This document shows, piece by piece, positions 1 through 46,004 of a stretch of DNA of 46,004 nucleotides. A program made the translations under genes and the position numbers. How positions within the stretch are numbered: position 1 is the stretch's first letter; the number at the start of each line of letters is the position of its first letter. The notes under the pieces are model-generated. The model saw only the letters and a program-made list of their open reading frames with translations, was not told the DNA's origin and did no database searches. Source of the DNA: an uncultured Bacteroidota bacterium (GTDB lineage Bacteria; Bacteroidota; Bacteroidia; Chitinophagales; Saprospiraceae); NCBI GenBank assembly GCA_903933805.1, contig CAIZLM010000198.1, positions 1 to 46,004 on the forward strand, read 5' to 3'.

Positions 1-18
1 ATGTTCCACGTGGAACAT
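1..18. promoter_or_regulatory. parS: parS-like centromere site (ParB binding)
   Basis: The first 18 bases form a perfect palindrome whose core TGTTCCACGTGGAACA differs at one position from the well-known chromosomal parS sequence TGTTCCACGTGAAACA. ParB/Spo0J binds such sites as a dimer and spreads to organise and segregate the origin region. The site lies downstream of the minus-strand lipid A operon, outside any gene. A weak stem-loop (about 22-41, GGGG/CCCC) next to it could end the operon transcript. The parS identity follows from motif match; that it is bound here is inferred. Confidence 0.82.
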
Positions 19-60
19 TAAGGGGTTTCACACAAAGCCCCGTATGGTGCTAAATTTGGG

Positions 61-681
61 CTATTTTTTATAATCCAGGATATTCAATTGTGACTGACAA
101 AAAGAAATGTCATGTGGATCGTTGGAGGCAATTATGGTAAGTCGATTGTCAGAGAACGCTGATACAAGTTCTTTATACCACTCGATTCCTTGTTGGTCTA
201 GGTTGGTGGAAGGTTCGTCTAGGAGTAGGATCGGTGTGTCGGAGCAAACAGCAAGCGCTAATTTTACACGTTGTTTCATTCCGGAGGAAAAGTGTTTTAT
301 TTCTTTTCGTTGTGCCTTGGAAAGAGAGAGAATATCCAGCATACTTGCCGGTGTAATACCTGGGAGCAGGGGCTTGATTTTGCAGTGAAAGTCAATAGCT
401 TCTTCTAAGCTTAGTTCTTCTATAAGATCAATGTAGGGTGCTGCATAACTTACGTGTTGGTAAATAAGATCTTCCGATATTTTTTTGTCGTGATGTACAA
501 AAGAAATACTGCCCTTCGAGGGACTCAGATGTCCGGAAAGTACTTTCAGCAGGGTAGATTTTCCGGATCCATTTGAGCCAACGATGGCATATCGCCCTTT
601 TTGTTCAAAGCAACAATCAATTCCCTTGAAAACCCATTCGAGTCGATACCGTTTTCCAATATTTTGCAGTGTTATAGTCAT
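61..681 (-). CDS. ABC transporter ATP-binding protein
   Basis: A 206-residue ATPase subunit of an ABC transporter. It has the Walker A motif GSNGSGKST (residues 35-43), a signature SSGMKQ (about 132-137) and Walker B ILLLDEP (about 151-157) followed by the D-loop. The usual H-loop histidine is replaced in ASND, with a His four residues later. No membrane subunit lies beside it, so the substrate is unknown; the small size resembles CcmA-type ATPases. Its start ATG overlaps the lpxA stop codon by 4 bp (ATGA), so it is probably translationally coupled to lpxA as the last gene of the lipid A operon. Confidence 0.88.
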   Translation of the reverse strand: MTITLQNIGKRYRLEWVFKGIDCCFEQKGRYAIVGSNGSGKSTLLKVLSGHLSPSKGSISFVHHDKKISEDLIYQHVSYAAPYIDLIEELSLEEAIDFHCKIKPLLPGITPASMLDILSLSKAQRKEIKHFSSGMKQRVKLALAVCSDTPILLLDEPSTNLDQQGIEWYKELVSAFSDNRLTIIASNDPHDISFCQSQLNILDYKK

Positions 682-1475
682 GTGTTTTTTGGGCGAAATC
701 CTTTCATCAACCCGCGTTTTGCACCGCGTATAAAACTGGTTATTTGTTGGCGATAAACGGTGGAAGGCAAATCTTGCTCAATAATTTTTATTGCTTTGTT
801 GATGCTGTAACCTTGTACAAAAAGAATTCTGTAGATATCCTCAATGTGGTGCATTTCATTTTTTTCAAATCCGCGACGTTTGAGTCCCAAGGCATTGATA
901 CCCGCATACGACAAGGGCTCTCTGGCTGCGGTAACAAATGGTGGGACATCTTTTCTGACCAATGATCCGCCGCCAATCATGGTTTGTTCTCCAATGCGCA
1001 CAAATTGGTGTACAGCAACCATCCCTCCAAGGGTGGCCCATTTTCCCACTTCTATGTGTCCGGCAAGGGTAACATTGTTTGCCAAAACACTATCATGTCC
1101 AATAACGCAATCGTGCGCAACGTGTACATAGGCCATAAGAAGGCAATTCTCCCCAATAATGGTGTTGCCACCAAATTTAATATTTCCGCGGTTGATGGTA
1201 CAACACTCACGAATAACCGTACCGTTCCCGATTTCAAGGATAGCGGGTTCTTCGAGTACTTGTCTGGTTTGAGGTGGAGCACTGATGGAAGCACCCGGAA
1301 AAATCCGGCAATCTTGTCCGATGCGTGCTCCATTAAAAATATGGACATTTGATCCAATATGGCAGCCATCGCCAATAACAACATCTTCTTCTATCGTTGT
1401 AAAAGAACCGATTGTTACATTTTGGCCAATTTGAGCCTTGGAGTGTATATCCCGTAAGCCGTTAGAATATGTCAT
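678..1475 (-). CDS. lpxA: acyl-ACP--UDP-N-acetylglucosamine O-acyltransferase (LpxA)
   Basis: LpxA transfers a 3-hydroxyacyl chain from ACP to UDP-GlcNAc, the first step of lipid A synthesis, in the cytoplasm. The protein is made of left-handed beta-helix hexapeptide repeats and carries the catalytic histidine block VHVAHD with the following LAGH and GGMVAVHQF segments. The chosen ATG gives 265 residues, close to the usual length of about 260, and the N-terminus then aligns with the family. The frame is open up to a GTG at 1514, which would add 13 residues without family support. It lies about 80 bp after lpxC-fabZ and overlaps the ABC ATPase gene by 4 bp. Confidence 0.95.
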   Translation of the reverse strand: MTYSNGLRDIHSKAQIGQNVTIGSFTTIEEDVVIGDGCHIGSNVHIFNGARIGQDCRIFPGASISAPPQTRQVLEEPAILEIGNGTVIRECCTINRGNIKFGGNTIIGENCLLMAYVHVAHDCVIGHDSVLANNVTLAGHIEVGKWATLGGMVAVHQFVRIGEQTMIGGGSLVRKDVPPFVTAAREPLSYAGINALGLKRRGFEKNEMHHIEDIYRILFVQGYSINKAIKIIEQDLPSTVYRQQITSFIRGAKRGLMKGFRPKNT

Positions 1476-1556
1476 TGCAATGAGTTGTTGCTTCGTTGCG
1501 GAAGAGTACTGCACCTAGGATTGGTGTTCTTTTTGCAACGTTGGTTTTTAAATACA

Positions 1557-2987
1557 CTACTCATTCGATGTTGTGCATGAGTTATCGGGTGTTTCTTTTG
1601 TTCGGCGCACTACCTGAGCCGTTAGTTCTCCTTCAGATACAATTTTACTGCCGACGTAGGCAGTACCCTGCATGTGAACGATTCCCCTCCGAATAGGATC
1701 AATAAGCTCCATTTTCAGGATGAGTGTGTCGCCAGGCATAACCTTGGCTTTAAATTTAGTATTGTCTATTTTAAGAAAGTATGTATCCCAGTTTCCTTTA
1801 TCGGGCACGTTGTTCAAGGCCAAGATGCCACCTGTTTGTGCCAAGGCCTCAATTTGTAAGACACCAGGGAACACAGGATTGGATGGGAAGTGCCCCTGAA
1901 AAAAACCTTCGTTTATGGTCACGTTTTTTATGCCAACTACATGGGTAGCACTGATTTCAATAATTTTGTCGACCAACAAAAAAGGATATCGGTGGGGCAA
2001 GAGTTGCATGACTGCATTGATATCCATGACCGGTTCTTTTTCCGGATCATACTTGGGTATTCCCTGCATACGCCGTTTTTCTAGCAACGACTTTTTTAAT
2101 ATTTTTGCAAATTCGATATTGGCGGTATGGCCGGGTTTTGTGGCCACTATCTTACCGCGGATTGGCCGTCCAATGAGTGCCAGATCACCTATTATATCCA
2201 ACAACTTGTGTCGGGCGGGCTCATTCTGAAAATGTAGTTTAACTGTATTGAGTACTCCTTCTGCGTCAACTTTAATGCCGGGCTTTCCCAATTTTTTTGC
2301 CAGATGGTCGAGGTCTTCTTGTGCCATTTTTCGATCTGCGATCACAATAGCGTTTTCCATATCCCCCCCCTTTATCAGGCCCATATCCAACAGTTTTTCC
2401 AATTCATGGACGAACACAAAGGTCCTGCAAGGTGCTATTTCCTGAACATAATCAGCAATATTACTCAGTGAAGCAAATTGATGCCCCAAAACAGTTGACT
2501 TGAAGTCAATCATCACGGTTGCTTCAAAATGATCTGATGGTAAAGCCAGTATTTCAGTGCCAGTAACCTCATCCTTGTATGAAATTGGCTCTGTTACTTC
2601 ATAATATTCTCGAACAGCATCCAAATACTGTACGCCGGCCTCCTGGATCGCTAATACAAACGGCATGGAGGTTCCATCCATGATGGGCATCTCCGGACCG
2701 TCAATCTCCAGCAATACATTGTCAATACCCAACCCCGTAAGCGCTGAAAGTACGTGTTCTACCGTTGAGACTTGCGCATCCCCCAATTTAATCGTAGTGC
2801 CCCTGTTGGTTGAAATAACCAATTTTACATCAGCAGGGATAATGGGTTGATCAGGAAGATCTATACGTTGGAAGCGAAAGCCATGGTTGGCTTCGGCGGG
2901 CTTAAATGTAAGCTGTACGTTCTTTCCAGTATGCAGGCCCACACCATGTACAGAAACCGGTTGTTGTATGGTTGATTGTTTCATCAA
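1557..2987 (-). CDS. lpxC-fabZ: bifunctional UDP-3-O-acyl-GlcNAc deacetylase / 3-hydroxyacyl-ACP dehydratase (LpxC-FabZ)
   Basis: A 476-residue fusion typical of Bacteroidota. The N-terminal part (about 1-310) is the zinc deacetylase LpxC, the committed step of lipid A synthesis: VEHVLSAL carries one zinc histidine and the HKLLDIIGD segment carries the HxxxD pair. The C-terminal part (about 320-476) is FabZ, the hot-dog dehydratase of fatty acid elongation: LLPHRYPFLLVD, the catalytic His in GHFPSNPVFPG (about 366) and the Glu in QIEALAQ (about 380). It is the first gene of the lpxC-fabZ/lpxA/ABC operon. lpxD, often adjacent in this phylum, is not in the window. Confidence 0.97.
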   Translation of the reverse strand: MMKQSTIQQPVSVHGVGLHTGKNVQLTFKPAEANHGFRFQRIDLPDQPIIPADVKLVISTNRGTTIKLGDAQVSTVEHVLSALTGLGIDNVLLEIDGPEMPIMDGTSMPFVLAIQEAGVQYLDAVREYYEVTEPISYKDEVTGTEILALPSDHFEATVMIDFKSTVLGHQFASLSNIADYVQEIAPCRTFVFVHELEKLLDMGLIKGGDMENAIVIADRKMAQEDLDHLAKKLGKPGIKVDAEGVLNTVKLHFQNEPARHKLLDIIGDLALIGRPIRGKIVATKPGHTANIEFAKILKKSLLEKRRMQGIPKYDPEKEPVMDINAVMQLLPHRYPFLLVDKIIEISATHVVGIKNVTINEGFFQGHFPSNPVFPGVLQIEALAQTGGILALNNVPDKGNWDTYFLKIDNTKFKAKVMPGDTLILKMELIDPIRRGIVHMQGTAYVGSKIVSEGELTAQVVRRTKETPDNSCTTSNE

Positions 2988-3096
2988 GGGAATGTTAAAG
3001 ATGTAGTGGCCCTGATATGATTATTAACAGGGACCGTTCATGGATAAGATTAACTGTATTCAATAGCAAGTAAGGGGAGGCCAACTGTTGGTGCCC

Positions 3097-3132
3097 CAAA
3101 AGTACGAATTCAATTATTGCCAAGCAAAAGTA
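3097..3132 (-). promoter_or_regulatory. two candidate -7 boxes for the lpxC-fabZ operon
   Basis: On the minus strand TACTTTTG occurs twice, at 3104-3097 and 3132-3125, 28 bp apart. Both match the Bacteroidota -7 consensus TAnnTTTG exactly and lie 110-140 bp upstream of the lpxC-fabZ start. No convincing -33 TTG at the usual spacing was seen, so either or both may be used. Confidence 0.5.
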
Positions 3133-3165
3133 CGGAGCAACCGCGAACAATCTTCCAATTGCCCC

Positions 3166-3173
3166 TACCTTTG
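3166..3173 (+). promoter_or_regulatory. -7 promoter box upstream of the 112-residue protein
   Basis: TACCTTTG matches the Bacteroidota -7 consensus TAnnTTTG exactly. Only 9 bases separate it from the ATG at 3183, so a transcript starting at the usual distance would have almost no leader. It is divergent to the lpxC-fabZ promoters. Confidence 0.6.
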
Positions 3174-3182
3174 ACAATCAAT

Positions 3183-3521
3183 ATGAATAAAGATCCATTG
3201 ATTCAACAAACAGCATCGCTGGTAACCGGCCCATTTGACCTTCCCGACACAACGACGGTTGTGCAGGAAGAGGAGTTGATTCATATTCTCGCAGAAAGAA
3301 TTGGTGAGATGCTGGAACGTCAACCAGAACAATTGATGAGCCTTCTCTATCGATTAGATGTATTAGAAGAGAAAATTGGGCCAGTCATGCGCCCTGATGC
3401 CCTTGAGCCAGCCAATGTTGGCTTAGCAAGGTTGGTCGTTGAACGTCAAAAACAGCGTATTACGACTAAAAAAAATGTCAAAACACAACCATTGGAAGAC
3501 TTAGAAGGTTGGGAGTGGTAA
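3183..3521 (+). CDS. conserved small hypothetical protein
   Basis: A 112-residue soluble, acidic and probably mostly helical protein with no signal peptide. The central part (about 28-62) is rich in Glu/Leu and reads as an amphipathic helix or short coiled coil (EEELIHILAERIGEML); the C-terminal part is basic and then ends in EGWEW. I do not recognise a named domain. The start was chosen because the ATG is 9 bases after a perfect TAnnTTTG box; the frame is open further upstream but would run through that promoter. A weak stem with seven Ts follows the stop. Confidence 0.7.
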   Translation: MNKDPLIQQTASLVTGPFDLPDTTTVVQEEELIHILAERIGEMLERQPEQLMSLLYRLDVLEEKIGPVMRPDALEPANVGLARLVVERQKQRITTKKNVKTQPLEDLEGWEW

Positions 3522-3528
3522 ACAAATC

Positions 3529-3548
3529 CAAAGGATCTTTGTTTTTTT
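3529..3548 (+). terminator. weak intrinsic terminator
   Basis: CAAAG-GAT-CTTTG stem followed by seven Ts, 8 bases after the stop of the preceding small gene. The stem is only 5 bp, so termination is plausible but not strong. Confidence 0.4.
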
Positions 3549-3634
3549 GAGATATTACCCTTTTTTTTGAAATAATATTTTGCCAAAAAAGCGTTTTTCA
3601 ACAAAATACAATCGGCTTGAACACAAACTTTCTT

Positions 3635-3642
3635 TAATTTTG
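3635..3642 (+). promoter_or_regulatory. -7 promoter box upstream of gcdH
   Basis: TAATTTTG fits the Bacteroidota -7 consensus TAnnTTTG exactly, 45 bases before the ATG. A TTG lies at 3617-3619, but the spacer of 15 is shorter than usual. Confidence 0.55.
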
Positions 3643-3687
3643 CACAAGCTTATTCCTTCATATACCTAACCATTTATTGATATTATC

Positions 3688-4917
3688 ATGCAATCGAACG
3701 GCACAGAAACCATAGCACAGCAGCAAGCAAAGCGCAGTGCGCGCGAGGACCGCTTTCAGCACCATGATTACTATGGCGTTGATGACTTGCTTTCATCAGA
3801 ACATCTGTTGGCTCGCGATGCCGTGCGCCAGTGGGTGAAATCAGAAGTTAGTCCAATTATTGAAGATTACTCCAACAGAGCGCAATGCCCCACCCATTTG
3901 TTCAAGGGTTTGGCTGAAATCGGTGCTTTTGGTCCGTCGCTTCCAGCTGAATATGGATGTGGCGGTATGGATGAAATCGCCTACGGAATCATCATGCAAG
4001 AGCTTGAACGCGGCGATTCGGGGATCCGTTCCATGGCCTCTGTACAAGGATCTCTAGTCATGTACCCGATTTATAAATTCGGGTCTGAAGAACACCGCAG
4101 ACATTATCTTCCGAAACTTGCCAGTGGTGAAATGATCGGTTGTTTTGGTCTTACCGAGCCAGATGCGGGCTCTAACCCCAGCGGAATGATTACCAATGTC
4201 AAAGACGATGGTGATAGTTACATTCTCAATGGCTCTAAAATGTGGATTACCAATTCTCCCGTGGCAGACATTGCTGTTGTTTGGGCTAAGAATGAGGAAG
4301 GAAAAATACTGGGGATGATTGTTGAAAAAGGTATGAAAGGATTTACCGCCCCTGAAATTCATGGAAAGTGGAGCCTCCGGGCCAGTATTACCGGCGAATT
4401 GGTTTTTGAAGACGTCCGAGTGCCCAAGAAAAATGTTCTTCCAGGTGTCATTGGCCTCAAAGGTCCTTTGACGTGCCTCACCAAAGCTCGTTATGGGATT
4501 GCTTGGGGAGCCATTGGTGCGGCACTTGATTGTTATGACTCTGCGCTCCGATACTCACAAGAGCGGGAGCAGTTTGGCAAACCCATTGGCGCATTTCAAT
4601 TGACCCAAAAAAAGTTGGCTGAAATGATCACAGAAATTACCAAATCCCAATTGCTCGCATGGAGGCTCGGTACACTCGCCAATGAGGGAAAAGTAACGTC
4701 CGCCCAAGTGAGTATGGCAAAGCGCAACAATGTCCACATGGCGTTGACGGTCGCCCGTGAAGCACGACAAATACACGGTGGAATGGGTATTACCAATGAA
4801 TACCCAATTATGCGCCACATGATGAATTTGGAAACAGTCTTGACGTATGAAGGTACACACGATATTCACTTGCTCATAACAGGACATGACGTGACAGGTT
4901 TTAACGCCTTCGGCTAA
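3688..4917 (+). CDS. gcdH: acyl-CoA dehydrogenase, glutaryl-CoA dehydrogenase type
   Basis: A 409-residue FAD flavoprotein that oxidises and decarboxylates glutaryl-CoA to crotonyl-CoA in lysine/tryptophan breakdown. It follows human GCDH closely along its length: the substrate-binding Arg in SGIRSMASVQ (about 114), CFGLTEPDAGSNP, the flavin/substrate block WITNSP, LRASITGE, KARYGIAWG and the catalytic Glu in TYEGTHDIH (about 388). It has its own -7 box and is followed after 11 bp by the gmhB-like phosphatase, so the two are probably cotranscribed although their functions are not obviously linked. Confidence 0.9.
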   Translation: MQSNGTETIAQQQAKRSAREDRFQHHDYYGVDDLLSSEHLLARDAVRQWVKSEVSPIIEDYSNRAQCPTHLFKGLAEIGAFGPSLPAEYGCGGMDEIAYGIIMQELERGDSGIRSMASVQGSLVMYPIYKFGSEEHRRHYLPKLASGEMIGCFGLTEPDAGSNPSGMITNVKDDGDSYILNGSKMWITNSPVADIAVVWAKNEEGKILGMIVEKGMKGFTAPEIHGKWSLRASITGELVFEDVRVPKKNVLPGVIGLKGPLTCLTKARYGIAWGAIGAALDCYDSALRYSQEREQFGKPIGAFQLTQKKLAEMITEITKSQLLAWRLGTLANEGKVTSAQVSMAKRNNVHMALTVAREARQIHGGMGITNEYPIMRHMMNLETVLTYEGTHDIHLLITGHDVTGFNAFG

Positions 4918-4928
4918 GTTGTTGCAAT

Positions 4929-5465
4929 ATGCCAACTCTTTTTCTGGACCGCGATGGCGTTATTAACCTGAGAACGCCCGCTGAATATGTAAAATCACCG
5001 GAAGAATTTATTCCGGTGCAAGGCCTCGGAGAGGCGTTACAAATTCTTTCCACAGTCTTTGACCCAATCCTTGTGGTTACAAACCAACAAGGATTGGGCA
5101 AGGGTCTGATGGGTACCATGCAATTGGCCGACATACATCGAAAAATGATGCAGGTTGTCAATGATGCCGGTGGGCGTATTGACCGCGTTTATTACTGCCC
5201 ACACCGCCACGAGGAAGGTTGTTCTTGTCGAAAACCTGCAACAGGAATGGCCTGGCAAGCCCTGGAGGATTTTCCTGAAATAGATTTTGAAAATACATGG
5301 ATGGTGGGTGATTCCGTGTCCGACATCGAATTTGCCAACCGACTTGGTTTCCGCAAAGTATTGATACGTGGAAAACTGGATGAGCTACACCTATTGGCTA
5401 CCGTAAAAGTTGATTTTGCGTTTGATTCCCTGCTTGATTTTGCCAAGTTTATGTCTCTAGGTTGA
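4929..5465 (+). CDS. gmhB: HAD-IIIA phosphatase, heptose-1,7-bisphosphate 7-phosphatase type
   Basis: A 178-residue HAD-superfamily phosphatase. The nucleophile motif is DRDGVIN (Asp7, Asp9), motif II VTNQ (about 50-53), a zinc-binding loop with Cys90, His92, Cys98 and Cys100, and motif IV GDSVSD (about 127-132). The zinc loop and length are those of GmhB, which dephosphorylates manno-heptose 1,7-bisphosphate in LPS core heptose synthesis; the histidinol-phosphatase half of HisB has the same layout and cannot be excluded. It starts 11 bp after gcdH. Confidence 0.82.
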   Translation: MPTLFLDRDGVINLRTPAEYVKSPEEFIPVQGLGEALQILSTVFDPILVVTNQQGLGKGLMGTMQLADIHRKMMQVVNDAGGRIDRVYYCPHRHEEGCSCRKPATGMAWQALEDFPEIDFENTWMVGDSVSDIEFANRLGFRKVLIRGKLDELHLLATVKVDFAFDSLLDFAKFMSLG

Positions 5466-5618
5466 CAACAACAACGCCTCAGTATTTTCAAGGCGACCTA
5501 CCCTTCTGTTGTGTAAAAGCAACCAATTACGTTAAAATTATTAACAAGAGGAATACGGACTAAGGTTGCGCCGTTTTCATGTTGTTCTTGGAACAAGGCA
5601 TTCCAACATTCATGTTTG

Positions 5619-5695
5619 GTGCTGGTTATGTGCTACGCCGTCTGGCCCAAAAAGGACCATTTTTTTGTCACTGACGCGACCACCCAACCAGTTAC
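5619..5695 (+). mobile_element. MITE-like palindrome, copy A (short, degenerate)
   Basis: A 77-bp copy in the gap of about 316 bp between gmhB and gldN. The left end has drifted (GTGCTGGTTATGTG) while the right end CAACCAGTTAC is intact. It is flanked by CATGTTTG and AATGTTTG, a 7-of-8 match that looks like an aged target-site duplication. Nothing else is seen in this gap. Confidence 0.75.
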
Positions 5696-5781
5696 AATGT
5701 TTGTTTGGTACTTCTGCGGTTGCTGTGCACGGCGCACGCGGTGAACACCTGTATTTTTCACCTATCTAACTTTCTACTGAC

Positions 5782-6639
5782 ATGACAAACCTATTGTCTG
5801 TGCGGGCAGTCCGAGTTATGGCCTGTCTTGCTGGGGGCTTATTTTTGAATACCCTAGTTTTGGCACAAGAAACCGAAACGGCTTCAATGAGCCCACTTGA
5901 TGATATCACAGAACGAACAGTGGTGGCCAATCACCACATATTGCCTTACCAATCCATTCGAGAGTCCGATATATTGTGGGAAAAGCGCATTTGGAGGCTC
6001 GTGGACGTTCGTGAAAAAATGAATCAATCTTTTACGGCGCCGGAATCTCCCTTGTTTCAAATAATTTTTGAAGCTGCGCTTGCAGGAGCACTACCCGTTT
6101 ATTCCACGGAAAATGACCACTTTACCAAGCGACTCACGGTTACGGACATTCAACGCCAATTGTTTAAAACCGACACGATACTCACAATCGATGTGGTAAC
6201 GGGAGATGACAAAGTGCAGGTAATCCAAAACGAAGTGAGTTGGGAGGATGTAAAAAGATTCCGCATAAAAGAATCCTGGTATTTTGACGCTAAAACAGCA
6301 ACCCTTCAACACCGAATTCTTGGCATTGCGCCCTTGCTCGAAGTTCGCGATGAAAATGGTGATTTCAGGCTAGAGATGCCCCTGTTTTGGGTTCACTATC
6401 CCTCTTCTCGGGCGTTGTTGGCGCAGCACAAGGCCGTTACGCACAACGACAACTGGGCGAACACCACCACATGGGAAGATATTTTTGAAATGCGCTATTT
6501 CGCTTCCACCATCGTCAAAGAAAACAACGTTCAAGATCTCCGGTTACAAGATGTGTATTCGGGTCTTGATTTGGTGTTGAATGCCGAAAAAATTGAAGCG
6601 GAACTTTTTGACCGAGACCACGACGTTTGGAGTTTGTAG
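5782..6639 (+). CDS. gldN: gliding motility / type IX secretion protein GldN
   Basis: A 285-residue exported protein: a hydrophobic signal of about 28 residues ends near VLAQ. The body has the GldN hallmarks: LPYQSIRESDILWEKRIWR near the start, LFKTDTILTIDVVTGD in the middle, the WYFD/HRILGIAP/PLFWVHYP blocks and the C-terminal FDRDHDVWSL. GldN forms periplasmic rings with GldK under the outer membrane in the type IX secretion system. Unusually it stands alone: no gldK, gldL or gldM lies next to it, so this could be a second copy or a dispersed arrangement. Confidence 0.85.
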   Translation: MTNLLSVRAVRVMACLAGGLFLNTLVLAQETETASMSPLDDITERTVVANHHILPYQSIRESDILWEKRIWRLVDVREKMNQSFTAPESPLFQIIFEAALAGALPVYSTENDHFTKRLTVTDIQRQLFKTDTILTIDVVTGDDKVQVIQNEVSWEDVKRFRIKESWYFDAKTATLQHRILGIAPLLEVRDENGDFRLEMPLFWVHYPSSRALLAQHKAVTHNDNWANTTTWEDIFEMRYFASTIVKENNVQDLRLQDVYSGLDLVLNAEKIEAELFDRDHDVWSL

Positions 6640-6657
6640 CGTTGATTAGTTTGTTGT

Positions 6658-6729
6658 GTAACTGGTTAAGTGGTCGCGTCTGAGACAAAAATGTGGCCAT
6701 TTTTTAGCCGCGATCACCAGCGTATTTAC
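6658..6729 (-). mobile_element. MITE-like palindrome, copy B (short, degenerate right end)
   Basis: About 72 bp, beginning 18 bases after the gldN stop. The left end GTAACTGGTTAAGTGGTCGC and the central AAAAATGTGGCCATTTTTT are clear; the right end is reduced to GTATTTAC. No target duplication is visible. Confidence 0.65.
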
Positions 6730-6746
6730 CATTCTTTTTTTAAAAC

Positions 6747-6784
6747 GCACGGGGATATTCCAAACTGTTGGAATGTCCCCGTGC
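6747..6784. terminator. strong hairpin between convergent gldN and bacilliredoxin genes
   Basis: A 17-bp stem (GCACGGGGATATTCCAA with one wobble) around the loop ACTG. On the minus strand it is followed by a T-rich run (GTTTTAAAA), fitting termination of the bacilliredoxin transcript; it can also stop gldN transcription. Its apex resembles that of the hairpin at 25707-25749. Confidence 0.75.
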
Positions 6785-6800
6785 AACTTATAAGCAAGAA

Positions 6801-6878
6801 GTAACTGGTTAGCGTGGTCGCATCTGAGACAAAAAAGAGGCCATTTTTTGCCAGAAAGCGTGCCACCTAACCAGTTAG
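6801..6878 (-). mobile_element. MITE-like palindrome, copy C (short)
   Basis: A 78-bp copy with left end GTAACTGGTTAGCGTGG and right end CCACCTAACCAGTTAG, ending 19 bases from the bacilliredoxin stop. Flanks do not show a clear duplication. Confidence 0.75.
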
Positions 6879-6897
6879 AAAGAAAAAATAGAAAAAA

Positions 6898-7314
6898 CTA
6901 TTCGCAGTACATATCGTAAGCAGCGCGCAGGTTGTCAGCGATGATTTGCGCAGAACGGCCCTCAATGTGTCGGCGTTCTAAAATGTGAACGACCTGTCCG
7001 TCTTTGAACAAGGCAATGCTCGGTGATGATGGAGGGTAAGGAGCCAAAAATTCGCGAACTTTTGCCGTTGCTTCAGCATCTACCCCAGCAAAAACCGTAA
7101 AAAGTTTAGAAGGTTTTTTTTCGTTTTGGAGTGAAAGTTTTGCGCCTGGACGGGCCATAGCAGCCGCACAGCCGCAAACACTGTTCACAACAACAAGGGT
7201 TGTTCCTTCGTGATTATGGAAGAGTTGCTCCACCGCATCACCGTTTGAAAGCGATTCAAAACCAAAATCTGTTAGATCTTGGGCCATCGGAGCTGTTAGT
7301 GCTATCGGATACAT
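6898..7314 (-). CDS. BrxA/BrxB family bacilliredoxin
   Basis: A 138-residue protein of the YphP/YqiW (BrxA/BrxB) family, thioredoxin-like proteins that remove bacillithiol from oxidised cytoplasmic proteins. The CGC active site is in VVNSVCGCAAA (Cys47 and Cys49), and the C-terminal part has the family's PSSPSIALFKDG and RRHIEGR segments. Full family length. Many Bacteroidota carry this family, which is consistent with bacillithiol use, but no biosynthetic genes are in the window. Confidence 0.9.
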   Translation of the reverse strand: MYPIALTAPMAQDLTDFGFESLSNGDAVEQLFHNHEGTTLVVVNSVCGCAAAMARPGAKLSLQNEKKPSKLFTVFAGVDAEATAKVREFLAPYPPSSPSIALFKDGQVVHILERRHIEGRSAQIIADNLRAAYDMYCE

Positions 7315-7461
7315 AGTTATGTAAAGGTGAGTAAATTGTGAAAAATGATTGAACCAAGAACTTAAACAGCAAAAATGGGCTGATGTTTATTCTATTGGAA
7401 CAAAAAATTGTGAATGATGTATATTTTGAAATTTTTATGCTGCAAACCTTGATCATTAAAC

Positions 7462-7497
7462 AAGAAAAAGCCGCAGCACACATTTGCGCCGCAGCTT
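7462..7497 (-). terminator. intrinsic terminator of the 7.5 kb mini-gene
   Basis: On the minus strand a 13-bp stem (7497-7485 pairing with 7480-7468, loop AATG) is followed by CTTTTTC. Several pairs are G-U, so the hairpin is stable only as minus-strand RNA, which sets the direction. It starts inside the stop codon of the 26-codon frame at 7496-7576. Confidence 0.72.
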
Positions 7498-7576
7498 ATT
7501 TCCCTTGTATAATCTCATGAAAGATTTGTAACGTCATGTTGTCAATGTTATTTCCCCGTCGTCGTTCAATAATCAT
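7496..7576 (-). CDS. possible 26-residue mini-protein or small RNA gene
   Basis: Between a near-consensus -7 box (CACCTTTG, 7596-7589) and a strong minus-strand terminator (7497-7462) lies a frame of 26 codons, ATG at 7576 to TAA at 7496, encoding a basic-then-amphipathic peptide beginning MIIERRRGN and ending EIIQGK. The stop codon touches the terminator stem. The predicted transcript of about 120 nt has a leader of under 10 nt. The architecture is what I see; that it is a gene, and whether the product is the peptide or a small RNA, is inference. Confidence 0.4.
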   Translation of the reverse strand: MIIERRRGNNIDNMTLQIFHEIIQGK

Positions 7577-7588
7577 TCATTGACAATA

Positions 7589-7596
7589 CAAAGGTG
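7589..7596 (-). promoter_or_regulatory. candidate -7 box of the mini-gene
   Basis: Minus-strand CACCTTTG, one mismatch from TAnnTTTG, 12 bases before the ATG at 7576. Confidence 0.4.
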
Positions 7597-7820
7597 CGGC
7601 AATGTTGTTTGGTTTGAAAGGACAGAGAACAGCCTTTCGTCGCCCGGTTTAGACGTTAAAATTTTCATTGAAAATATCGTTAAACAGTTGATTTTGTTTG
7701 TTTTATGAAAATACATAAACAAAAAAACGCATCAATTATCCTGTTTATTTTGCTTCGTTACGCGTAAAAAGAACCATGATTTGGCCAATTATACCTACAA
7801 AAAGACTTTTAATAATCAAT
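7597..7820. other. AT-rich intergenic stretch without a supported gene
   Basis: Apart from copy D beginning at 7821 nothing convincing is present. A plus-strand 20-codon frame (7705-7767, MKIHKQKN then a hydrophobic tail) could be a tiny peptide or the relic of a signal peptide, but has no promoter or family support. Confidence 0.4.
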
Positions 7821-7983
7821 GTAACTGGTTAGCGTGGTCGCATCTGAGATAAAAAAGTGGCTATTTTTTGTCAGACGAAGTAGATTTTTGCAGGCCCCAG
7901 CAGCGCTACGGTCAAAAAAATCTGCGAAGTATGGCGGAAAATGGGCCTTTTTTATCCAGACAGCGTGCCACCGAACCAGTTAC
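7821..7983 (-). mobile_element. MITE-like palindrome, copy D (long, perfect 8-bp target duplication)
   Basis: A 163-bp full-length copy. It begins GTAACTGGTTAGCGTGGTCG, has the central AGCAGCGCTACGG region and ends CCGAACCAGTTAC. The eight bases on each side, TAATCAAT at 7813-7820 and at 7984-7991, are identical: the clearest target-site duplication in the window. Confidence 0.9.
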
Positions 7984-7991
7984 TAATCAAT

Positions 7992-8046
7992 GTAACTACT
8001 TAGGTGTCTGCATCTGATGCCTTTGTTGCGTCACCTAACCAGTTAC
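7992..8046 (+). mobile_element. MITE-like palindrome, copy E (minimal, 55 bp)
   Basis: Directly after the right duplication of copy D. It keeps only the ends (GTAACTACTTAGGTG ... CACCTAACCAGTTAC) around about 25 bp, the smallest complete palindrome here. It ends 6 bases before the stop codon of the minus-strand peroxidase gene. Confidence 0.65.
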
Positions 8047-8052
8047 TCAAAA

Positions 8053-9405
8053 TCAATTACACCCCATCTCAATTCTTGAAAGGGCATCGTTGTTGGGGAA
8101 GCAATTGCCGGACATGGTCACGGTAGGAGCGTAGCGCTGTAAGTTTGGATCAAACAGGCCATTTTCTAAAAATTCGACCAAGTCATCTATTTCGCTGTTG
8201 CTCAGGCCCAAAGGATGGAAGAATGCAGAAATTTGACTGGCAGGCACATCTGTATTTTCAGGAATGCCATTGTTGAAATATTCAACTACTGCTCGCAGGG
8301 AGTTTTTGCTGGCCCCATGAAAATAAAAACCAACATTTTTCAGGTTGTACAATTGGGGCACTTTGAACTTGTGCATTTCACTGGGAACCCCGGTAAATCC
8401 GCCTCGCCCAAGATTTCGCTTGTCGGAGGGGCCTGTGCGGAAAACATCGTGGCCGTTCTGATAAAGATTTTTCACACCGACGGAGAAAAATTGATGTGGG
8501 GAACTGTTCAGGGATGGGCTATTGTGGCAGTTGACACATCCTGCTTTGTCGAAGAAAAGTACGGCACCTCTTTTTTGTTGGTCTGTCAAGGCATTTGTTT
8601 CGCCTTGTACAAACCGTTGAAAAGGTGCATCGTTTGTCAATATGGTACGGAAGTAGGCTGCTATGGCAAACCCACCAGTTTGACGGGTGTAGCGCTCGCC
8701 CACGGGGATTTCGGGGAATGCAGCATCGAACATCGGTGTATAGCCAAGAGAATCAGTCACATCTTTATTGATTACCTGGCGGTGTACAATCAGCGCTCGG
8801 GTATTGTTGGCCTCTAAACCCTCCAAACCTTTGAAGTTAATTTCGACCAAAGTATCCTGATGCCAAGCAGACTCTGTCCCGACATTGGCATGGAATGAGC
8901 CAAAAGTACCGGCCCACAAAGCATTGGTAACATAGGTTAGGTTGATGGTTGGGAGGGGTCTTGCACCTTGTGCGTCCACTTCGTCGCCTGTATAAAGAGG
9001 GTTTTTGCTGCGGGTTTCACCGCTTTGTCCGAAGCCGAGCGCGCCATCGGCAATTCCCTGAAATCGACCGGCGGTAAAACCACGGGAAGGGATGTGGCAA
9101 GTGCTACAGGAATAGGCGATTTTTGAAATGGGGTATTGAGGTTCCAAGCCAAGACCGGTTTCAAAAAACAGCATTCTTCCCAATTCAACTTTGGCGGCCG
9201 TAACAGGATTTTTGGCATCCTGATTCGGGAGGGAAGCGAAGTCGGTACTTTCCGGCATAGCGTACCCGGTGTAGGATCCAGTTTTGGAGTGGCCGTTCAG
9301 CAAGTCCAACAATTGTTGGTCTAAACTTGCATCGGCATCATGCACACATCCAAGCAGGTAGCTCGTGGTTGCGATGATAAAAAACAAGGCATAAGACTTT
9401 TTCAT
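8053..9405 (-). CDS. MauG/CcpA-like di-haem cytochrome c peroxidase, lipoprotein
   Basis: A 450-residue periplasmic-side protein with a lipoprotein signal ending LLGC (Cys20). Two haem c motifs: CSTCH (100-104) and CVNCH (290-294), spaced as in the bacterial di-haem peroxidase/MauG family. These enzymes reduce H2O2 or carry out haem-based oxidations using electrons from small cytochromes. The HKFKVPQLYNLKNVGFYFHG segment near the C-terminus is also typical. A perfect minus-strand TACCTTTG lies about 115 bp upstream. It has its own promoter and is downstream of rnpA on the same strand. Confidence 0.9.
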   Translation of the reverse strand: MKKSYALFFIIATTSYLLGCVHDADASLDQQLLDLLNGHSKTGSYTGYAMPESTDFASLPNQDAKNPVTAAKVELGRMLFFETGLGLEPQYPISKIAYSCSTCHIPSRGFTAGRFQGIADGALGFGQSGETRSKNPLYTGDEVDAQGARPLPTINLTYVTNALWAGTFGSFHANVGTESAWHQDTLVEINFKGLEGLEANNTRALIVHRQVINKDVTDSLGYTPMFDAAFPEIPVGERYTRQTGGFAIAAYFRTILTNDAPFQRFVQGETNALTDQQKRGAVLFFDKAGCVNCHNSPSLNSSPHQFFSVGVKNLYQNGHDVFRTGPSDKRNLGRGGFTGVPSEMHKFKVPQLYNLKNVGFYFHGASKNSLRAVVEYFNNGIPENTDVPASQISAFFHPLGLSNSEIDDLVEFLENGLFDPNLQRYAPTVTMSGNCFPNNDALSRIEMGCN

Positions 9406-9519
9406 TTTCTAAAGCAATTTCAAAATGTGACCAATAACAGAAGTTACCCCCACGAGGTGGAAGCGCTTAACAGAGGTCCTTGTGGAAATTGGGAAATATG
9501 AGGCTCAGATACCTTTCCA

Positions 9520-9527
9520 CAAAGGTA
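9520..9527 (-). promoter_or_regulatory. -7 promoter box of the di-haem peroxidase gene
   Basis: Minus-strand TACCTTTG, an exact TAnnTTTG match, about 115 bases upstream of the start at 9405, leaving a leader of about 110 nt. Confidence 0.55.
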
Positions 9528-9587
9528 GGTGGTATTCTGATGAAAAACGTGAAGCGGTCGGCTTTAAGCGTATTTTAATGCGGGTAA

Positions 9588-9995
9588 TCATGCTTTATGT
9601 TCGCCCAGCGTCTCGAAGGGGAATTTTCGAATCAACTTTTTCATCCCGGCGTCAATTTCTGTATAAGGCAGTTGTTCCTTTGCGATGTAGGTGATCATCA
9701 AGGAAACGTGTTTTTGGTGTGGCTGGAGCTGGTCGTAAAATGCCTGTTTGTGTAATCTGTAGGCTTCTCGCATTTGACGTTTGAGTCGATTGCGCTGTAC
9801 AGCTGTTTTAAAAATTCTTTTTGAGGCGGAGACGGCCATCGTTGCGCAACCATGTTCGCCCGCATGGGAGACAGCCCAAACCACCCGCAGTGGATAAGCT
9901 ACAAAAGATCTGCCAGTTTTAAAAAGCGTAGCAATGACCTTACGGCTTTTCAACCGTTCGTTGCGATCTAGGGTGTTGGGTGCTGGAGTGTCCAC
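9588..9995 (-). CDS. rnpA: ribonuclease P protein component
   Basis: A 135-residue basic protein, the protein subunit of RNase P that assists the RNA in trimming the 5' leader of pre-tRNAs. It shows the family's RNR motif: VQRNRLKRQMREAYR with RNRLKR at about 68-73, preceded by AVSASKRIFKTA. It lies downstream of rpmH on the same strand, the usual order, but a terminator-like hairpin and a MITE copy separate the two. Confidence 0.93.
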   Translation of the reverse strand: MDTPAPNTLDRNERLKSRKVIATLFKTGRSFVAYPLRVVWAVSHAGEHGCATMAVSASKRIFKTAVQRNRLKRQMREAYRLHKQAFYDQLQPHQKHVSLMITYIAKEQLPYTEIDAGMKKLIRKFPFETLGEHKA

Positions 9996-10029
9996 GATGG
10001 ACGAAATAAGAATCAGTCAATTAAAAAAA

Positions 10030-10108
10030 GTAACTGGTTAGGTGGCACGCTGTCTGGCCCAAAAGTGGCCATTTTTTTGTCTCAAACGCGACCACGCTAA
10101 CCAGTTAC
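10030..10108 (+). mobile_element. MITE-like palindrome, copy F (short, perfect 8-bp target duplication)
   Basis: A 79-bp copy between rpmH and rnpA, with ends GTAACTGGTTAGGTGGCACG and CACGCTAACCAGTTAC. It is flanked on both sides by TAAAAAAA (10022-10029 and 10109-10116). The duplication is perfect, though low-complexity. Confidence 0.85.
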
Positions 10109-10112
10109 TAAA

Positions 10113-10157
10113 AAAACAAGAAAAACCCGTCCTGTGGCAAAGCACTACAGGACGGGT
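10113..10157 (-). terminator. intrinsic terminator downstream of rpmH
   Basis: Perfect 11-bp stem ACCCGTCCTGT (10125-10135) with 10147-10157; on the minus strand it is followed by TTTTTCTTG. It would stop transcription from rpmH before rnpA. Confidence 0.75.
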
Positions 10158-10213
10158 ATGGTAAAAACAATGGTGAAAACACCCAAACGTAGGCTATTCA
10201 CACACGGTTAATA

Positions 10214-10369
10214 TTACTTGAGGCGACGCTCGTCTGAAACAGTGAGTTTCCAGCGACCTTGTTTCCGGCGGCGTGCGATGACTTTACGGCCATTTTTAGA
10301 GGCCATGCGCTCCCGAAAACCAAGTTTGTTTTTACGGCTGCGGCGTGATGGTTGAAATGTGCGTTTCAT
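10214..10369 (-). CDS. rpmH: 50S ribosomal protein L34
   Basis: A 51-residue, strongly basic protein starting [20 protein letters not shown], the unmistakable L34 sequence, and continuing [20 protein letters not shown]34 is a small protein of the large ribosomal subunit. The Bacteroidota form has a slightly longer C-terminal tail ([12 protein letters not shown]). It has an exact TACCTTTG box 45 bp upstream and a terminator downstream. rpmH-rnpA is often near oriC. Confidence 0.98.
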
Positions 10370-10414
10370 CGCTTACTCGACTTGTATAATGAATTATGTA
10401 AAAATTTGGGAGCG

Positions 10415-10422
10415 CAAAGGTA
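10415..10422 (-). promoter_or_regulatory. -7 promoter box of rpmH
   Basis: Minus-strand TACCTTTG, exact match to TAnnTTTG, 45 bases before the rpmH ATG. Confidence 0.65.
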
Positions 10423-10477
10423 ATTTGCTTTCTGAAAAATAATAGTATTACGGTGTATGTTTTTATAAAAAAAGACT

Positions 10478-10639
10478 GTAACAGGCTAGATGGTCGAGTT
10501 TGAGTCAAAAAAGCGGCCGTTTTTTGTCATACGAAGCGGATTTTTGGAGGCCGTAGCAGCGCTACGGTCAAAAAAATATGCGAAGTATGGCGGGAAATGG
10601 GCCTTTTTGGGCCAGACAGCGTGCCACAAAACCAGTTTT
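10478..10639 (-). mobile_element. MITE-like palindrome, copy G (long)
   Basis: A 162-bp copy with drifted ends (GTAACAGGCTAG at left, AACCAGTTTT at right) and an intact centre CCGTAGCAGCGCTACGG. It is flanked by AAAAGACT and ATAAGACT, a 7-of-8 match. It fills much of the 420-bp gap between rpmH and dsbD. Confidence 0.82.
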
Positions 10640-10761
10640 ATAAGACTTTAAAGATTGTTTAGCGCCTATTTTTCAACACAAAAAATAAAAATGTCCACAA
10701 TAATGCCGGTTAAAATTCTTTTAAACCGCCGGATATTGTGAATGTACCGAATCTTTACGTG

Positions 10762-10769
10762 TTACTTTG
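10762..10769 (+). promoter_or_regulatory. candidate -7 box of dsbD
   Basis: TTACTTTG, one mismatch from TAnnTTTG, 21 bases before the dsbD ATG. Confidence 0.4.
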
Positions 10770-10790
10770 CAGTCCAATTCAATATAAAAA

Positions 10791-12995
10791 ATGATGCGCA
10801 GCTATCTTTCACCACTTTTGGCTCTAGCCATTTCGCTTTTATTTTCTCCCTCATTGCACGCTCAAAATCCAGTTAAATGGTCTTTTTCATCCAAAGATGC
10901 TGGAAATTGTCAGTTAGATTTGGTTTTTACCGGTACTATAGAGGATGGCTGGTACACGTATTCTCAGTTTCTCGAAAGCGAGGATGGTCCGGTAGCAACG
11001 GCCATTACATTCAGTCCGGGCTCCGGATACAAATTATTGGGTAAGGCAAAGGAGTCGGGCGGTATCATCAAAGTGCATGACAAGGTGTTTGACATGAACC
11101 TCACCAAGTTCAAGCATACGGCAATATTTACCCAACGCGTAGAAATTACAGATCCCACCAAGCCTATTTCGGGCTATATCACGTTCATGACCTGCAACGA
11201 TGAGATGTGCCTTCCGCCCAGGGATGTAGATTTTTCGTTCAAGGTACCGGTATTGGCCAATTGTGGTGACAAACAGCCTGTTCCGACAACAGCCCCCGTC
11301 AACGGTGCTGAGCAGGTACCCACCCCAAGCGGAGTAGCAGGACCAGGCGTACCCTCGGTATCACCGCCGTCCGCCATGGATACCAGTTCGGTATCCGGTG
11401 GTATGCAAGCTCCGGACGATCCAAATTTCAAGGGTTTTTTTTTATCCAAGCGCCCTGACATACACGCCACAGAGTTTGTGGGGAATTGCGAAGCTGTTGT
11501 TTCAGGCGGTAGCGGAGACGGAGCGTCTTGGCTCTCCATCTTCCTTTTTTGTTTTTTAGGCGGACTCATAGCGTTGCTTACGCCCTGTGTTTTTCCCATG
11601 ATTCCGATGACGGTCAGTTTTTTTGTGAAGCGCTCTAAAGATCGCAAGACAGGACTTCGCAACGCATTTATATACGCAGTGAGTATTGTATTGATTTTTG
11701 TGGCCCTTGGTTCAGCGGTTACGGCAGCCCTTGGCCCGACAGCGCTGAATGACATGAGCACCAACAAGTGGTTTAACCTTGGTGTATTTGCTTTATTGGT
11801 GGTATTTGCCTTTTCTTTTTTTGGTTTTTATGAAATTACGCTACCCGCTTCCTGGGTGAGTAAAAGTGATAAGATGGCCGACCGAGGAGGATTGATTGGT
11901 ACTTTTTTCATGGCATTCACCTTGGTATTGGTATCGTTTTCCTGTACGGGTCCTATTGTTGGCACCTTGTTGGTGGAGGCAGCACGCAGCAATGCCGGAG
12001 CGTCATTGTTTGGTTTTATTCCCCTCAAACCGGCGATTGGTATGTTTGGGTTCGGTTTGGGTTTGGCTCTACCGTTTGGGCTTTTCGCCATGTTTCCCGG
12101 TTGGCTAAATTCGCTGCCAAAATCAGGTGGATGGATGGACAACGTAAAGATGACGCTTGGTTTGGTGGAATTGGCGTTGGCGTTCAAATTTTTCAGTACA
12201 GCCGACATGGCAGAGCAGTGGGGGCTGTTAAAATTTGAAACATTTCTGGCTATTTGGTTGGTGGTGGCATTGATACTGGCAGCCTATCAATTTGGTGTAT
12301 TGGGGTGGAAGGGAGCCAAGGGCCGGCCGGGTACGGTGCGTGCCATTGTTGGTTTGACGGCCCTGACATTCGCTTTGTATGTAGGTTGGGGGCTGGTTAA
12401 TTATCAGTCCTTGTCGCTTTTGAGCGGATTGGCGCCACCGGTACACTACAGCTATAAAAGCGGTGATGTAAAAGAAGCCAAACACCACGAGGGTCCTGGT
12501 TGCCCGCACAACCTGGATTGCTACCATGATTTTGATGAGGCCTTGGCAGAGGCAAAGCGACAAAACAAGCCAGTTTTTGTGGATTTTACGGGTCACGGAT
12601 GCGTAAACTGCCGCAAAATGGAAGAGACGGTGTGGCCGTTGCCGGGAATTATTGAGCGATTACGGAACGACTATATTGTGGTGTCGCTTTATGTGGATGA
12701 GAAAGTACGTCTTTTCCCCGACAATGATTTTGCCTATCTACTTGATCCGAAAACAGGCGAAAAACTTCGTACCGTGGGCTCGAAATGGAGTGCTTTCCAA
12801 GTGAATAATTTCGATGTGAGCGCCCAGCCCTATTACGTACTCATGCACCACGACGGAAAAACGCTGCTCAACCGACCAACCGACTACGCCAACGGACACG
12901 ATCCCAAAGTGTACGAGGCGTTTTTAGCGTGTGGAATTCAAAATTTCAAGCTCGTGAACGAGGAGAAATACGGGGAGCGAATTGGCAATAAATAA
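10791..12995 (+). CDS. dsbD: thiol:disulfide interchange protein DsbD (protein-disulfide reductase)
   Basis: A 734-residue inner-membrane protein that carries reducing power from cytoplasmic thioredoxin to the periplasm. It has an N-terminal signal peptide (ending near LHAQ), a periplasmic alpha domain with CNDEMC, a Pro/Ser linker, a central multi-pass membrane domain with the transport cysteines in LTPCVFPM and FSCTGPIVG, and a C-terminal thioredoxin-like domain with GCVNC (Cys604 and Cys607). All parts of classic DsbD are present. An in-frame second ATG at 10794 is equally possible as start. The stop is directly followed by MITE copy H. Confidence 0.95.
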   Translation: MMRSYLSPLLALAISLLFSPSLHAQNPVKWSFSSKDAGNCQLDLVFTGTIEDGWYTYSQFLESEDGPVATAITFSPGSGYKLLGKAKESGGIIKVHDKVFDMNLTKFKHTAIFTQRVEITDPTKPISGYITFMTCNDEMCLPPRDVDFSFKVPVLANCGDKQPVPTTAPVNGAEQVPTPSGVAGPGVPSVSPPSAMDTSSVSGGMQAPDDPNFKGFFLSKRPDIHATEFVGNCEAVVSGGSGDGASWLSIFLFCFLGGLIALLTPCVFPMIPMTVSFFVKRSKDRKTGLRNAFIYAVSIVLIFVALGSAVTAALGPTALNDMSTNKWFNLGVFALLVVFAFSFFGFYEITLPASWVSKSDKMADRGGLIGTFFMAFTLVLVSFSCTGPIVGTLLVEAARSNAGASLFGFIPLKPAIGMFGFGLGLALPFGLFAMFPGWLNSLPKSGGWMDNVKMTLGLVELALAFKFFSTADMAEQWGLLKFETFLAIWLVVALILAAYQFGVLGWKGAKGRPGTVRAIVGLTALTFALYVGWGLVNYQSLSLLSGLAPPVHYSYKSGDVKEAKHHEGPGCPHNLDCYHDFDEALAEAKRQNKPVFVDFTGHGCVNCRKMEETVWPLPGIIERLRNDYIVVSLYVDEKVRLFPDNDFAYLLDPKTGEKLRTVGSKWSAFQVNNFDVSAQPYYVLMHHDGKTLLNRPTDYANGHDPKVYEAFLACGIQNFKLVNEEKYGERIGNK

Positions 12996-12996
12996 T

Positions 12997-13157
12997 GCAA
13001 CTGGTAAGGCCGTTGCGTCTGGCCACAAAAGGCCCATTTTCTGCCATACTTCGCAGATTTTTTTGACCGTAGCGCTGCTACGGCCTACAAAAATCCGCTT
13101 CGTCTAGCAAAAAATGGTCTCTTTTTTGTCTCAGACGCGACCACGCTAACCATTTAC
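12997..13157 (+). mobile_element. MITE-like palindrome, copy H (long, tandem with I)
   Basis: A 161-bp copy starting one base after the dsbD stop codon. Its left 50 bp are diverged (GCAACTGGTAAGGCCGTTGC), the rest is almost identical to copy I, including shared private variants (TTCTGCC, ATGGTCTC, the end ACCATTTAC). This points to duplication of one copy from the other. Confidence 0.88.
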
Positions 13158-13164
13158 TAATACA

Positions 13165-13327
13165 GTAACTGGTTAGGTGGCACGCTGTCTGGCCCAAAAA
13201 GGCCCATTTTCTGCCATACTTCGCAGATTTTTTTGACCGTAGCGCTGCTACGGCCTACAAAAATCCGCTTCGTCTGGCAAAAAATGGTCTCTTTTTTGTC
13301 TCAGACGCGACCACGCTAACCATTTAC
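13165..13327 (+). mobile_element. MITE-like palindrome, copy I (long, tandem with H)
   Basis: A 163-bp copy separated from H by TAATACA, and followed by TAATACA again. The repeated heptamer is either a target duplication or part of the unit that was tandemly duplicated. Confidence 0.9.
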
Positions 13328-13343
13328 TAATACAAACAATTGA

Positions 13344-13380
13344 GCAGGAAACACCGGCGAATTTCATCGGTGTTTCCTGC
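13344..13380. terminator. hairpin terminator downstream of the GH3 gene
   Basis: Perfect 13-bp stem GCAGGAAACACCG / CGGTGTTTCCTGC around an 11-base loop, 16 bp beyond the stop of the minus-strand beta-glucosidase gene. The T-run is weak (TCAATTGTTTGT). Confidence 0.65.
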
Positions 13381-13395
13381 ATCCATGCGGTGATC

Positions 13396-15657
13396 TTATC
13401 GGATCAGTTCAAAACCAGCTTCTTTTACGTCCCTTGAATTTCCGCCCACGTAAACCTTGAAATTTCCAGCATCAGCTTTGAATTTCAGTTCATTGTTCCA
13501 GTAAGAGAGATCCTTTTCAGTGAGTCGGAAGGAGATGGTGCGACGTTCGCCTTTTGCGAGCATTACTTTTTGGAAGCCTTTCAGTTCTTTAACCGGGCGT
13601 GAAATATCTGCTGAAATATCCTGAATGTACAATTGCACCACCTCTTCCCCGGCGAGATCGCCTGTATTGGTGACGGTCACCGATACATCCACGGATTCGC
13701 CCATCTTGTACTGGGACTTCGTCATTGAAATATTGGAGTATGAAAAAGTTGTGTAACTCAGGCCATAACCAAAAGGATAGGCTGGTGTGGCTGGGGAGTC
13801 AAGGTAACCACTGGTCCACATTTGTCCGGTTGTTTGTTGTGGTCGGCCGGTATTCAGGTGGTTGTAGTGGAGTGGTACTTGGCCAACATTTCTAGGAAAC
13901 GTTACGGGTAATTTACCGGACGGGTTTACTTTTCCTACCAGCACATCGGCGAGTGCGTTTCCGGCTTCAAATCCCGGCTGCCAGGCGACAAGAATGGCTG
14001 GCGTATTTTCTGATACCCAGTCGAACACCATTGGTCGGCTGTTGAAGAGTACCATTACAGAGGGTTTTCCAGAGGTAAAAAACTTAAAAATGCGTTCTTG
14101 GTCTTTGTTTAGTTGAATGTTGCTCACAGATCTGCTTTCTCCACAATCGAATCCGCTTTCACCGAGGCATACAATCACCAAGTCCGCATCGCGCGAAGCC
14201 GTTCTGGCAACAGAATAGTCTTTTTCGGTACAAGTGGCATCGAGGCAAATTTCTGTAACGGTGACGGTGAATCCCATTTTTTCCAGTGTTGGTTTCAGTG
14301 CTTGAGCCGGCGTGACAATTTTGGTGGAGTCATAATCGCGCATACCGAGTCCGAGCGTCCAAAAGCTCATATAGTCTTTTTTGCCCTTGCTGTCTGCATA
14401 AGGGCCAATGATGGCAATTTTTTTGAAGGGGCCGGATGTTGTAAGCGGCAACAAACCGCCTTCATTTTTCAACAAGACCATGCTTTTAGCGGCTGCTTCC
14501 CGTGCGGTTTCTCGGAATTCTGGTTTTTCAAGCGTGGCATCCCGACGTTTTGGGTCCAATTGAAGGAATGGGTTGTCAAAAAGTCCGAGGCTGTATTTGA
14601 GGCGGAGCACACGCCTTACAGCTTCGTCAATTTGTGCTTGAGTCACGCGGCCTGTTGTCAGGGCTTTTTTCAATCCGCGCTGGAAAGTGCCACCAGCCAT
14701 GTCCATATCGCTTCCCGCGGAAAGGCATTTTGCAGCGGCATCCACATCGTTTTCGGCAGCGCCATGTACAATGGTTTCTCCGAAAGAGTTCCAGTCGCCA
14801 ACCACCATACCCTTCCAGCCCCATTCCCCACGAAGGATGTCTGTGAGGAGGTGTTTGTTCATACTTCCGGGTACTCCGTTGAGTGTATTAAAAGCATTCA
14901 TAAAAGTTGCGCAGCCGGCTTTTGCCGCCGCTTCGAAGGGAGGCAACACCATTTCGCGCAGGCGTTGTTCGCTCATATCCACCGTGTTATAGTCGCGACC
15001 AGCTTCGCCAAATCCATATCCGGCGAAGTGTTTGGCGCAGGCTGCCAGTGTGGTCGGATCGGCCAGGTTATTTCCCTGAAAACCTCGAATACGGGCTTCT
15101 GCTACGCGGCTTCCGAGGAAAGGATCTTCCCCGGCGCCCTCCATGACACGTCCCCAGCGGGGGTCCCAGGAAACATCCAGCATGGGTGCGAAGGCCCAGT
15201 TTTGACCATCAGCGGTAGCCTCAGTGGCGGCGATGCGGTCAATGCGTTCGATGAGTCCCATGTCCCAGGAGGCTGCTTGAGCGAGTGGTATAGGGAAAAT
15301 GGTTTTGTAGCCGTGGATAACATCAAAGCCGAAAATGATGGGTATGCCGAGGCGGCTGCCCACTGCGGCGCGTTGAATGGTAATTTTATTGTCAAAATTG
15401 GTATGGCTCAAAATGGACCCCACGGTACCGGCCCTCACCTGCGCCAAGAGATCGTCTTTCGACACATCAGTACCTGTCGAGATATCACCGACGACTTGGT
15501 TGAGTTGTCCGATTTTTTCATCCAGGGTCATTTTAGCGATCAAGGCTTCCACCCTTGGTTCGATGTTTTGGACAGTGGTTTTTTGGGCAATAATGTTTAC
15601 TCCTATCAACATGGAGAGTAAAAGAATAGGGAAACGCAGCGCCGTTATTTTTTTCAT
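13396..15657 (-). CDS. glycoside hydrolase family 3 beta-glucosidase (BglX-like)
   Basis: A 753-residue secreted enzyme that removes beta-linked glucose (or related sugars) from the ends of oligosaccharides. Order of parts: signal peptide (to about residue 25, IIAQ), GH3 TIM-barrel with KHFAGYG and the nucleophile Asp288 in MVVGDWNS, the alpha/beta sandwich domain with the GESGFDCGES loop that carries acid/base residues in BglX relatives, and a C-terminal fibronectin-III-like domain. The start was set at MKKITALRF; an in-frame start 21 bases upstream would only prepend MPKIFYS before the signal. Substrate is not determined. Confidence 0.93.
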   Translation of the reverse strand: MKKITALRFPILLLSMLIGVNIIAQKTTVQNIEPRVEALIAKMTLDEKIGQLNQVVGDISTGTDVSKDDLLAQVRAGTVGSILSHTNFDNKITIQRAAVGSRLGIPIIFGFDVIHGYKTIFPIPLAQAASWDMGLIERIDRIAATEATADGQNWAFAPMLDVSWDPRWGRVMEGAGEDPFLGSRVAEARIRGFQGNNLADPTTLAACAKHFAGYGFGEAGRDYNTVDMSEQRLREMVLPPFEAAAKAGCATFMNAFNTLNGVPGSMNKHLLTDILRGEWGWKGMVVGDWNSFGETIVHGAAENDVDAAAKCLSAGSDMDMAGGTFQRGLKKALTTGRVTQAQIDEAVRRVLRLKYSLGLFDNPFLQLDPKRRDATLEKPEFRETAREAAAKSMVLLKNEGGLLPLTTSGPFKKIAIIGPYADSKGKKDYMSFWTLGLGMRDYDSTKIVTPAQALKPTLEKMGFTVTVTEICLDATCTEKDYSVARTASRDADLVIVCLGESGFDCGESRSVSNIQLNKDQERIFKFFTSGKPSVMVLFNSRPMVFDWVSENTPAILVAWQPGFEAGNALADVLVGKVNPSGKLPVTFPRNVGQVPLHYNHLNTGRPQQTTGQMWTSGYLDSPATPAYPFGYGLSYTTFSYSNISMTKSQYKMGESVDVSVTVTNTGDLAGEEVVQLYIQDISADISRPVKELKGFQKVMLAKGERRTISFRLTEKDLSYWNNELKFKADAGNFKVYVGGNSRDVKEAGFELIR

Positions 15658-15767
15658 GGAATAGAATATTTTGGGCAAACCTACAGAAAATGGCCATAAT
15701 GAACATCGTCATACCGTTGATCCGATAAAAAAATTCGTACTCTTGTTGTTGTTTAACAAAACAGGAT

Positions 15768-16499
15768 ATGAATAAGCGTTTAATTGACCCATCGGAACCC
15801 GTTTGGCTGAATGGCCCCCATGAGCGGCGATTCGAGTTGCTGCTAGCGATTCGAGTTTTCTGGGAGTTTATACGGGGTTTTCGCGCCTTGCATTTCGTGG
15901 GTCCATCTGTCACGGTGTTTGGCTCGGCGCGTTTCAAAGAGGGGCATCGTTACTATCAGGCTGCGCGCACCATTGGGCGGCATATAGCCAACGATTTGGG
16001 GTTTGCGGTAATGACGGGTGGGGGGCCAGGAATTATGGAGGCTGCCAACCGCGGGGCAAAAGAGGCGGGTGGGCACTCTGTTGCCTGCAACATTGTGTTG
16101 CCAATGGAGCAAGCTGAAAACCCCTACCTCGACAAATTTGTCATCATTCGGTATTTTTTTGTGCGCAAAGTGTTGTTGGTAAAATACTCGTTTGCGTTTG
16201 TCATCATGCCGGGTGGTTTTGGCACCATGGATGAGTTTTTTGAAACATTGACCTTGGTACAGACCAAAAAAATTCATAATTTTCCCATTGTTATCATGGG
16301 CATGGATTTTTACAAGCCGCTCCAGGAATACCTTCAATTTATGGCAGCACAGGGGACAATTTCGGTTTCTGATATGGACCTAATCTTGTTTACCGATGAT
16401 CCGGATGACGCTATAGCCCACATCAGGCAGTATATTTCAAAAAACTATACCATCCAGAAGCGCCGTCGTCCCATTTGGTGGTTGTTGGAAAAGGCCTGA
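15768..16499 (+). CDS. LOG family protein (TIGR00730 type)
   Basis: A 243-residue protein with the LOG signature: GGGPGIMEAANRG (about 84-96) and PGGFGTMDE (148-156). LOG proteins are nucleoside 5'-monophosphate phosphoribohydrolases, known from cytokinin activation in plants; bacterial members cleave AMP-type nucleotides, and their cell role is often unclear. The N-terminal 45 residues are an extension relative to the shortest members. Divergent from the GH3 gene. Confidence 0.9.
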   Translation: MNKRLIDPSEPVWLNGPHERRFELLLAIRVFWEFIRGFRALHFVGPSVTVFGSARFKEGHRYYQAARTIGRHIANDLGFAVMTGGGPGIMEAANRGAKEAGGHSVACNIVLPMEQAENPYLDKFVIIRYFFVRKVLLVKYSFAFVIMPGGFGTMDEFFETLTLVQTKKIHNFPIVIMGMDFYKPLQEYLQFMAAQGTISVSDMDLILFTDDPDDAIAHIRQYISKNYTIQKRRRPIWWLLEKA

Positions 16500-16579
16500 T
16501 TCTAATGATCAAACAGGTCATTTTGCTGTTAACATTTTCAAAAGCAAGGCTTCCAGAGCACGGTTTGCCGTTGCTTTCC

Positions 16580-16587
16580 TAATTTTG
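16580..16587 (+). promoter_or_regulatory. -7 promoter box upstream of the parvulin PPIase gene
   Basis: TAATTTTG, exact TAnnTTTG match, about 90 bases before the ATG. A 7-bp inverted repeat (AAAGCAA at 16541, TTGCTTT at 16571) sits just upstream and could end the LOG transcript. Confidence 0.5.
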
Positions 16588-16676
16588 CAGGTAAAACAGG
16601 CTAATATAGCCCTTTTTTGTGCACAATACCGTTTAACACTTAATTTGTCATAAAAAGAACCATTCTATACCCAACC

Positions 16677-18647
16677 ATGATCATAAAAAATTTGATGACT
16701 GCCCTTTGCGCAGTGCTGTTTTTCCATGTTGCTTCGGCACAAAACGACCCGGTACTTTTCACGGTAAAAGGAACGCCGGTGTATGTATCTGAGTTCAAGT
16801 ATATCTATTCGAAAGCCAACCAGGAAAAAGCTGATTTTTCCGACAAAAGCTTGCATGAATACCTAGATTTGTACACCAATTTTAAATTGAAGGTGCAAAA
16901 AGCGCGCGACATGCGTTTGGATACCATCACGTCTCTCATTGCCGAGTTGGATGGCTACAAGCGCCAACTTTCAAAATCTTACTTGGAAGATCGGGAGGTA
17001 ACCGACAAATTGGTGAAGGACGCTTTCGACCGTATGCAACAAGACGTTGATGTGTCGCATATTTTTATTGCTTGTGATCGTTCCAGAAATGCGCCGGATA
17101 CGATGATTTCTTACAATCGCGTTTTGAATTTGATGAAAATGATTCAAAAAGGCGCTGATTTCAATAAAATTGCAGCAGACAGTTCCGAAGATAAATCTGC
17201 CAAAGAAAATCGCGGCAACATCGGCTTTTTGACGGCGATGCTTCCCGATGGTTATTATAATTTTGAAAAAGCCATTTATGGCGCAAAACCTGGCGTATTG
17301 ATCGGGCCTGTGCGCACCAACAGTGGCTACCACATCATCCGCGTCAACGCTTATCGCCCAGCACGTGGGGAAGTCGAGGTCAGCCAAATTCTCCTCCGCA
17401 AGGGCGACAATCCGGAGAAAAATGAAAAGGCACGCATGAAAGCCGACAGCGCTTACAGCGCCTTGATCGCGGGAGGAAAGTGGGAAGAGGTGTGTTCTAA
17501 GTACACAGAAGACAAGGGTACTGCTGCGAAAGGTGGATATATTGGTTTCTTTGGGATCAATCGGTATCAAAAAACATTTGAGGATGCCGCTTTTAGCCTC
17601 GAAAAGGACGGTGATTACACCCGGGTGATCGAAACGAGCATCGGTTTCCACATCATCAAACGCAACAGTCGGCGTTCTCTCGGCAAATTTGATGAGTTGA
17701 AGCGCGCCATAACCGACCGGGTTAAGCGCGATGGCCGCAGCGAAATTGCGCGCCAAAGCATGATTGCCCGTATTCGCAAGGAAGCCGGCTACCAAGATAT
17801 GCCTGCGGTACTCAAAGCTTGGTCTGCCAAACAGGTTGACACCATTTTCCTGACATTCAAATGGAAGCCGGATCCATCTAAGCCAACGGAGGTGATAAAC
17901 CACTACGGCAAAGAAAAATCCTACACAGTGGCAGATTTTGAAGAATTCTGTGCCCGCTCTAGTCGTGAGCGTATGCGTGGTCTTGGTATTCCCGCCGCTG
18001 AAACCATCCAAAAATTGTACAACGCTTGGACGGATGAAACCGCCGTTCAATACGAAGAAAGTCATTTGGACAAAAAATATCCTGAATTTAAGTCGCTTAT
18101 GCGCGAGTACGAAGAAGGTATCTTGCTTTTTGAAGCATTAAAGCAAAATGTATGGGATCGCGCCAATTCAGATTCTTTGGGTCTTGAAAATTACTACCGG
18201 ATCAACTTGACACAGAAATACAAGTGGGACGAACGCGCTAGGGTGAGTATTTATACGTTGAAAACAGATGATCTTAAAGTCATCAACGAGGTTTGGGCTT
18301 TTGCGGCCAAAAACCCTGCCGAGGAGGTATTGAAAAAATTCAACACCAACAGCGATCTGATCACGGTTATTGAAAAACTGTATGAGCGCGGCAAGAACAA
18401 AGACCTCGGTACACTTTGGAGTGTCGGAGATCGTTCAGAAGCCAAAACGGATGCTGGCACAAAAACTGGTTCTTTCCTGAAAATTGAGGAGGTATTACAG
18501 CCCCAACCCAAAACATTGGCAGAGGCCAGGGGTTATGCCGTGGCAGACTACCAAGATTTTCTGGAGAAAAAATGGATCGATGATCTTCGCAAGGAATACG
18601 ACGTTAAAATCGATGAGGAGGTATTGAAGAACCTAATCAAGAAATAA
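16677..18647 (+). CDS. periplasmic peptidylprolyl isomerase, parvulin/SurA-like
   Basis: A 656-residue exported protein with a signal peptide ending at VASAQ (about residue 22). It carries two consecutive parvulin rotamase domains: about 122-225 (VSHIFIACD ... GNIGFLTAMLPDGYYNFE ... GYHIIRVN) and about 232-330 (VSQILLRKG ... GGYIGFFG ... GFHIIKRN). The remaining C-terminal half has no domain I can name. Such proteins assist folding of outer-membrane proteins. It has its own promoter box and a strong terminator. Confidence 0.9.
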   Translation: MIIKNLMTALCAVLFFHVASAQNDPVLFTVKGTPVYVSEFKYIYSKANQEKADFSDKSLHEYLDLYTNFKLKVQKARDMRLDTITSLIAELDGYKRQLSKSYLEDREVTDKLVKDAFDRMQQDVDVSHIFIACDRSRNAPDTMISYNRVLNLMKMIQKGADFNKIAADSSEDKSAKENRGNIGFLTAMLPDGYYNFEKAIYGAKPGVLIGPVRTNSGYHIIRVNAYRPARGEVEVSQILLRKGDNPEKNEKARMKADSAYSALIAGGKWEEVCSKYTEDKGTAAKGGYIGFFGINRYQKTFEDAAFSLEKDGDYTRVIETSIGFHIIKRNSRRSLGKFDELKRAITDRVKRDGRSEIARQSMIARIRKEAGYQDMPAVLKAWSAKQVDTIFLTFKWKPDPSKPTEVINHYGKEKSYTVADFEEFCARSSRERMRGLGIPAAETIQKLYNAWTDETAVQYEESHLDKKYPEFKSLMREYEEGILLFEALKQNVWDRANSDSLGLENYYRINLTQKYKWDERARVSIYTLKTDDLKVINEVWAFAAKNPAEEVLKKFNTNSDLITVIEKLYERGKNKDLGTLWSVGDRSEAKTDAGTKTGSFLKIEEVLQPQPKTLAEARGYAVADYQDFLEKKWIDDLRKEYDVKIDEEVLKNLIKK

Positions 18648-18679
18648 TACCCATCTTGATAAATGGCCCCAAGTCGCGG

Positions 18680-18717
18680 CGTCACCTGTTTGTGGGTGGC
18701 GCCGCGTTTTTTTTTTA
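18680..18717 (+). terminator. intrinsic terminator of the PPIase gene
   Basis: GC-rich 11-bp stem (GCGGCGTCACC with GGTGGCGCCGC) followed by nine or more Ts: a textbook rho-independent terminator about 35 bp after the stop. Confidence 0.88.
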
Positions 18718-18792
18718 AAAGAAAGCACAGAAATAAGCCGTAAATAGCGACACATTCCGAACTTTGCGCTGCCTTGACCATATAAATAATTT

Positions 18793-18955
18793 GTAACTGG
18801 TTAGGAGGCTCGCTTTCTGGCCCAAAAAGTGGCTATTTTCCGCCGTTGTCCGCAGATTTTTTTGACCGTAGTGCTGCTACGGGTTGCAAAAATCGGCTTC
18901 GACTGGCAATTAATGGCCACTTTTTTGTCCCAGACGCGACCACCGAATCGGTTTA
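18793..18955 (+). mobile_element. MITE-like palindrome, copy J (long, diverged)
   Basis: A 163-bp copy with an intact left end GTAACTGGTTAGGAGG and a decayed right end (CGGTTTA). Flanks AATAATTT and GATAATTT match at 7 of 8. Its many private substitutions mark it as older than the neighbouring copy K. Confidence 0.85.
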
Positions 18956-18968
18956 GATAATTTAATTT

Positions 18969-19130
18969 GTAACTGGTTAGGTGGCACGCTGTCTGGCCCA
19001 AAAAGGCCCATTTTCCGCCATACTTCGCAAATTTTTTTGACCGTAGCAGCGCTACGGTCAAAAAAATCCGCTTCGTCTGGCAAAAAATGGTCACTTTTTT
19101 GTCTCAGACGCGACCACGCTAACCAGTTAC
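18969..19130 (+). mobile_element. MITE-like palindrome, copy K (long)
   Basis: A 162-bp near-consensus copy, 13 bp after J and 17 bp before the cytochrome c ATG. It keeps CCGTAGCAGCGCTACGG in the centre. Flanks TTTAATTT and TTTAAATG match only partly. Confidence 0.9.
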
Positions 19131-19147
19131 TTTAAATGTTTACAGTT

Positions 19148-19471
19148 ATGAAGAAATTATTTGCCCTATTGCCCTTGGCGGCGCTGCTTTCAGCCGCTCA
19201 ACCATCTCCTGTCACACCGGTAGTTCCTGCTGATGTGCAGGCATTGCTCGATAAAAATGGTTGTGCGGCTTGCCATAATATATCCCGCAAACTGGTTGGC
19301 CCGATGTGGACTGACATAGCAGCAAAAAAATATTCTGTCAAACGCATCAGTGAATTGGTGAAAAAACCTGAACCATCCAATTGGCCGGGTTATGTGCCGA
19401 TGTTGGCCCAGACAACCATTCCCAAAGCCGAACTGACCAAAATAGCCACGTGGTTGTCAGCTTTGAAATAA
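19148..19471 (+). CDS. small class I cytochrome c
   Basis: A 107-residue exported cytochrome c. The signal peptide covers about 17 residues (ends LSAAQ), the haem site is CAACH (39-43) and the likely distal methionine is Met85 in GYVPMLAQ. It resembles cytochrome c551/c8 type electron carriers of the periplasm; it may serve the di-haem peroxidase elsewhere in the window, which is only a guess. The ATG before KKLFALL was chosen; an in-frame upstream ATG at 19136 would add four residues. Upstream DNA is occupied by MITE copies J and K. Confidence 0.88.
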   Translation: MKKLFALLPLAALLSAAQPSPVTPVVPADVQALLDKNGCAACHNISRKLVGPMWTDIAAKKYSVKRISELVKKPEPSNWPGYVPMLAQTTIPKAELTKIATWLSALK

Positions 19472-19484
19472 ACAGTTTCTTTTT

Positions 19485-19619
19485 GTAGTTGGTTAGGAGG
19501 CACGCTGTCTGGCCCAAAAAGGCCCATTTTCCGCCATACAAAGGCGTTTTTTTGGCCGTATCGCTGCTACGCCCTGCAAAAAACCGCTTTGTCTCCGACG
19601 CAACCACCCAACCAGTTAT
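19485..19619 (+). mobile_element. MITE-like palindrome, copy L (135 bp, intermediate)
   Basis: Between the cytochrome c gene and lipA, 14 bp after the former's stop. It has left end GTAGTTGGTTAGGAGG, a shortened middle and right end CAACCAGTTAT. It lies 32 bp before the lipA ATG and so must contain or displace lipA upstream signals. Confidence 0.85.
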
Positions 19620-19651
19620 CTATTTTTTTTGACGTTCGATTCCCCCAAGAT

Positions 19652-20527
19652 ATGTATGAACTGCCCATTATAGCAAATGCTGAACCTCGTTCCAGAAAAC
19701 CGGAATGGCTTAAAGTCCGACTTCCCATGGGGGAGAATTATCGCAACGTGCGCAACATCGTAGATGAGTTCAAGCTGCACACGATTTGCCAAAGCGGAAG
19801 TTGCCCCAACATGGGAGAGTGCTGGGGAGCTGGTACAGCAACCTTTATGATCTTGGGCAACGTCTGTACGCGCTCTTGCTCGTTTTGTGCCGTAAAAACC
19901 GGACGTCCAAATGAGTACGATGATGACGAACCACGACGTGTGGCCGAAGCCATTTGGTTGATGAAAGTCAAACATGCCGTTATTACGTCAGTAAACCGCG
20001 ATGAGTTGAAAGATCGCGGAGCCGAAATATGGTACCAAACGGTGCGTCAGGTAAAAGAGCGCAGCCCGGAAACGACCATAGAAACGCTGATTCCCGACAC
20101 AAAAGCCAATTGGGAGGCATTGGAGCGTATGATTTCTGCCGGCCAAGAAGTTGTGAGCCACAACATGGAAACCGTTCCACGGCTGTATCGAAAAGTGCGT
20201 CCGCAAGCCAAGTACGAGCGCAGTTTGGAACAAATTCAGCGCACCAAAGACTATGGGAAACGCACAAAAACCGGTATTATGCTCGGATTGGGAGAAACCC
20301 AAGAGGAAGTGCACCAAGCCATGGACGACTTGGTGGCGCACGGTTGTGACGTTCTGACCTTGGGGCAATACCTTCAACCCACAAAAATGCACTTGGAAGT
20401 GGCAGAATTTGTTCATCCTGACCAGTTTGCGGCATACAAAGAGGTTGGGATGCAGAAGGGGTTCAAGTACGTGGAAAGTGGCCCACTGGTTCGTTCAAGT
20501 TACCATGCCGAACGCCATTTGTTGTGA
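19652..20527 (+). CDS. lipA: lipoyl synthase
   Basis: A 291-residue radical-SAM enzyme inserting two sulfurs into protein-bound octanoyl groups to make lipoate. The auxiliary cluster cysteines are 46, 51 and 57 ([12 protein letters not shown]), the radical-SAM CX3CX2C is at 72-79 (CTRSCSFC), and the C-terminus has the conserved RSSYHA. The ATG before YELPIIANA was chosen because the frame extending upstream reads into MITE copy L. lipB is not adjacent. Confidence 0.97.
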
Positions 20528-20602
20528 TAGACAAGCAGTTATCGGATTATTTTTGGGCTGGAGCGGTCTAAATTGTTGCCAAGTGCTACAATTGATTGCG
20601 AA

Positions 20603-21250
20603 TTACTCCTTCTTTTTGAATTTTCCGTCTTTCCAGGCTTTGAAAAACTGTCCCCATGCCAATGGGCTAAAAATGTTCATGGGTGGTGTTTGGCCGAGGT
20701 ACACGTACTCCCGAGATTGTTGGCGCAGGTAAAAATTAGCACTTTCTCTGCCGCCATAGGGAACGATATCGGGATTTTTCCGTGCTTCAGCGAGGTATTC
20801 ATTGGCGATATTTTCGGTAGCGCGGCGCTGTAATTCCGGGGTTACGTCCATTTTTAAGAACTCAATTTTAAAGTGTTCTTTGGAAGGCCAAGGAAAAATC
20901 ACCAATTCTGGCAGGTTAAACGTGTCTTGCGACATCGTTTGGATCACGGCATATTGATCCTGTGTGAGGGTATCTGGAACGGTGACGACCACTTTTTCTA
21001 AGCCGATACAAGTGAAGTGCACCTTGTCGCCCCGTTCTACCACGATGCTAAAAAAACCACGGTAATCAGAATAGGTACCGCGGTGTTTAAGCGGCAGGGA
21101 AATGGTGGCATAGGGTACAGGCACCAATCGCCCGTCGGCTTCGGTAACGATCATACCTGAAAACTGGATGAGTTGGGCCGACGGTTCCTGAGCGCTTATT
21201 CCTGACGACACAGCGACCAAAAGCGAAAAAAGCAAGAACAATTTATTCAT
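20603..21250 (-). CDS. exported protein with CarboxypepD_reg-like domain
   Basis: A 215-residue protein with a signal peptide ending near GISAQ. The first half (FSGMIVTEADG ... YATISLPLKHRGTYSDYRGFFSIVVERGD) has the beta-sandwich pattern of carboxypeptidase-regulatory-like domains that precede TonB receptors and other envelope proteins in Bacteroidota. The second half, with FPWPSKEHFKIEFLKM and a WGQFFKAWKDGKFKKKE tail, recurs in uncharacterised Bacteroidota proteins. No transporter lies next to it. The start is at MNKLF, behind an exact TATCTTTG box; function unknown. Confidence 0.78.
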   Translation of the reverse strand: MNKLFLLFSLLVAVSSGISAQEPSAQLIQFSGMIVTEADGRLVPVPYATISLPLKHRGTYSDYRGFFSIVVERGDKVHFTCIGLEKVVVTVPDTLTQDQYAVIQTMSQDTFNLPELVIFPWPSKEHFKIEFLKMDVTPELQRRATENIANEYLAEARKNPDIVPYGGRESANFYLRQQSREYVYLGQTPPMNIFSPLAWGQFFKAWKDGKFKKKE

Positions 21251-21278
21251 GGTATGGCGAGATGCATTTGGTGTATGA

Positions 21279-21286
21279 CAAAGATA
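21279..21286 (-). promoter_or_regulatory. -7 promoter box of the CarboxypepD_reg-like gene
   Basis: Minus-strand TATCTTTG, exact TAnnTTTG match, 28 bases before the ATG at 21250. Confidence 0.6.
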
Positions 21287-21431
21287 CAACGACAGAACGA
21301 TTGAGTGGTGTGATTCGTACCCTGGATGCGGGGGTGGTTAACCCGTATTTAACAAAGGAAATGTTATTTGTGCAGTTTTGGTGGCGGATTGGCAACTGAA
21401 ACGGTCGTTTTTTCGTTCATGTATTTTTTAA

Positions 21432-21511
21432 GTAACTGGTTAGCTTGGTCGCGTCTGAGACAAAAAAGTGGCTACTTTTTGGGCCAGACAGCGTGCTATC
21501 TAACCAGTTAC
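21432..21511 (-). mobile_element. MITE-like palindrome, copy M (short)
   Basis: An 80-bp copy with ends GTAACTGGTTAGCTTGG and GCTATCTAACCAGTTAC. Flanks TTTTTTAA and ATTTTTAA match at 7 of 8. It lies in the divergent gap upstream of the OmpH/Skp gene. Confidence 0.85.
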
Positions 21512-21624
21512 ATTTTTAAAGCGCCAACTATGTCACCGTTTTTGCGTTGGTTTGCTGGTCATTCAATGCAATTGTTACCTTTGTTGTAGTTTTTCGTTTC
21601 TCTCTAAAAAAATTGATCTTTCAA

Positions 21625-22143
21625 ATGTTGCACAAAACAACCATCTTTTTCCTGTTCGCACTACTGCTTGGCAGTGTATCTGTGAACGCCCAAGCAGCGC
21701 CCAAGTATGGCCACATGAATCTTGGCAACCTGCTTGAGATGCTGCCAGACACCAAAAAAGCCAATGACGATCTCAAGGTATTTGCGGAAAAACTCAGTGC
21801 GAAAGATGATTCACTGACCAAAGCCTTCCAGGTTGCGGTAACAGCGTATCAGGCAGCGTACCAATCGGGTACGCTCACCCCCGTACAATCGCAGACGCGG
21901 GAGGCAGAACTGCAAAAAGAGCAGGAAGCCATTCAAAAATTTGAACAGGACGCCCAGCAAATGGTGACGACCAAGCGCGAAGAGTTACTCAAGCCAATAT
22001 TGGCCCGCGTGGATGAAGCCATCAAGGCCATTGCCATCGAAAATCAGTATATGATGATTTTTGATACCAGTTCTGGATCGATGCTCTTTGCTGCCGAAAC
22101 GGAAGACATCACGGCTTTGGTGAAGAAAAAAATGGGCATTTAA
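21625..22143 (+). CDS. OmpH/Skp-family periplasmic chaperone
   Basis: A 172-residue protein with a signal peptide (to about residue 23, VNAQ) and the OmpH pattern: an N-terminal beta-strand (KYGHMNLGNLLEMLPDTKKA), a long charged coiled-coil hairpin (about 45-125) and a C-terminal segment (AIAIENQYMMIFDTSSGSMLFA). Skp trimers hold unfolded outer-membrane proteins in the periplasm. The start at MLHKTT gives a normal signal peptide; the frame is open upstream but without support. Confidence 0.88.
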   Translation: MLHKTTIFFLFALLLGSVSVNAQAAPKYGHMNLGNLLEMLPDTKKANDDLKVFAEKLSAKDDSLTKAFQVAVTAYQAAYQSGTLTPVQSQTREAELQKEQEAIQKFEQDAQQMVTTKREELLKPILARVDEAIKAIAIENQYMMIFDTSSGSMLFAAETEDITALVKKKMGI

Positions 22144-22146
22144 GTT

Positions 22147-22224
22147 GTAACTGGTTTGTCGGCACGCTACCGGGCCCAAAGTGGCCACTTTTTTGTCTCA
22201 GGTTCGACCACCCAAACCAGGTAC
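22147..22224 (+). mobile_element. MITE-like palindrome, copy N (short)
   Basis: A 78-bp copy starting 3 bases after the OmpH/Skp stop codon, with ends GTAACTGGTTTGTCGG and CCAAACCAGGTAC. Its centre CAAAGTGGCCACTTTTTTG reads as a small stem with a T-run on the gene's strand and could act as a terminator. No clear target duplication. Confidence 0.8.
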
Positions 22225-22326
22225 AAGTTTTTCTAATTGGCATTTGGTTTCGGTGTTTTTCGAAACTCCGTGATTAGAAGTACGACTTAGCGCTGCGTCC
22301 AGCAGAATTTAAAACAACGAATTGGT

Positions 22327-22372
22327 AACGGTCATACAGCCCCCTGGGTGTTTGACCGTTACTTTTGTTTTA
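22327..22372 (+). terminator. hairpin with T-rich tail
   Basis: 10-bp inverted repeat GTAACGGTCA / TGACCGTTAC with an 18-base loop, followed by TTTTGTTTT. It sits about 180 bp after the OmpH/Skp gene in an otherwise empty stretch. Confidence 0.5.
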
Positions 22373-22490
22373 GGCCGCTGGGTTGTTCGCAATTGTTGTG
22401 CGAGCTCAAAATATAGCCCCGTTGGTATAATATCTGTGATATTAAGCCATCTAAACAGCACGAAAAAACCTATCATCCGTCGGACTTTTT

Positions 22491-22498
22491 TAGTTTTG
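22491..22498 (+). promoter_or_regulatory. -7 promoter box of the DUF2723 gene
   Basis: TAGTTTTG, exact TAnnTTTG match, 55 bases before the ATG. Confidence 0.55.
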
Positions 22499-22553
22499 CG
22501 CGGTCTATTAGAATTTAACCGCTTCCGGTTGGATTTGCACACATCTACAGAAT

Positions 22554-25500
22554 ATGGATTTTTCCTTTAAAACACTAAACAACATAGCCGGGTGGCTCAC
22601 TTTTGCCATCGCCGCTATTGTACTGGGTCTTGCTGCCGAGCCCACGGGTAGTCTTTGGGACTGCGGCGAATTTATTGCTGGCGCGTACAAACTTCAAGTT
22701 GTGCACCCACCGGGTGCGCCTGTTTTTTTGCTGGTGGGGCGTTTGTTCACCTGGGTTGGGTCCTTGCTTTCCAGTGATCCTGCCATGATAGCCTACAGTG
22801 TTAACTTGCTTTCGGCCATCAGCACAGCATTTATGGCGCTTTTTGTATGCTGGAGTACGACCATACTTGCCCGTCTTGCTTTGGTAGGCCGTTCGGGTGA
22901 GCTGGTAGGCTCCCAAGCCATTGCCACCCTTGGTGCTGGTGTTGTAGCCGGTTTGGCAGCAGCCTTCACGTCTTCTATCTGGTTTTCTGCGGTAGAAGGA
23001 GAGGTGTACGCCATGTCAACCTTCTTTACAGCCATGACGTTGTGGTCGGTATTGAAGTGGTATAACTTGCCAGACACTGCGGAGACGGACAAATGGCTTG
23101 TATTCACCTTTTACTCAACAGCCCTATCGATTGGCGTTCACTTGCTTAGTTTGCTGACCTTTCCGGCGTTGGCGATGCTGTATTACTTCAAAAAGTCAAA
23201 AAAGCCTACGGTTATTGGCACCTTATTGGCATCATTGATGGGGGTTGTATTCATTGTTGCCATACAGAAGTTGGTTATTTCGGGTATTCCGGCCATGTGG
23301 GCAAGTTTTGACAAGACATTTGTGAACAGTTTGGGCATGCCATTTTATTCTGGGATAATTCTGGTGTTGTTGATTTTTGCCGGTGCCATTTGGTACGGTT
23401 TGAGTAGAGCAGCGCGGACGCAGAATGGCATTCTTCAGCGCATCGTTGTTGCCTTTAGCGTTGTTGTACTTGCGTATTTTTCATACGGAATGGTCATCAT
23501 CCGTGCCAACGCCAATCCACCGATCAACATGAATGACCCCTCGGACCCCATGCGCTTGCTTCCGTATCTCAACCGCGAGCAGTATGGCGAACGCCCCTTG
23601 CTTCGCGGACCTGATTTTGAGGCTCAGCCTGTTGGCATGAATAGTGAAGAGCGTTTTGGTCGGGTAGGAGAACGCTACGAAGTTGTAGATGAAAAAGTCG
23701 ATTACAAATATGATCCCTCCGATGAAAAACTTTTTCCGCGTATGGGTGACTATTCACAGGGACGGCCCAAATTGTATCGTCAATGGATAGACAAACCAAC
23801 GGGGCCTTTGACGTTGGGCGACAACATTGAGTTCTTTTGGCGCTACCAGATAGGCTGGATGTATTTTCGATATTTCATGTGGAATTTTTCTGGAAAACAG
23901 AATGGCGAGCAGGGTTATTATTCCTGGGATCCAAGTTCCGGCAACTGGATTACAGGATTTGATGCCATTGACGAAGCCAGATTGGGCAACTTGAAAGAAT
24001 TGCCGGATGCAGAGAAAAACAACATGGCCAAGAATAAATACTACATGATTCCCTTCTTGTTGGGTCTTTTGGGTATGTTCTTTCATTATCGCCGTCGCCC
24101 CAAGGATTTTGCGGCCATCATGGCGCTGTTCATCATTACGGGTATTGGCATTATTGTGTACTCCAATCAGCCTCCGAGCGAACCTCGGGAGCGTGACTAT
24201 GTGTTGGCGGGTTCATTCTTTACGTATTGTATTTGGATTGGCTTGGGCGTGTTGGCGATTTTCGAGATGCTGGCTGGAGGTCTAAAAAAATTCGCAGCAC
24301 CGGCCGCCATAGCCCTTGGATTGACAGCTCCACTGCTGCTGGTAACGCAAAACTGGGATGATCATTCCCGGGCGAAGCACTTTGCCAGCCGAGATTATGC
24401 CAGCAACTTCCTGAATTCTTGTGAACCGAATGCTATCATCTTCACGTATGGCGACAACGACACCTACCCACTGTGGTATAGTCAGGAAGTAGAGGGTATT
24501 CGCACCGATGTGCGCGTAGTCAATCTTTCGCTGATTGCGGTTGACTGGTATATTGGTCAATTGCGGAGGGCTGTAAACAACTCACCGGCCATTGAGATGA
24601 GTATTCCGCAGGATAAATTGAGAGGGTACCGACGCGTACAAATTCCATATTACGCTTCGGGCGGTGAAAAGGAGATGGACCTCAAACAGGTTGTTAAATT
24701 CTTGGGTGAAGACCATCGTCAAGCATCCAACGGAGGCCGTGATTTTGACACATATCTACCCACGCACAAAATGTACATTCCTGTTGACCGGCAGCTGTTT
24801 GTCAACAATAAAATTGTAGCAGCCAACGATTCTTCGCTTGTAGATACCATTCGCATTGATTTGGGTAAGGAGAAAAAGTATATTATCAAGGATGAATTGG
24901 CCATTTTGGATATCATTGCGTCAAACTTAGGCAAACGTCCTATTTATTGGGCGGTTACGTGCCGAGAGGATAAGTTGATGGGATTCCAGGACTATCTCCA
25001 ACTCGAAGGTTTGAGTTTGCAGATTATTCCTAGGCGTTCTACGAGCAACGCAGAAGCGTATGGCATCATTGGTTCAGGCCGTGTGAATACAGATGTATCC
25101 TATCGCAACATCATGGAAAGTTGGAAATGGGGTAATTTTGATAAAAATAAAACATTTATCGACAAGTCGTACTTGCCAAGCCTTCAAACCATGCGTGTTG
25201 CCATGATTCGCATTGCACGTCAATTGGTGATGGAAAATAAAATGGACAAGGCAGAAGCGCTGGCAGACAAGTATTTCGAGGTTTTTCCGCAGTACAACTT
25301 TCCGTATGATCAGTTTACTGCTTTCATGACCGATGTGTATGTACGCACTGGCGCCAAGGAAAAAGCTGCTGAAAAAGCCCTTCAGATTGCGAAAACAATA
25401 GAGGGGCAGTTGAGGTATTACAGCTCACTTTCTGCCAGCTTCAAAAAAGGATATCAGCAGGAAGAGCAATTTTCACTCAGTACGGCAAACAACCTGATGC

Positions 25501-25610
25501 GCATGGCCGAAGACCTGAAAAACGATACTTTAAGGCTGGAACTGGAGCAGATGTTTACACCATACATGCAAATGGAAAAAGCACCGGCATTGCCTGGTTT
25601 GCCAAATTAA
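22554..25610 (+). CDS. DUF2723 (TMEM260-type) membrane glycosyltransferase
   Basis: A 1018-residue polytopic membrane protein. The N-terminal half has about ten hydrophobic segments and the DUF2723 hallmark SLWDCGEFIAGAYKLQVVHPPGAP (around residues 31-56), where an acidic residue in the first loop is expected to be catalytic as in GT-C enzymes. A second motif, YGDNDTYPLWYSQEVEG, lies in the large extracytoplasmic part, followed by a helical C-terminal region. Relatives of human TMEM260 are protein O-mannosyltransferases, and in Bacteroidota this family is thought to serve envelope glycosylation. Acceptor and sugar are unknown. It stands alone with its own promoter box. Confidence 0.85.
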   Translation: MDFSFKTLNNIAGWLTFAIAAIVLGLAAEPTGSLWDCGEFIAGAYKLQVVHPPGAPVFLLVGRLFTWVGSLLSSDPAMIAYSVNLLSAISTAFMALFVCWSTTILARLALVGRSGELVGSQAIATLGAGVVAGLAAAFTSSIWFSAVEGEVYAMSTFFTAMTLWSVLKWYNLPDTAETDKWLVFTFYSTALSIGVHLLSLLTFPALAMLYYFKKSKKPTVIGTLLASLMGVVFIVAIQKLVISGIPAMWASFDKTFVNSLGMPFYSGIILVLLIFAGAIWYGLSRAARTQNGILQRIVVAFSVVVLAYFSYGMVIIRANANPPINMNDPSDPMRLLPYLNREQYGERPLLRGPDFEAQPVGMNSEERFGRVGERYEVVDEKVDYKYDPSDEKLFPRMGDYSQGRPKLYRQWIDKPTGPLTLGDNIEFFWRYQIGWMYFRYFMWNFSGKQNGEQGYYSWDPSSGNWITGFDAIDEARLGNLKELPDAEKNNMAKNKYYMIPFLLGLLGMFFHYRRRPKDFAAIMALFIITGIGIIVYSNQPPSEPRERDYVLAGSFFTYCIWIGLGVLAIFEMLAGGLKKFAAPAAIALGLTAPLLLVTQNWDDHSRAKHFASRDYASNFLNSCEPNAIIFTYGDNDTYPLWYSQEVEGIRTDVRVVNLSLIAVDWYIGQLRRAVNNSPAIEMSIPQDKLRGYRRVQIPYYASGGEKEMDLKQVVKFLGEDHRQASNGGRDFDTYLPTHKMYIPVDRQLFVNNKIVAANDSSLVDTIRIDLGKEKKYIIKDELAILDIIASNLGKRPIYWAVTCREDKLMGFQDYLQLEGLSLQIIPRRSTSNAEAYGIIGSGRVNTDVSYRNIMESWKWGNFDKNKTFIDKSYLPSLQTMRVAMIRIARQLVMENKMDKAEALADKYFEVFPQYNFPYDQFTAFMTDVYVRTGAKEKAAEKALQIAKTIEGQLRYYSSLSASFKKGYQQEEQFSLSTANNLMRMAEDLKNDTLRLELEQMFTPYMQMEKAPALPGLPN

Positions 25611-25618
25611 GGTTATTG

Positions 25619-25693
25619 GCAACTGGTTGGGTGGCACGCGGTCTGTCAAAAAATGTTTTTTTTGACGCATACGCGACCACTCTAACCAGTTAC
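25619..25693 (+). mobile_element. MITE-like palindrome, copy O (short)
   Basis: A 75-bp copy starting 8 bases after the stop of the DUF2723 gene, with ends GCAACTGGTTGGGTGG and CACTCTAACCAGTTAC. The centre is rearranged (AAAAAATGTTTTTTTTGACG). No target duplication. Confidence 0.75.
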
Positions 25694-25706
25694 CATCAAA
25701 ATATAC

Positions 25707-25749
25707 ACAAACGGGCGCGTTTCCAACTGTTGGAAACGCGCCCGTTTGT
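25707..25749. terminator. very strong bidirectional hairpin
   Basis: Perfect 20-bp stem (25707-25726 with 25730-25749) and a 3-base loop CTG, GC-rich in the middle. It lies between the convergent DUF2723 and haloperoxidase genes. The apex TTCCAACTGTTGGAA resembles that of the hairpin at 6747-6784. Confidence 0.8.
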
Positions 25750-25762
25750 ATGTTAATAGTAT

Positions 25763-25840
25763 GTAACTGGTTAGGGGGCACGCTGTCTGGCGGAAAATGG
25801 CCACTTTTTTGTCTCAGACGCGACCACGCTAACCAGTTAC
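25763..25840 (+). mobile_element. MITE-like palindrome, copy P (short)
   Basis: A 78-bp copy with ends GTAACTGGTTAGGGGG and CACGCTAACCAGTTAC, ending 3 bases before the stop of the minus-strand haloperoxidase gene. The left arm carries an internal shortening (TCTGGCGGAAAATGG). Confidence 0.85.
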
Positions 25841-25843
25841 TAT

Positions 25844-27178
25844 TTATTTTCTTGTTTTCAACTTATCAGCAACATATTGGCCTACATCATGGCCGCATTT
25901 AAGTCCGGCCTCATTGCCCCTGCGGTAGTGGATACCGCCGTACATACGGCTGACACCTACTTCGGCTGCGGCTTCCTGAAAAGAATTGAATGTCCTCGGA
26001 TCAATACCAAATTCCATTTCAGTAGAGTCTGTGAATGAAAAATTATCACCCAACAGGCTGGTCAATACCGTTGCCGCAGCGGAAGAAATGGTGCTGTGTC
26101 CACTGGTATGTTCTGGGAAAGGCGGTGTTTGGATAAGAGGTCTCCATTCCGGGTCAATGTATTGATTGATGTAAGATTCCGGGCGGATGAGGTTGTATTT
26201 GTATTTGGCATGCCAACTGGCGATGAAGCCATCTGCGAGTGCGCAGGATACTTTAACATAGGCCTCTGCGGATTTCATAATGTCAGCATTGCTTTTGCGA
26301 CAGGCATGGGCAGTAATATTCATCCAGTGCCCACCGGGGCTGATTTTTTTTCGTGCGAAAGCAATGTGTCCGCTCACTTCCATGGCAAACGGGTTATCGT
26401 CCCAATACCAAGCCGTGGCGATTTGATCCTCTTTTTGGGTTTTTACAAAGTCATAGACTTCCATTGCTTGTTTGTAAAATTCACTGCCTTTTTCTTTGCT
26501 AAATGGGACAGGTCCTTCAGCTGAGAACTGTCCACTGGAGTCAATGACCCAGGTGCGAATTTCAGGCCAGTGGGGCTCTAGGGCGTCGGCATACGCAGGA
26601 GGTGTTGGGCGCCATCGAGCGGCATCTGTCACCTCGATGGTAAATTTAGGCGCGCTGCGTGTTTGCGCATAATTGTCTGACTTTGACCAAGCCAGGATGT
26701 GTTTTGCCACCGCGTCTCCATACGCCATAGAGCGGTCGTACACATCTTTTGGCATATTCATGGCTTGGAAATCGAGGAACACCTTTTCTTTCATTTCCTC
26801 CATGTCTCCTTCAGAAAACACCAATTGTTTGCCGACGATGAGCAGCGCATTGGTACTTGCTACCGGGAAACAGTATTCCTTTCCGGCCTCCGGTTGGGGG
26901 CAGGGGGTTAGACCTTTGAGTTGTCCGGCCAAACTGCGGTATTCGGGATATCCTGGCACCAGTGCCTCGTAAGCGGCCACAGAAGAATACGCATAGATTC
27001 GAGCGGAAACAGGCGGGGCGAAAATATCATGTCGAATGATGTCTGTAATACGCCGGACACCAGCATGGATAAATTCCGCATTGCCTGCTTTTTGCTGATA
27101 ATCCGTACTGTAGTTTTTGCAGGCTGGCAGCCAAAACAGCAGGCCGACACCAAAACCTAAAAGAAGCTTAAATTTCAT
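25844..27178 (-). CDS. vanadium-dependent haloperoxidase / PAP2-superfamily lipoprotein
   Basis: A 444-residue protein with a lipoprotein signal ending LPACK. It has the three-part PAP2/haloperoxidase active site: KYKYNLIRP (Arg332), HTSGHS (catalytic His361) and SRMYGGIHYRRG (Arg411 and His417). The wide spacing and helical N-terminal domain fit the vanadium haloperoxidase branch rather than the small lipid phosphatases; acid phosphatase activity cannot be excluded from sequence. An exact TATGTTTG box lies 72 bases upstream. Confidence 0.88.
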   Translation of the reverse strand: MKFKLLLGFGVGLLFWLPACKNYSTDYQQKAGNAEFIHAGVRRITDIIRHDIFAPPVSARIYAYSSVAAYEALVPGYPEYRSLAGQLKGLTPCPQPEAGKEYCFPVASTNALLIVGKQLVFSEGDMEEMKEKVFLDFQAMNMPKDVYDRSMAYGDAVAKHILAWSKSDNYAQTRSAPKFTIEVTDAARWRPTPPAYADALEPHWPEIRTWVIDSSGQFSAEGPVPFSKEKGSEFYKQAMEVYDFVKTQKEDQIATAWYWDDNPFAMEVSGHIAFARKKISPGGHWMNITAHACRKSNADIMKSAEAYVKVSCALADGFIASWHAKYKYNLIRPESYINQYIDPEWRPLIQTPPFPEHTSGHSTISSAAATVLTSLLGDNFSFTDSTEMEFGIDPRTFNSFQEAAAEVGVSRMYGGIHYRRGNEAGLKCGHDVGQYVADKLKTRK

Positions 27179-27249
27179 GTTGATAAGATTTTTTGATCAG
27201 AAGAAGTGAAGTCACAGAGGGTTTCTTCAGAAACAAAGTTGTTCGTCGG

Positions 27250-27257
27250 CAAACATA
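27250..27257 (-). promoter_or_regulatory. -7 promoter box of the haloperoxidase gene
   Basis: Minus-strand TATGTTTG, exact TAnnTTTG match, 72 bases upstream of the start at 27178. Confidence 0.5.
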
Positions 27258-27343
27258 GCACCTAACCCGATATTTTTTGGTTAGAATGTGCTTAATTCGG
27301 TCTGGATCACGAAACAACAGCGTGTTTGGGTGCATTAAAAATT

Positions 27344-27505
27344 GTAACTGGTTAGCATGGTCGCGTCTGGCCCAAAAAGGCCCATTTTCCGCCATACTTC
27401 GCAGATTTTTTTGACCGTAGCGCTGCTACGGCCTACAAAAATCCGCTTCGTCTGGCAAAAAATGGCCGCTTTTTTGTCTCAGACGCGACCACACTAACCA
27501 GTTAC
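27344..27505 (+). mobile_element. MITE-like palindrome, copy Q (long, hybrid ends, perfect 8-bp duplication)
   Basis: A 162-bp copy flanked on both sides by TAAAAATT (27336-27343, 27506-27513). Its left 25 bp are of the right-end type (TAGCATGGTCGCGTCT) while the following arm is a normal left arm, so both termini are near-perfect mirror images. The last base of the element is also the last base of the dcd stop codon complement. Confidence 0.92.
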
Positions 27506-28038
27506 TAAAAATTTTTCCACATCATACTTTCTGTGGGCTTATCTGTGCGTTGGTTGTACTTCGCGTTGGTTTTTTTGTTGTAATAATTTTCGATGGTACC
27601 ATCTACCAGGAAGTAAATCAATTGTCCGATGGGCATACCGGCATAAACCCGTACTGGTTGTACACAGGAAATTTCGAGTGTCCAGTGGTTACAAAAACCG
27701 ACATCTCCTTTGCCGGCCGTCGCGTGGATGTCAATGCCAAGGCGGCCGACACTGCTTTTTCCTTCGAGGAATGGCACGGAGTTGTGCGTTTCGGTATATT
27801 CTTCGGTAACGCCGAGATACAGCGTACCTGGTTGTAGTTCAAAACCTTCTTCAGGGATCTCAATGGGAAGGATGAGGTTGTGTTTTTTTGCGTCCAAGAC
27901 GCGGTCTTGGTACACAGCCAAGTGTTTGCTCAGGTGCACATCGTAAGAATTTGTGCCCAGGCAATCACGGCGAAAAGGTTCAATAACAATGGCGCCTTGC
28001 GCGACGGCTTCCAGAATTTTTTTATCGCTCAGAATCAT
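27505..28038 (-). CDS. dcd: dCTP deaminase
   Basis: A 177-residue enzyme converting dCTP to dUTP, feeding thymidylate synthesis. It shows the Dcd/dUTPase-like fold motifs: SDKKILEAV at the start, FEGKSSVGRLG-type PFLEGKSSVGRLGI, HATAGKGDVGF and the active-site Glu in HWTLEI. The thymidine kinase gene of the same pathway lies about 4 kb away. Its TAG stop shares one base with the end of MITE copy Q. Confidence 0.95.
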   Translation of the reverse strand: MILSDKKILEAVAQGAIVIEPFRRDCLGTNSYDVHLSKHLAVYQDRVLDAKKHNLILPIEIPEEGFELQPGTLYLGVTEEYTETHNSVPFLEGKSSVGRLGIDIHATAGKGDVGFCNHWTLEISCVQPVRVYAGMPIGQLIYFLVDGTIENYYNKKTNAKYNQRTDKPTESMMWKNF

Positions 28039-28140
28039 GGTTTATGGCAAAGAAAACGTGGTTGATACTATTAGATAGAGGCATGGATGAATCAGTGAAT
28101 TGCGGGGTGATTTGGCTGCATCGGTAATTTATTGTAGATC

Positions 28141-28218
28141 ATAACGGGTTAGGTGGCGCGCTGTCTGGCCTAAAAATGGCCACTTTTTAGTCTCAGACGC
28201 GACTAACTAACCAGTTAC
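28141..28218 (+). mobile_element. MITE-like palindrome, copy R (short)
   Basis: A 78-bp copy with left end ATAACGGGTTAGGTGG and right end ACTAACTAACCAGTTAC, in the divergent 283-bp gap between dcd and the CoA-binding protein gene. No target duplication. Nothing else is evident in the gap. Confidence 0.78.
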
Positions 28219-28321
28219 GATAAAAAAAAGTATAAAAAGCGCACAAAACTACCTTAATGTGGCCGATAATTAACTTTTCGGCGAAATGAATGTTTGTAGA
28301 AATGATTAAACGGATTCAGCC

Positions 28322-28681
28322 ATGAAAAAAACAATGGTTTTAGGAGCAACAACCAACCCGGAGCGTTATGCATACCGTGCCGTTGTGCGGCTTGTGATGC
28401 ATGGACATGAAGTGGTTCCTGTGGGTGTGAGGTTCGGAGAAATTGATGGTATTCCAATCTTGCAGGGGCAGCCCAACATCTCGGATATTGACACGATTTC
28501 CCTTTATCTTGGCCCGGATCGGCAGCAGGCGTACTACGACTACCTGCTCTCTCTTCACCCCAAACGCATTGTTTTTAATCCAGGAACAGAAAACCCAGCG
28601 TTGGCGAAACGCGCTGAGGAGCAGGGTATTGAAGTCGTGGAGGGGTGCACGCTGGTGATGCTTTCCATTGGAACCTATTGA
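28322..28681 (+). CDS. CoA-binding domain protein (YccU type)
   Basis: A 119-residue single-domain Rossmann-fold protein. The N-terminal GATTNPERYAYRAV (about 8-21) binds the nucleotide part of CoA, and the C-terminal GIEVVEGCTLVML is the usual end of this family. It is the free-standing form of the CoA-binding domain of succinyl-CoA synthetases; its precise role is not established. Confidence 0.88.
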   Translation: MKKTMVLGATTNPERYAYRAVVRLVMHGHEVVPVGVRFGEIDGIPILQGQPNISDIDTISLYLGPDRQQAYYDYLLSLHPKRIVFNPGTENPALAKRAEEQGIEVVEGCTLVMLSIGTY

Positions 28682-28739
28682 TGCGCTTGGCCCAGTGCCA
28701 CGTTGCTTCGATGTCTGACAAAGGTTTTTTTTCTATTTT

Positions 28740-28818
28740 GTAACTGGTTAGCGTGGTCGCGTCTGAGACAAAAAAGAGGCCATTTTTTGGCCAGACAGCG
28801 TGCCACCTAACCAGTTAC
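28740..28818 (-). mobile_element. MITE-like palindrome, copy S (short)
   Basis: A 79-bp near-consensus copy with ends GTAACTGGTTAGCGTGG and CACCTAACCAGTTAC. Flanks TCTATTTT and GCTATTTT match at 7 of 8. Confidence 0.88.
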
Positions 28819-28874
28819 GCTATTTTAACCCTGTTAATACCCGTGTATATGTGGGTGTCTTGTCAAACCTACAG

Positions 28875-28882
28875 TATATTTG
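28875..28882 (+). promoter_or_regulatory. -7 promoter box of the GYDIA kinase gene
   Basis: TATATTTG, exact TAnnTTTG match, 29 bases before the ATG. Confidence 0.6.
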
Positions 28883-28911
28883 TCGCAGGACATTGTTATT
28901 ATTAACGCACC

Positions 28912-29847
28912 ATGTCACAGTTGAATCTATTTGAAACCCGTGCCAAGGGGAAACTATTGCTTTCAGGCGAATACGTCGTGTTGGATGGTGCCACGGCATT
29001 GGCTGTTCCGGTGCGTTTTGGCCAATCATTACACGTAACGACGTTGGATCATTCGACCGAGCTCGTTTGGGAGAGCAAAGATTGGGATGGCACCGTATGG
29101 TTCAGGGCTGTTTATGAGTTGCCGTATCTGGGCGTTGTCGAAACAGGAGACCGCAGTGTGGCAGAGATGTTGGCTTCAATATTGCGGGATTGTCAGCGTC
29201 AAAACCCTGTTTTTTTGAGCGAAGCGCAGGGTCTGGCTGTTACGACCATTTGCGATTTTCCCCGTGCTTGGGGTCTTGGCACCAGCAGTACAATTATTGC
29301 GGCCATTGCAGCGTGGGCTCGAGTAGATCCTTACCTGGTGTTACAAAACACGTTGGGAGGGTCTGGTTACGACATAGCGTGCGCGTATGCAGCATCACCG
29401 CTGTTGTACAAATTGGAGGCAAAAAAACCCATTGTTCGTTGCGTTGCTTTTGAGCCGCCATTTGCAGAAAACCTTTATTTTGTTTACTTGGAGAAGAAGC
29501 AGAACTCTCGAGAAGGTATTGCGCGTTACCGCGAAAAAGCCAAGGACAATCCAGGGCTGGTTGACGAAATTTCGAACTTGACCGAGCAGATACTCAATGC
29601 CGACAATCTGGAAAATTTCGAAAAAAACATTCGAGAGCACGAACGAATTATTGGACAAGTGATTGACTTAAAGCCCATTGGACAGGATTTGTTCCGGGAT
29701 TATCAAGGTGAAATAAAAAGCCTCGGTGCTTGGGGAGGTGATTTTGTGTTGGCAACCAGCCGCGAATCCGATTCAGATACAGCGGCCTATTTTTTTGAAA
29801 AAGGGTTTGAGACGGTGTTGCGTTGGGACCAAATGGTGTTTTCTTAG
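28912..29847 (+). CDS. GYDIA-family GHMP kinase
   Basis: A 311-residue member of the GHMP small-molecule kinases (galacto-, homoserine, mevalonate, phosphomevalonate). The N-terminus KGKLLLSGEYVVLDGATALAV binds substrate, the nucleotide loop is PRAWGLGTSST (about 117-127), and GGSGYDIACA gives the family its name. In Bacteroidota this group is suspected to act in the mevalonate or a related pathway, but the substrate is not proven. It shares a short intergenic space with the VanX-like gene downstream and may be cotranscribed with it. Confidence 0.88.
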   Translation: MSQLNLFETRAKGKLLLSGEYVVLDGATALAVPVRFGQSLHVTTLDHSTELVWESKDWDGTVWFRAVYELPYLGVVETGDRSVAEMLASILRDCQRQNPVFLSEAQGLAVTTICDFPRAWGLGTSSTIIAAIAAWARVDPYLVLQNTLGGSGYDIACAYAASPLLYKLEAKKPIVRCVAFEPPFAENLYFVYLEKKQNSREGIARYREKAKDNPGLVDEISNLTEQILNADNLENFEKNIREHERIIGQVIDLKPIGQDLFRDYQGEIKSLGAWGGDFVLATSRESDSDTAAYFFEKGFETVLRWDQMVFS

Positions 29848-29866
29848 GTATCCCCTAACCAGTTAC
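29848..29866 (+). repeat. MITE fragment (right end only)
   Basis: CCCCTAACCAGTTAC directly after the stop of the GYDIA kinase gene. Only the terminal part of the palindrome remains. Confidence 0.5.
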
Positions 29867-29884
29867 GACAACAAGACATAAACC

Positions 29885-30538
29885 ATGAAAATACATGTGG
29901 CCCTTTTGCTGCTTGCTTTTGCAACCACGGGTGTTTTGGCACAGAATCCTGCGTCCATTTCCAATTCCGCGACTGTGGAGCTGCCACCAGCGGTTAACAA
30001 AGGATTCCGCGATCTAGCGGTACTTGATCCTACGATCTTGGTGGATATTCGCTATGCTACCACCAACAATTTCACCCACTCAAAAATATATGATTGCCCG
30101 CGTTGTTTGTTGCGCCCCGACGTGGCGGATGCACTTATAAAAGCCAATGAGACATTGAAAAAAAGGGGATTTTCCCTCAAAATGTTTGATTGTTACCGGC
30201 CTCGCCCCTACCAACAGCGGCTTTGGGACAAGGTTCCCAATCCTGATTATGTAACCCCGCCGTCTAAAGGTTCTATGCACAGCCGTGGAGCGGCGGTAGA
30301 TCTTACGATTGTAGATTCAAATGGCAAGGAATTGGATATGGGCACGGAATTTGATTACTTCGGCGTGAAGGCGCATACAGACAACCTTCAATTACCAGCC
30401 GAAGTGCTTACGAACCGCAAGCTGCTCCGAGAAACCCTTGAAGCTGTTGGATTTAAGGGCATCCGTACAGAGTGGTGGCACTTTTCCTATCAATCAAAAA
30501 AATACCCCTTGTCTGACTATGTGTGGCCATGTCGATGA
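29885..30538 (+). CDS. D-alanyl-D-alanine dipeptidase, VanX/DdpX family
   Basis: A 217-residue exported zinc dipeptidase (signal peptide ending GVLAQ). The zinc/catalytic residues are all visible: Arg105 in CYRPRPYQ, SMHSRGAAVD (His132, Asp139) and TEWWHF (Glu196, His199). These enzymes split D-Ala-D-Ala; in an organism without vanHA neighbours, as here, the role is more likely peptidoglycan recycling (DdpX-like) than vancomycin resistance. Confidence 0.92.
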   Translation: MKIHVALLLLAFATTGVLAQNPASISNSATVELPPAVNKGFRDLAVLDPTILVDIRYATTNNFTHSKIYDCPRCLLRPDVADALIKANETLKKRGFSLKMFDCYRPRPYQQRLWDKVPNPDYVTPPSKGSMHSRGAAVDLTIVDSNGKELDMGTEFDYFGVKAHTDNLQLPAEVLTNRKLLRETLEAVGFKGIRTEWWHFSYQSKKYPLSDYVWPCR

Positions 30539-30603
30539 GATTCAGGGCGATATTCGGCGATAAAGACAGTATTCCGGCGGATTTACGGCCAAGGTGTGAA
30601 GCA

Positions 30604-30924
30604 TTAATTGCCCAACAATTCATCCAGCAAGTTTTTTTCCGCAGCCAGCTCTGGGCATTGTATTTCCAATGTTTTCCGGACAGTTGATATATCTTCTGGT
30701 TTCATGCGTTGGTTTGCGATGCACGATTTTGTTTTTTCAAAGGCTGTTTGAATACCCTCGAAGTCGATATCATCGGTTGTTCCGGCGGCCAGTTTATTCA
30801 GGTGGAGCAATTCGGACGAACAACCACAGATACTTTTTGCCATGCGCTCGACCCTCGTTTCCTGTTGTTGGGTTTGACAAGCAAAAAAGGACAAAAGCAG
30901 TAAAAGAAGACAACCAACGCGCAT
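30604..30924 (-). CDS. small lipoprotein of unknown function
   Basis: A 106-residue protein with a clear lipoprotein signal (LLLLLLSFFAC) and five cysteines in the mature part or at its start, including CGC near residue 35. The rest is helical and charged. I do not recognise a family. The ATG was preferred to an in-frame TTG six bases upstream. Confidence 0.7.
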   Translation of the reverse strand: MRVGCLLLLLLSFFACQTQQQETRVERMAKSICGCSSELLHLNKLAAGTTDDIDFEGIQTAFEKTKSCIANQRMKPEDISTVRKTLEIQCPELAAEKNLLDELLGN

Positions 30925-30949
30925 ATTCAAATTATAGTTAACGAAAAAA

Positions 30950-31112
30950 GTAACTGGTTAGGTGGCACGCTGTCTGGCCCAAAAAGGCCCATTTTCCGCC
31001 ATACTTCGCAGATTTTTTTGACCGTAGCGCTGCTACGGCCTACAAAAATCCGCTTCGTCTGGCAAAAAATGGCCTCTTTTTTGTCTCAGACGCGACCACG
31101 CGAACCAGTTAC
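30950..31112 (+). mobile_element. MITE-like palindrome, copy T (long, tandem with U)
   Basis: A 163-bp near-consensus copy. It shares with U the private right end CACGCGAACCAGTTAC. Left flank CGAAAAAA; it is joined to U by the octamer TATGTTTG. Confidence 0.92.
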
Positions 31113-31120
31113 TATGTTTG

Positions 31121-31282
31121 GTAACTGGTTAGGTGGCACGCTGTCTGGCCCAACTAGGTCCATTTTCCGCCATACTTCGCGGATTTTTTTGACCGTAGCG
31201 CTGCTACGGCCAAAAAAATCCGCTTCGTCTGACAAAAAACGGCCACTTTTTTGTCTCAGACGCTACCACGCGAACCAGTTAC
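31121..31282 (+). mobile_element. MITE-like palindrome, copy U (long, tandem with T)
   Basis: A 162-bp copy 8 bp after T, with the more symmetric centre CGCTGCTACGGCCAAAAAAATC. It ends 28 bp before the ATG of the next gene. T and U probably arose by duplication of one insertion. Confidence 0.92.
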
Positions 31283-31310
31283 CTTTACGGGAATAAATCT
31301 ACGGACAATT

Positions 31311-31838
31311 ATGAACAAACAGAAACCTCGGCTTTTCGCTTTTATACTCACCCTTTGTTTTTTTGCGCTTGTTTGGATGTACGTGCGGGAGTTTCCCCTT
31401 TTTTCCAATACCATAGGAGTCGGGTGGTTGGTATTGGAATCTATGTCGGTTGGATTGGTGGCTGCTTTGGTTGGTATATGGCAGTTTCGCAAACGCTTTA
31501 TGCCTTGGGACAGACATTTGGCGGATATCGCCTTTATCGTGGTAACCACTGTTTTTTTTGCGCCCTTGTTTGGCAGTTGGTTCAACCGCGGGCTTGGTCT
31601 GCCAGCATCACAGACTTTTGAATTTGTTTCGGAGACGCCATATTTTGCCGCTGGATACGGGGTTTTAAAAGGAGAAAAGTTGACGCCAACGGGTTATCAT
31701 CTGGTGGTGCTGGAAAATGGTGTGCGCCGATCATTTACCTATAAAACACAGGCCTATTTTCCCATCACAAAACCGGGAGAATCAATTATATTGCCAGTAT
31801 GCAAGGGGCTGTTGGGCGCCAAGGTAATGTTGTTGTAA
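31311..31838 (+). CDS. membrane protein of unknown function
   Basis: A 175-residue protein with three hydrophobic segments (about 8-26, 37-57, 70-90) followed by a soluble C-terminal part of about 80 residues rich in beta-type sequence. No family recognised. The stop codon TAA is formed by the terminal GTAAC of an adjacent MITE end at 31835, so the original C-terminus may have been different. Confidence 0.7.
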   Translation: MNKQKPRLFAFILTLCFFALVWMYVREFPLFSNTIGVGWLVLESMSVGLVAALVGIWQFRKRFMPWDRHLADIAFIVVTTVFFAPLFGSWFNRGLGLPASQTFEFVSETPYFAAGYGVLKGEKLTPTGYHLVVLENGVRRSFTYKTQAYFPITKPGESIILPVCKGLLGAKVMLL

Positions 31839-31866
31839 CTGGTTAGGTAGCACCCTGTCTGGCCCA
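31835..31866 (+). repeat. MITE fragment (left end only) supplying a stop codon
   Basis: GTAACTGGTTAGGTAGCACC and CTGTCTGGCCCA, i.e. about 32 bp of the left arm, ending abruptly before the tdk 3' end. Its bases 2-4 are the stop codon of the preceding membrane-protein gene. Confidence 0.75.
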
Positions 31867-31876
31867 TTGCAAAATA

Positions 31877-32461
31877 CTACGACAACTTAAGGGCTGAACC
31901 TTTATGATAGCACATCCGGCAACGGGGTTCATAGTGTATTTTTTCTCCCAGTAATATCACGGCATCGCCATCTGCCAGTCGGTAGGAATGGGTGGCGAGA
32001 TTGCCACAATGGACACAAATAGCGTGAACTTTGGTCACATATTCTGCCACGGCCAGCAAATTGGGCATGGGACCGAAAGGCACGCCTCGGTAGTCCATAT
32101 CCAGTCCTGCTGCGATCACTCGAATACCCCGTTGGGCGAGTTTCTGACATACATCCGGCAGCCCGGCATCAAAAAATTGTGCCTCATCAATACCTACCAC
32201 GGCTGTGTCATCGCTGACATTCAGGATCAACGCCGATGTAGCAACGGGCTGTGCCAAGATGGAGGATACATCATGGGAAACAATGGCTGTTTCATCGTAT
32301 CGGGTGTCGATCACTGGTTTGAAAACAGCCACTTTCATGGCGGCAATGTTGGCGCGTTTAAGTCTCCGAATGAGTTCTTCTGTTTTTCCCGAAAACATGC
32401 AGCCGCAAATAACTTCAATCCAGCCCGATCGGAGGTTGTTACTATGTGGTTCTAGAAACAC
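31877..32461 (-). CDS. tdk: thymidine kinase
   Basis: A 194-residue type II thymidine kinase that salvages thymidine. The P-loop is GCMFSGKT (about 20-27), the substrate lasso [13 protein letters not shown] and a structural zinc site made of CVHC and CRMC. It starts with GTG; the MFLEPH N-terminus is the one usual in Bacteroidota, which supports that start. A near-consensus GACCTTTG box lies about 30 bp upstream on the minus strand. Confidence 0.95.
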
Positions 32462-32611
32462 TTGTTAAAATGATTTAATGAGCCGCAAAGGTCGCTCTAA
32501 CAAAAGTAAAATAGGGGTTTTGAACAATATTTGTACATTTTACGCTTGGTGGCAACTAAAAAAATGTGAAATTCGCGGTTTAATAATGCAGTGCATCAAA
32601 ACTCTCCCGCT

Positions 32612-33322
32612 ATGGATTTGCAAAAAACGAAAATTTATCTCGACAAACTGAGCCGCGAATATGCACGAATGGCCAAAGATACCGACAACATCGTGCGACT
32701 GGATGTTGATATCATGGCTTCCTACGTTCGTGAATTGTATGATGCCATCCTGTCTGCTGAAACTACGCTACCTGTCAAATATGACACGGAGCCTGTTCAT
32801 AAAAAAGCTCCTCTTGTACAACCATTTGAAGTACCGGTACCGGTTGCACCGCCAGCGGCAGTTGCTTTTGTTCCCCAGGTAGAGGCTCGCCCGCCCATCG
32901 TTCCCCAGGAAATTGCGCCTATATCGCCGCCAAGTCCACCACCGCCACCCGTTGTAGAACCCAAACCTACAGCGCCTGTTCAGCCCGTCCCCAAAAACAC
33001 GGAGCCTGTTCAAGGGGGACTTGAAATTCTTTTTGAGGAAAAAAAAGCCAGAGAACTTTCGGAGAAACTGAGCGAATTGCCCATCGCAGATTTGAAAAAA
33101 GCCATTGCGCTCAACGATCGTTTGCTGCTCACCAGTGAACTTTTTGCGGGAGATGGAAAAGCTTTTGAAACGGCTATTGGTGGTATAAACGAGTTCTCCA
33201 CGTTTGAAGAAGCACAAGCCTACCTCGTCGAATATTTTGTGGTTCGGTACGCATGGACGGATAAGAAACGTCTTGAAACGGCGAAGAATTTCATCAAGCT
33301 GGTACGTCGGAGGTTCAAATAA
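32612..33322 (+). CDS. hypothetical protein with proline-rich linker
   Basis: A 236-residue soluble protein in three parts: an N-terminal helical segment (about 1-50, a coiled-coil-like MDLQKTKIYLDKLSREYARM), a Pro/Val-rich low-complexity linker (about 65-135) and a conserved C-terminal helical domain (about 140-236) with LPIADLKKAIALNDR and LFAGDGKAFETAI. The C-terminal segment recurs in Bacteroidota proteins of unknown function. The ATG was preferred over a GTG 21 bases upstream. Confidence 0.75.
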   Translation: MDLQKTKIYLDKLSREYARMAKDTDNIVRLDVDIMASYVRELYDAILSAETTLPVKYDTEPVHKKAPLVQPFEVPVPVAPPAAVAFVPQVEARPPIVPQEIAPISPPSPPPPPVVEPKPTAPVQPVPKNTEPVQGGLEILFEEKKARELSEKLSELPIADLKKAIALNDRLLLTSELFAGDGKAFETAIGGINEFSTFEEAQAYLVEYFVVRYAWTDKKRLETAKNFIKLVRRRFK

Positions 33323-33331
33323 CAAGTATTG

Positions 33332-33352
33332 AGCGTGCCACCCAACCGCTTG
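33332..33352 (+). repeat. degenerate MITE fragment
   Basis: AGCGTGCCACCCAACCGCTTG resembles the right end of a short copy (AGCGTGCCACCTAACCAGTT). It lies between the proline-rich protein gene and the oxidoreductase gene. Confidence 0.4.
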
Positions 33353-33410
33353 CGAACTTGCTTTAGGGTTCTGACCCATTCACGACATTGATATTTCAGT
33401 ACACGAGCAC

Positions 33411-34433
33411 ATGAAAATTTTGATCATTGGTCAAGGAATCGCTGGTACAATGCTAGCGCACATACTGGAGCGTGCAGGTGTTCAGGTTGTGGTGGCTGAA
33501 GCAAATTTACCGGGAAGATCCTCCGAGGTCGCTGCTGGCATTGTCAATCCCGTAACGGGCAAGCGTTTTGTGAAATCCTGGAGGTTGGATGATTTTTTTT
33601 TGGTTGCGCAGTACCACTATCGTGCGTTGGAGTCTTTGCTGGGTATTTCGGTTTGGGAAGAGCGGCCCATACTTCGGTTGCTTGCTACACCGGAAGAAAA
33701 AAACGATTGGGCAACGCGTTGTGCGCAGACAGATTATACGGAATACATGGGTGAGCGCCCAAACGCGGGCGCCTGGGCACCTTTCTTAAAACCGGGTTTT
33801 CACATTGGGGTAATACACAAAGCAGCGCGGGTAAATTTCCCCACCTTGCTCCATGCTTTTCGTGAGAAGGCCCGTATCAATGGTCAACTGATCGACACCC
33901 CCATACAATACGGAGATATTGAAACATTGCTGGGTGAATATGATCGTGTTGTATTTTGTGAGGGTTATCGTGCTTCAGAAAACCCTTATTTCCCAAATCT
34001 TCCCTGGCAGTTGGCCAAGGGAGAGGCCCTTTTGATTCGATTTCAGGATTCCAGGGCAAACCAAGTCCACGATATGTTGAAAAAAACTTCGTTGATTGCA
34101 CCTTTGGGTGATGGATTGTTTTGGGCGGGCGGTTCTTATCAATGGCACTATCCGGATCTTGATCCGAGTCTTGGTGAGCGGGATTATATTTTACAGCGCT
34201 TGGGGGAAATGTTGCAAGCACCGTTTGAGGTGGTAGGCCATGTTGCCGGTGTTCGACCTTCGGTGAAAGATAGAAGGCCTTTTTTGGGGGAAAGTCAGGT
34301 GCTTTCCAGGGTTTATATTTTCAATGGATTGGGCACAAAAGGTGCACTGCTGGCCCCATTTTGGGCCGAACACCTCGCGGATCATTTGTTGAAAGGCACA
34401 CCGTTGGATACGACTGTGGCTGTCGGACGTTGA
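33411..34433 (+). CDS. FAD-dependent oxidoreductase (DAO family)
   Basis: A 340-residue flavoprotein of the D-amino acid oxidase/glycine oxidase fold. The N-terminal dinucleotide-binding motif is IIGQGIAGTMLAH (about 4-17), followed by SSEVAAGIVNPVTGKRF that lies near the flavin, and the C-terminal GVRPSVKDRRPFLG and NGLGTKGALLAP. Related to ThiO and the MnmC oxidase domain, but the substrate is open. Confidence 0.85.
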   Translation: MKILIIGQGIAGTMLAHILERAGVQVVVAEANLPGRSSEVAAGIVNPVTGKRFVKSWRLDDFFLVAQYHYRALESLLGISVWEERPILRLLATPEEKNDWATRCAQTDYTEYMGERPNAGAWAPFLKPGFHIGVIHKAARVNFPTLLHAFREKARINGQLIDTPIQYGDIETLLGEYDRVVFCEGYRASENPYFPNLPWQLAKGEALLIRFQDSRANQVHDMLKKTSLIAPLGDGLFWAGGSYQWHYPDLDPSLGERDYILQRLGEMLQAPFEVVGHVAGVRPSVKDRRPFLGESQVLSRVYIFNGLGTKGALLAPFWAEHLADHLLKGTPLDTTVAVGR

Positions 34434-34445
34434 ATAGGGAATGTA

Positions 34446-35387
34446 TTAGGTTTTATCGCCAAAGTCTTCGTACACCACTGCACGATCGACTTTATCGGGC
34501 AATGGTCCGAAATGTGCGAGTTTTAATTCTGCCATTTTACGGCCAGCCAGCGCGCACTCCAACAAAGTACGTCCATCAAGTTTTGCTGTGAGATAGCCCG
34601 ACCAGAAAGCATCACCTGCTCCGGTTGTATCCTTAACTTCAACATTTCGAGCAGGAAGAAAGTGTTTTTCATCACTGTTTCCTACCCAACAGCCATTTTC
34701 CCCGAGGGTATAGCAGATTTCAGTGGCGCCCATTTTCAAAAAATGATCCATAACGGCTTCTGGAGCCGGCGCATCACCTTCATAAAGCCGCGACCAATCG
34801 ACGTCACTTATTTTCACCAAGGTATTAAGGCGGCAAAGTTCAGCCATCACCCGCTGTGCATCCCTCCTGTCCGGCCAGATTTTAGCGGCATAATTGGCAT
34901 CAATGCTGAGTTGACAACCGGCTCTTTTTGCTTTTTCTGCAGCTTGTAGGATCACTTGTTGTGCCGGTTGTTTGCTGAGAGCAAAACAAGTGGTGTGGAA
35001 AATACCAATTTCTTCAAATCGTTGAAAAGGAAACTGGCGAATTGAAAGCTGGAAATCTGCACCTCGGTAGGCTTGAAAGTTGGAAACACTTGCCGAACGG
35101 GTTACCAAAATCAGGGTGGTGGGCTCCTCCACTTGTGTGACATAGGTCACATCGACACCCAAACGAGCTACATAATTTCGGAGTACATTACCCATGTCGT
35201 CGTTTCCGATGCATGCAGCCAACATGGTGTTGTTGTCCAAACGAGCCATATTCATCGCTAGATTTGCAGGGCTTCCACCGGGTATCCGTTTGAAAAGGGA
35301 CGCCTCGTCGAGTGTTTGTACAAATTCTGCGGTAATCAGGTCAACAAGCAGTTCTCCTGCTGAAAGTATGTCTATCGGTCTGCGCAT
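34446..35387 (-). CDS. PfkB-family carbohydrate kinase (fructokinase-like)
   Basis: A 313-residue sugar kinase. Features: ILSAGELLVDLI at the N-terminus, the GG motif PGGSPANLAMNMARL (PfkB signature 1) and DTTGAGDAFWSGYL (signature 2, catalytic Asp and anion hole) near the C-terminus. Fructose is the commonest substrate of such sequences; ribose or other sugars are possible. The ATG was chosen over a TTG 42 bases upstream. A TATCTTCG box (one mismatch) lies at 35508-35501. Confidence 0.88.
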   Translation of the reverse strand: MRRPIDILSAGELLVDLITAEFVQTLDEASLFKRIPGGSPANLAMNMARLDNNTMLAACIGNDDMGNVLRNYVARLGVDVTYVTQVEEPTTLILVTRSASVSNFQAYRGADFQLSIRQFPFQRFEEIGIFHTTCFALSKQPAQQVILQAAEKAKRAGCQLSIDANYAAKIWPDRRDAQRVMAELCRLNTLVKISDVDWSRLYEGDAPAPEAVMDHFLKMGATEICYTLGENGCWVGNSDEKHFLPARNVEVKDTTGAGDAFWSGYLTAKLDGRTLLECALAGRKMAELKLAHFGPLPDKVDRAVVYEDFGDKT

Positions 35388-35611
35388 ATCGATAAAATGG
35401 CCGTGGCTCAAATAAAATTGGGGTAACAAGTTTGGTATTAAATTGAATGACAGACACTTATTTCAATTCATGAACCAGTGAATCATTCAATTCAAGGCCG
35501 CGAAGATACGATGATTTTACTCGTATTGGTCAGCTGGTTACATATTTTCGGACGTTTGCTTGGTGGACGACACGGAAGTTGGTTAAGTTTGAGGCGTAAT
35601 AAAAGAATCCA

Positions 35612-36709
35612 ATGGAGGAGCCCAAAGTTCAGTACTCGAAGGCCCAAGAAACTTTTTTCTGGGCGGATCGCTTGCGCAATATAGCTACGGTGATGGTGAT
35701 TGCCATCCATGTGGCGGCACCAGTGGCGCATGTTCCCACCGATATACACTCGTTTTGGTGGTGGGTCGGCAATTTTTGGAATTCCATCAGTCGCCCAGGG
35801 GTGCCGTTATTTGTGATGTTGAGCGGATTTTTATTGTTGGGGAAAGACTATCCTTTGGCAATTTTTTTAAAAAAGCGCTTTTCCAAGGTCGTGGTGCCGG
35901 CTTTGTTTTGGATGTGTGTTTATTCGTTTTATGGTTATTTGGGTAAAGGAAGTCCTGCTACAGTTGGGGAGGCATTGAGAAACATCGTCATCAGCCCTGT
36001 TCATTACCACTTGTGGTTTATTTACCTCATCATAGGGCTGTATCTGGTATATCCCGTGTTGCGGCCTTGGGTGAAGTCAGCTGATGAGCGCGACTTTCTG
36101 TATTTTTTCACCATGTGCATGATTGGCACTTGGTGTTACAAGATTTTGGCCTTGTTTTTCAACCTCCATATTGGTGTTTATTTTGAACTTTTTTCCAACA
36201 ATTGCGGCTATTTTGTACTGGGGTATTACCTTGGAACGAAAGGTGCGAGTGGGGAGGGTCGTGAAACAGACAGGATTGGAGCTTGGCGTCTTTCTCAGCG
36301 GCAGTTGGTATTGCTGGGCTTTGGTTTGGTCGTATTGGGTACCGCCGGAACAGCCATTTGCTCGTATGTCGTCAATCTTGGTTTTGTGCCGGGCACACAA
36401 TTCAATGTCTTTTTCTACGACTATTTAACGCCAAACGTCGGTATTTCAGCGATGGGCTGGTTTCTGATGGTGCGTTTTGGTCTGAATAAAAGTGCGCTGT
36501 TGGATGTTGAAAAAGAGTTTGCGGCGGCCAGTTTTGGTATTTATTTCGCCCACGTATTGGTGATGGATTGGTGGGGGCAATGTGGTTATTGGCACAGTGG
36601 TCAGCATCCTTTCAAAGGTATACCAGTGTTGATTGGATTGGTGGTAGCGATGACATTTATGTTTGTCATGCTCTTGCGGTGCATGCCAGGAGGAAAAAGA
36701 ATAACCTGA
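35612..36709 (+). CDS. acyltransferase-3 family membrane protein
   Basis: A 365-residue polytopic protein with about ten membrane segments. The N-terminal RLRNIATVMVIAIHVAAPV contains the catalytic His of the acyltransferase-3 (OafA/WecH) family and SRPGVPLFVMLSGFLLL is its second signature. Such proteins acetylate or succinylate cell-surface sugars. No polysaccharide cluster is nearby, so the target is unknown. Confidence 0.88.
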   Translation: MEEPKVQYSKAQETFFWADRLRNIATVMVIAIHVAAPVAHVPTDIHSFWWWVGNFWNSISRPGVPLFVMLSGFLLLGKDYPLAIFLKKRFSKVVVPALFWMCVYSFYGYLGKGSPATVGEALRNIVISPVHYHLWFIYLIIGLYLVYPVLRPWVKSADERDFLYFFTMCMIGTWCYKILALFFNLHIGVYFELFSNNCGYFVLGYYLGTKGASGEGRETDRIGAWRLSQRQLVLLGFGLVVLGTAGTAICSYVVNLGFVPGTQFNVFFYDYLTPNVGISAMGWFLMVRFGLNKSALLDVEKEFAAASFGIYFAHVLVMDWWGQCGYWHSGQHPFKGIPVLIGLVVAMTFMFVMLLRCMPGGKRIT

Positions 36710-36759
36710 AATAGCAGACAATCATTTTGGCAAAATACGATGTGTTGTGTGGATGGGCT

Positions 36760-36767
36760 TACCTTTG
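36760..36767 (+). promoter_or_regulatory. -7 promoter box of the MFS transporter gene
   Basis: TACCTTTG, exact TAnnTTTG match, 27 bases before the ATG at 36795. Confidence 0.6.
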
Positions 36768-36794
36768 TAGGCCACTAATTGTTGTTGAGCCTTC

Positions 36795-38018
36795 ATGATG
36801 AACCAATTTTTCACGCATTGGCGGAGTTCCTACCAAGGAATTCCCAAAGAGATTTGGTTTTTATCCCTGATCACGCTTGTCAACAAGTGTGGCTCCATGA
36901 TCATTGTATTCATCACGCTTTATCTGACCCAGGAGCTACACTATCACATTCGGGAGGCTGGCTACACGATGATGTTTTTTGGATTGGGTGGGCTGGTTGG
37001 TGCATATATTGGGGGGCGTTTGACCGACAGGTTGGGCAGTTTTCCGGTTCAATTTTGGAGTCTAATGGTCAACGGTGTGGTGTTGATGTTGATGTTACAC
37101 ATTCGGGATTTTGGGATGATGTGTGGCGCTGTTTTTTTTCTTTCCTTGATTTCTGAATCATTCCGGCCGGCCAATTCTGTCGCCATCGCAAACCATTGTA
37201 CCGCGGAAACACGCACGCGGTCTATATCGCTGTATAGAATGGCTGCCAACCTAGGATGGGCTGTTGCGCCGGCGATCGGCGGAGTTTTGGTGGCTTTTGG
37301 GTGGTCTTGGTTGTTTTGGGTAGATGGGTTGACTTGTATATTAGCGGCCATTTTTCTTTATTGGCTGTTACCACCGAAGCCATTTCACCGACATAAGCCC
37401 TCAGAGCAGGAGTTCGACGAGCCGATTGAAAGGCGAAAATCCCCGTACCGCGATCGTAAATTTGTCTGGTTTTCGATATTAACCGTCTTGAATGCCATGG
37501 TATTCATGCAATTGTTGTGGATCATTCCTGTTTTCTGGAAAACGCAATTTGGATGGAACGAAACCACAGTGGGTTTGATGAGCGCACTGAATGGCGTATT
37601 TGTTTTTCTGATAGAGATGCCGTTGGTACACCAATTGGAAGGCAAACGCAATCCGATGGATTACGTTCGGGTAGGTTTATTGTTCTACGCAGCCTCGTAC
37701 TTGTGTTTTCTACTGCCCCTAGGTTATACGGCATTGGGCTTGCTGTTCATCATTGCCATATCACTGGGGGAGATATTTGTGATGCCGTTTAGCAGCAATT
37801 TTGTTTTTGGGCGCGCCCTAGGCGCCTATCAGGGACAATACATGGCACTTTATGGAATTTCCTGGGGTGTTGCCAACACCTTGGCGCCACTGTATGGTAC
37901 GCAAGTAGTAGCTACTTATGGGTACAATACGTTGTGGGTGCTGTTGGCCATACAGGCTTGTGTTGTCTGGGTTGGTTTTTGGTTCCTTGACCGACTTTTT
38001 CCTGAAGAAATGGCGTGA
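36795..38018 (+). CDS. MFS transporter
   Basis: A 407-residue protein with twelve predicted hydrophobic segments and the cytoplasmic loop GGRLTDRLGS after helix 2, the MFS signature. The halves are linked by a charged loop (about 196-220). The family is drug/metabolite exporters of the YfcJ/MdtH kind, but the substrate cannot be inferred. A second ATG at 36798 is an alternative start. Confidence 0.88.
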   Translation: MMNQFFTHWRSSYQGIPKEIWFLSLITLVNKCGSMIIVFITLYLTQELHYHIREAGYTMMFFGLGGLVGAYIGGRLTDRLGSFPVQFWSLMVNGVVLMLMLHIRDFGMMCGAVFFLSLISESFRPANSVAIANHCTAETRTRSISLYRMAANLGWAVAPAIGGVLVAFGWSWLFWVDGLTCILAAIFLYWLLPPKPFHRHKPSEQEFDEPIERRKSPYRDRKFVWFSILTVLNAMVFMQLLWIIPVFWKTQFGWNETTVGLMSALNGVFVFLIEMPLVHQLEGKRNPMDYVRVGLLFYAASYLCFLLPLGYTALGLLFIIAISLGEIFVMPFSSNFVFGRALGAYQGQYMALYGISWGVANTLAPLYGTQVVATYGYNTLWVLLAIQACVVWVGFWFLDRLFPEEMA

Positions 38019-38032
38019 TGCCCTGCCATACA

Positions 38033-38090
38033 GAGGAGCGTGCTATTGCGGAAAATAAGTGCATCTATTTTCTGCAATAGCACGCTCCTC
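38033..38090. terminator. long bidirectional hairpin between convergent genes
   Basis: A perfect 17-bp outer stem (38033-38049 with 38074-38090) continued, after one wobble, by a 7-bp inner stem (GAAAATA/TATTTTC) and an 8-base loop. It lies between the MFS gene and the minus-strand barrel gene; there is no long T-run. Confidence 0.7.
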
Positions 38091-38103
38091 CAACCGTGGT
38101 TGC

Positions 38104-38703
38104 TCAATAATCCCTATCGGCCTTTAGGTTCAGAAACATTTTGAAACCCAAGGAACCGGAGATTATCTTAGCCTTGATGTGGTAATTCGCATCGAAGACA
38201 AATTCTACATTTTTAAACATATCTCGGATATAGAAATAGCCCAATTCTGCGCCCACGGTATAGTCGAGCCCGAATCCAGTGTCATCTAACACAACGCCGG
38301 GCTCCGTTTTGCGGGTATCAAAGTAATAGCGGATACCCGCTTTGCCCATGGCGGTGAAAGCAGCGCGCTTTGTTTTGGCGCATTGGTCACCGTTGGAGCG
38401 GTATTTGCCAGCGCCTGCTTCCAAGAGGGCGTAAGGAGTTGCCTGAAAGGATTTTTCGAAATCATCTGTTTTAGGATCAGCGGTCATATTGGCCCCAATA
38501 CCCAACCTGGCAACGCTCCAATGTGTTCCGACATTCAGGGCGAATCCCAAGCCGAGACCTGCCCGTTTGGTTGCTTGCTCCAAATTGGGAGATGTGACAT
38601 AAATACTGGGCACATCCAAAAATAGACGTGACTTGTTTTGCGCTATGGCCACGTAAAAAAATGACACGACAAACGCTGGTATTAGTAGATATTTTTTCAT
38701 CAC
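38104..38703 (-). CDS. probable outer-membrane beta-barrel protein
   Basis: A 199-residue exported protein: signal peptide to about residue 21 (VAIAQ), then alternating hydrophobic strands with glycine/aromatic pattern (GLGLGFALNVG, YALLEAGAGKY, GKAGIRYYFD, GAELGYFYI, ending GSLGFKMFLNL) as in small outer-membrane barrels. No named family recognised; the function is unknown. Confidence 0.7.
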   Translation of the reverse strand: MMKKYLLIPAFVVSFFYVAIAQNKSRLFLDVPSIYVTSPNLEQATKRAGLGLGFALNVGTHWSVARLGIGANMTADPKTDDFEKSFQATPYALLEAGAGKYRSNGDQCAKTKRAAFTAMGKAGIRYYFDTRKTEPGVVLDDTGFGLDYTVGAELGYFYIRDMFKNVEFVFDANYHIKAKIISGSLGFKMFLNLKADRDY

Positions 38704-38934
38704 ATTGATTGTTTACAACCACTTGGTTGACAAGCTTTGTGGCCAATAAGCCCACTTTGTTGTCTCTGAGGTGTTGTGGTTGGTTTCATATAAAAATGGG
38801 TCACAAGATACGCTTGCAGCCAGCATATCAGCGCAGTTTCGCCGACAACTTCATTTCAGCGACACAAATAAATACGTCTGGCAAAACCTATCGCCGAATT
38901 TTGGGTGTAACGTATTATTTTCGCGCTGCAAACA

Positions 38935-40611
38935 ATGATCATACCCATGGCAAAAAAAACATCCACCGCACAGCGCACCAAAGTTGCTGGTAATGCGAGC
39001 AACAACATACCTACAGAAAAATGGCTTCCTTGGGCGCTTGCCGCCCTCTCGTTGTTCCTTTTTTCCACAGGATTTAAGAACGAAATGTTGGCCATTGACG
39101 ACCATACAGCAACGATTGACAATCCTGCGGTCACCAATTTTGATATTTTTTCCAATTTTAACCTTGGCATGTACGCACCGCTTACTTGGTTGGGCTATGC
39201 CATTGCCTACCTGTTGGGGGAAGATAGCAGCTTTTGGTACCACGTTTTTAGCGCCTTGGTACATGCGGCGAATGTCGTGTTGGTGTTTCAGTTGTTTCGC
39301 CAACTGCATACGAGTTTAACGGTGGCAGGTTTTATCGCTTTTTTCTTTGCCATACACCCTTTACAAGTAGAGCCAGTGGCTTGGATTTCAGGCTTTAGCA
39401 CGCCACTTTATGCCATGTTTTACTTGCTTGCATTGCGCTTTTATGTTCGACACTCGTTGCAGGAGCAATTGGAAAAAAATTACTGGATGGCATTGGGCAT
39501 GTTCTTTCTCGCTTGTCTGTCAAAGTCAGCAGCTGTGGCGTTACCACTGACCTTGTTGGTGGTGGATTTATGGCTCAAGCGCGGTCAGAACAGGCGTATC
39601 TGGATCGAGAAAATTCCCTTTTTTGCGCTGTCCCTTGCTTTTGGAGCACTTACACTGGTTTCTCGCCAGCATGCGCCGCCTTTGGATCAGCCTGCAGATT
39701 TTAGTTTGCTGGATCGCGCGCTCATGGTGTGCCACACCATCTTGTTTTACTGGAAGATGATTGTCTTACCAACAGGGTTGAGTATTTGGTATCCTTTTGA
39801 AAAAACCAATGGCGCTTGGGGCTGGGCATATTATGCATCCCCCCTCCTGCTTGCGGCTATTTTGTACATTGCTTGGCGCATGCGGGCGTCAATGCCTGTG
39901 CTTTGGCTAGGCTTGTTGTTCTTTTTAACCAACGTAGTGCTGTCGTTGCCATGGGCCACGTTTGGTTCCTTTGAGTTGCGTTCCGACCGCTACAATTACG
40001 TGGCTTGTTTGGGGATATTCGCCATTATTACGGCACTTCCCACCTATTTTTCTCAAAAAAGACCCAATTTGGTTGGGCCCATGTGGGGGGTACTGGTCCT
40101 GTCAGGTGTAATATGGCTGTTCACCTCCGGTGCAAGGATCATGGAGTGGAAAGACACCATTACCCTCATAGACAGCGCTATAGCAACCAACGGGGACAAT
40201 TTTGGGAAGGCGTACCTATCGCGGGGTATTATTCTTGCTGATCAGGGAAAAGGTGATCCTGCACTCCAGGATTTCAACAAAGCGATTAATAAAAATGCAC
40301 TTTTGGTGGATGTTTACAAGTACCGTGGCAACATCATGGGGCTGAGGAAAAACTATGAACAGTCAGTATTTGATCTCACCAAATACATCGAGTACTTCCC
40401 GGAGGCATCCCCGGAAATATACAATCGTGGACTTTCATACGTGAATTTGGGCAAAGACACGGAAGCACTGGCAGATTTTAATCGATGCCTGGAAATAGAC
40501 AGTACTTTTACCCGGGCCTATCGCGCCCGTGGAAATACCTACCTGAAATTGGGGGAAACAGCAAAAGGTGATGCGGACTTACAGAAATATGATCGACTGA
40601 CAAAAAAGTGA
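38935..40611 (+). CDS. TMTC/PMT-like membrane glycosyltransferase with TPR domain
   Basis: A 558-residue protein. After a short basic start it has about ten membrane segments, with the first extracytoplasmic loop carrying IDDHTATIDNPAV (acidic residues as in GT-C enzymes) and the segments HPLQVEPVAWISG and CLSKSAAVALP. The C-terminal part (about 410-558) is a row of about four TPR units (DNFGKAYLSRGIILADQGKG, AYRARGNTYLKLG). This layout matches the TMTC-type O-mannosyltransferases and the bacterial proteins related to them. Second GT-C-like protein in the window. An ATG four codons downstream is also possible. Confidence 0.8.
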   Translation: MIIPMAKKTSTAQRTKVAGNASNNIPTEKWLPWALAALSLFLFSTGFKNEMLAIDDHTATIDNPAVTNFDIFSNFNLGMYAPLTWLGYAIAYLLGEDSSFWYHVFSALVHAANVVLVFQLFRQLHTSLTVAGFIAFFFAIHPLQVEPVAWISGFSTPLYAMFYLLALRFYVRHSLQEQLEKNYWMALGMFFLACLSKSAAVALPLTLLVVDLWLKRGQNRRIWIEKIPFFALSLAFGALTLVSRQHAPPLDQPADFSLLDRALMVCHTILFYWKMIVLPTGLSIWYPFEKTNGAWGWAYYASPLLLAAILYIAWRMRASMPVLWLGLLFFLTNVVLSLPWATFGSFELRSDRYNYVACLGIFAIITALPTYFSQKRPNLVGPMWGVLVLSGVIWLFTSGARIMEWKDTITLIDSAIATNGDNFGKAYLSRGIILADQGKGDPALQDFNKAINKNALLVDVYKYRGNIMGLRKNYEQSVFDLTKYIEYFPEASPEIYNRGLSYVNLGKDTEALADFNRCLEIDSTFTRAYRARGNTYLKLGETAKGDADLQKYDRLTKK

Positions 40612-40627
40612 TTTCCAGTGTTGTTGG

Positions 40628-40661
40628 CAAAAAAAATCAGCCCTGCATTGCGCAGGGCTGA
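40628..40661 (-). terminator. intrinsic terminator of the HtrA gene
   Basis: Perfect 10-bp stem TCAGCCCTGC / GCAGGGCTGA, followed on the minus strand by eight Ts. It lies about 65 bp after the HtrA stop. Confidence 0.85.
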
Positions 40662-40726
40662 CACATCAAAACAAAACGAAAAACCAACTTTTTTTTTGTT
40701 TAGTAAGACAAATGAGGCAATAGTGA

Positions 40727-41878
40727 TTAATTCCCTTCCACCTTACTTCTTAAACGAACGGGAATTTCCTGCGTTTTATTGTTTCGAACAACGGAGAGCA
40801 CCAAGGTTTCACCCACTTGTGATCGGCCAATTTGCTCTAAAAGTTCCGCTGTGGATGTTACAAGTTTGCCATTTGCCTTGGTAATGATGTCGTTTTCCAA
40901 CACACCTGATTTGGAAGCGGACCCTTCTGCATCCAAGTCAACAATAACAGCACCCTGAACAAATTCCAAATTTAGCTCTTTGGCGACATTAGAATCCATT
41001 GTCGCAACATTTACACCGAGGTAAGCTCTTCTGTATTCGCCGTATTTCATCAGGTCATCGGCGATACGTTTCACCAGGTTCACCGGAATGGCAAAGGAAT
41101 AACCTGCGAACACCCCTGTTGGCGTGGCAATTGCAGAGTTGATACCAATCAGGCGGCCATTAACATCTACCAATGCACCACCTGAATTTCCGGGGTTGAC
41201 CGCAGCATCCGTCTGAATGAATGATTCAATGGCTTTACCGCCTTTAATAATGTCGATGTCGCGACCTTTGGCACTTATGATCCCTGCTGTAACCGTGGAG
41301 GTTAAGTCAAAGGGGTTGCCGACAGCCAATGCCCATTCACCTACCCGCACATCATCTGAGTTGCCCAGTTCGATGGCTGGCAGGTCACCGGCGTCTATCT
41401 TAATAACAGCCATATCGGTGTTGGGATCGCGTCCTACCAACCGAGCTTTAAACTCCCGGTTGTCGTGCAGTGTGACTTCATATTCATCGGCAAATTCCAC
41501 CACGTGGTTATTGGTTAGAATATAGCCATCAGCGGTGTAAATCACGCCGGAACCCGATCCGGAGCGCGGTTGTTGCTGGTAGCCGTAGCCTTGTCCGAAA
41601 AAGTATTCAAAGGGGTCGGAGTAGCGTTGATTTCGTTGTCGTTGGGTGGCAGATTCCCTACTTTCAGAGGCTTTGATGTGCACCACGGCCGCCATGGATT
41701 TTTCTGCGGCTTTGGTAAAATCAAACGGAACGGGTGCGGAACCATAATTTACTTGCCGCGTATAAGTTTGAGTGGGCGGTGGCGCTGTCTCGGCTTTGTT
41801 TTTCAATATGTTTGACGCAGCAAACGTAACCAAGCCACCCGCGGCGCCGGCAAGCAATGTTGACCAAATTCTGTGCAT
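40727..41878 (-). CDS. HtrA/Deg-family serine protease
   Basis: A 383-residue periplasmic or membrane-anchored protease. An N-terminal hydrophobic segment (about 5-23) serves as signal or anchor, then a trypsin-like domain with the catalytic triad His125 (TNNHVV), Asp155 (NTDMAV) and Ser232 (GNSGGA), and one PDZ domain (about 280-375, with YLGVNVATMD). The length with a single PDZ fits DegS/HhoB-like members; DegP has two. It degrades misfolded envelope proteins or acts in signalling. Confidence 0.92.
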   Translation of the reverse strand: MHRIWSTLLAGAAGGLVTFAASNILKNKAETAPPPTQTYTRQVNYGSAPVPFDFTKAAEKSMAAVVHIKASESRESATQRQRNQRYSDPFEYFFGQGYGYQQQPRSGSGSGVIYTADGYILTNNHVVEFADEYEVTLHDNREFKARLVGRDPNTDMAVIKIDAGDLPAIELGNSDDVRVGEWALAVGNPFDLTSTVTAGIISAKGRDIDIIKGGKAIESFIQTDAAVNPGNSGGALVDVNGRLIGINSAIATPTGVFAGYSFAIPVNLVKRIADDLMKYGEYRRAYLGVNVATMDSNVAKELNLEFVQGAVIVDLDAEGSASKSGVLENDIITKANGKLVTSTAELLEQIGRSQVGETLVLSVVRNNKTQEIPVRLRSKVEGN

Positions 41879-41978
41879 AGCGTAAATAAGTTAAATGTTG
41901 TTGAATGGGTAAACTACAAAGAGGTGCAATGACAGGCCGAAAAAAATCCGTTTTTCGCCGACCAGCGCAAATTCTTTT

Positions 41979-42129
41979 GTAACTGGTTAGCGTGGTCGCG
42001 CCTGAGACAAAAAAGAGGCCATTTTTTGCCAGACGAAGCGGATTTTTGTAGGCCGTAGCAGCGCTACGGTCAAAAAAATCTGCGAAGTATGGCGGAAAAT
42101 GGGCCTCTTTGGGCCCACTAATCAGTTAT
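41979..42129 (-). mobile_element. MITE-like palindrome, copy W (long, right end shortened)
   Basis: A 151-bp copy with left end GTAACTGGTTAGCGTGG, an intact centre CCGTAGCAGCGCTACGG and a right arm that lost about 12 bp before CTAATCAGTTAT. Flanks match 6 of 8 but are low-complexity. It occupies the 670-bp gap between HtrA and the HD-domain gene. Confidence 0.85.
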
Positions 42130-42173
42130 AATTTTTTTTAAACCTAGGCTACAAAATTATGCTTCTTTGAGCG

Positions 42174-42215
42174 AATAATGGCCGCTTTTTTGTCGCAATT
42201 AAGACGACCTAGGTA
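42174..42215 (+). repeat. degenerate MITE fragment
   Basis: ATAATGGCCGCTTTTTTGTC followed by a distorted AAGACGACCTAGGTAG resembles the right arm of a long copy. Between this and copy Y (42216-42377) nothing else is evident. Confidence 0.35.
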
Positions 42216-42377
42216 GTCAAGGTGGATGAATAATGGCAATCAAAACACAACATTTAAACGCAAAAAATGCCTTGTTGCTGTTGAAATACCTTACTTTAAC
42301 GCCGCGTTAACCAATTGCCATTTTGGATCAATAATCTCCAAACACAATGGGTGAAAATGGGCCTAATTTTGTAAAAG

Positions 42378-42454
42378 GTAACTGGTTAGGTGGTCGCGGC
42401 TGAGACAAAAAATGGACCTTTTTGGGCCAGACAGCTTGGTACCTAAGCAGTTAT
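42378..42454 (-). mobile_element. MITE-like palindrome, copy Y (short)
   Basis: A 77-bp copy with ends GTAACTGGTTAGGTGGTCGC and ACCTAAGCAGTTAT. Flanks TGTAAAAG and TGTAAAAT match at 7 of 8. Confidence 0.85.
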
Positions 42455-42548
42455 TGTAAAATTTTAATGCACGGTCTAAAGGGCTGCTGCTTTACTTTAC
42501 GTGTATCCTCTTTTCAACCAAACACCATAAATACGCCATCACCTGCAC

Positions 42549-43148
42549 ATGAGTCGTCGTTTGTTCTTGACCAATAAACTTGAAAAATTGCTCCAGCCTG
42601 AAACAGCGCTTGAAAGAGCCTTGCTGGCCGTACCGGTTTTTCGCGACGGTCTGCTGTGGGGAGAGCCGCGTTTTGGGCATCCAGAGGGAGTCGTTGCCTA
42701 CCATGTCAAGGAGGTATTGAACAACATTGCCCTTATTCCCCACTTATCAACAGCAGACAGGTCTAGTTTGAGGCTTATTGCACTCGCACACGATGCCTTT
42801 AAATATGCAGAAGATCGCTCCAGACCCCGTGATTTGACCAAGCACCACGGGGTACTTGCGCGGCGTTTTATGGAGTCCTACACATCAAATGGTGATGTGT
42901 TGGATATTTTAGAAACCCATGATGAAGCTTATTACCATTGGTTGTACCGACACCAAGCACCTTCGGTTCGACCGTTGACATCGCTGCTGGACAGGGTAGG
43001 GCATTGCAAGCAATTGTATTATTTGTTTTTTAAATGCGATACCCAAACGGGCGACAAAACCCAAGCGCCATTGCGGTGGTTTGAACAAACCGTCATGGGT
43101 GGCGATGTCGTTGTTTTCAAACCTTTTTGGCCGTGGGAGAAAGTGTAG
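42549..43148 (+). CDS. HD-domain protein
   Basis: A 199-residue protein with an HD metal-dependent phosphohydrolase-like core: His52 (AYHVKEVL), His81-Asp82 (ALAHDAFKY), and further His residues (KHHGVLARRF, ETHDEAYYHW). It is compact with no added domain. Such proteins hydrolyse nucleotides or similar phosphoesters, but the substrate is unknown here. Confidence 0.78.
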   Translation: MSRRLFLTNKLEKLLQPETALERALLAVPVFRDGLLWGEPRFGHPEGVVAYHVKEVLNNIALIPHLSTADRSSLRLIALAHDAFKYAEDRSRPRDLTKHHGVLARRFMESYTSNGDVLDILETHDEAYYHWLYRHQAPSVRPLTSLLDRVGHCKQLYYLFFKCDTQTGDKTQAPLRWFEQTVMGGDVVVFKPFWPWEKV

Positions 43149-43250
43149 GGTTGTAAATGCAGAATTTTTTTACTAGGCTATTGGCAAGAAATTGGTTTAT
43201 CTGCGCCATCGACAAGAGAATACCTTTTCCATTTTCTGGCGTCTAATCGT

Positions 43251-43258
43251 TACTTTTG
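43251..43258 (+). promoter_or_regulatory. -7 promoter box of metG
   Basis: TACTTTTG, exact TAnnTTTG match, 51 bases before the metG ATG. Confidence 0.6.
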
Positions 43259-43309
43259 CGGTTTCTACAAGACATTGTAGCTTTATACACTGACGGATTA
43301 CAGACTGGA

Positions 43310-45454
43310 ATGAAAAAGAGATACCTCATCACCGCTGCCTTACCTTATGCCAACGGCCCCCTCCACATTGGTCACTTAGCTGGCGCCTACCTGCCTGCCG
43401 ATATTTATGCTCGTTATCTGAGGTTGATGGGGCGGGATGTTGTGTTTGTGTGCGGTTCTGACGAACACGGCGCGGCCATCACCGTGAAAGCGCGGAAAGA
43501 AAACACGACCCCAAGGGCTGTTGTCGATCAATACCACCGGATGCTCGAAGACACCTTTGAGAAAATTGGGATTTCTTTCGATATTTATCACCGCACATCG
43601 GAGCCTATTCACCACGAAACATCGCAGGATTTTTTCAGGAAACTGTTTGATAAACAAGCGTTTATAGAAGAAACTACCGAGCAGTATTACGATGAAACGG
43701 TGGGCCAGTTTCTGGCAGACCGGTACATCACCGGTATTTGCCCGGTCTGCGCCAACCCCGAAGCTTATGGAGACCAGTGTGAAAAATGTGGCTCAACACT
43801 CAGTCCTACCGACCTAAAGGAACCCAAATCCATGCTCAGTGGCGCTGTTCCAGTGAAGCGTTCAACCACACATTGGTTTTTGAGACTCGATCAGCATGAA
43901 AGCTGGCTGCGCGAATGGATCAATACAGGTATCGTGGAAGGCGAGCAACTCCACGATCCTGCAGCGTGGAAAAATCACGTAATTGGTCAATGTAACTCAT
44001 GGCTTGATCAGGGTCTTCAACCACGTGCCATGACCCGCGATCTCGATTGGGGTGTGGACGTTCCGCCTGAAATCCCCGGCTCAGAGGGAAAAAAATTGTA
44101 CGTGTGGCTTGACGCGCCCATCGGATATATCTCGGCGACCAAACAGTGGGCTTTAGAGCACGGAAAAGATTGGGAATTATACTGGAAAAACGAAGACACG
44201 GCCCTCATCCATTTCATCGGCAAAGACAATATCGTTTTCCATTGCCTTATTTTTCCGGCCATCCTGAAAGCCCACGGAGATTATATTTTGCCGGTAAATG
44301 TGCCTGCCAACCAGTTTCTCAACCTCGAAGGACGGAAATTATCAACATCAAAAAACTGGGCTGTTTGGGTCCACGAATACTGTGAAGCGTTTGCTGGCCA
44401 AGAAGATGTGCTGCGTTACAACATGATCCGAAAAATGCCGGAACAAAGTGACAGTGAATTTACTTGGAAAGGGTTTCAGGAAACCAACAACAACGAGTTG
44501 GTCAACAATCTTGCCAACTTCGTAAACAGGGTGTTGGTGTTGACCCACAAGTACTATGAAGGCGTCGTTCCGGAAATAAACCCGGCCCAATCCTTTAAAA
44601 GTGGCTGGAATATCGATAAAACCGGCCAATATGGGGACGAGTTGCTTTCAATAAACCGAAAATTGGTTGAAATGACCGTTGAAATTGAACGGTTTAATTT
44701 CAAAGAAGCCATGCGCACCGTGATGGAAATCTCCAGCGCTGGCAATGCCCTGTTGCAGTTCAACGAACCCTGGAAAACGGTCAAGGATGCCCCGGAAACC
44801 GTGAAAATAGTGATGAACCTTGCTTTACAATATGTGGCGGCCCTCGCTGTGGCAGTACGTCCTTTCCTGCCTTTTAGCGCCGAAAGACTCCGCCTCATGC
44901 TGAACCTTCCACCATGGCAAGATCTGGGCGAATTGTCAGTAGCACTCGAACGGTTGTCGAACCAACAACCGCTTGTCCAATCAAGCCATTTGATCGGCCA
45001 GCCGGAGCACCTATTTTCTCGTATTTCAGACGAGGTCATTGAAAAACAAATCGAAATATTAAAAGCCAATGAGCCGGTTGCTGATGCCGTACCGACCAAT
45101 ACAAAAATTGCTTATAAACCCATGAAAGAGACGATTCAATACGATGATTTCGCTAAAATGGACATCCGAACCGGTATCATTTTATCGGCAGAAAAAGTGG
45201 AAAAGTCAAAAAAACTCCTCAAATTATCGGTTGACCTTGGCTTTGAGCTGCGCACCATCCTTTCTGGGATTGCAGAACATTTTACACCCGAGGAGGTCGT
45301 GGGCAAACAGGTGATTGTACTGGCCAACTTGGCGCCCCGAACAATGATGGGGACGGAGTCGCAGGGTATGATACTCATGGCGGAAGACGCTTCCGGCAAA
45401 CTTTGCTTTGTATCACCGGCATCTGGGTGGCCAAGTGGTATGGGGGTACAATAA
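43310..45454 (+). CDS. metG: methionyl-tRNA synthetase
   Basis: A 714-residue class I synthetase charging tRNA-Met. HIGH motif at 19-22 (PLHIGHLAGAYLPAD), zinc site with CPVC and CEKC (about 141-165), the KMSKS-like loop KLSTS (about 345), an anticodon-binding helical domain and a C-terminal tRNA-binding domain (from about residue 608, DIRTGIILSAEKVEKSKKLLKL), so this is the long, dimeric form. The ATG before KKRYLITAALPYANG matches the family start; the frame is open upstream but through the promoter. Confidence 0.97.
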   Translation: MKKRYLITAALPYANGPLHIGHLAGAYLPADIYARYLRLMGRDVVFVCGSDEHGAAITVKARKENTTPRAVVDQYHRMLEDTFEKIGISFDIYHRTSEPIHHETSQDFFRKLFDKQAFIEETTEQYYDETVGQFLADRYITGICPVCANPEAYGDQCEKCGSTLSPTDLKEPKSMLSGAVPVKRSTTHWFLRLDQHESWLREWINTGIVEGEQLHDPAAWKNHVIGQCNSWLDQGLQPRAMTRDLDWGVDVPPEIPGSEGKKLYVWLDAPIGYISATKQWALEHGKDWELYWKNEDTALIHFIGKDNIVFHCLIFPAILKAHGDYILPVNVPANQFLNLEGRKLSTSKNWAVWVHEYCEAFAGQEDVLRYNMIRKMPEQSDSEFTWKGFQETNNNELVNNLANFVNRVLVLTHKYYEGVVPEINPAQSFKSGWNIDKTGQYGDELLSINRKLVEMTVEIERFNFKEAMRTVMEISSAGNALLQFNEPWKTVKDAPETVKIVMNLALQYVAALAVAVRPFLPFSAERLRLMLNLPPWQDLGELSVALERLSNQQPLVQSSHLIGQPEHLFSRISDEVIEKQIEILKANEPVADAVPTNTKIAYKPMKETIQYDDFAKMDIRTGIILSAEKVEKSKKLLKLSVDLGFELRTILSGIAEHFTPEEVVGKQVIVLANLAPRTMMGTESQGMILMAEDASGKLCFVSPASGWPSGMGVQ

Positions 45455-45470
45455 TACCCTATGCCACTTG

Positions 45471-46004
45471 TTACAATTTTTGCCCGTGCATGGCAGCGGC
45501 AATGGCATGGTCCATTGCACGGTGTGCGAGTGGATTCGTGTAGTCGTTGAGCTCATCTATTTTTTTTAGAATCAGGTCTTTATCACTTCCTGCGCTGGCC
45601 GTTCGAAGGGCTTCAAGGAGCGCACGGGTGTTGGCTTTTTCTGCCTGATCAAGCAGGGAGTCATTTTGTTGCAGGAATTTATCGCCCGATAACAGCAGGT
45701 TGTTGGCTTCGTTGCGTGCTTCAAGCAATCCTCGGGCCACCATATCATCCTTGGCATTGTGGATACTGTCTAGCAGCATGAGCGCCATTTCTTCTTCGCT
45801 TATGCCATAAGTGGGGCGAATCTCTACCTGCGTTTCCAAACCTGAACGCAGTTCACTGGCCCTTACGGTCAGGATACCATCGGCATTCAGGACAAATTGA
45901 ATGTCAATTTTTGGTAAACCTGCCGGCATGGGGGGGATGTTGCTGAGGATAAATTCACCCAGTTTTCTGTTGTGCGCAACAAGATCGCGCTCGCCTTGAA
46001 AAAC
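45471..46004 (-). CDS. hscA: HscA-like Hsp70 chaperone, C-terminal part (runs off the window)
   Basis: 178 codons of the C-terminal part of an Hsp70 protein; the 5' part lies beyond 46004. The substrate-binding domain start VFQGERDLVAHNRKLGEF is followed by IPPMPAGLPKIDIQF and LNADGILTVRASELRSG and a helical lid. The IPPMPAG and short lid resemble HscA, which works with HscB and IscU in iron-sulfur cluster assembly, more than DnaK; without the N-terminus this stays probable. Confidence 0.75.
   Translation of the reverse strand, partial: VFQGERDLVAHNRKLGEFILSNIPPMPAGLPKIDIQFVLNADGILTVRASELRSGLETQVEIRPTYGISEEEMALMLLDSIHNAKDDMVARGLLEARNEANNLLLSGDKFLQQNDSLLDQAEKANTRALLEALRTASAGSDKDLILKKIDELNDYTNPLAHRAMDHAIAAAMHGQKL

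What the first reader, a model, noticed from the sequence alone, without database searches (positions are those of the whole stretch)
5619..42454. A dense, intergenic family of palindromic MITE-like elements (GTAACTGGTTAG ... CTAACCAGTTAC)
Twenty-three complete or near-complete copies and four fragments are scattered between 5.6 and 42.5 kb, together about 2.6 kb, and all lie outside genes. Both orientations occur. Long copies (about 162 bp) consist of two arms of about 80 bp that are imperfect mirror images around CCGTAGC/GCTACGG; short copies (about 78 bp) lack the inner half of both arms. No copy has coding capacity. Such density in a housekeeping region implies a recently or continuously active non-autonomous element. 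I do not know a described family with these ends.
Basis: partly seen in the sequence, partly recalled or inferred. Interest (0 to 1): 0.85.

Follow-up and report, generated by a model that had tools for sequence, protein, structure and literature searches.

The report
Hairpin transposons with exchangeable end caps
Several hundred to about a thousand short hairpin-shaped jumping sequences sit between the genes of this bacterium, and relatives carry the same hairpin at almost the same length but with end sequences that belong to different transposases, which suggests a DNA parasite that can change the enzyme that moves it.

Summary
The window has 21 complete or near-complete copies (about 163 or 78 bp) and five fragments, intergenic. 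They are mobile: 35 of 147 full copies in 963 kb of the same genome have an exact 8-bp flanking repeat, against 0.11 by permutation; no other length comes close. The genome holds an estimated 780-960 copies.

GTAACTGGTTAG ends plus 8-bp duplications fit the ISBst12 group of IS66. The genome has one such single-gene element (L033, ends GTAACTATCCAG), but no autonomous element with exactly the window's ends was found.

One cap equals L033's ends; two resemble IS5-family elements with ATT or TAA/TTA duplications. The core is shared (5-12 sd above a pairing-preserving shuffle); the outermost 18 bp or so are not.

Best reading: a non-autonomous hairpin element whose caps, and so whose transposase, were replaced during evolution. 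The palindrome may help, since arm-to-arm copying shows in about 6 of 78 copies. The swap itself is inferred. Three conserved gene junctions in two relatives lack the element.

The parts
5619..5695 (+). short copy
6658..6709 (-). partial short copy
6801..6878 (-). short copy
7821..7983 (-). long copy, TAATCAAT on both sides (8-bp target duplication)
7992..8046 (.). 55-bp remnant with both ends, beside the previous copy
10030..10108 (+). short copy, TAAAAAAA on both sides
10478..10640 (-). long copy
12997..13157 (+). long copy
13165..13327 (+). long copy in tandem with the previous one, TAATACA (7 bp) on both sides
18793..18953 (+). long copy
18969..19130 (+). long copy; inner part of the right arm reads as a copy of the left arm
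19485..19619 (+). long copy, internally shortened (135 bp)
21432..21511 (-). short copy
22147..22224 (+). short copy
25619..25693 (+). short copy
25763..25840 (+). short copy
27344..27505 (+). long copy, TAAAAATT on both sides; the gene junction lacks it in L034 and L131
28141..28218 (+). short copy; the gene junction lacks it in L034 and L131
28740..28818 (-). short copy; the gene junction lacks it in L034 and L131
29855..29866 (.). orphan right end
30950..31112 (+). long copy used as genome query
31121..31282 (+). long copy in tandem with the previous one
31835..31866 (+). left-end fragment
41979..42129 (-). long copy with one end shortened
42147..42210 (+). inner fragment of a long copy
42378..42454 (-). 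short copy

Best explanation
These are copies of a non-autonomous DNA transposon. Shown: about 162 bp, no gene, terminal repeats GTAACTGGTTAG, 8-bp target duplications, hundreds of copies almost all between genes, divergence from under 2% to over 30%. Inferred: an ISBst12-group IS66 transposase, supplied in trans, recognises the terminal cap of about 12-18 bp and moves the element; once inserted, copies decay nearly neutrally; the 78-bp form arises by deletion between the two AAAAA-GGCC-TTTTT boxes (in place, or once with later spread: not resolved). Shown for relatives: the same hairpin core of about 122 bp, at nearly the same total length, sits inside different terminal caps, one equal to and two resembling the ends of autonomous IS66-like and IS5-family elements. 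Inferred from that: the hairpin is the lasting unit and its caps have been replaced, so it has changed transposase. A plausible route is capture of a foreign end on one arm, then copying onto the other arm by template switching within the palindrome; arm-to-arm copying near the tip is seen in some copies.
For: 8-bp duplications in 35 of 147 full copies, permuted mean 0.11, maximum 1 in 200 permutations. Own IS66-like element L033: PF03050 match, one 453-aa ORF, 1,441 bp, GTAACTATCCAGCC at both ends. ISDge4 of the ISBst12 group, seen to transpose, has one end GTAACTGCTCAGCA (10 of 14 with ours, my count), a 449-aa gene and an 8-bp repeat (PMC12898284, passages). The G012 element L043 has L033's ends, 14 of 14 on both sides. 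IS5-family elements L252 (880 bp, AGACTTCTTGCG ends, ATT on both sides) and L262, L263, L265 (871 bp, GAGTATGTTC ends, TAA or TTA on both sides) resemble two other caps in 11-12 and 10-11 of 14 positions at best. In 60 hairpins against four insertion sequences the only matches with E under 0.01 are the caps of L043 on L033, so the cores do not come from these elements. Core similarity to the window copy at 18969 exceeds pairing-preserving shuffles by z 5.2-11.6 in 13 of 13 elements scored, no shuffle of 400 reaching it. 55 of 60 elements are 161-163 bp. Well-supported branches of the core tree force at least two changes of the AGAC cap. Arm homogenisation: 9 of 78 long copies with a recognisable tip, about 6 clear.
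Against: No autonomous element with exactly GTAACTGGTTAG ends was found: three IS66 matches in the whole own genome, none seen with these ends; in 963 kb (23% of the genome) six pairs of orphan ends 0.7-4 kb apart frame no transposase that I recognise. 0 of 10 related genomes searched have PF03050, though G003, G014 and G012 among them carry GTAA-ended elements. L033 itself shows no target duplication, and its ends match the window's in only 8 of 14 (my count). The 3-bp duplication of the AGAC type is weak: 8 of 20, permuted mean 3.4, maximum 9 in 1,000. No element with two different caps was seen. Caps and cores mostly go together on the tree (9 changes, least possible 8), the tree program warns of long branches, and one of the AGAC rows that split the class (G014 L103) is one of them. 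In the own genome 19 pair changes on both sides keep the pair, 15 do not, 289 are one-sided, so symmetrising copying does not dominate; four of the six clear homogenised copies could descend from one event. G014 and G040 share the window's 12-bp end with a related core, so not every relative differs.
Confidence: 0.66

Rival explanations
1. Ordinary MITE families, each derived on its own from its own insertion sequence, whose hairpins look alike only because they are A/T-run hairpins of similar length (convergence).
For: MITEs usually derive from one parent, for example MITECca01 from an IS982 element (PMC9769881, passages). Cap class and core mostly co-vary. The F, H and I type cores score lowest (z 5.2-6.0). 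Relatives also have many other, unrelated long hairpins.
Against: Pairing-preserving shuffles do not reach the observed similarity; many columns on both arms are invariant in 22 elements of three cap classes; the G003 AGAC elements L111 and L119 share CTGTCTGG at position 21 and CTCAGACGC at position 136 with the window element; no core match inside L033, L252, L262 or L031.
Confidence: 0.2
2. A host-domesticated structure such as a terminator, RNA-processing site or nucleoid site, kept for function rather than by mobility.
For: Long stable hairpins, intergenic (92 of 100 copies overlap a called ORF by at most 30 nt, against 9% of random positions), length kept over a class.
Against: Precise 8-bp duplications; little excess between convergent genes (18 of 94, with 14.6% of gap bases) and no clear orientation bias (25 against 20); mostly one-sided loss of pairing; absent at three junctions of conserved gene order in two relatives; no Rfam match at gathering scores.
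Confidence: 0.06
3. A REP/REPIN-like element moved by a Y1 (RAYT) transposase.
For: High copy number, palindromic, intergenic.
Against: 8-bp duplications at 12-bp terminal repeats; 163/78-bp size instead of 20-40-bp REP units (start of abstract of PMC3733652 in the listing). A Y1 gene was not searched for.
Confidence: 0.02

Closest known systems
ISBst12 group of the IS66 family (ISDge4; PMC12898284, passages seen)
   Same: ends of the form GTAACTGnTnAG and an 8-bp target repeat; the own-genome relative L033 has one 453-aa transposase gene
   Different: the window element has no gene, and no core match was found in L033
MITECca01 of Cardinium (PMC9769881, passages seen)
   Same: very abundant (169 copies, 3.5% of the chromosome), mostly intergenic, thought to be moved by a parental insertion sequence
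   Different: IS982-derived, about 240 bp, one parent; here the core is shared between cap classes
MITEPsy1 of Pseudomonas syringae (PMC3189936, passages seen)
   Same: 100-nt non-autonomous element with 18-nt ends like those of an insertion sequence (ISPsy2), shown to transpose
   Different: 4-nt duplication, six copies in strain 1448A
BrickBuilt of Porphyromonas gingivalis (PMC4596501, abstract and outline seen)
   Same: intergenic MITE in Bacteroidota
   Different: holds a 23-nt minisatellite; 19 copies in ATCC 33277
Enterobacterial RU-1/RU-2 repeats, 127 and 168 bp (PMC2759123, start of abstract in listing)
   Same: size, intergenic, MITE-like
   Different: other phylum; sequences not compared here

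Membership tests
MITE (non-autonomous DNA transposon) | short, no transposase gene | tested here: met
   163/78 bp; only chance-like ORFs
MITE (non-autonomous DNA transposon) | terminal inverted repeats | tested here: met
MITE (non-autonomous DNA transposon) | target-site duplication of fixed length | tested here: met
   8 bp, 35 of 147 exact
MITE (non-autonomous DNA transposon) | autonomous partner with the same ends | tested here: inconclusive
   not found for GTAACTGGTTAG; exact for the G012 element (L033), close for two IS5-like caps
IS66 family, ISBst12 group (as parent) | GTAACT-type ends | tested here: met
   ISDge4 ends from PMC12898284
IS66 family, ISBst12 group (as parent) | 8-bp duplication | tested here: met
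   8-bp repeat of ISDge4
IS66 family, ISBst12 group (as parent) | single-gene transposase in the genome that recognises the ends | tested here: inconclusive
   L033 present, its ends match in 8 of 14 (my count); recognition not testable here
REP / REPIN | 20-40-bp palindromic units | tested here: not met
   units are 78 or 163 bp
REP / REPIN | Y1 RAYT transposase | not tested
   no search made

The most novel reading that the evidence does not exclude
The hairpin, not its ends, is the persistent replicating unit: a core of about 122 bp kept at a total of 161-163 bp across a class of Bacteroidota, which has exchanged caps of about 18 bp between IS66-like, IS5-like and other transposons. The palindrome lets a cap captured on one arm be copied to the other, so the parasite can change its transposase without losing its body. 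The fixed length points to a structural requirement that is not yet known.
Probability: 0.45. Interest if true: 0.82.

Novelty: new variant of a known kind. Interest (0 to 1): 0.68.

Why it matters
Non-autonomous elements are usually seen as debris of one parent transposon that dies out with it. A conserved hairpin that outlives its transposases by changing end caps would explain how such elements persist and reach many hundreds of copies, and would give a tractable case for how mobile DNA recruits new enzymes. In the first 438-kb sample of this genome (window included) the family makes up roughly a quarter of the called intergenic DNA (12.4 of 47.0 kb).

Tried and rejected
Rfam gave no match at gathering scores. 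L031, an intact IS66 element (ends GTAAGCCTCCC, CACCGGGA on both sides), was rejected as partner because its ends differ. L032 is a decayed IS66 remnant beside two copies. A base-level empty site could not be shown, because the intergenic sequence of the nearest relatives is too diverged. Twelve loci with AGAC ends were looked at for an autonomous partner without success; L252 came from the transposase search instead. Six orphan-end pairs in the own genome frame genes that are not transposases by my recognition, one of them only a 135-aa frame. Plasmids (one G223 element and one window copy) and viral contigs (one exact 21-bp pattern) gave no match. RNAalifold on the mixed alignment kept only the six tip pairs, so the model R1 is mostly sequence. 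A helical-phase idea (57, 68, 78, 120, 141 and 162 bp differ by about 10.5-bp steps) rests on too few odd-length copies and is not claimed. Paper searches; I saw nothing in their listings that describes this family or cap exchange, but the library lacks most subscription papers.

Rows dropped and limits: one element (G_G005) was not cut out and is not counted; observed scores took the better strand (the forward one in all 13) while shuffles were scored forward only; outer matches were counted without gaps, so the 2-3 of 16 for G217 is a frame artefact. In one search, 9 of 30 loci gave no terminal repeat (for loci near contig ends the script looked in the wrong place), 6 of 26 gave none and one only an inner part, 2 of 12 gave none. 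The 60 elements were accepted only at 150-180 bp and all come through a query of 163 or 114 bp or their end pattern, so the narrow length range is partly selected. One overlong row was cut to 162 bp. One of the seven other genomes (G016, L047) does not look like an element. E-values from R1 are rough by the tool's own words.
Full report
What is in the window. The window is contig 198 of a 4.2-Mb, 336-contig assembly. The seven named relatives found for one of its genes are five Saprospiraceae assemblies, an Aureispira and a Flavobacterium. Twenty-one complete or near-complete copies and five fragments lie between 5.6 and 42.5 kb. Long copies are about 163 bp, short ones about 78 bp. The window is dense even for this genome: 5.65 copies per 10 kb, against 2.37 and 2.36 in two samples, nearly all from contigs where earlier calls had placed a copy, and 1.86 in 140 kb of contigs picked by number alone. 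That gives about 780 copies per genome from the last sample (26 copies) and about 960 from all 917 kb outside the window (210 copies). The exact tip CGTAGC-RSY-GCTACG occurs 134 times in the genome.

They moved. Of 147 full copies with clear ends, 35 have an exact 8-bp repeat directly outside the ends and 62 have at most one mismatch. Pairing left flanks with right flanks of other copies gives 0.11 (maximum 1) and 0.91 (maximum 5). Lengths 4 to 7 and 9 to 11 show nothing comparable; the next largest is 6 bp, with 7 exact against 0.65, maximum 4. The 78 full copies of the first sample range from under 2% to over 30% from the consensus, and the nearest other copy is about as far as the consensus: amplification from few sources over a long time. 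In L034 (a named Saprospiraceae assembly, five genes) and L131 (genome G001, four genes) the gene order around 25.8-30.5 kb is kept at 62-85% protein identity, yet none of the three junctions that hold an element here holds one there; the window's profiles hit none of 17 loci around the same gene in relatives. Pairing decays much as neutral sequence would: 289 one-sided pair changes, 19 two-sided ones that keep the pair and 15 that do not (long copies). Of 100 copies of over 60 bp, 92 overlap a called ORF by no more than 30 nt, against 9% of random positions; gene orientation around them roughly follows the share of gap bases. Genes were called by a simple ORF rule, so these fractions are approximate.

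Which enzyme. GTAA ends and an 8-bp duplication point to IS66. The own genome has three matches to its transposase domain. L033 is a one-gene element of 1,441 bp with GTAACTATCCAGCC at both ends. ISDge4, an ISBst12-group element that was seen to transpose, has ends GTGACTACTCAGCA and GTAACTGCTCAGCA, one 449-aa gene and an 8-bp repeat (PMC12898284, passages). Intermediate ends occur on hairpins of relatives: GTAACTATTTAG, GTAACTGTTTAG and TAACTATTCAG. No autonomous element with precisely the window's ends was found, so the partner is inferred. Ten related genomes have no such transposase, including three with GTAA-ended hairpins.

The unexpected part. A DNA search of 40 genomes matched seven others of the same genus (8 of 40 with the own genome), one of them doubtful (G016). 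In G014 the first 12 bp are the window's; in G003, G012, G008, G023 and G022 the ends differ. A model of the core (22 elements, six cap variants in three classes) then matched 29 of 42 genomes of the genus at E 1e-3, 11 of them at 1e-7, 11 of 198 of the order at 1e-4 and 4 of 395 of the phylum at 1e-5, the own genome counted each time. Where the script could locate the ends, the loci were hairpins of similar length with clean terminal repeats: 21 of 30 loci, 155-179 bp with A/T-rich flanks included; 19 of 26, 161-169 bp; 10 of 12, 156-168 bp. Caps include GTAACTGGTTAG, GTAAATACTTAG, GTAACTATCCAG, AGACTTGTTGCGG, TAAGTACCTGGAC, GAGCATGTTNGGGATTTT, AGAGGCTGTCTTGATTTT, AGAGCCTGTTTAAAT and GAAGTGGTTTAAAC. 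Some may be related to each other: the three GTAA forms, the AGAG/GAG forms, and GTAGAC with AGAC. I count nine classes on the tree, of which GTAA, AGAC, AAGT and GAG- are clearly different. G223, with 8.8 Mb in 4 contigs, fits Haliscomenobacter hydrossis DSM 1100 (8,771,651 bp, chromosome and three plasmids; PMC3156403, passages); this is an inference.

Is the core really shared? I compared each relative's inner part with the window copy at 18969, against 400 shuffles each that move mirror columns together and so keep composition and pairing. All 13 scored elements lie 5.2 to 11.6 sd above, and no shuffle reaches them. Columns invariant in 22 elements lie on both arms and at the tip. The tip has TA and AT switched on both sides in 6 of 22 elements, all of the related B and C variants, so perhaps once. 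The outer 16 bp, counted without gaps, match in 3 to 7 positions for the AAGT, GAGC, GAGG and GAGN elements and the AGAC element of G003, where about 4 is chance. In G003, the AGAC-capped L111 and L119 have CTGTCTGG at position 21 and CTCAGACGC at position 136, as the window element has.

Do the caps belong to different enzymes? The G012 element L043 has L033's ends exactly. IS5-family L252 (G020) has AGACTTCTTGCG ends and ATT on both sides, as many AGAC-capped hairpins have ATT or AAT; L262, L263 and L265 (G223) have GAGTATGTTC ends and TAA or TTA on both sides. None of the four insertion sequences tested holds the hairpin core: in 60 elements the only matches with E under 0.01 are the caps of L043 on L033. 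The duplication of the AGAC type is less sure: 3 bp in 8 of 20, permuted mean 3.4 and maximum 9, and 8 bp in none of 20.

How could both ends change? In 9 of 78 long copies with a recognisable tip both arms near the tip are of one kind; about 6 are clear, two of these with variants private to that copy, while the other four could share one origin. Such copying within a palindrome could spread a newly captured cap from one arm to the other. This last step is a proposal; no half-converted element was seen. On a tree of 60 cores, nine cap classes need nine changes, with eight the least possible, and well-supported branches force at least two for AGAC, with a long-branch warning that touches one of the rows concerned. 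Exchange, if real, is rare and mostly old.

Length. 55 of 60 elements are 161 to 163 bp whatever the cap. The search favours this range, but the part outside the 114-bp model was free to vary within 150-180 bp. I have no tested explanation.

Verdict. The element is a real, very successful MITE, most likely moved by an ISBst12-type IS66 transposase. The shared hairpin inside different caps is the finding that deserves follow-up.

Noticed in passing
L066 around 17107 and L069 around 4522 (own genome C72): A second long-hairpin repeat in this genome (about 145-170 bp, centre CAATACGGGATATTG; arms with GTCCA) with another core.
   Followed up: no
L132 (G006), L136 (G015), L138 (G014): Relatives have other long intergenic-looking hairpins, some built from simple repeats such as GTTGAAGGTTGAAGG; six scored in 12.6 kb of L132.
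   Followed up: no
window 25707-25749: A perfect 21-bp stem (ACAAACGGGCGCGTTTCCAAC and its complement around one T) between two short copies and between convergent genes; it may be a terminator.
   Followed up: no
window 18313, 18607 and 42700, partly 18485: A short repeat AGGAGGTATTGAA recurs inside two different long ORFs.
   Followed up: no
L102, L112, L114, L120, L126: Genomes with AGAC caps also hold very short versions (30-57 bp) with both ends, so caps alone may be mobile or left behind.
   Followed up: partly
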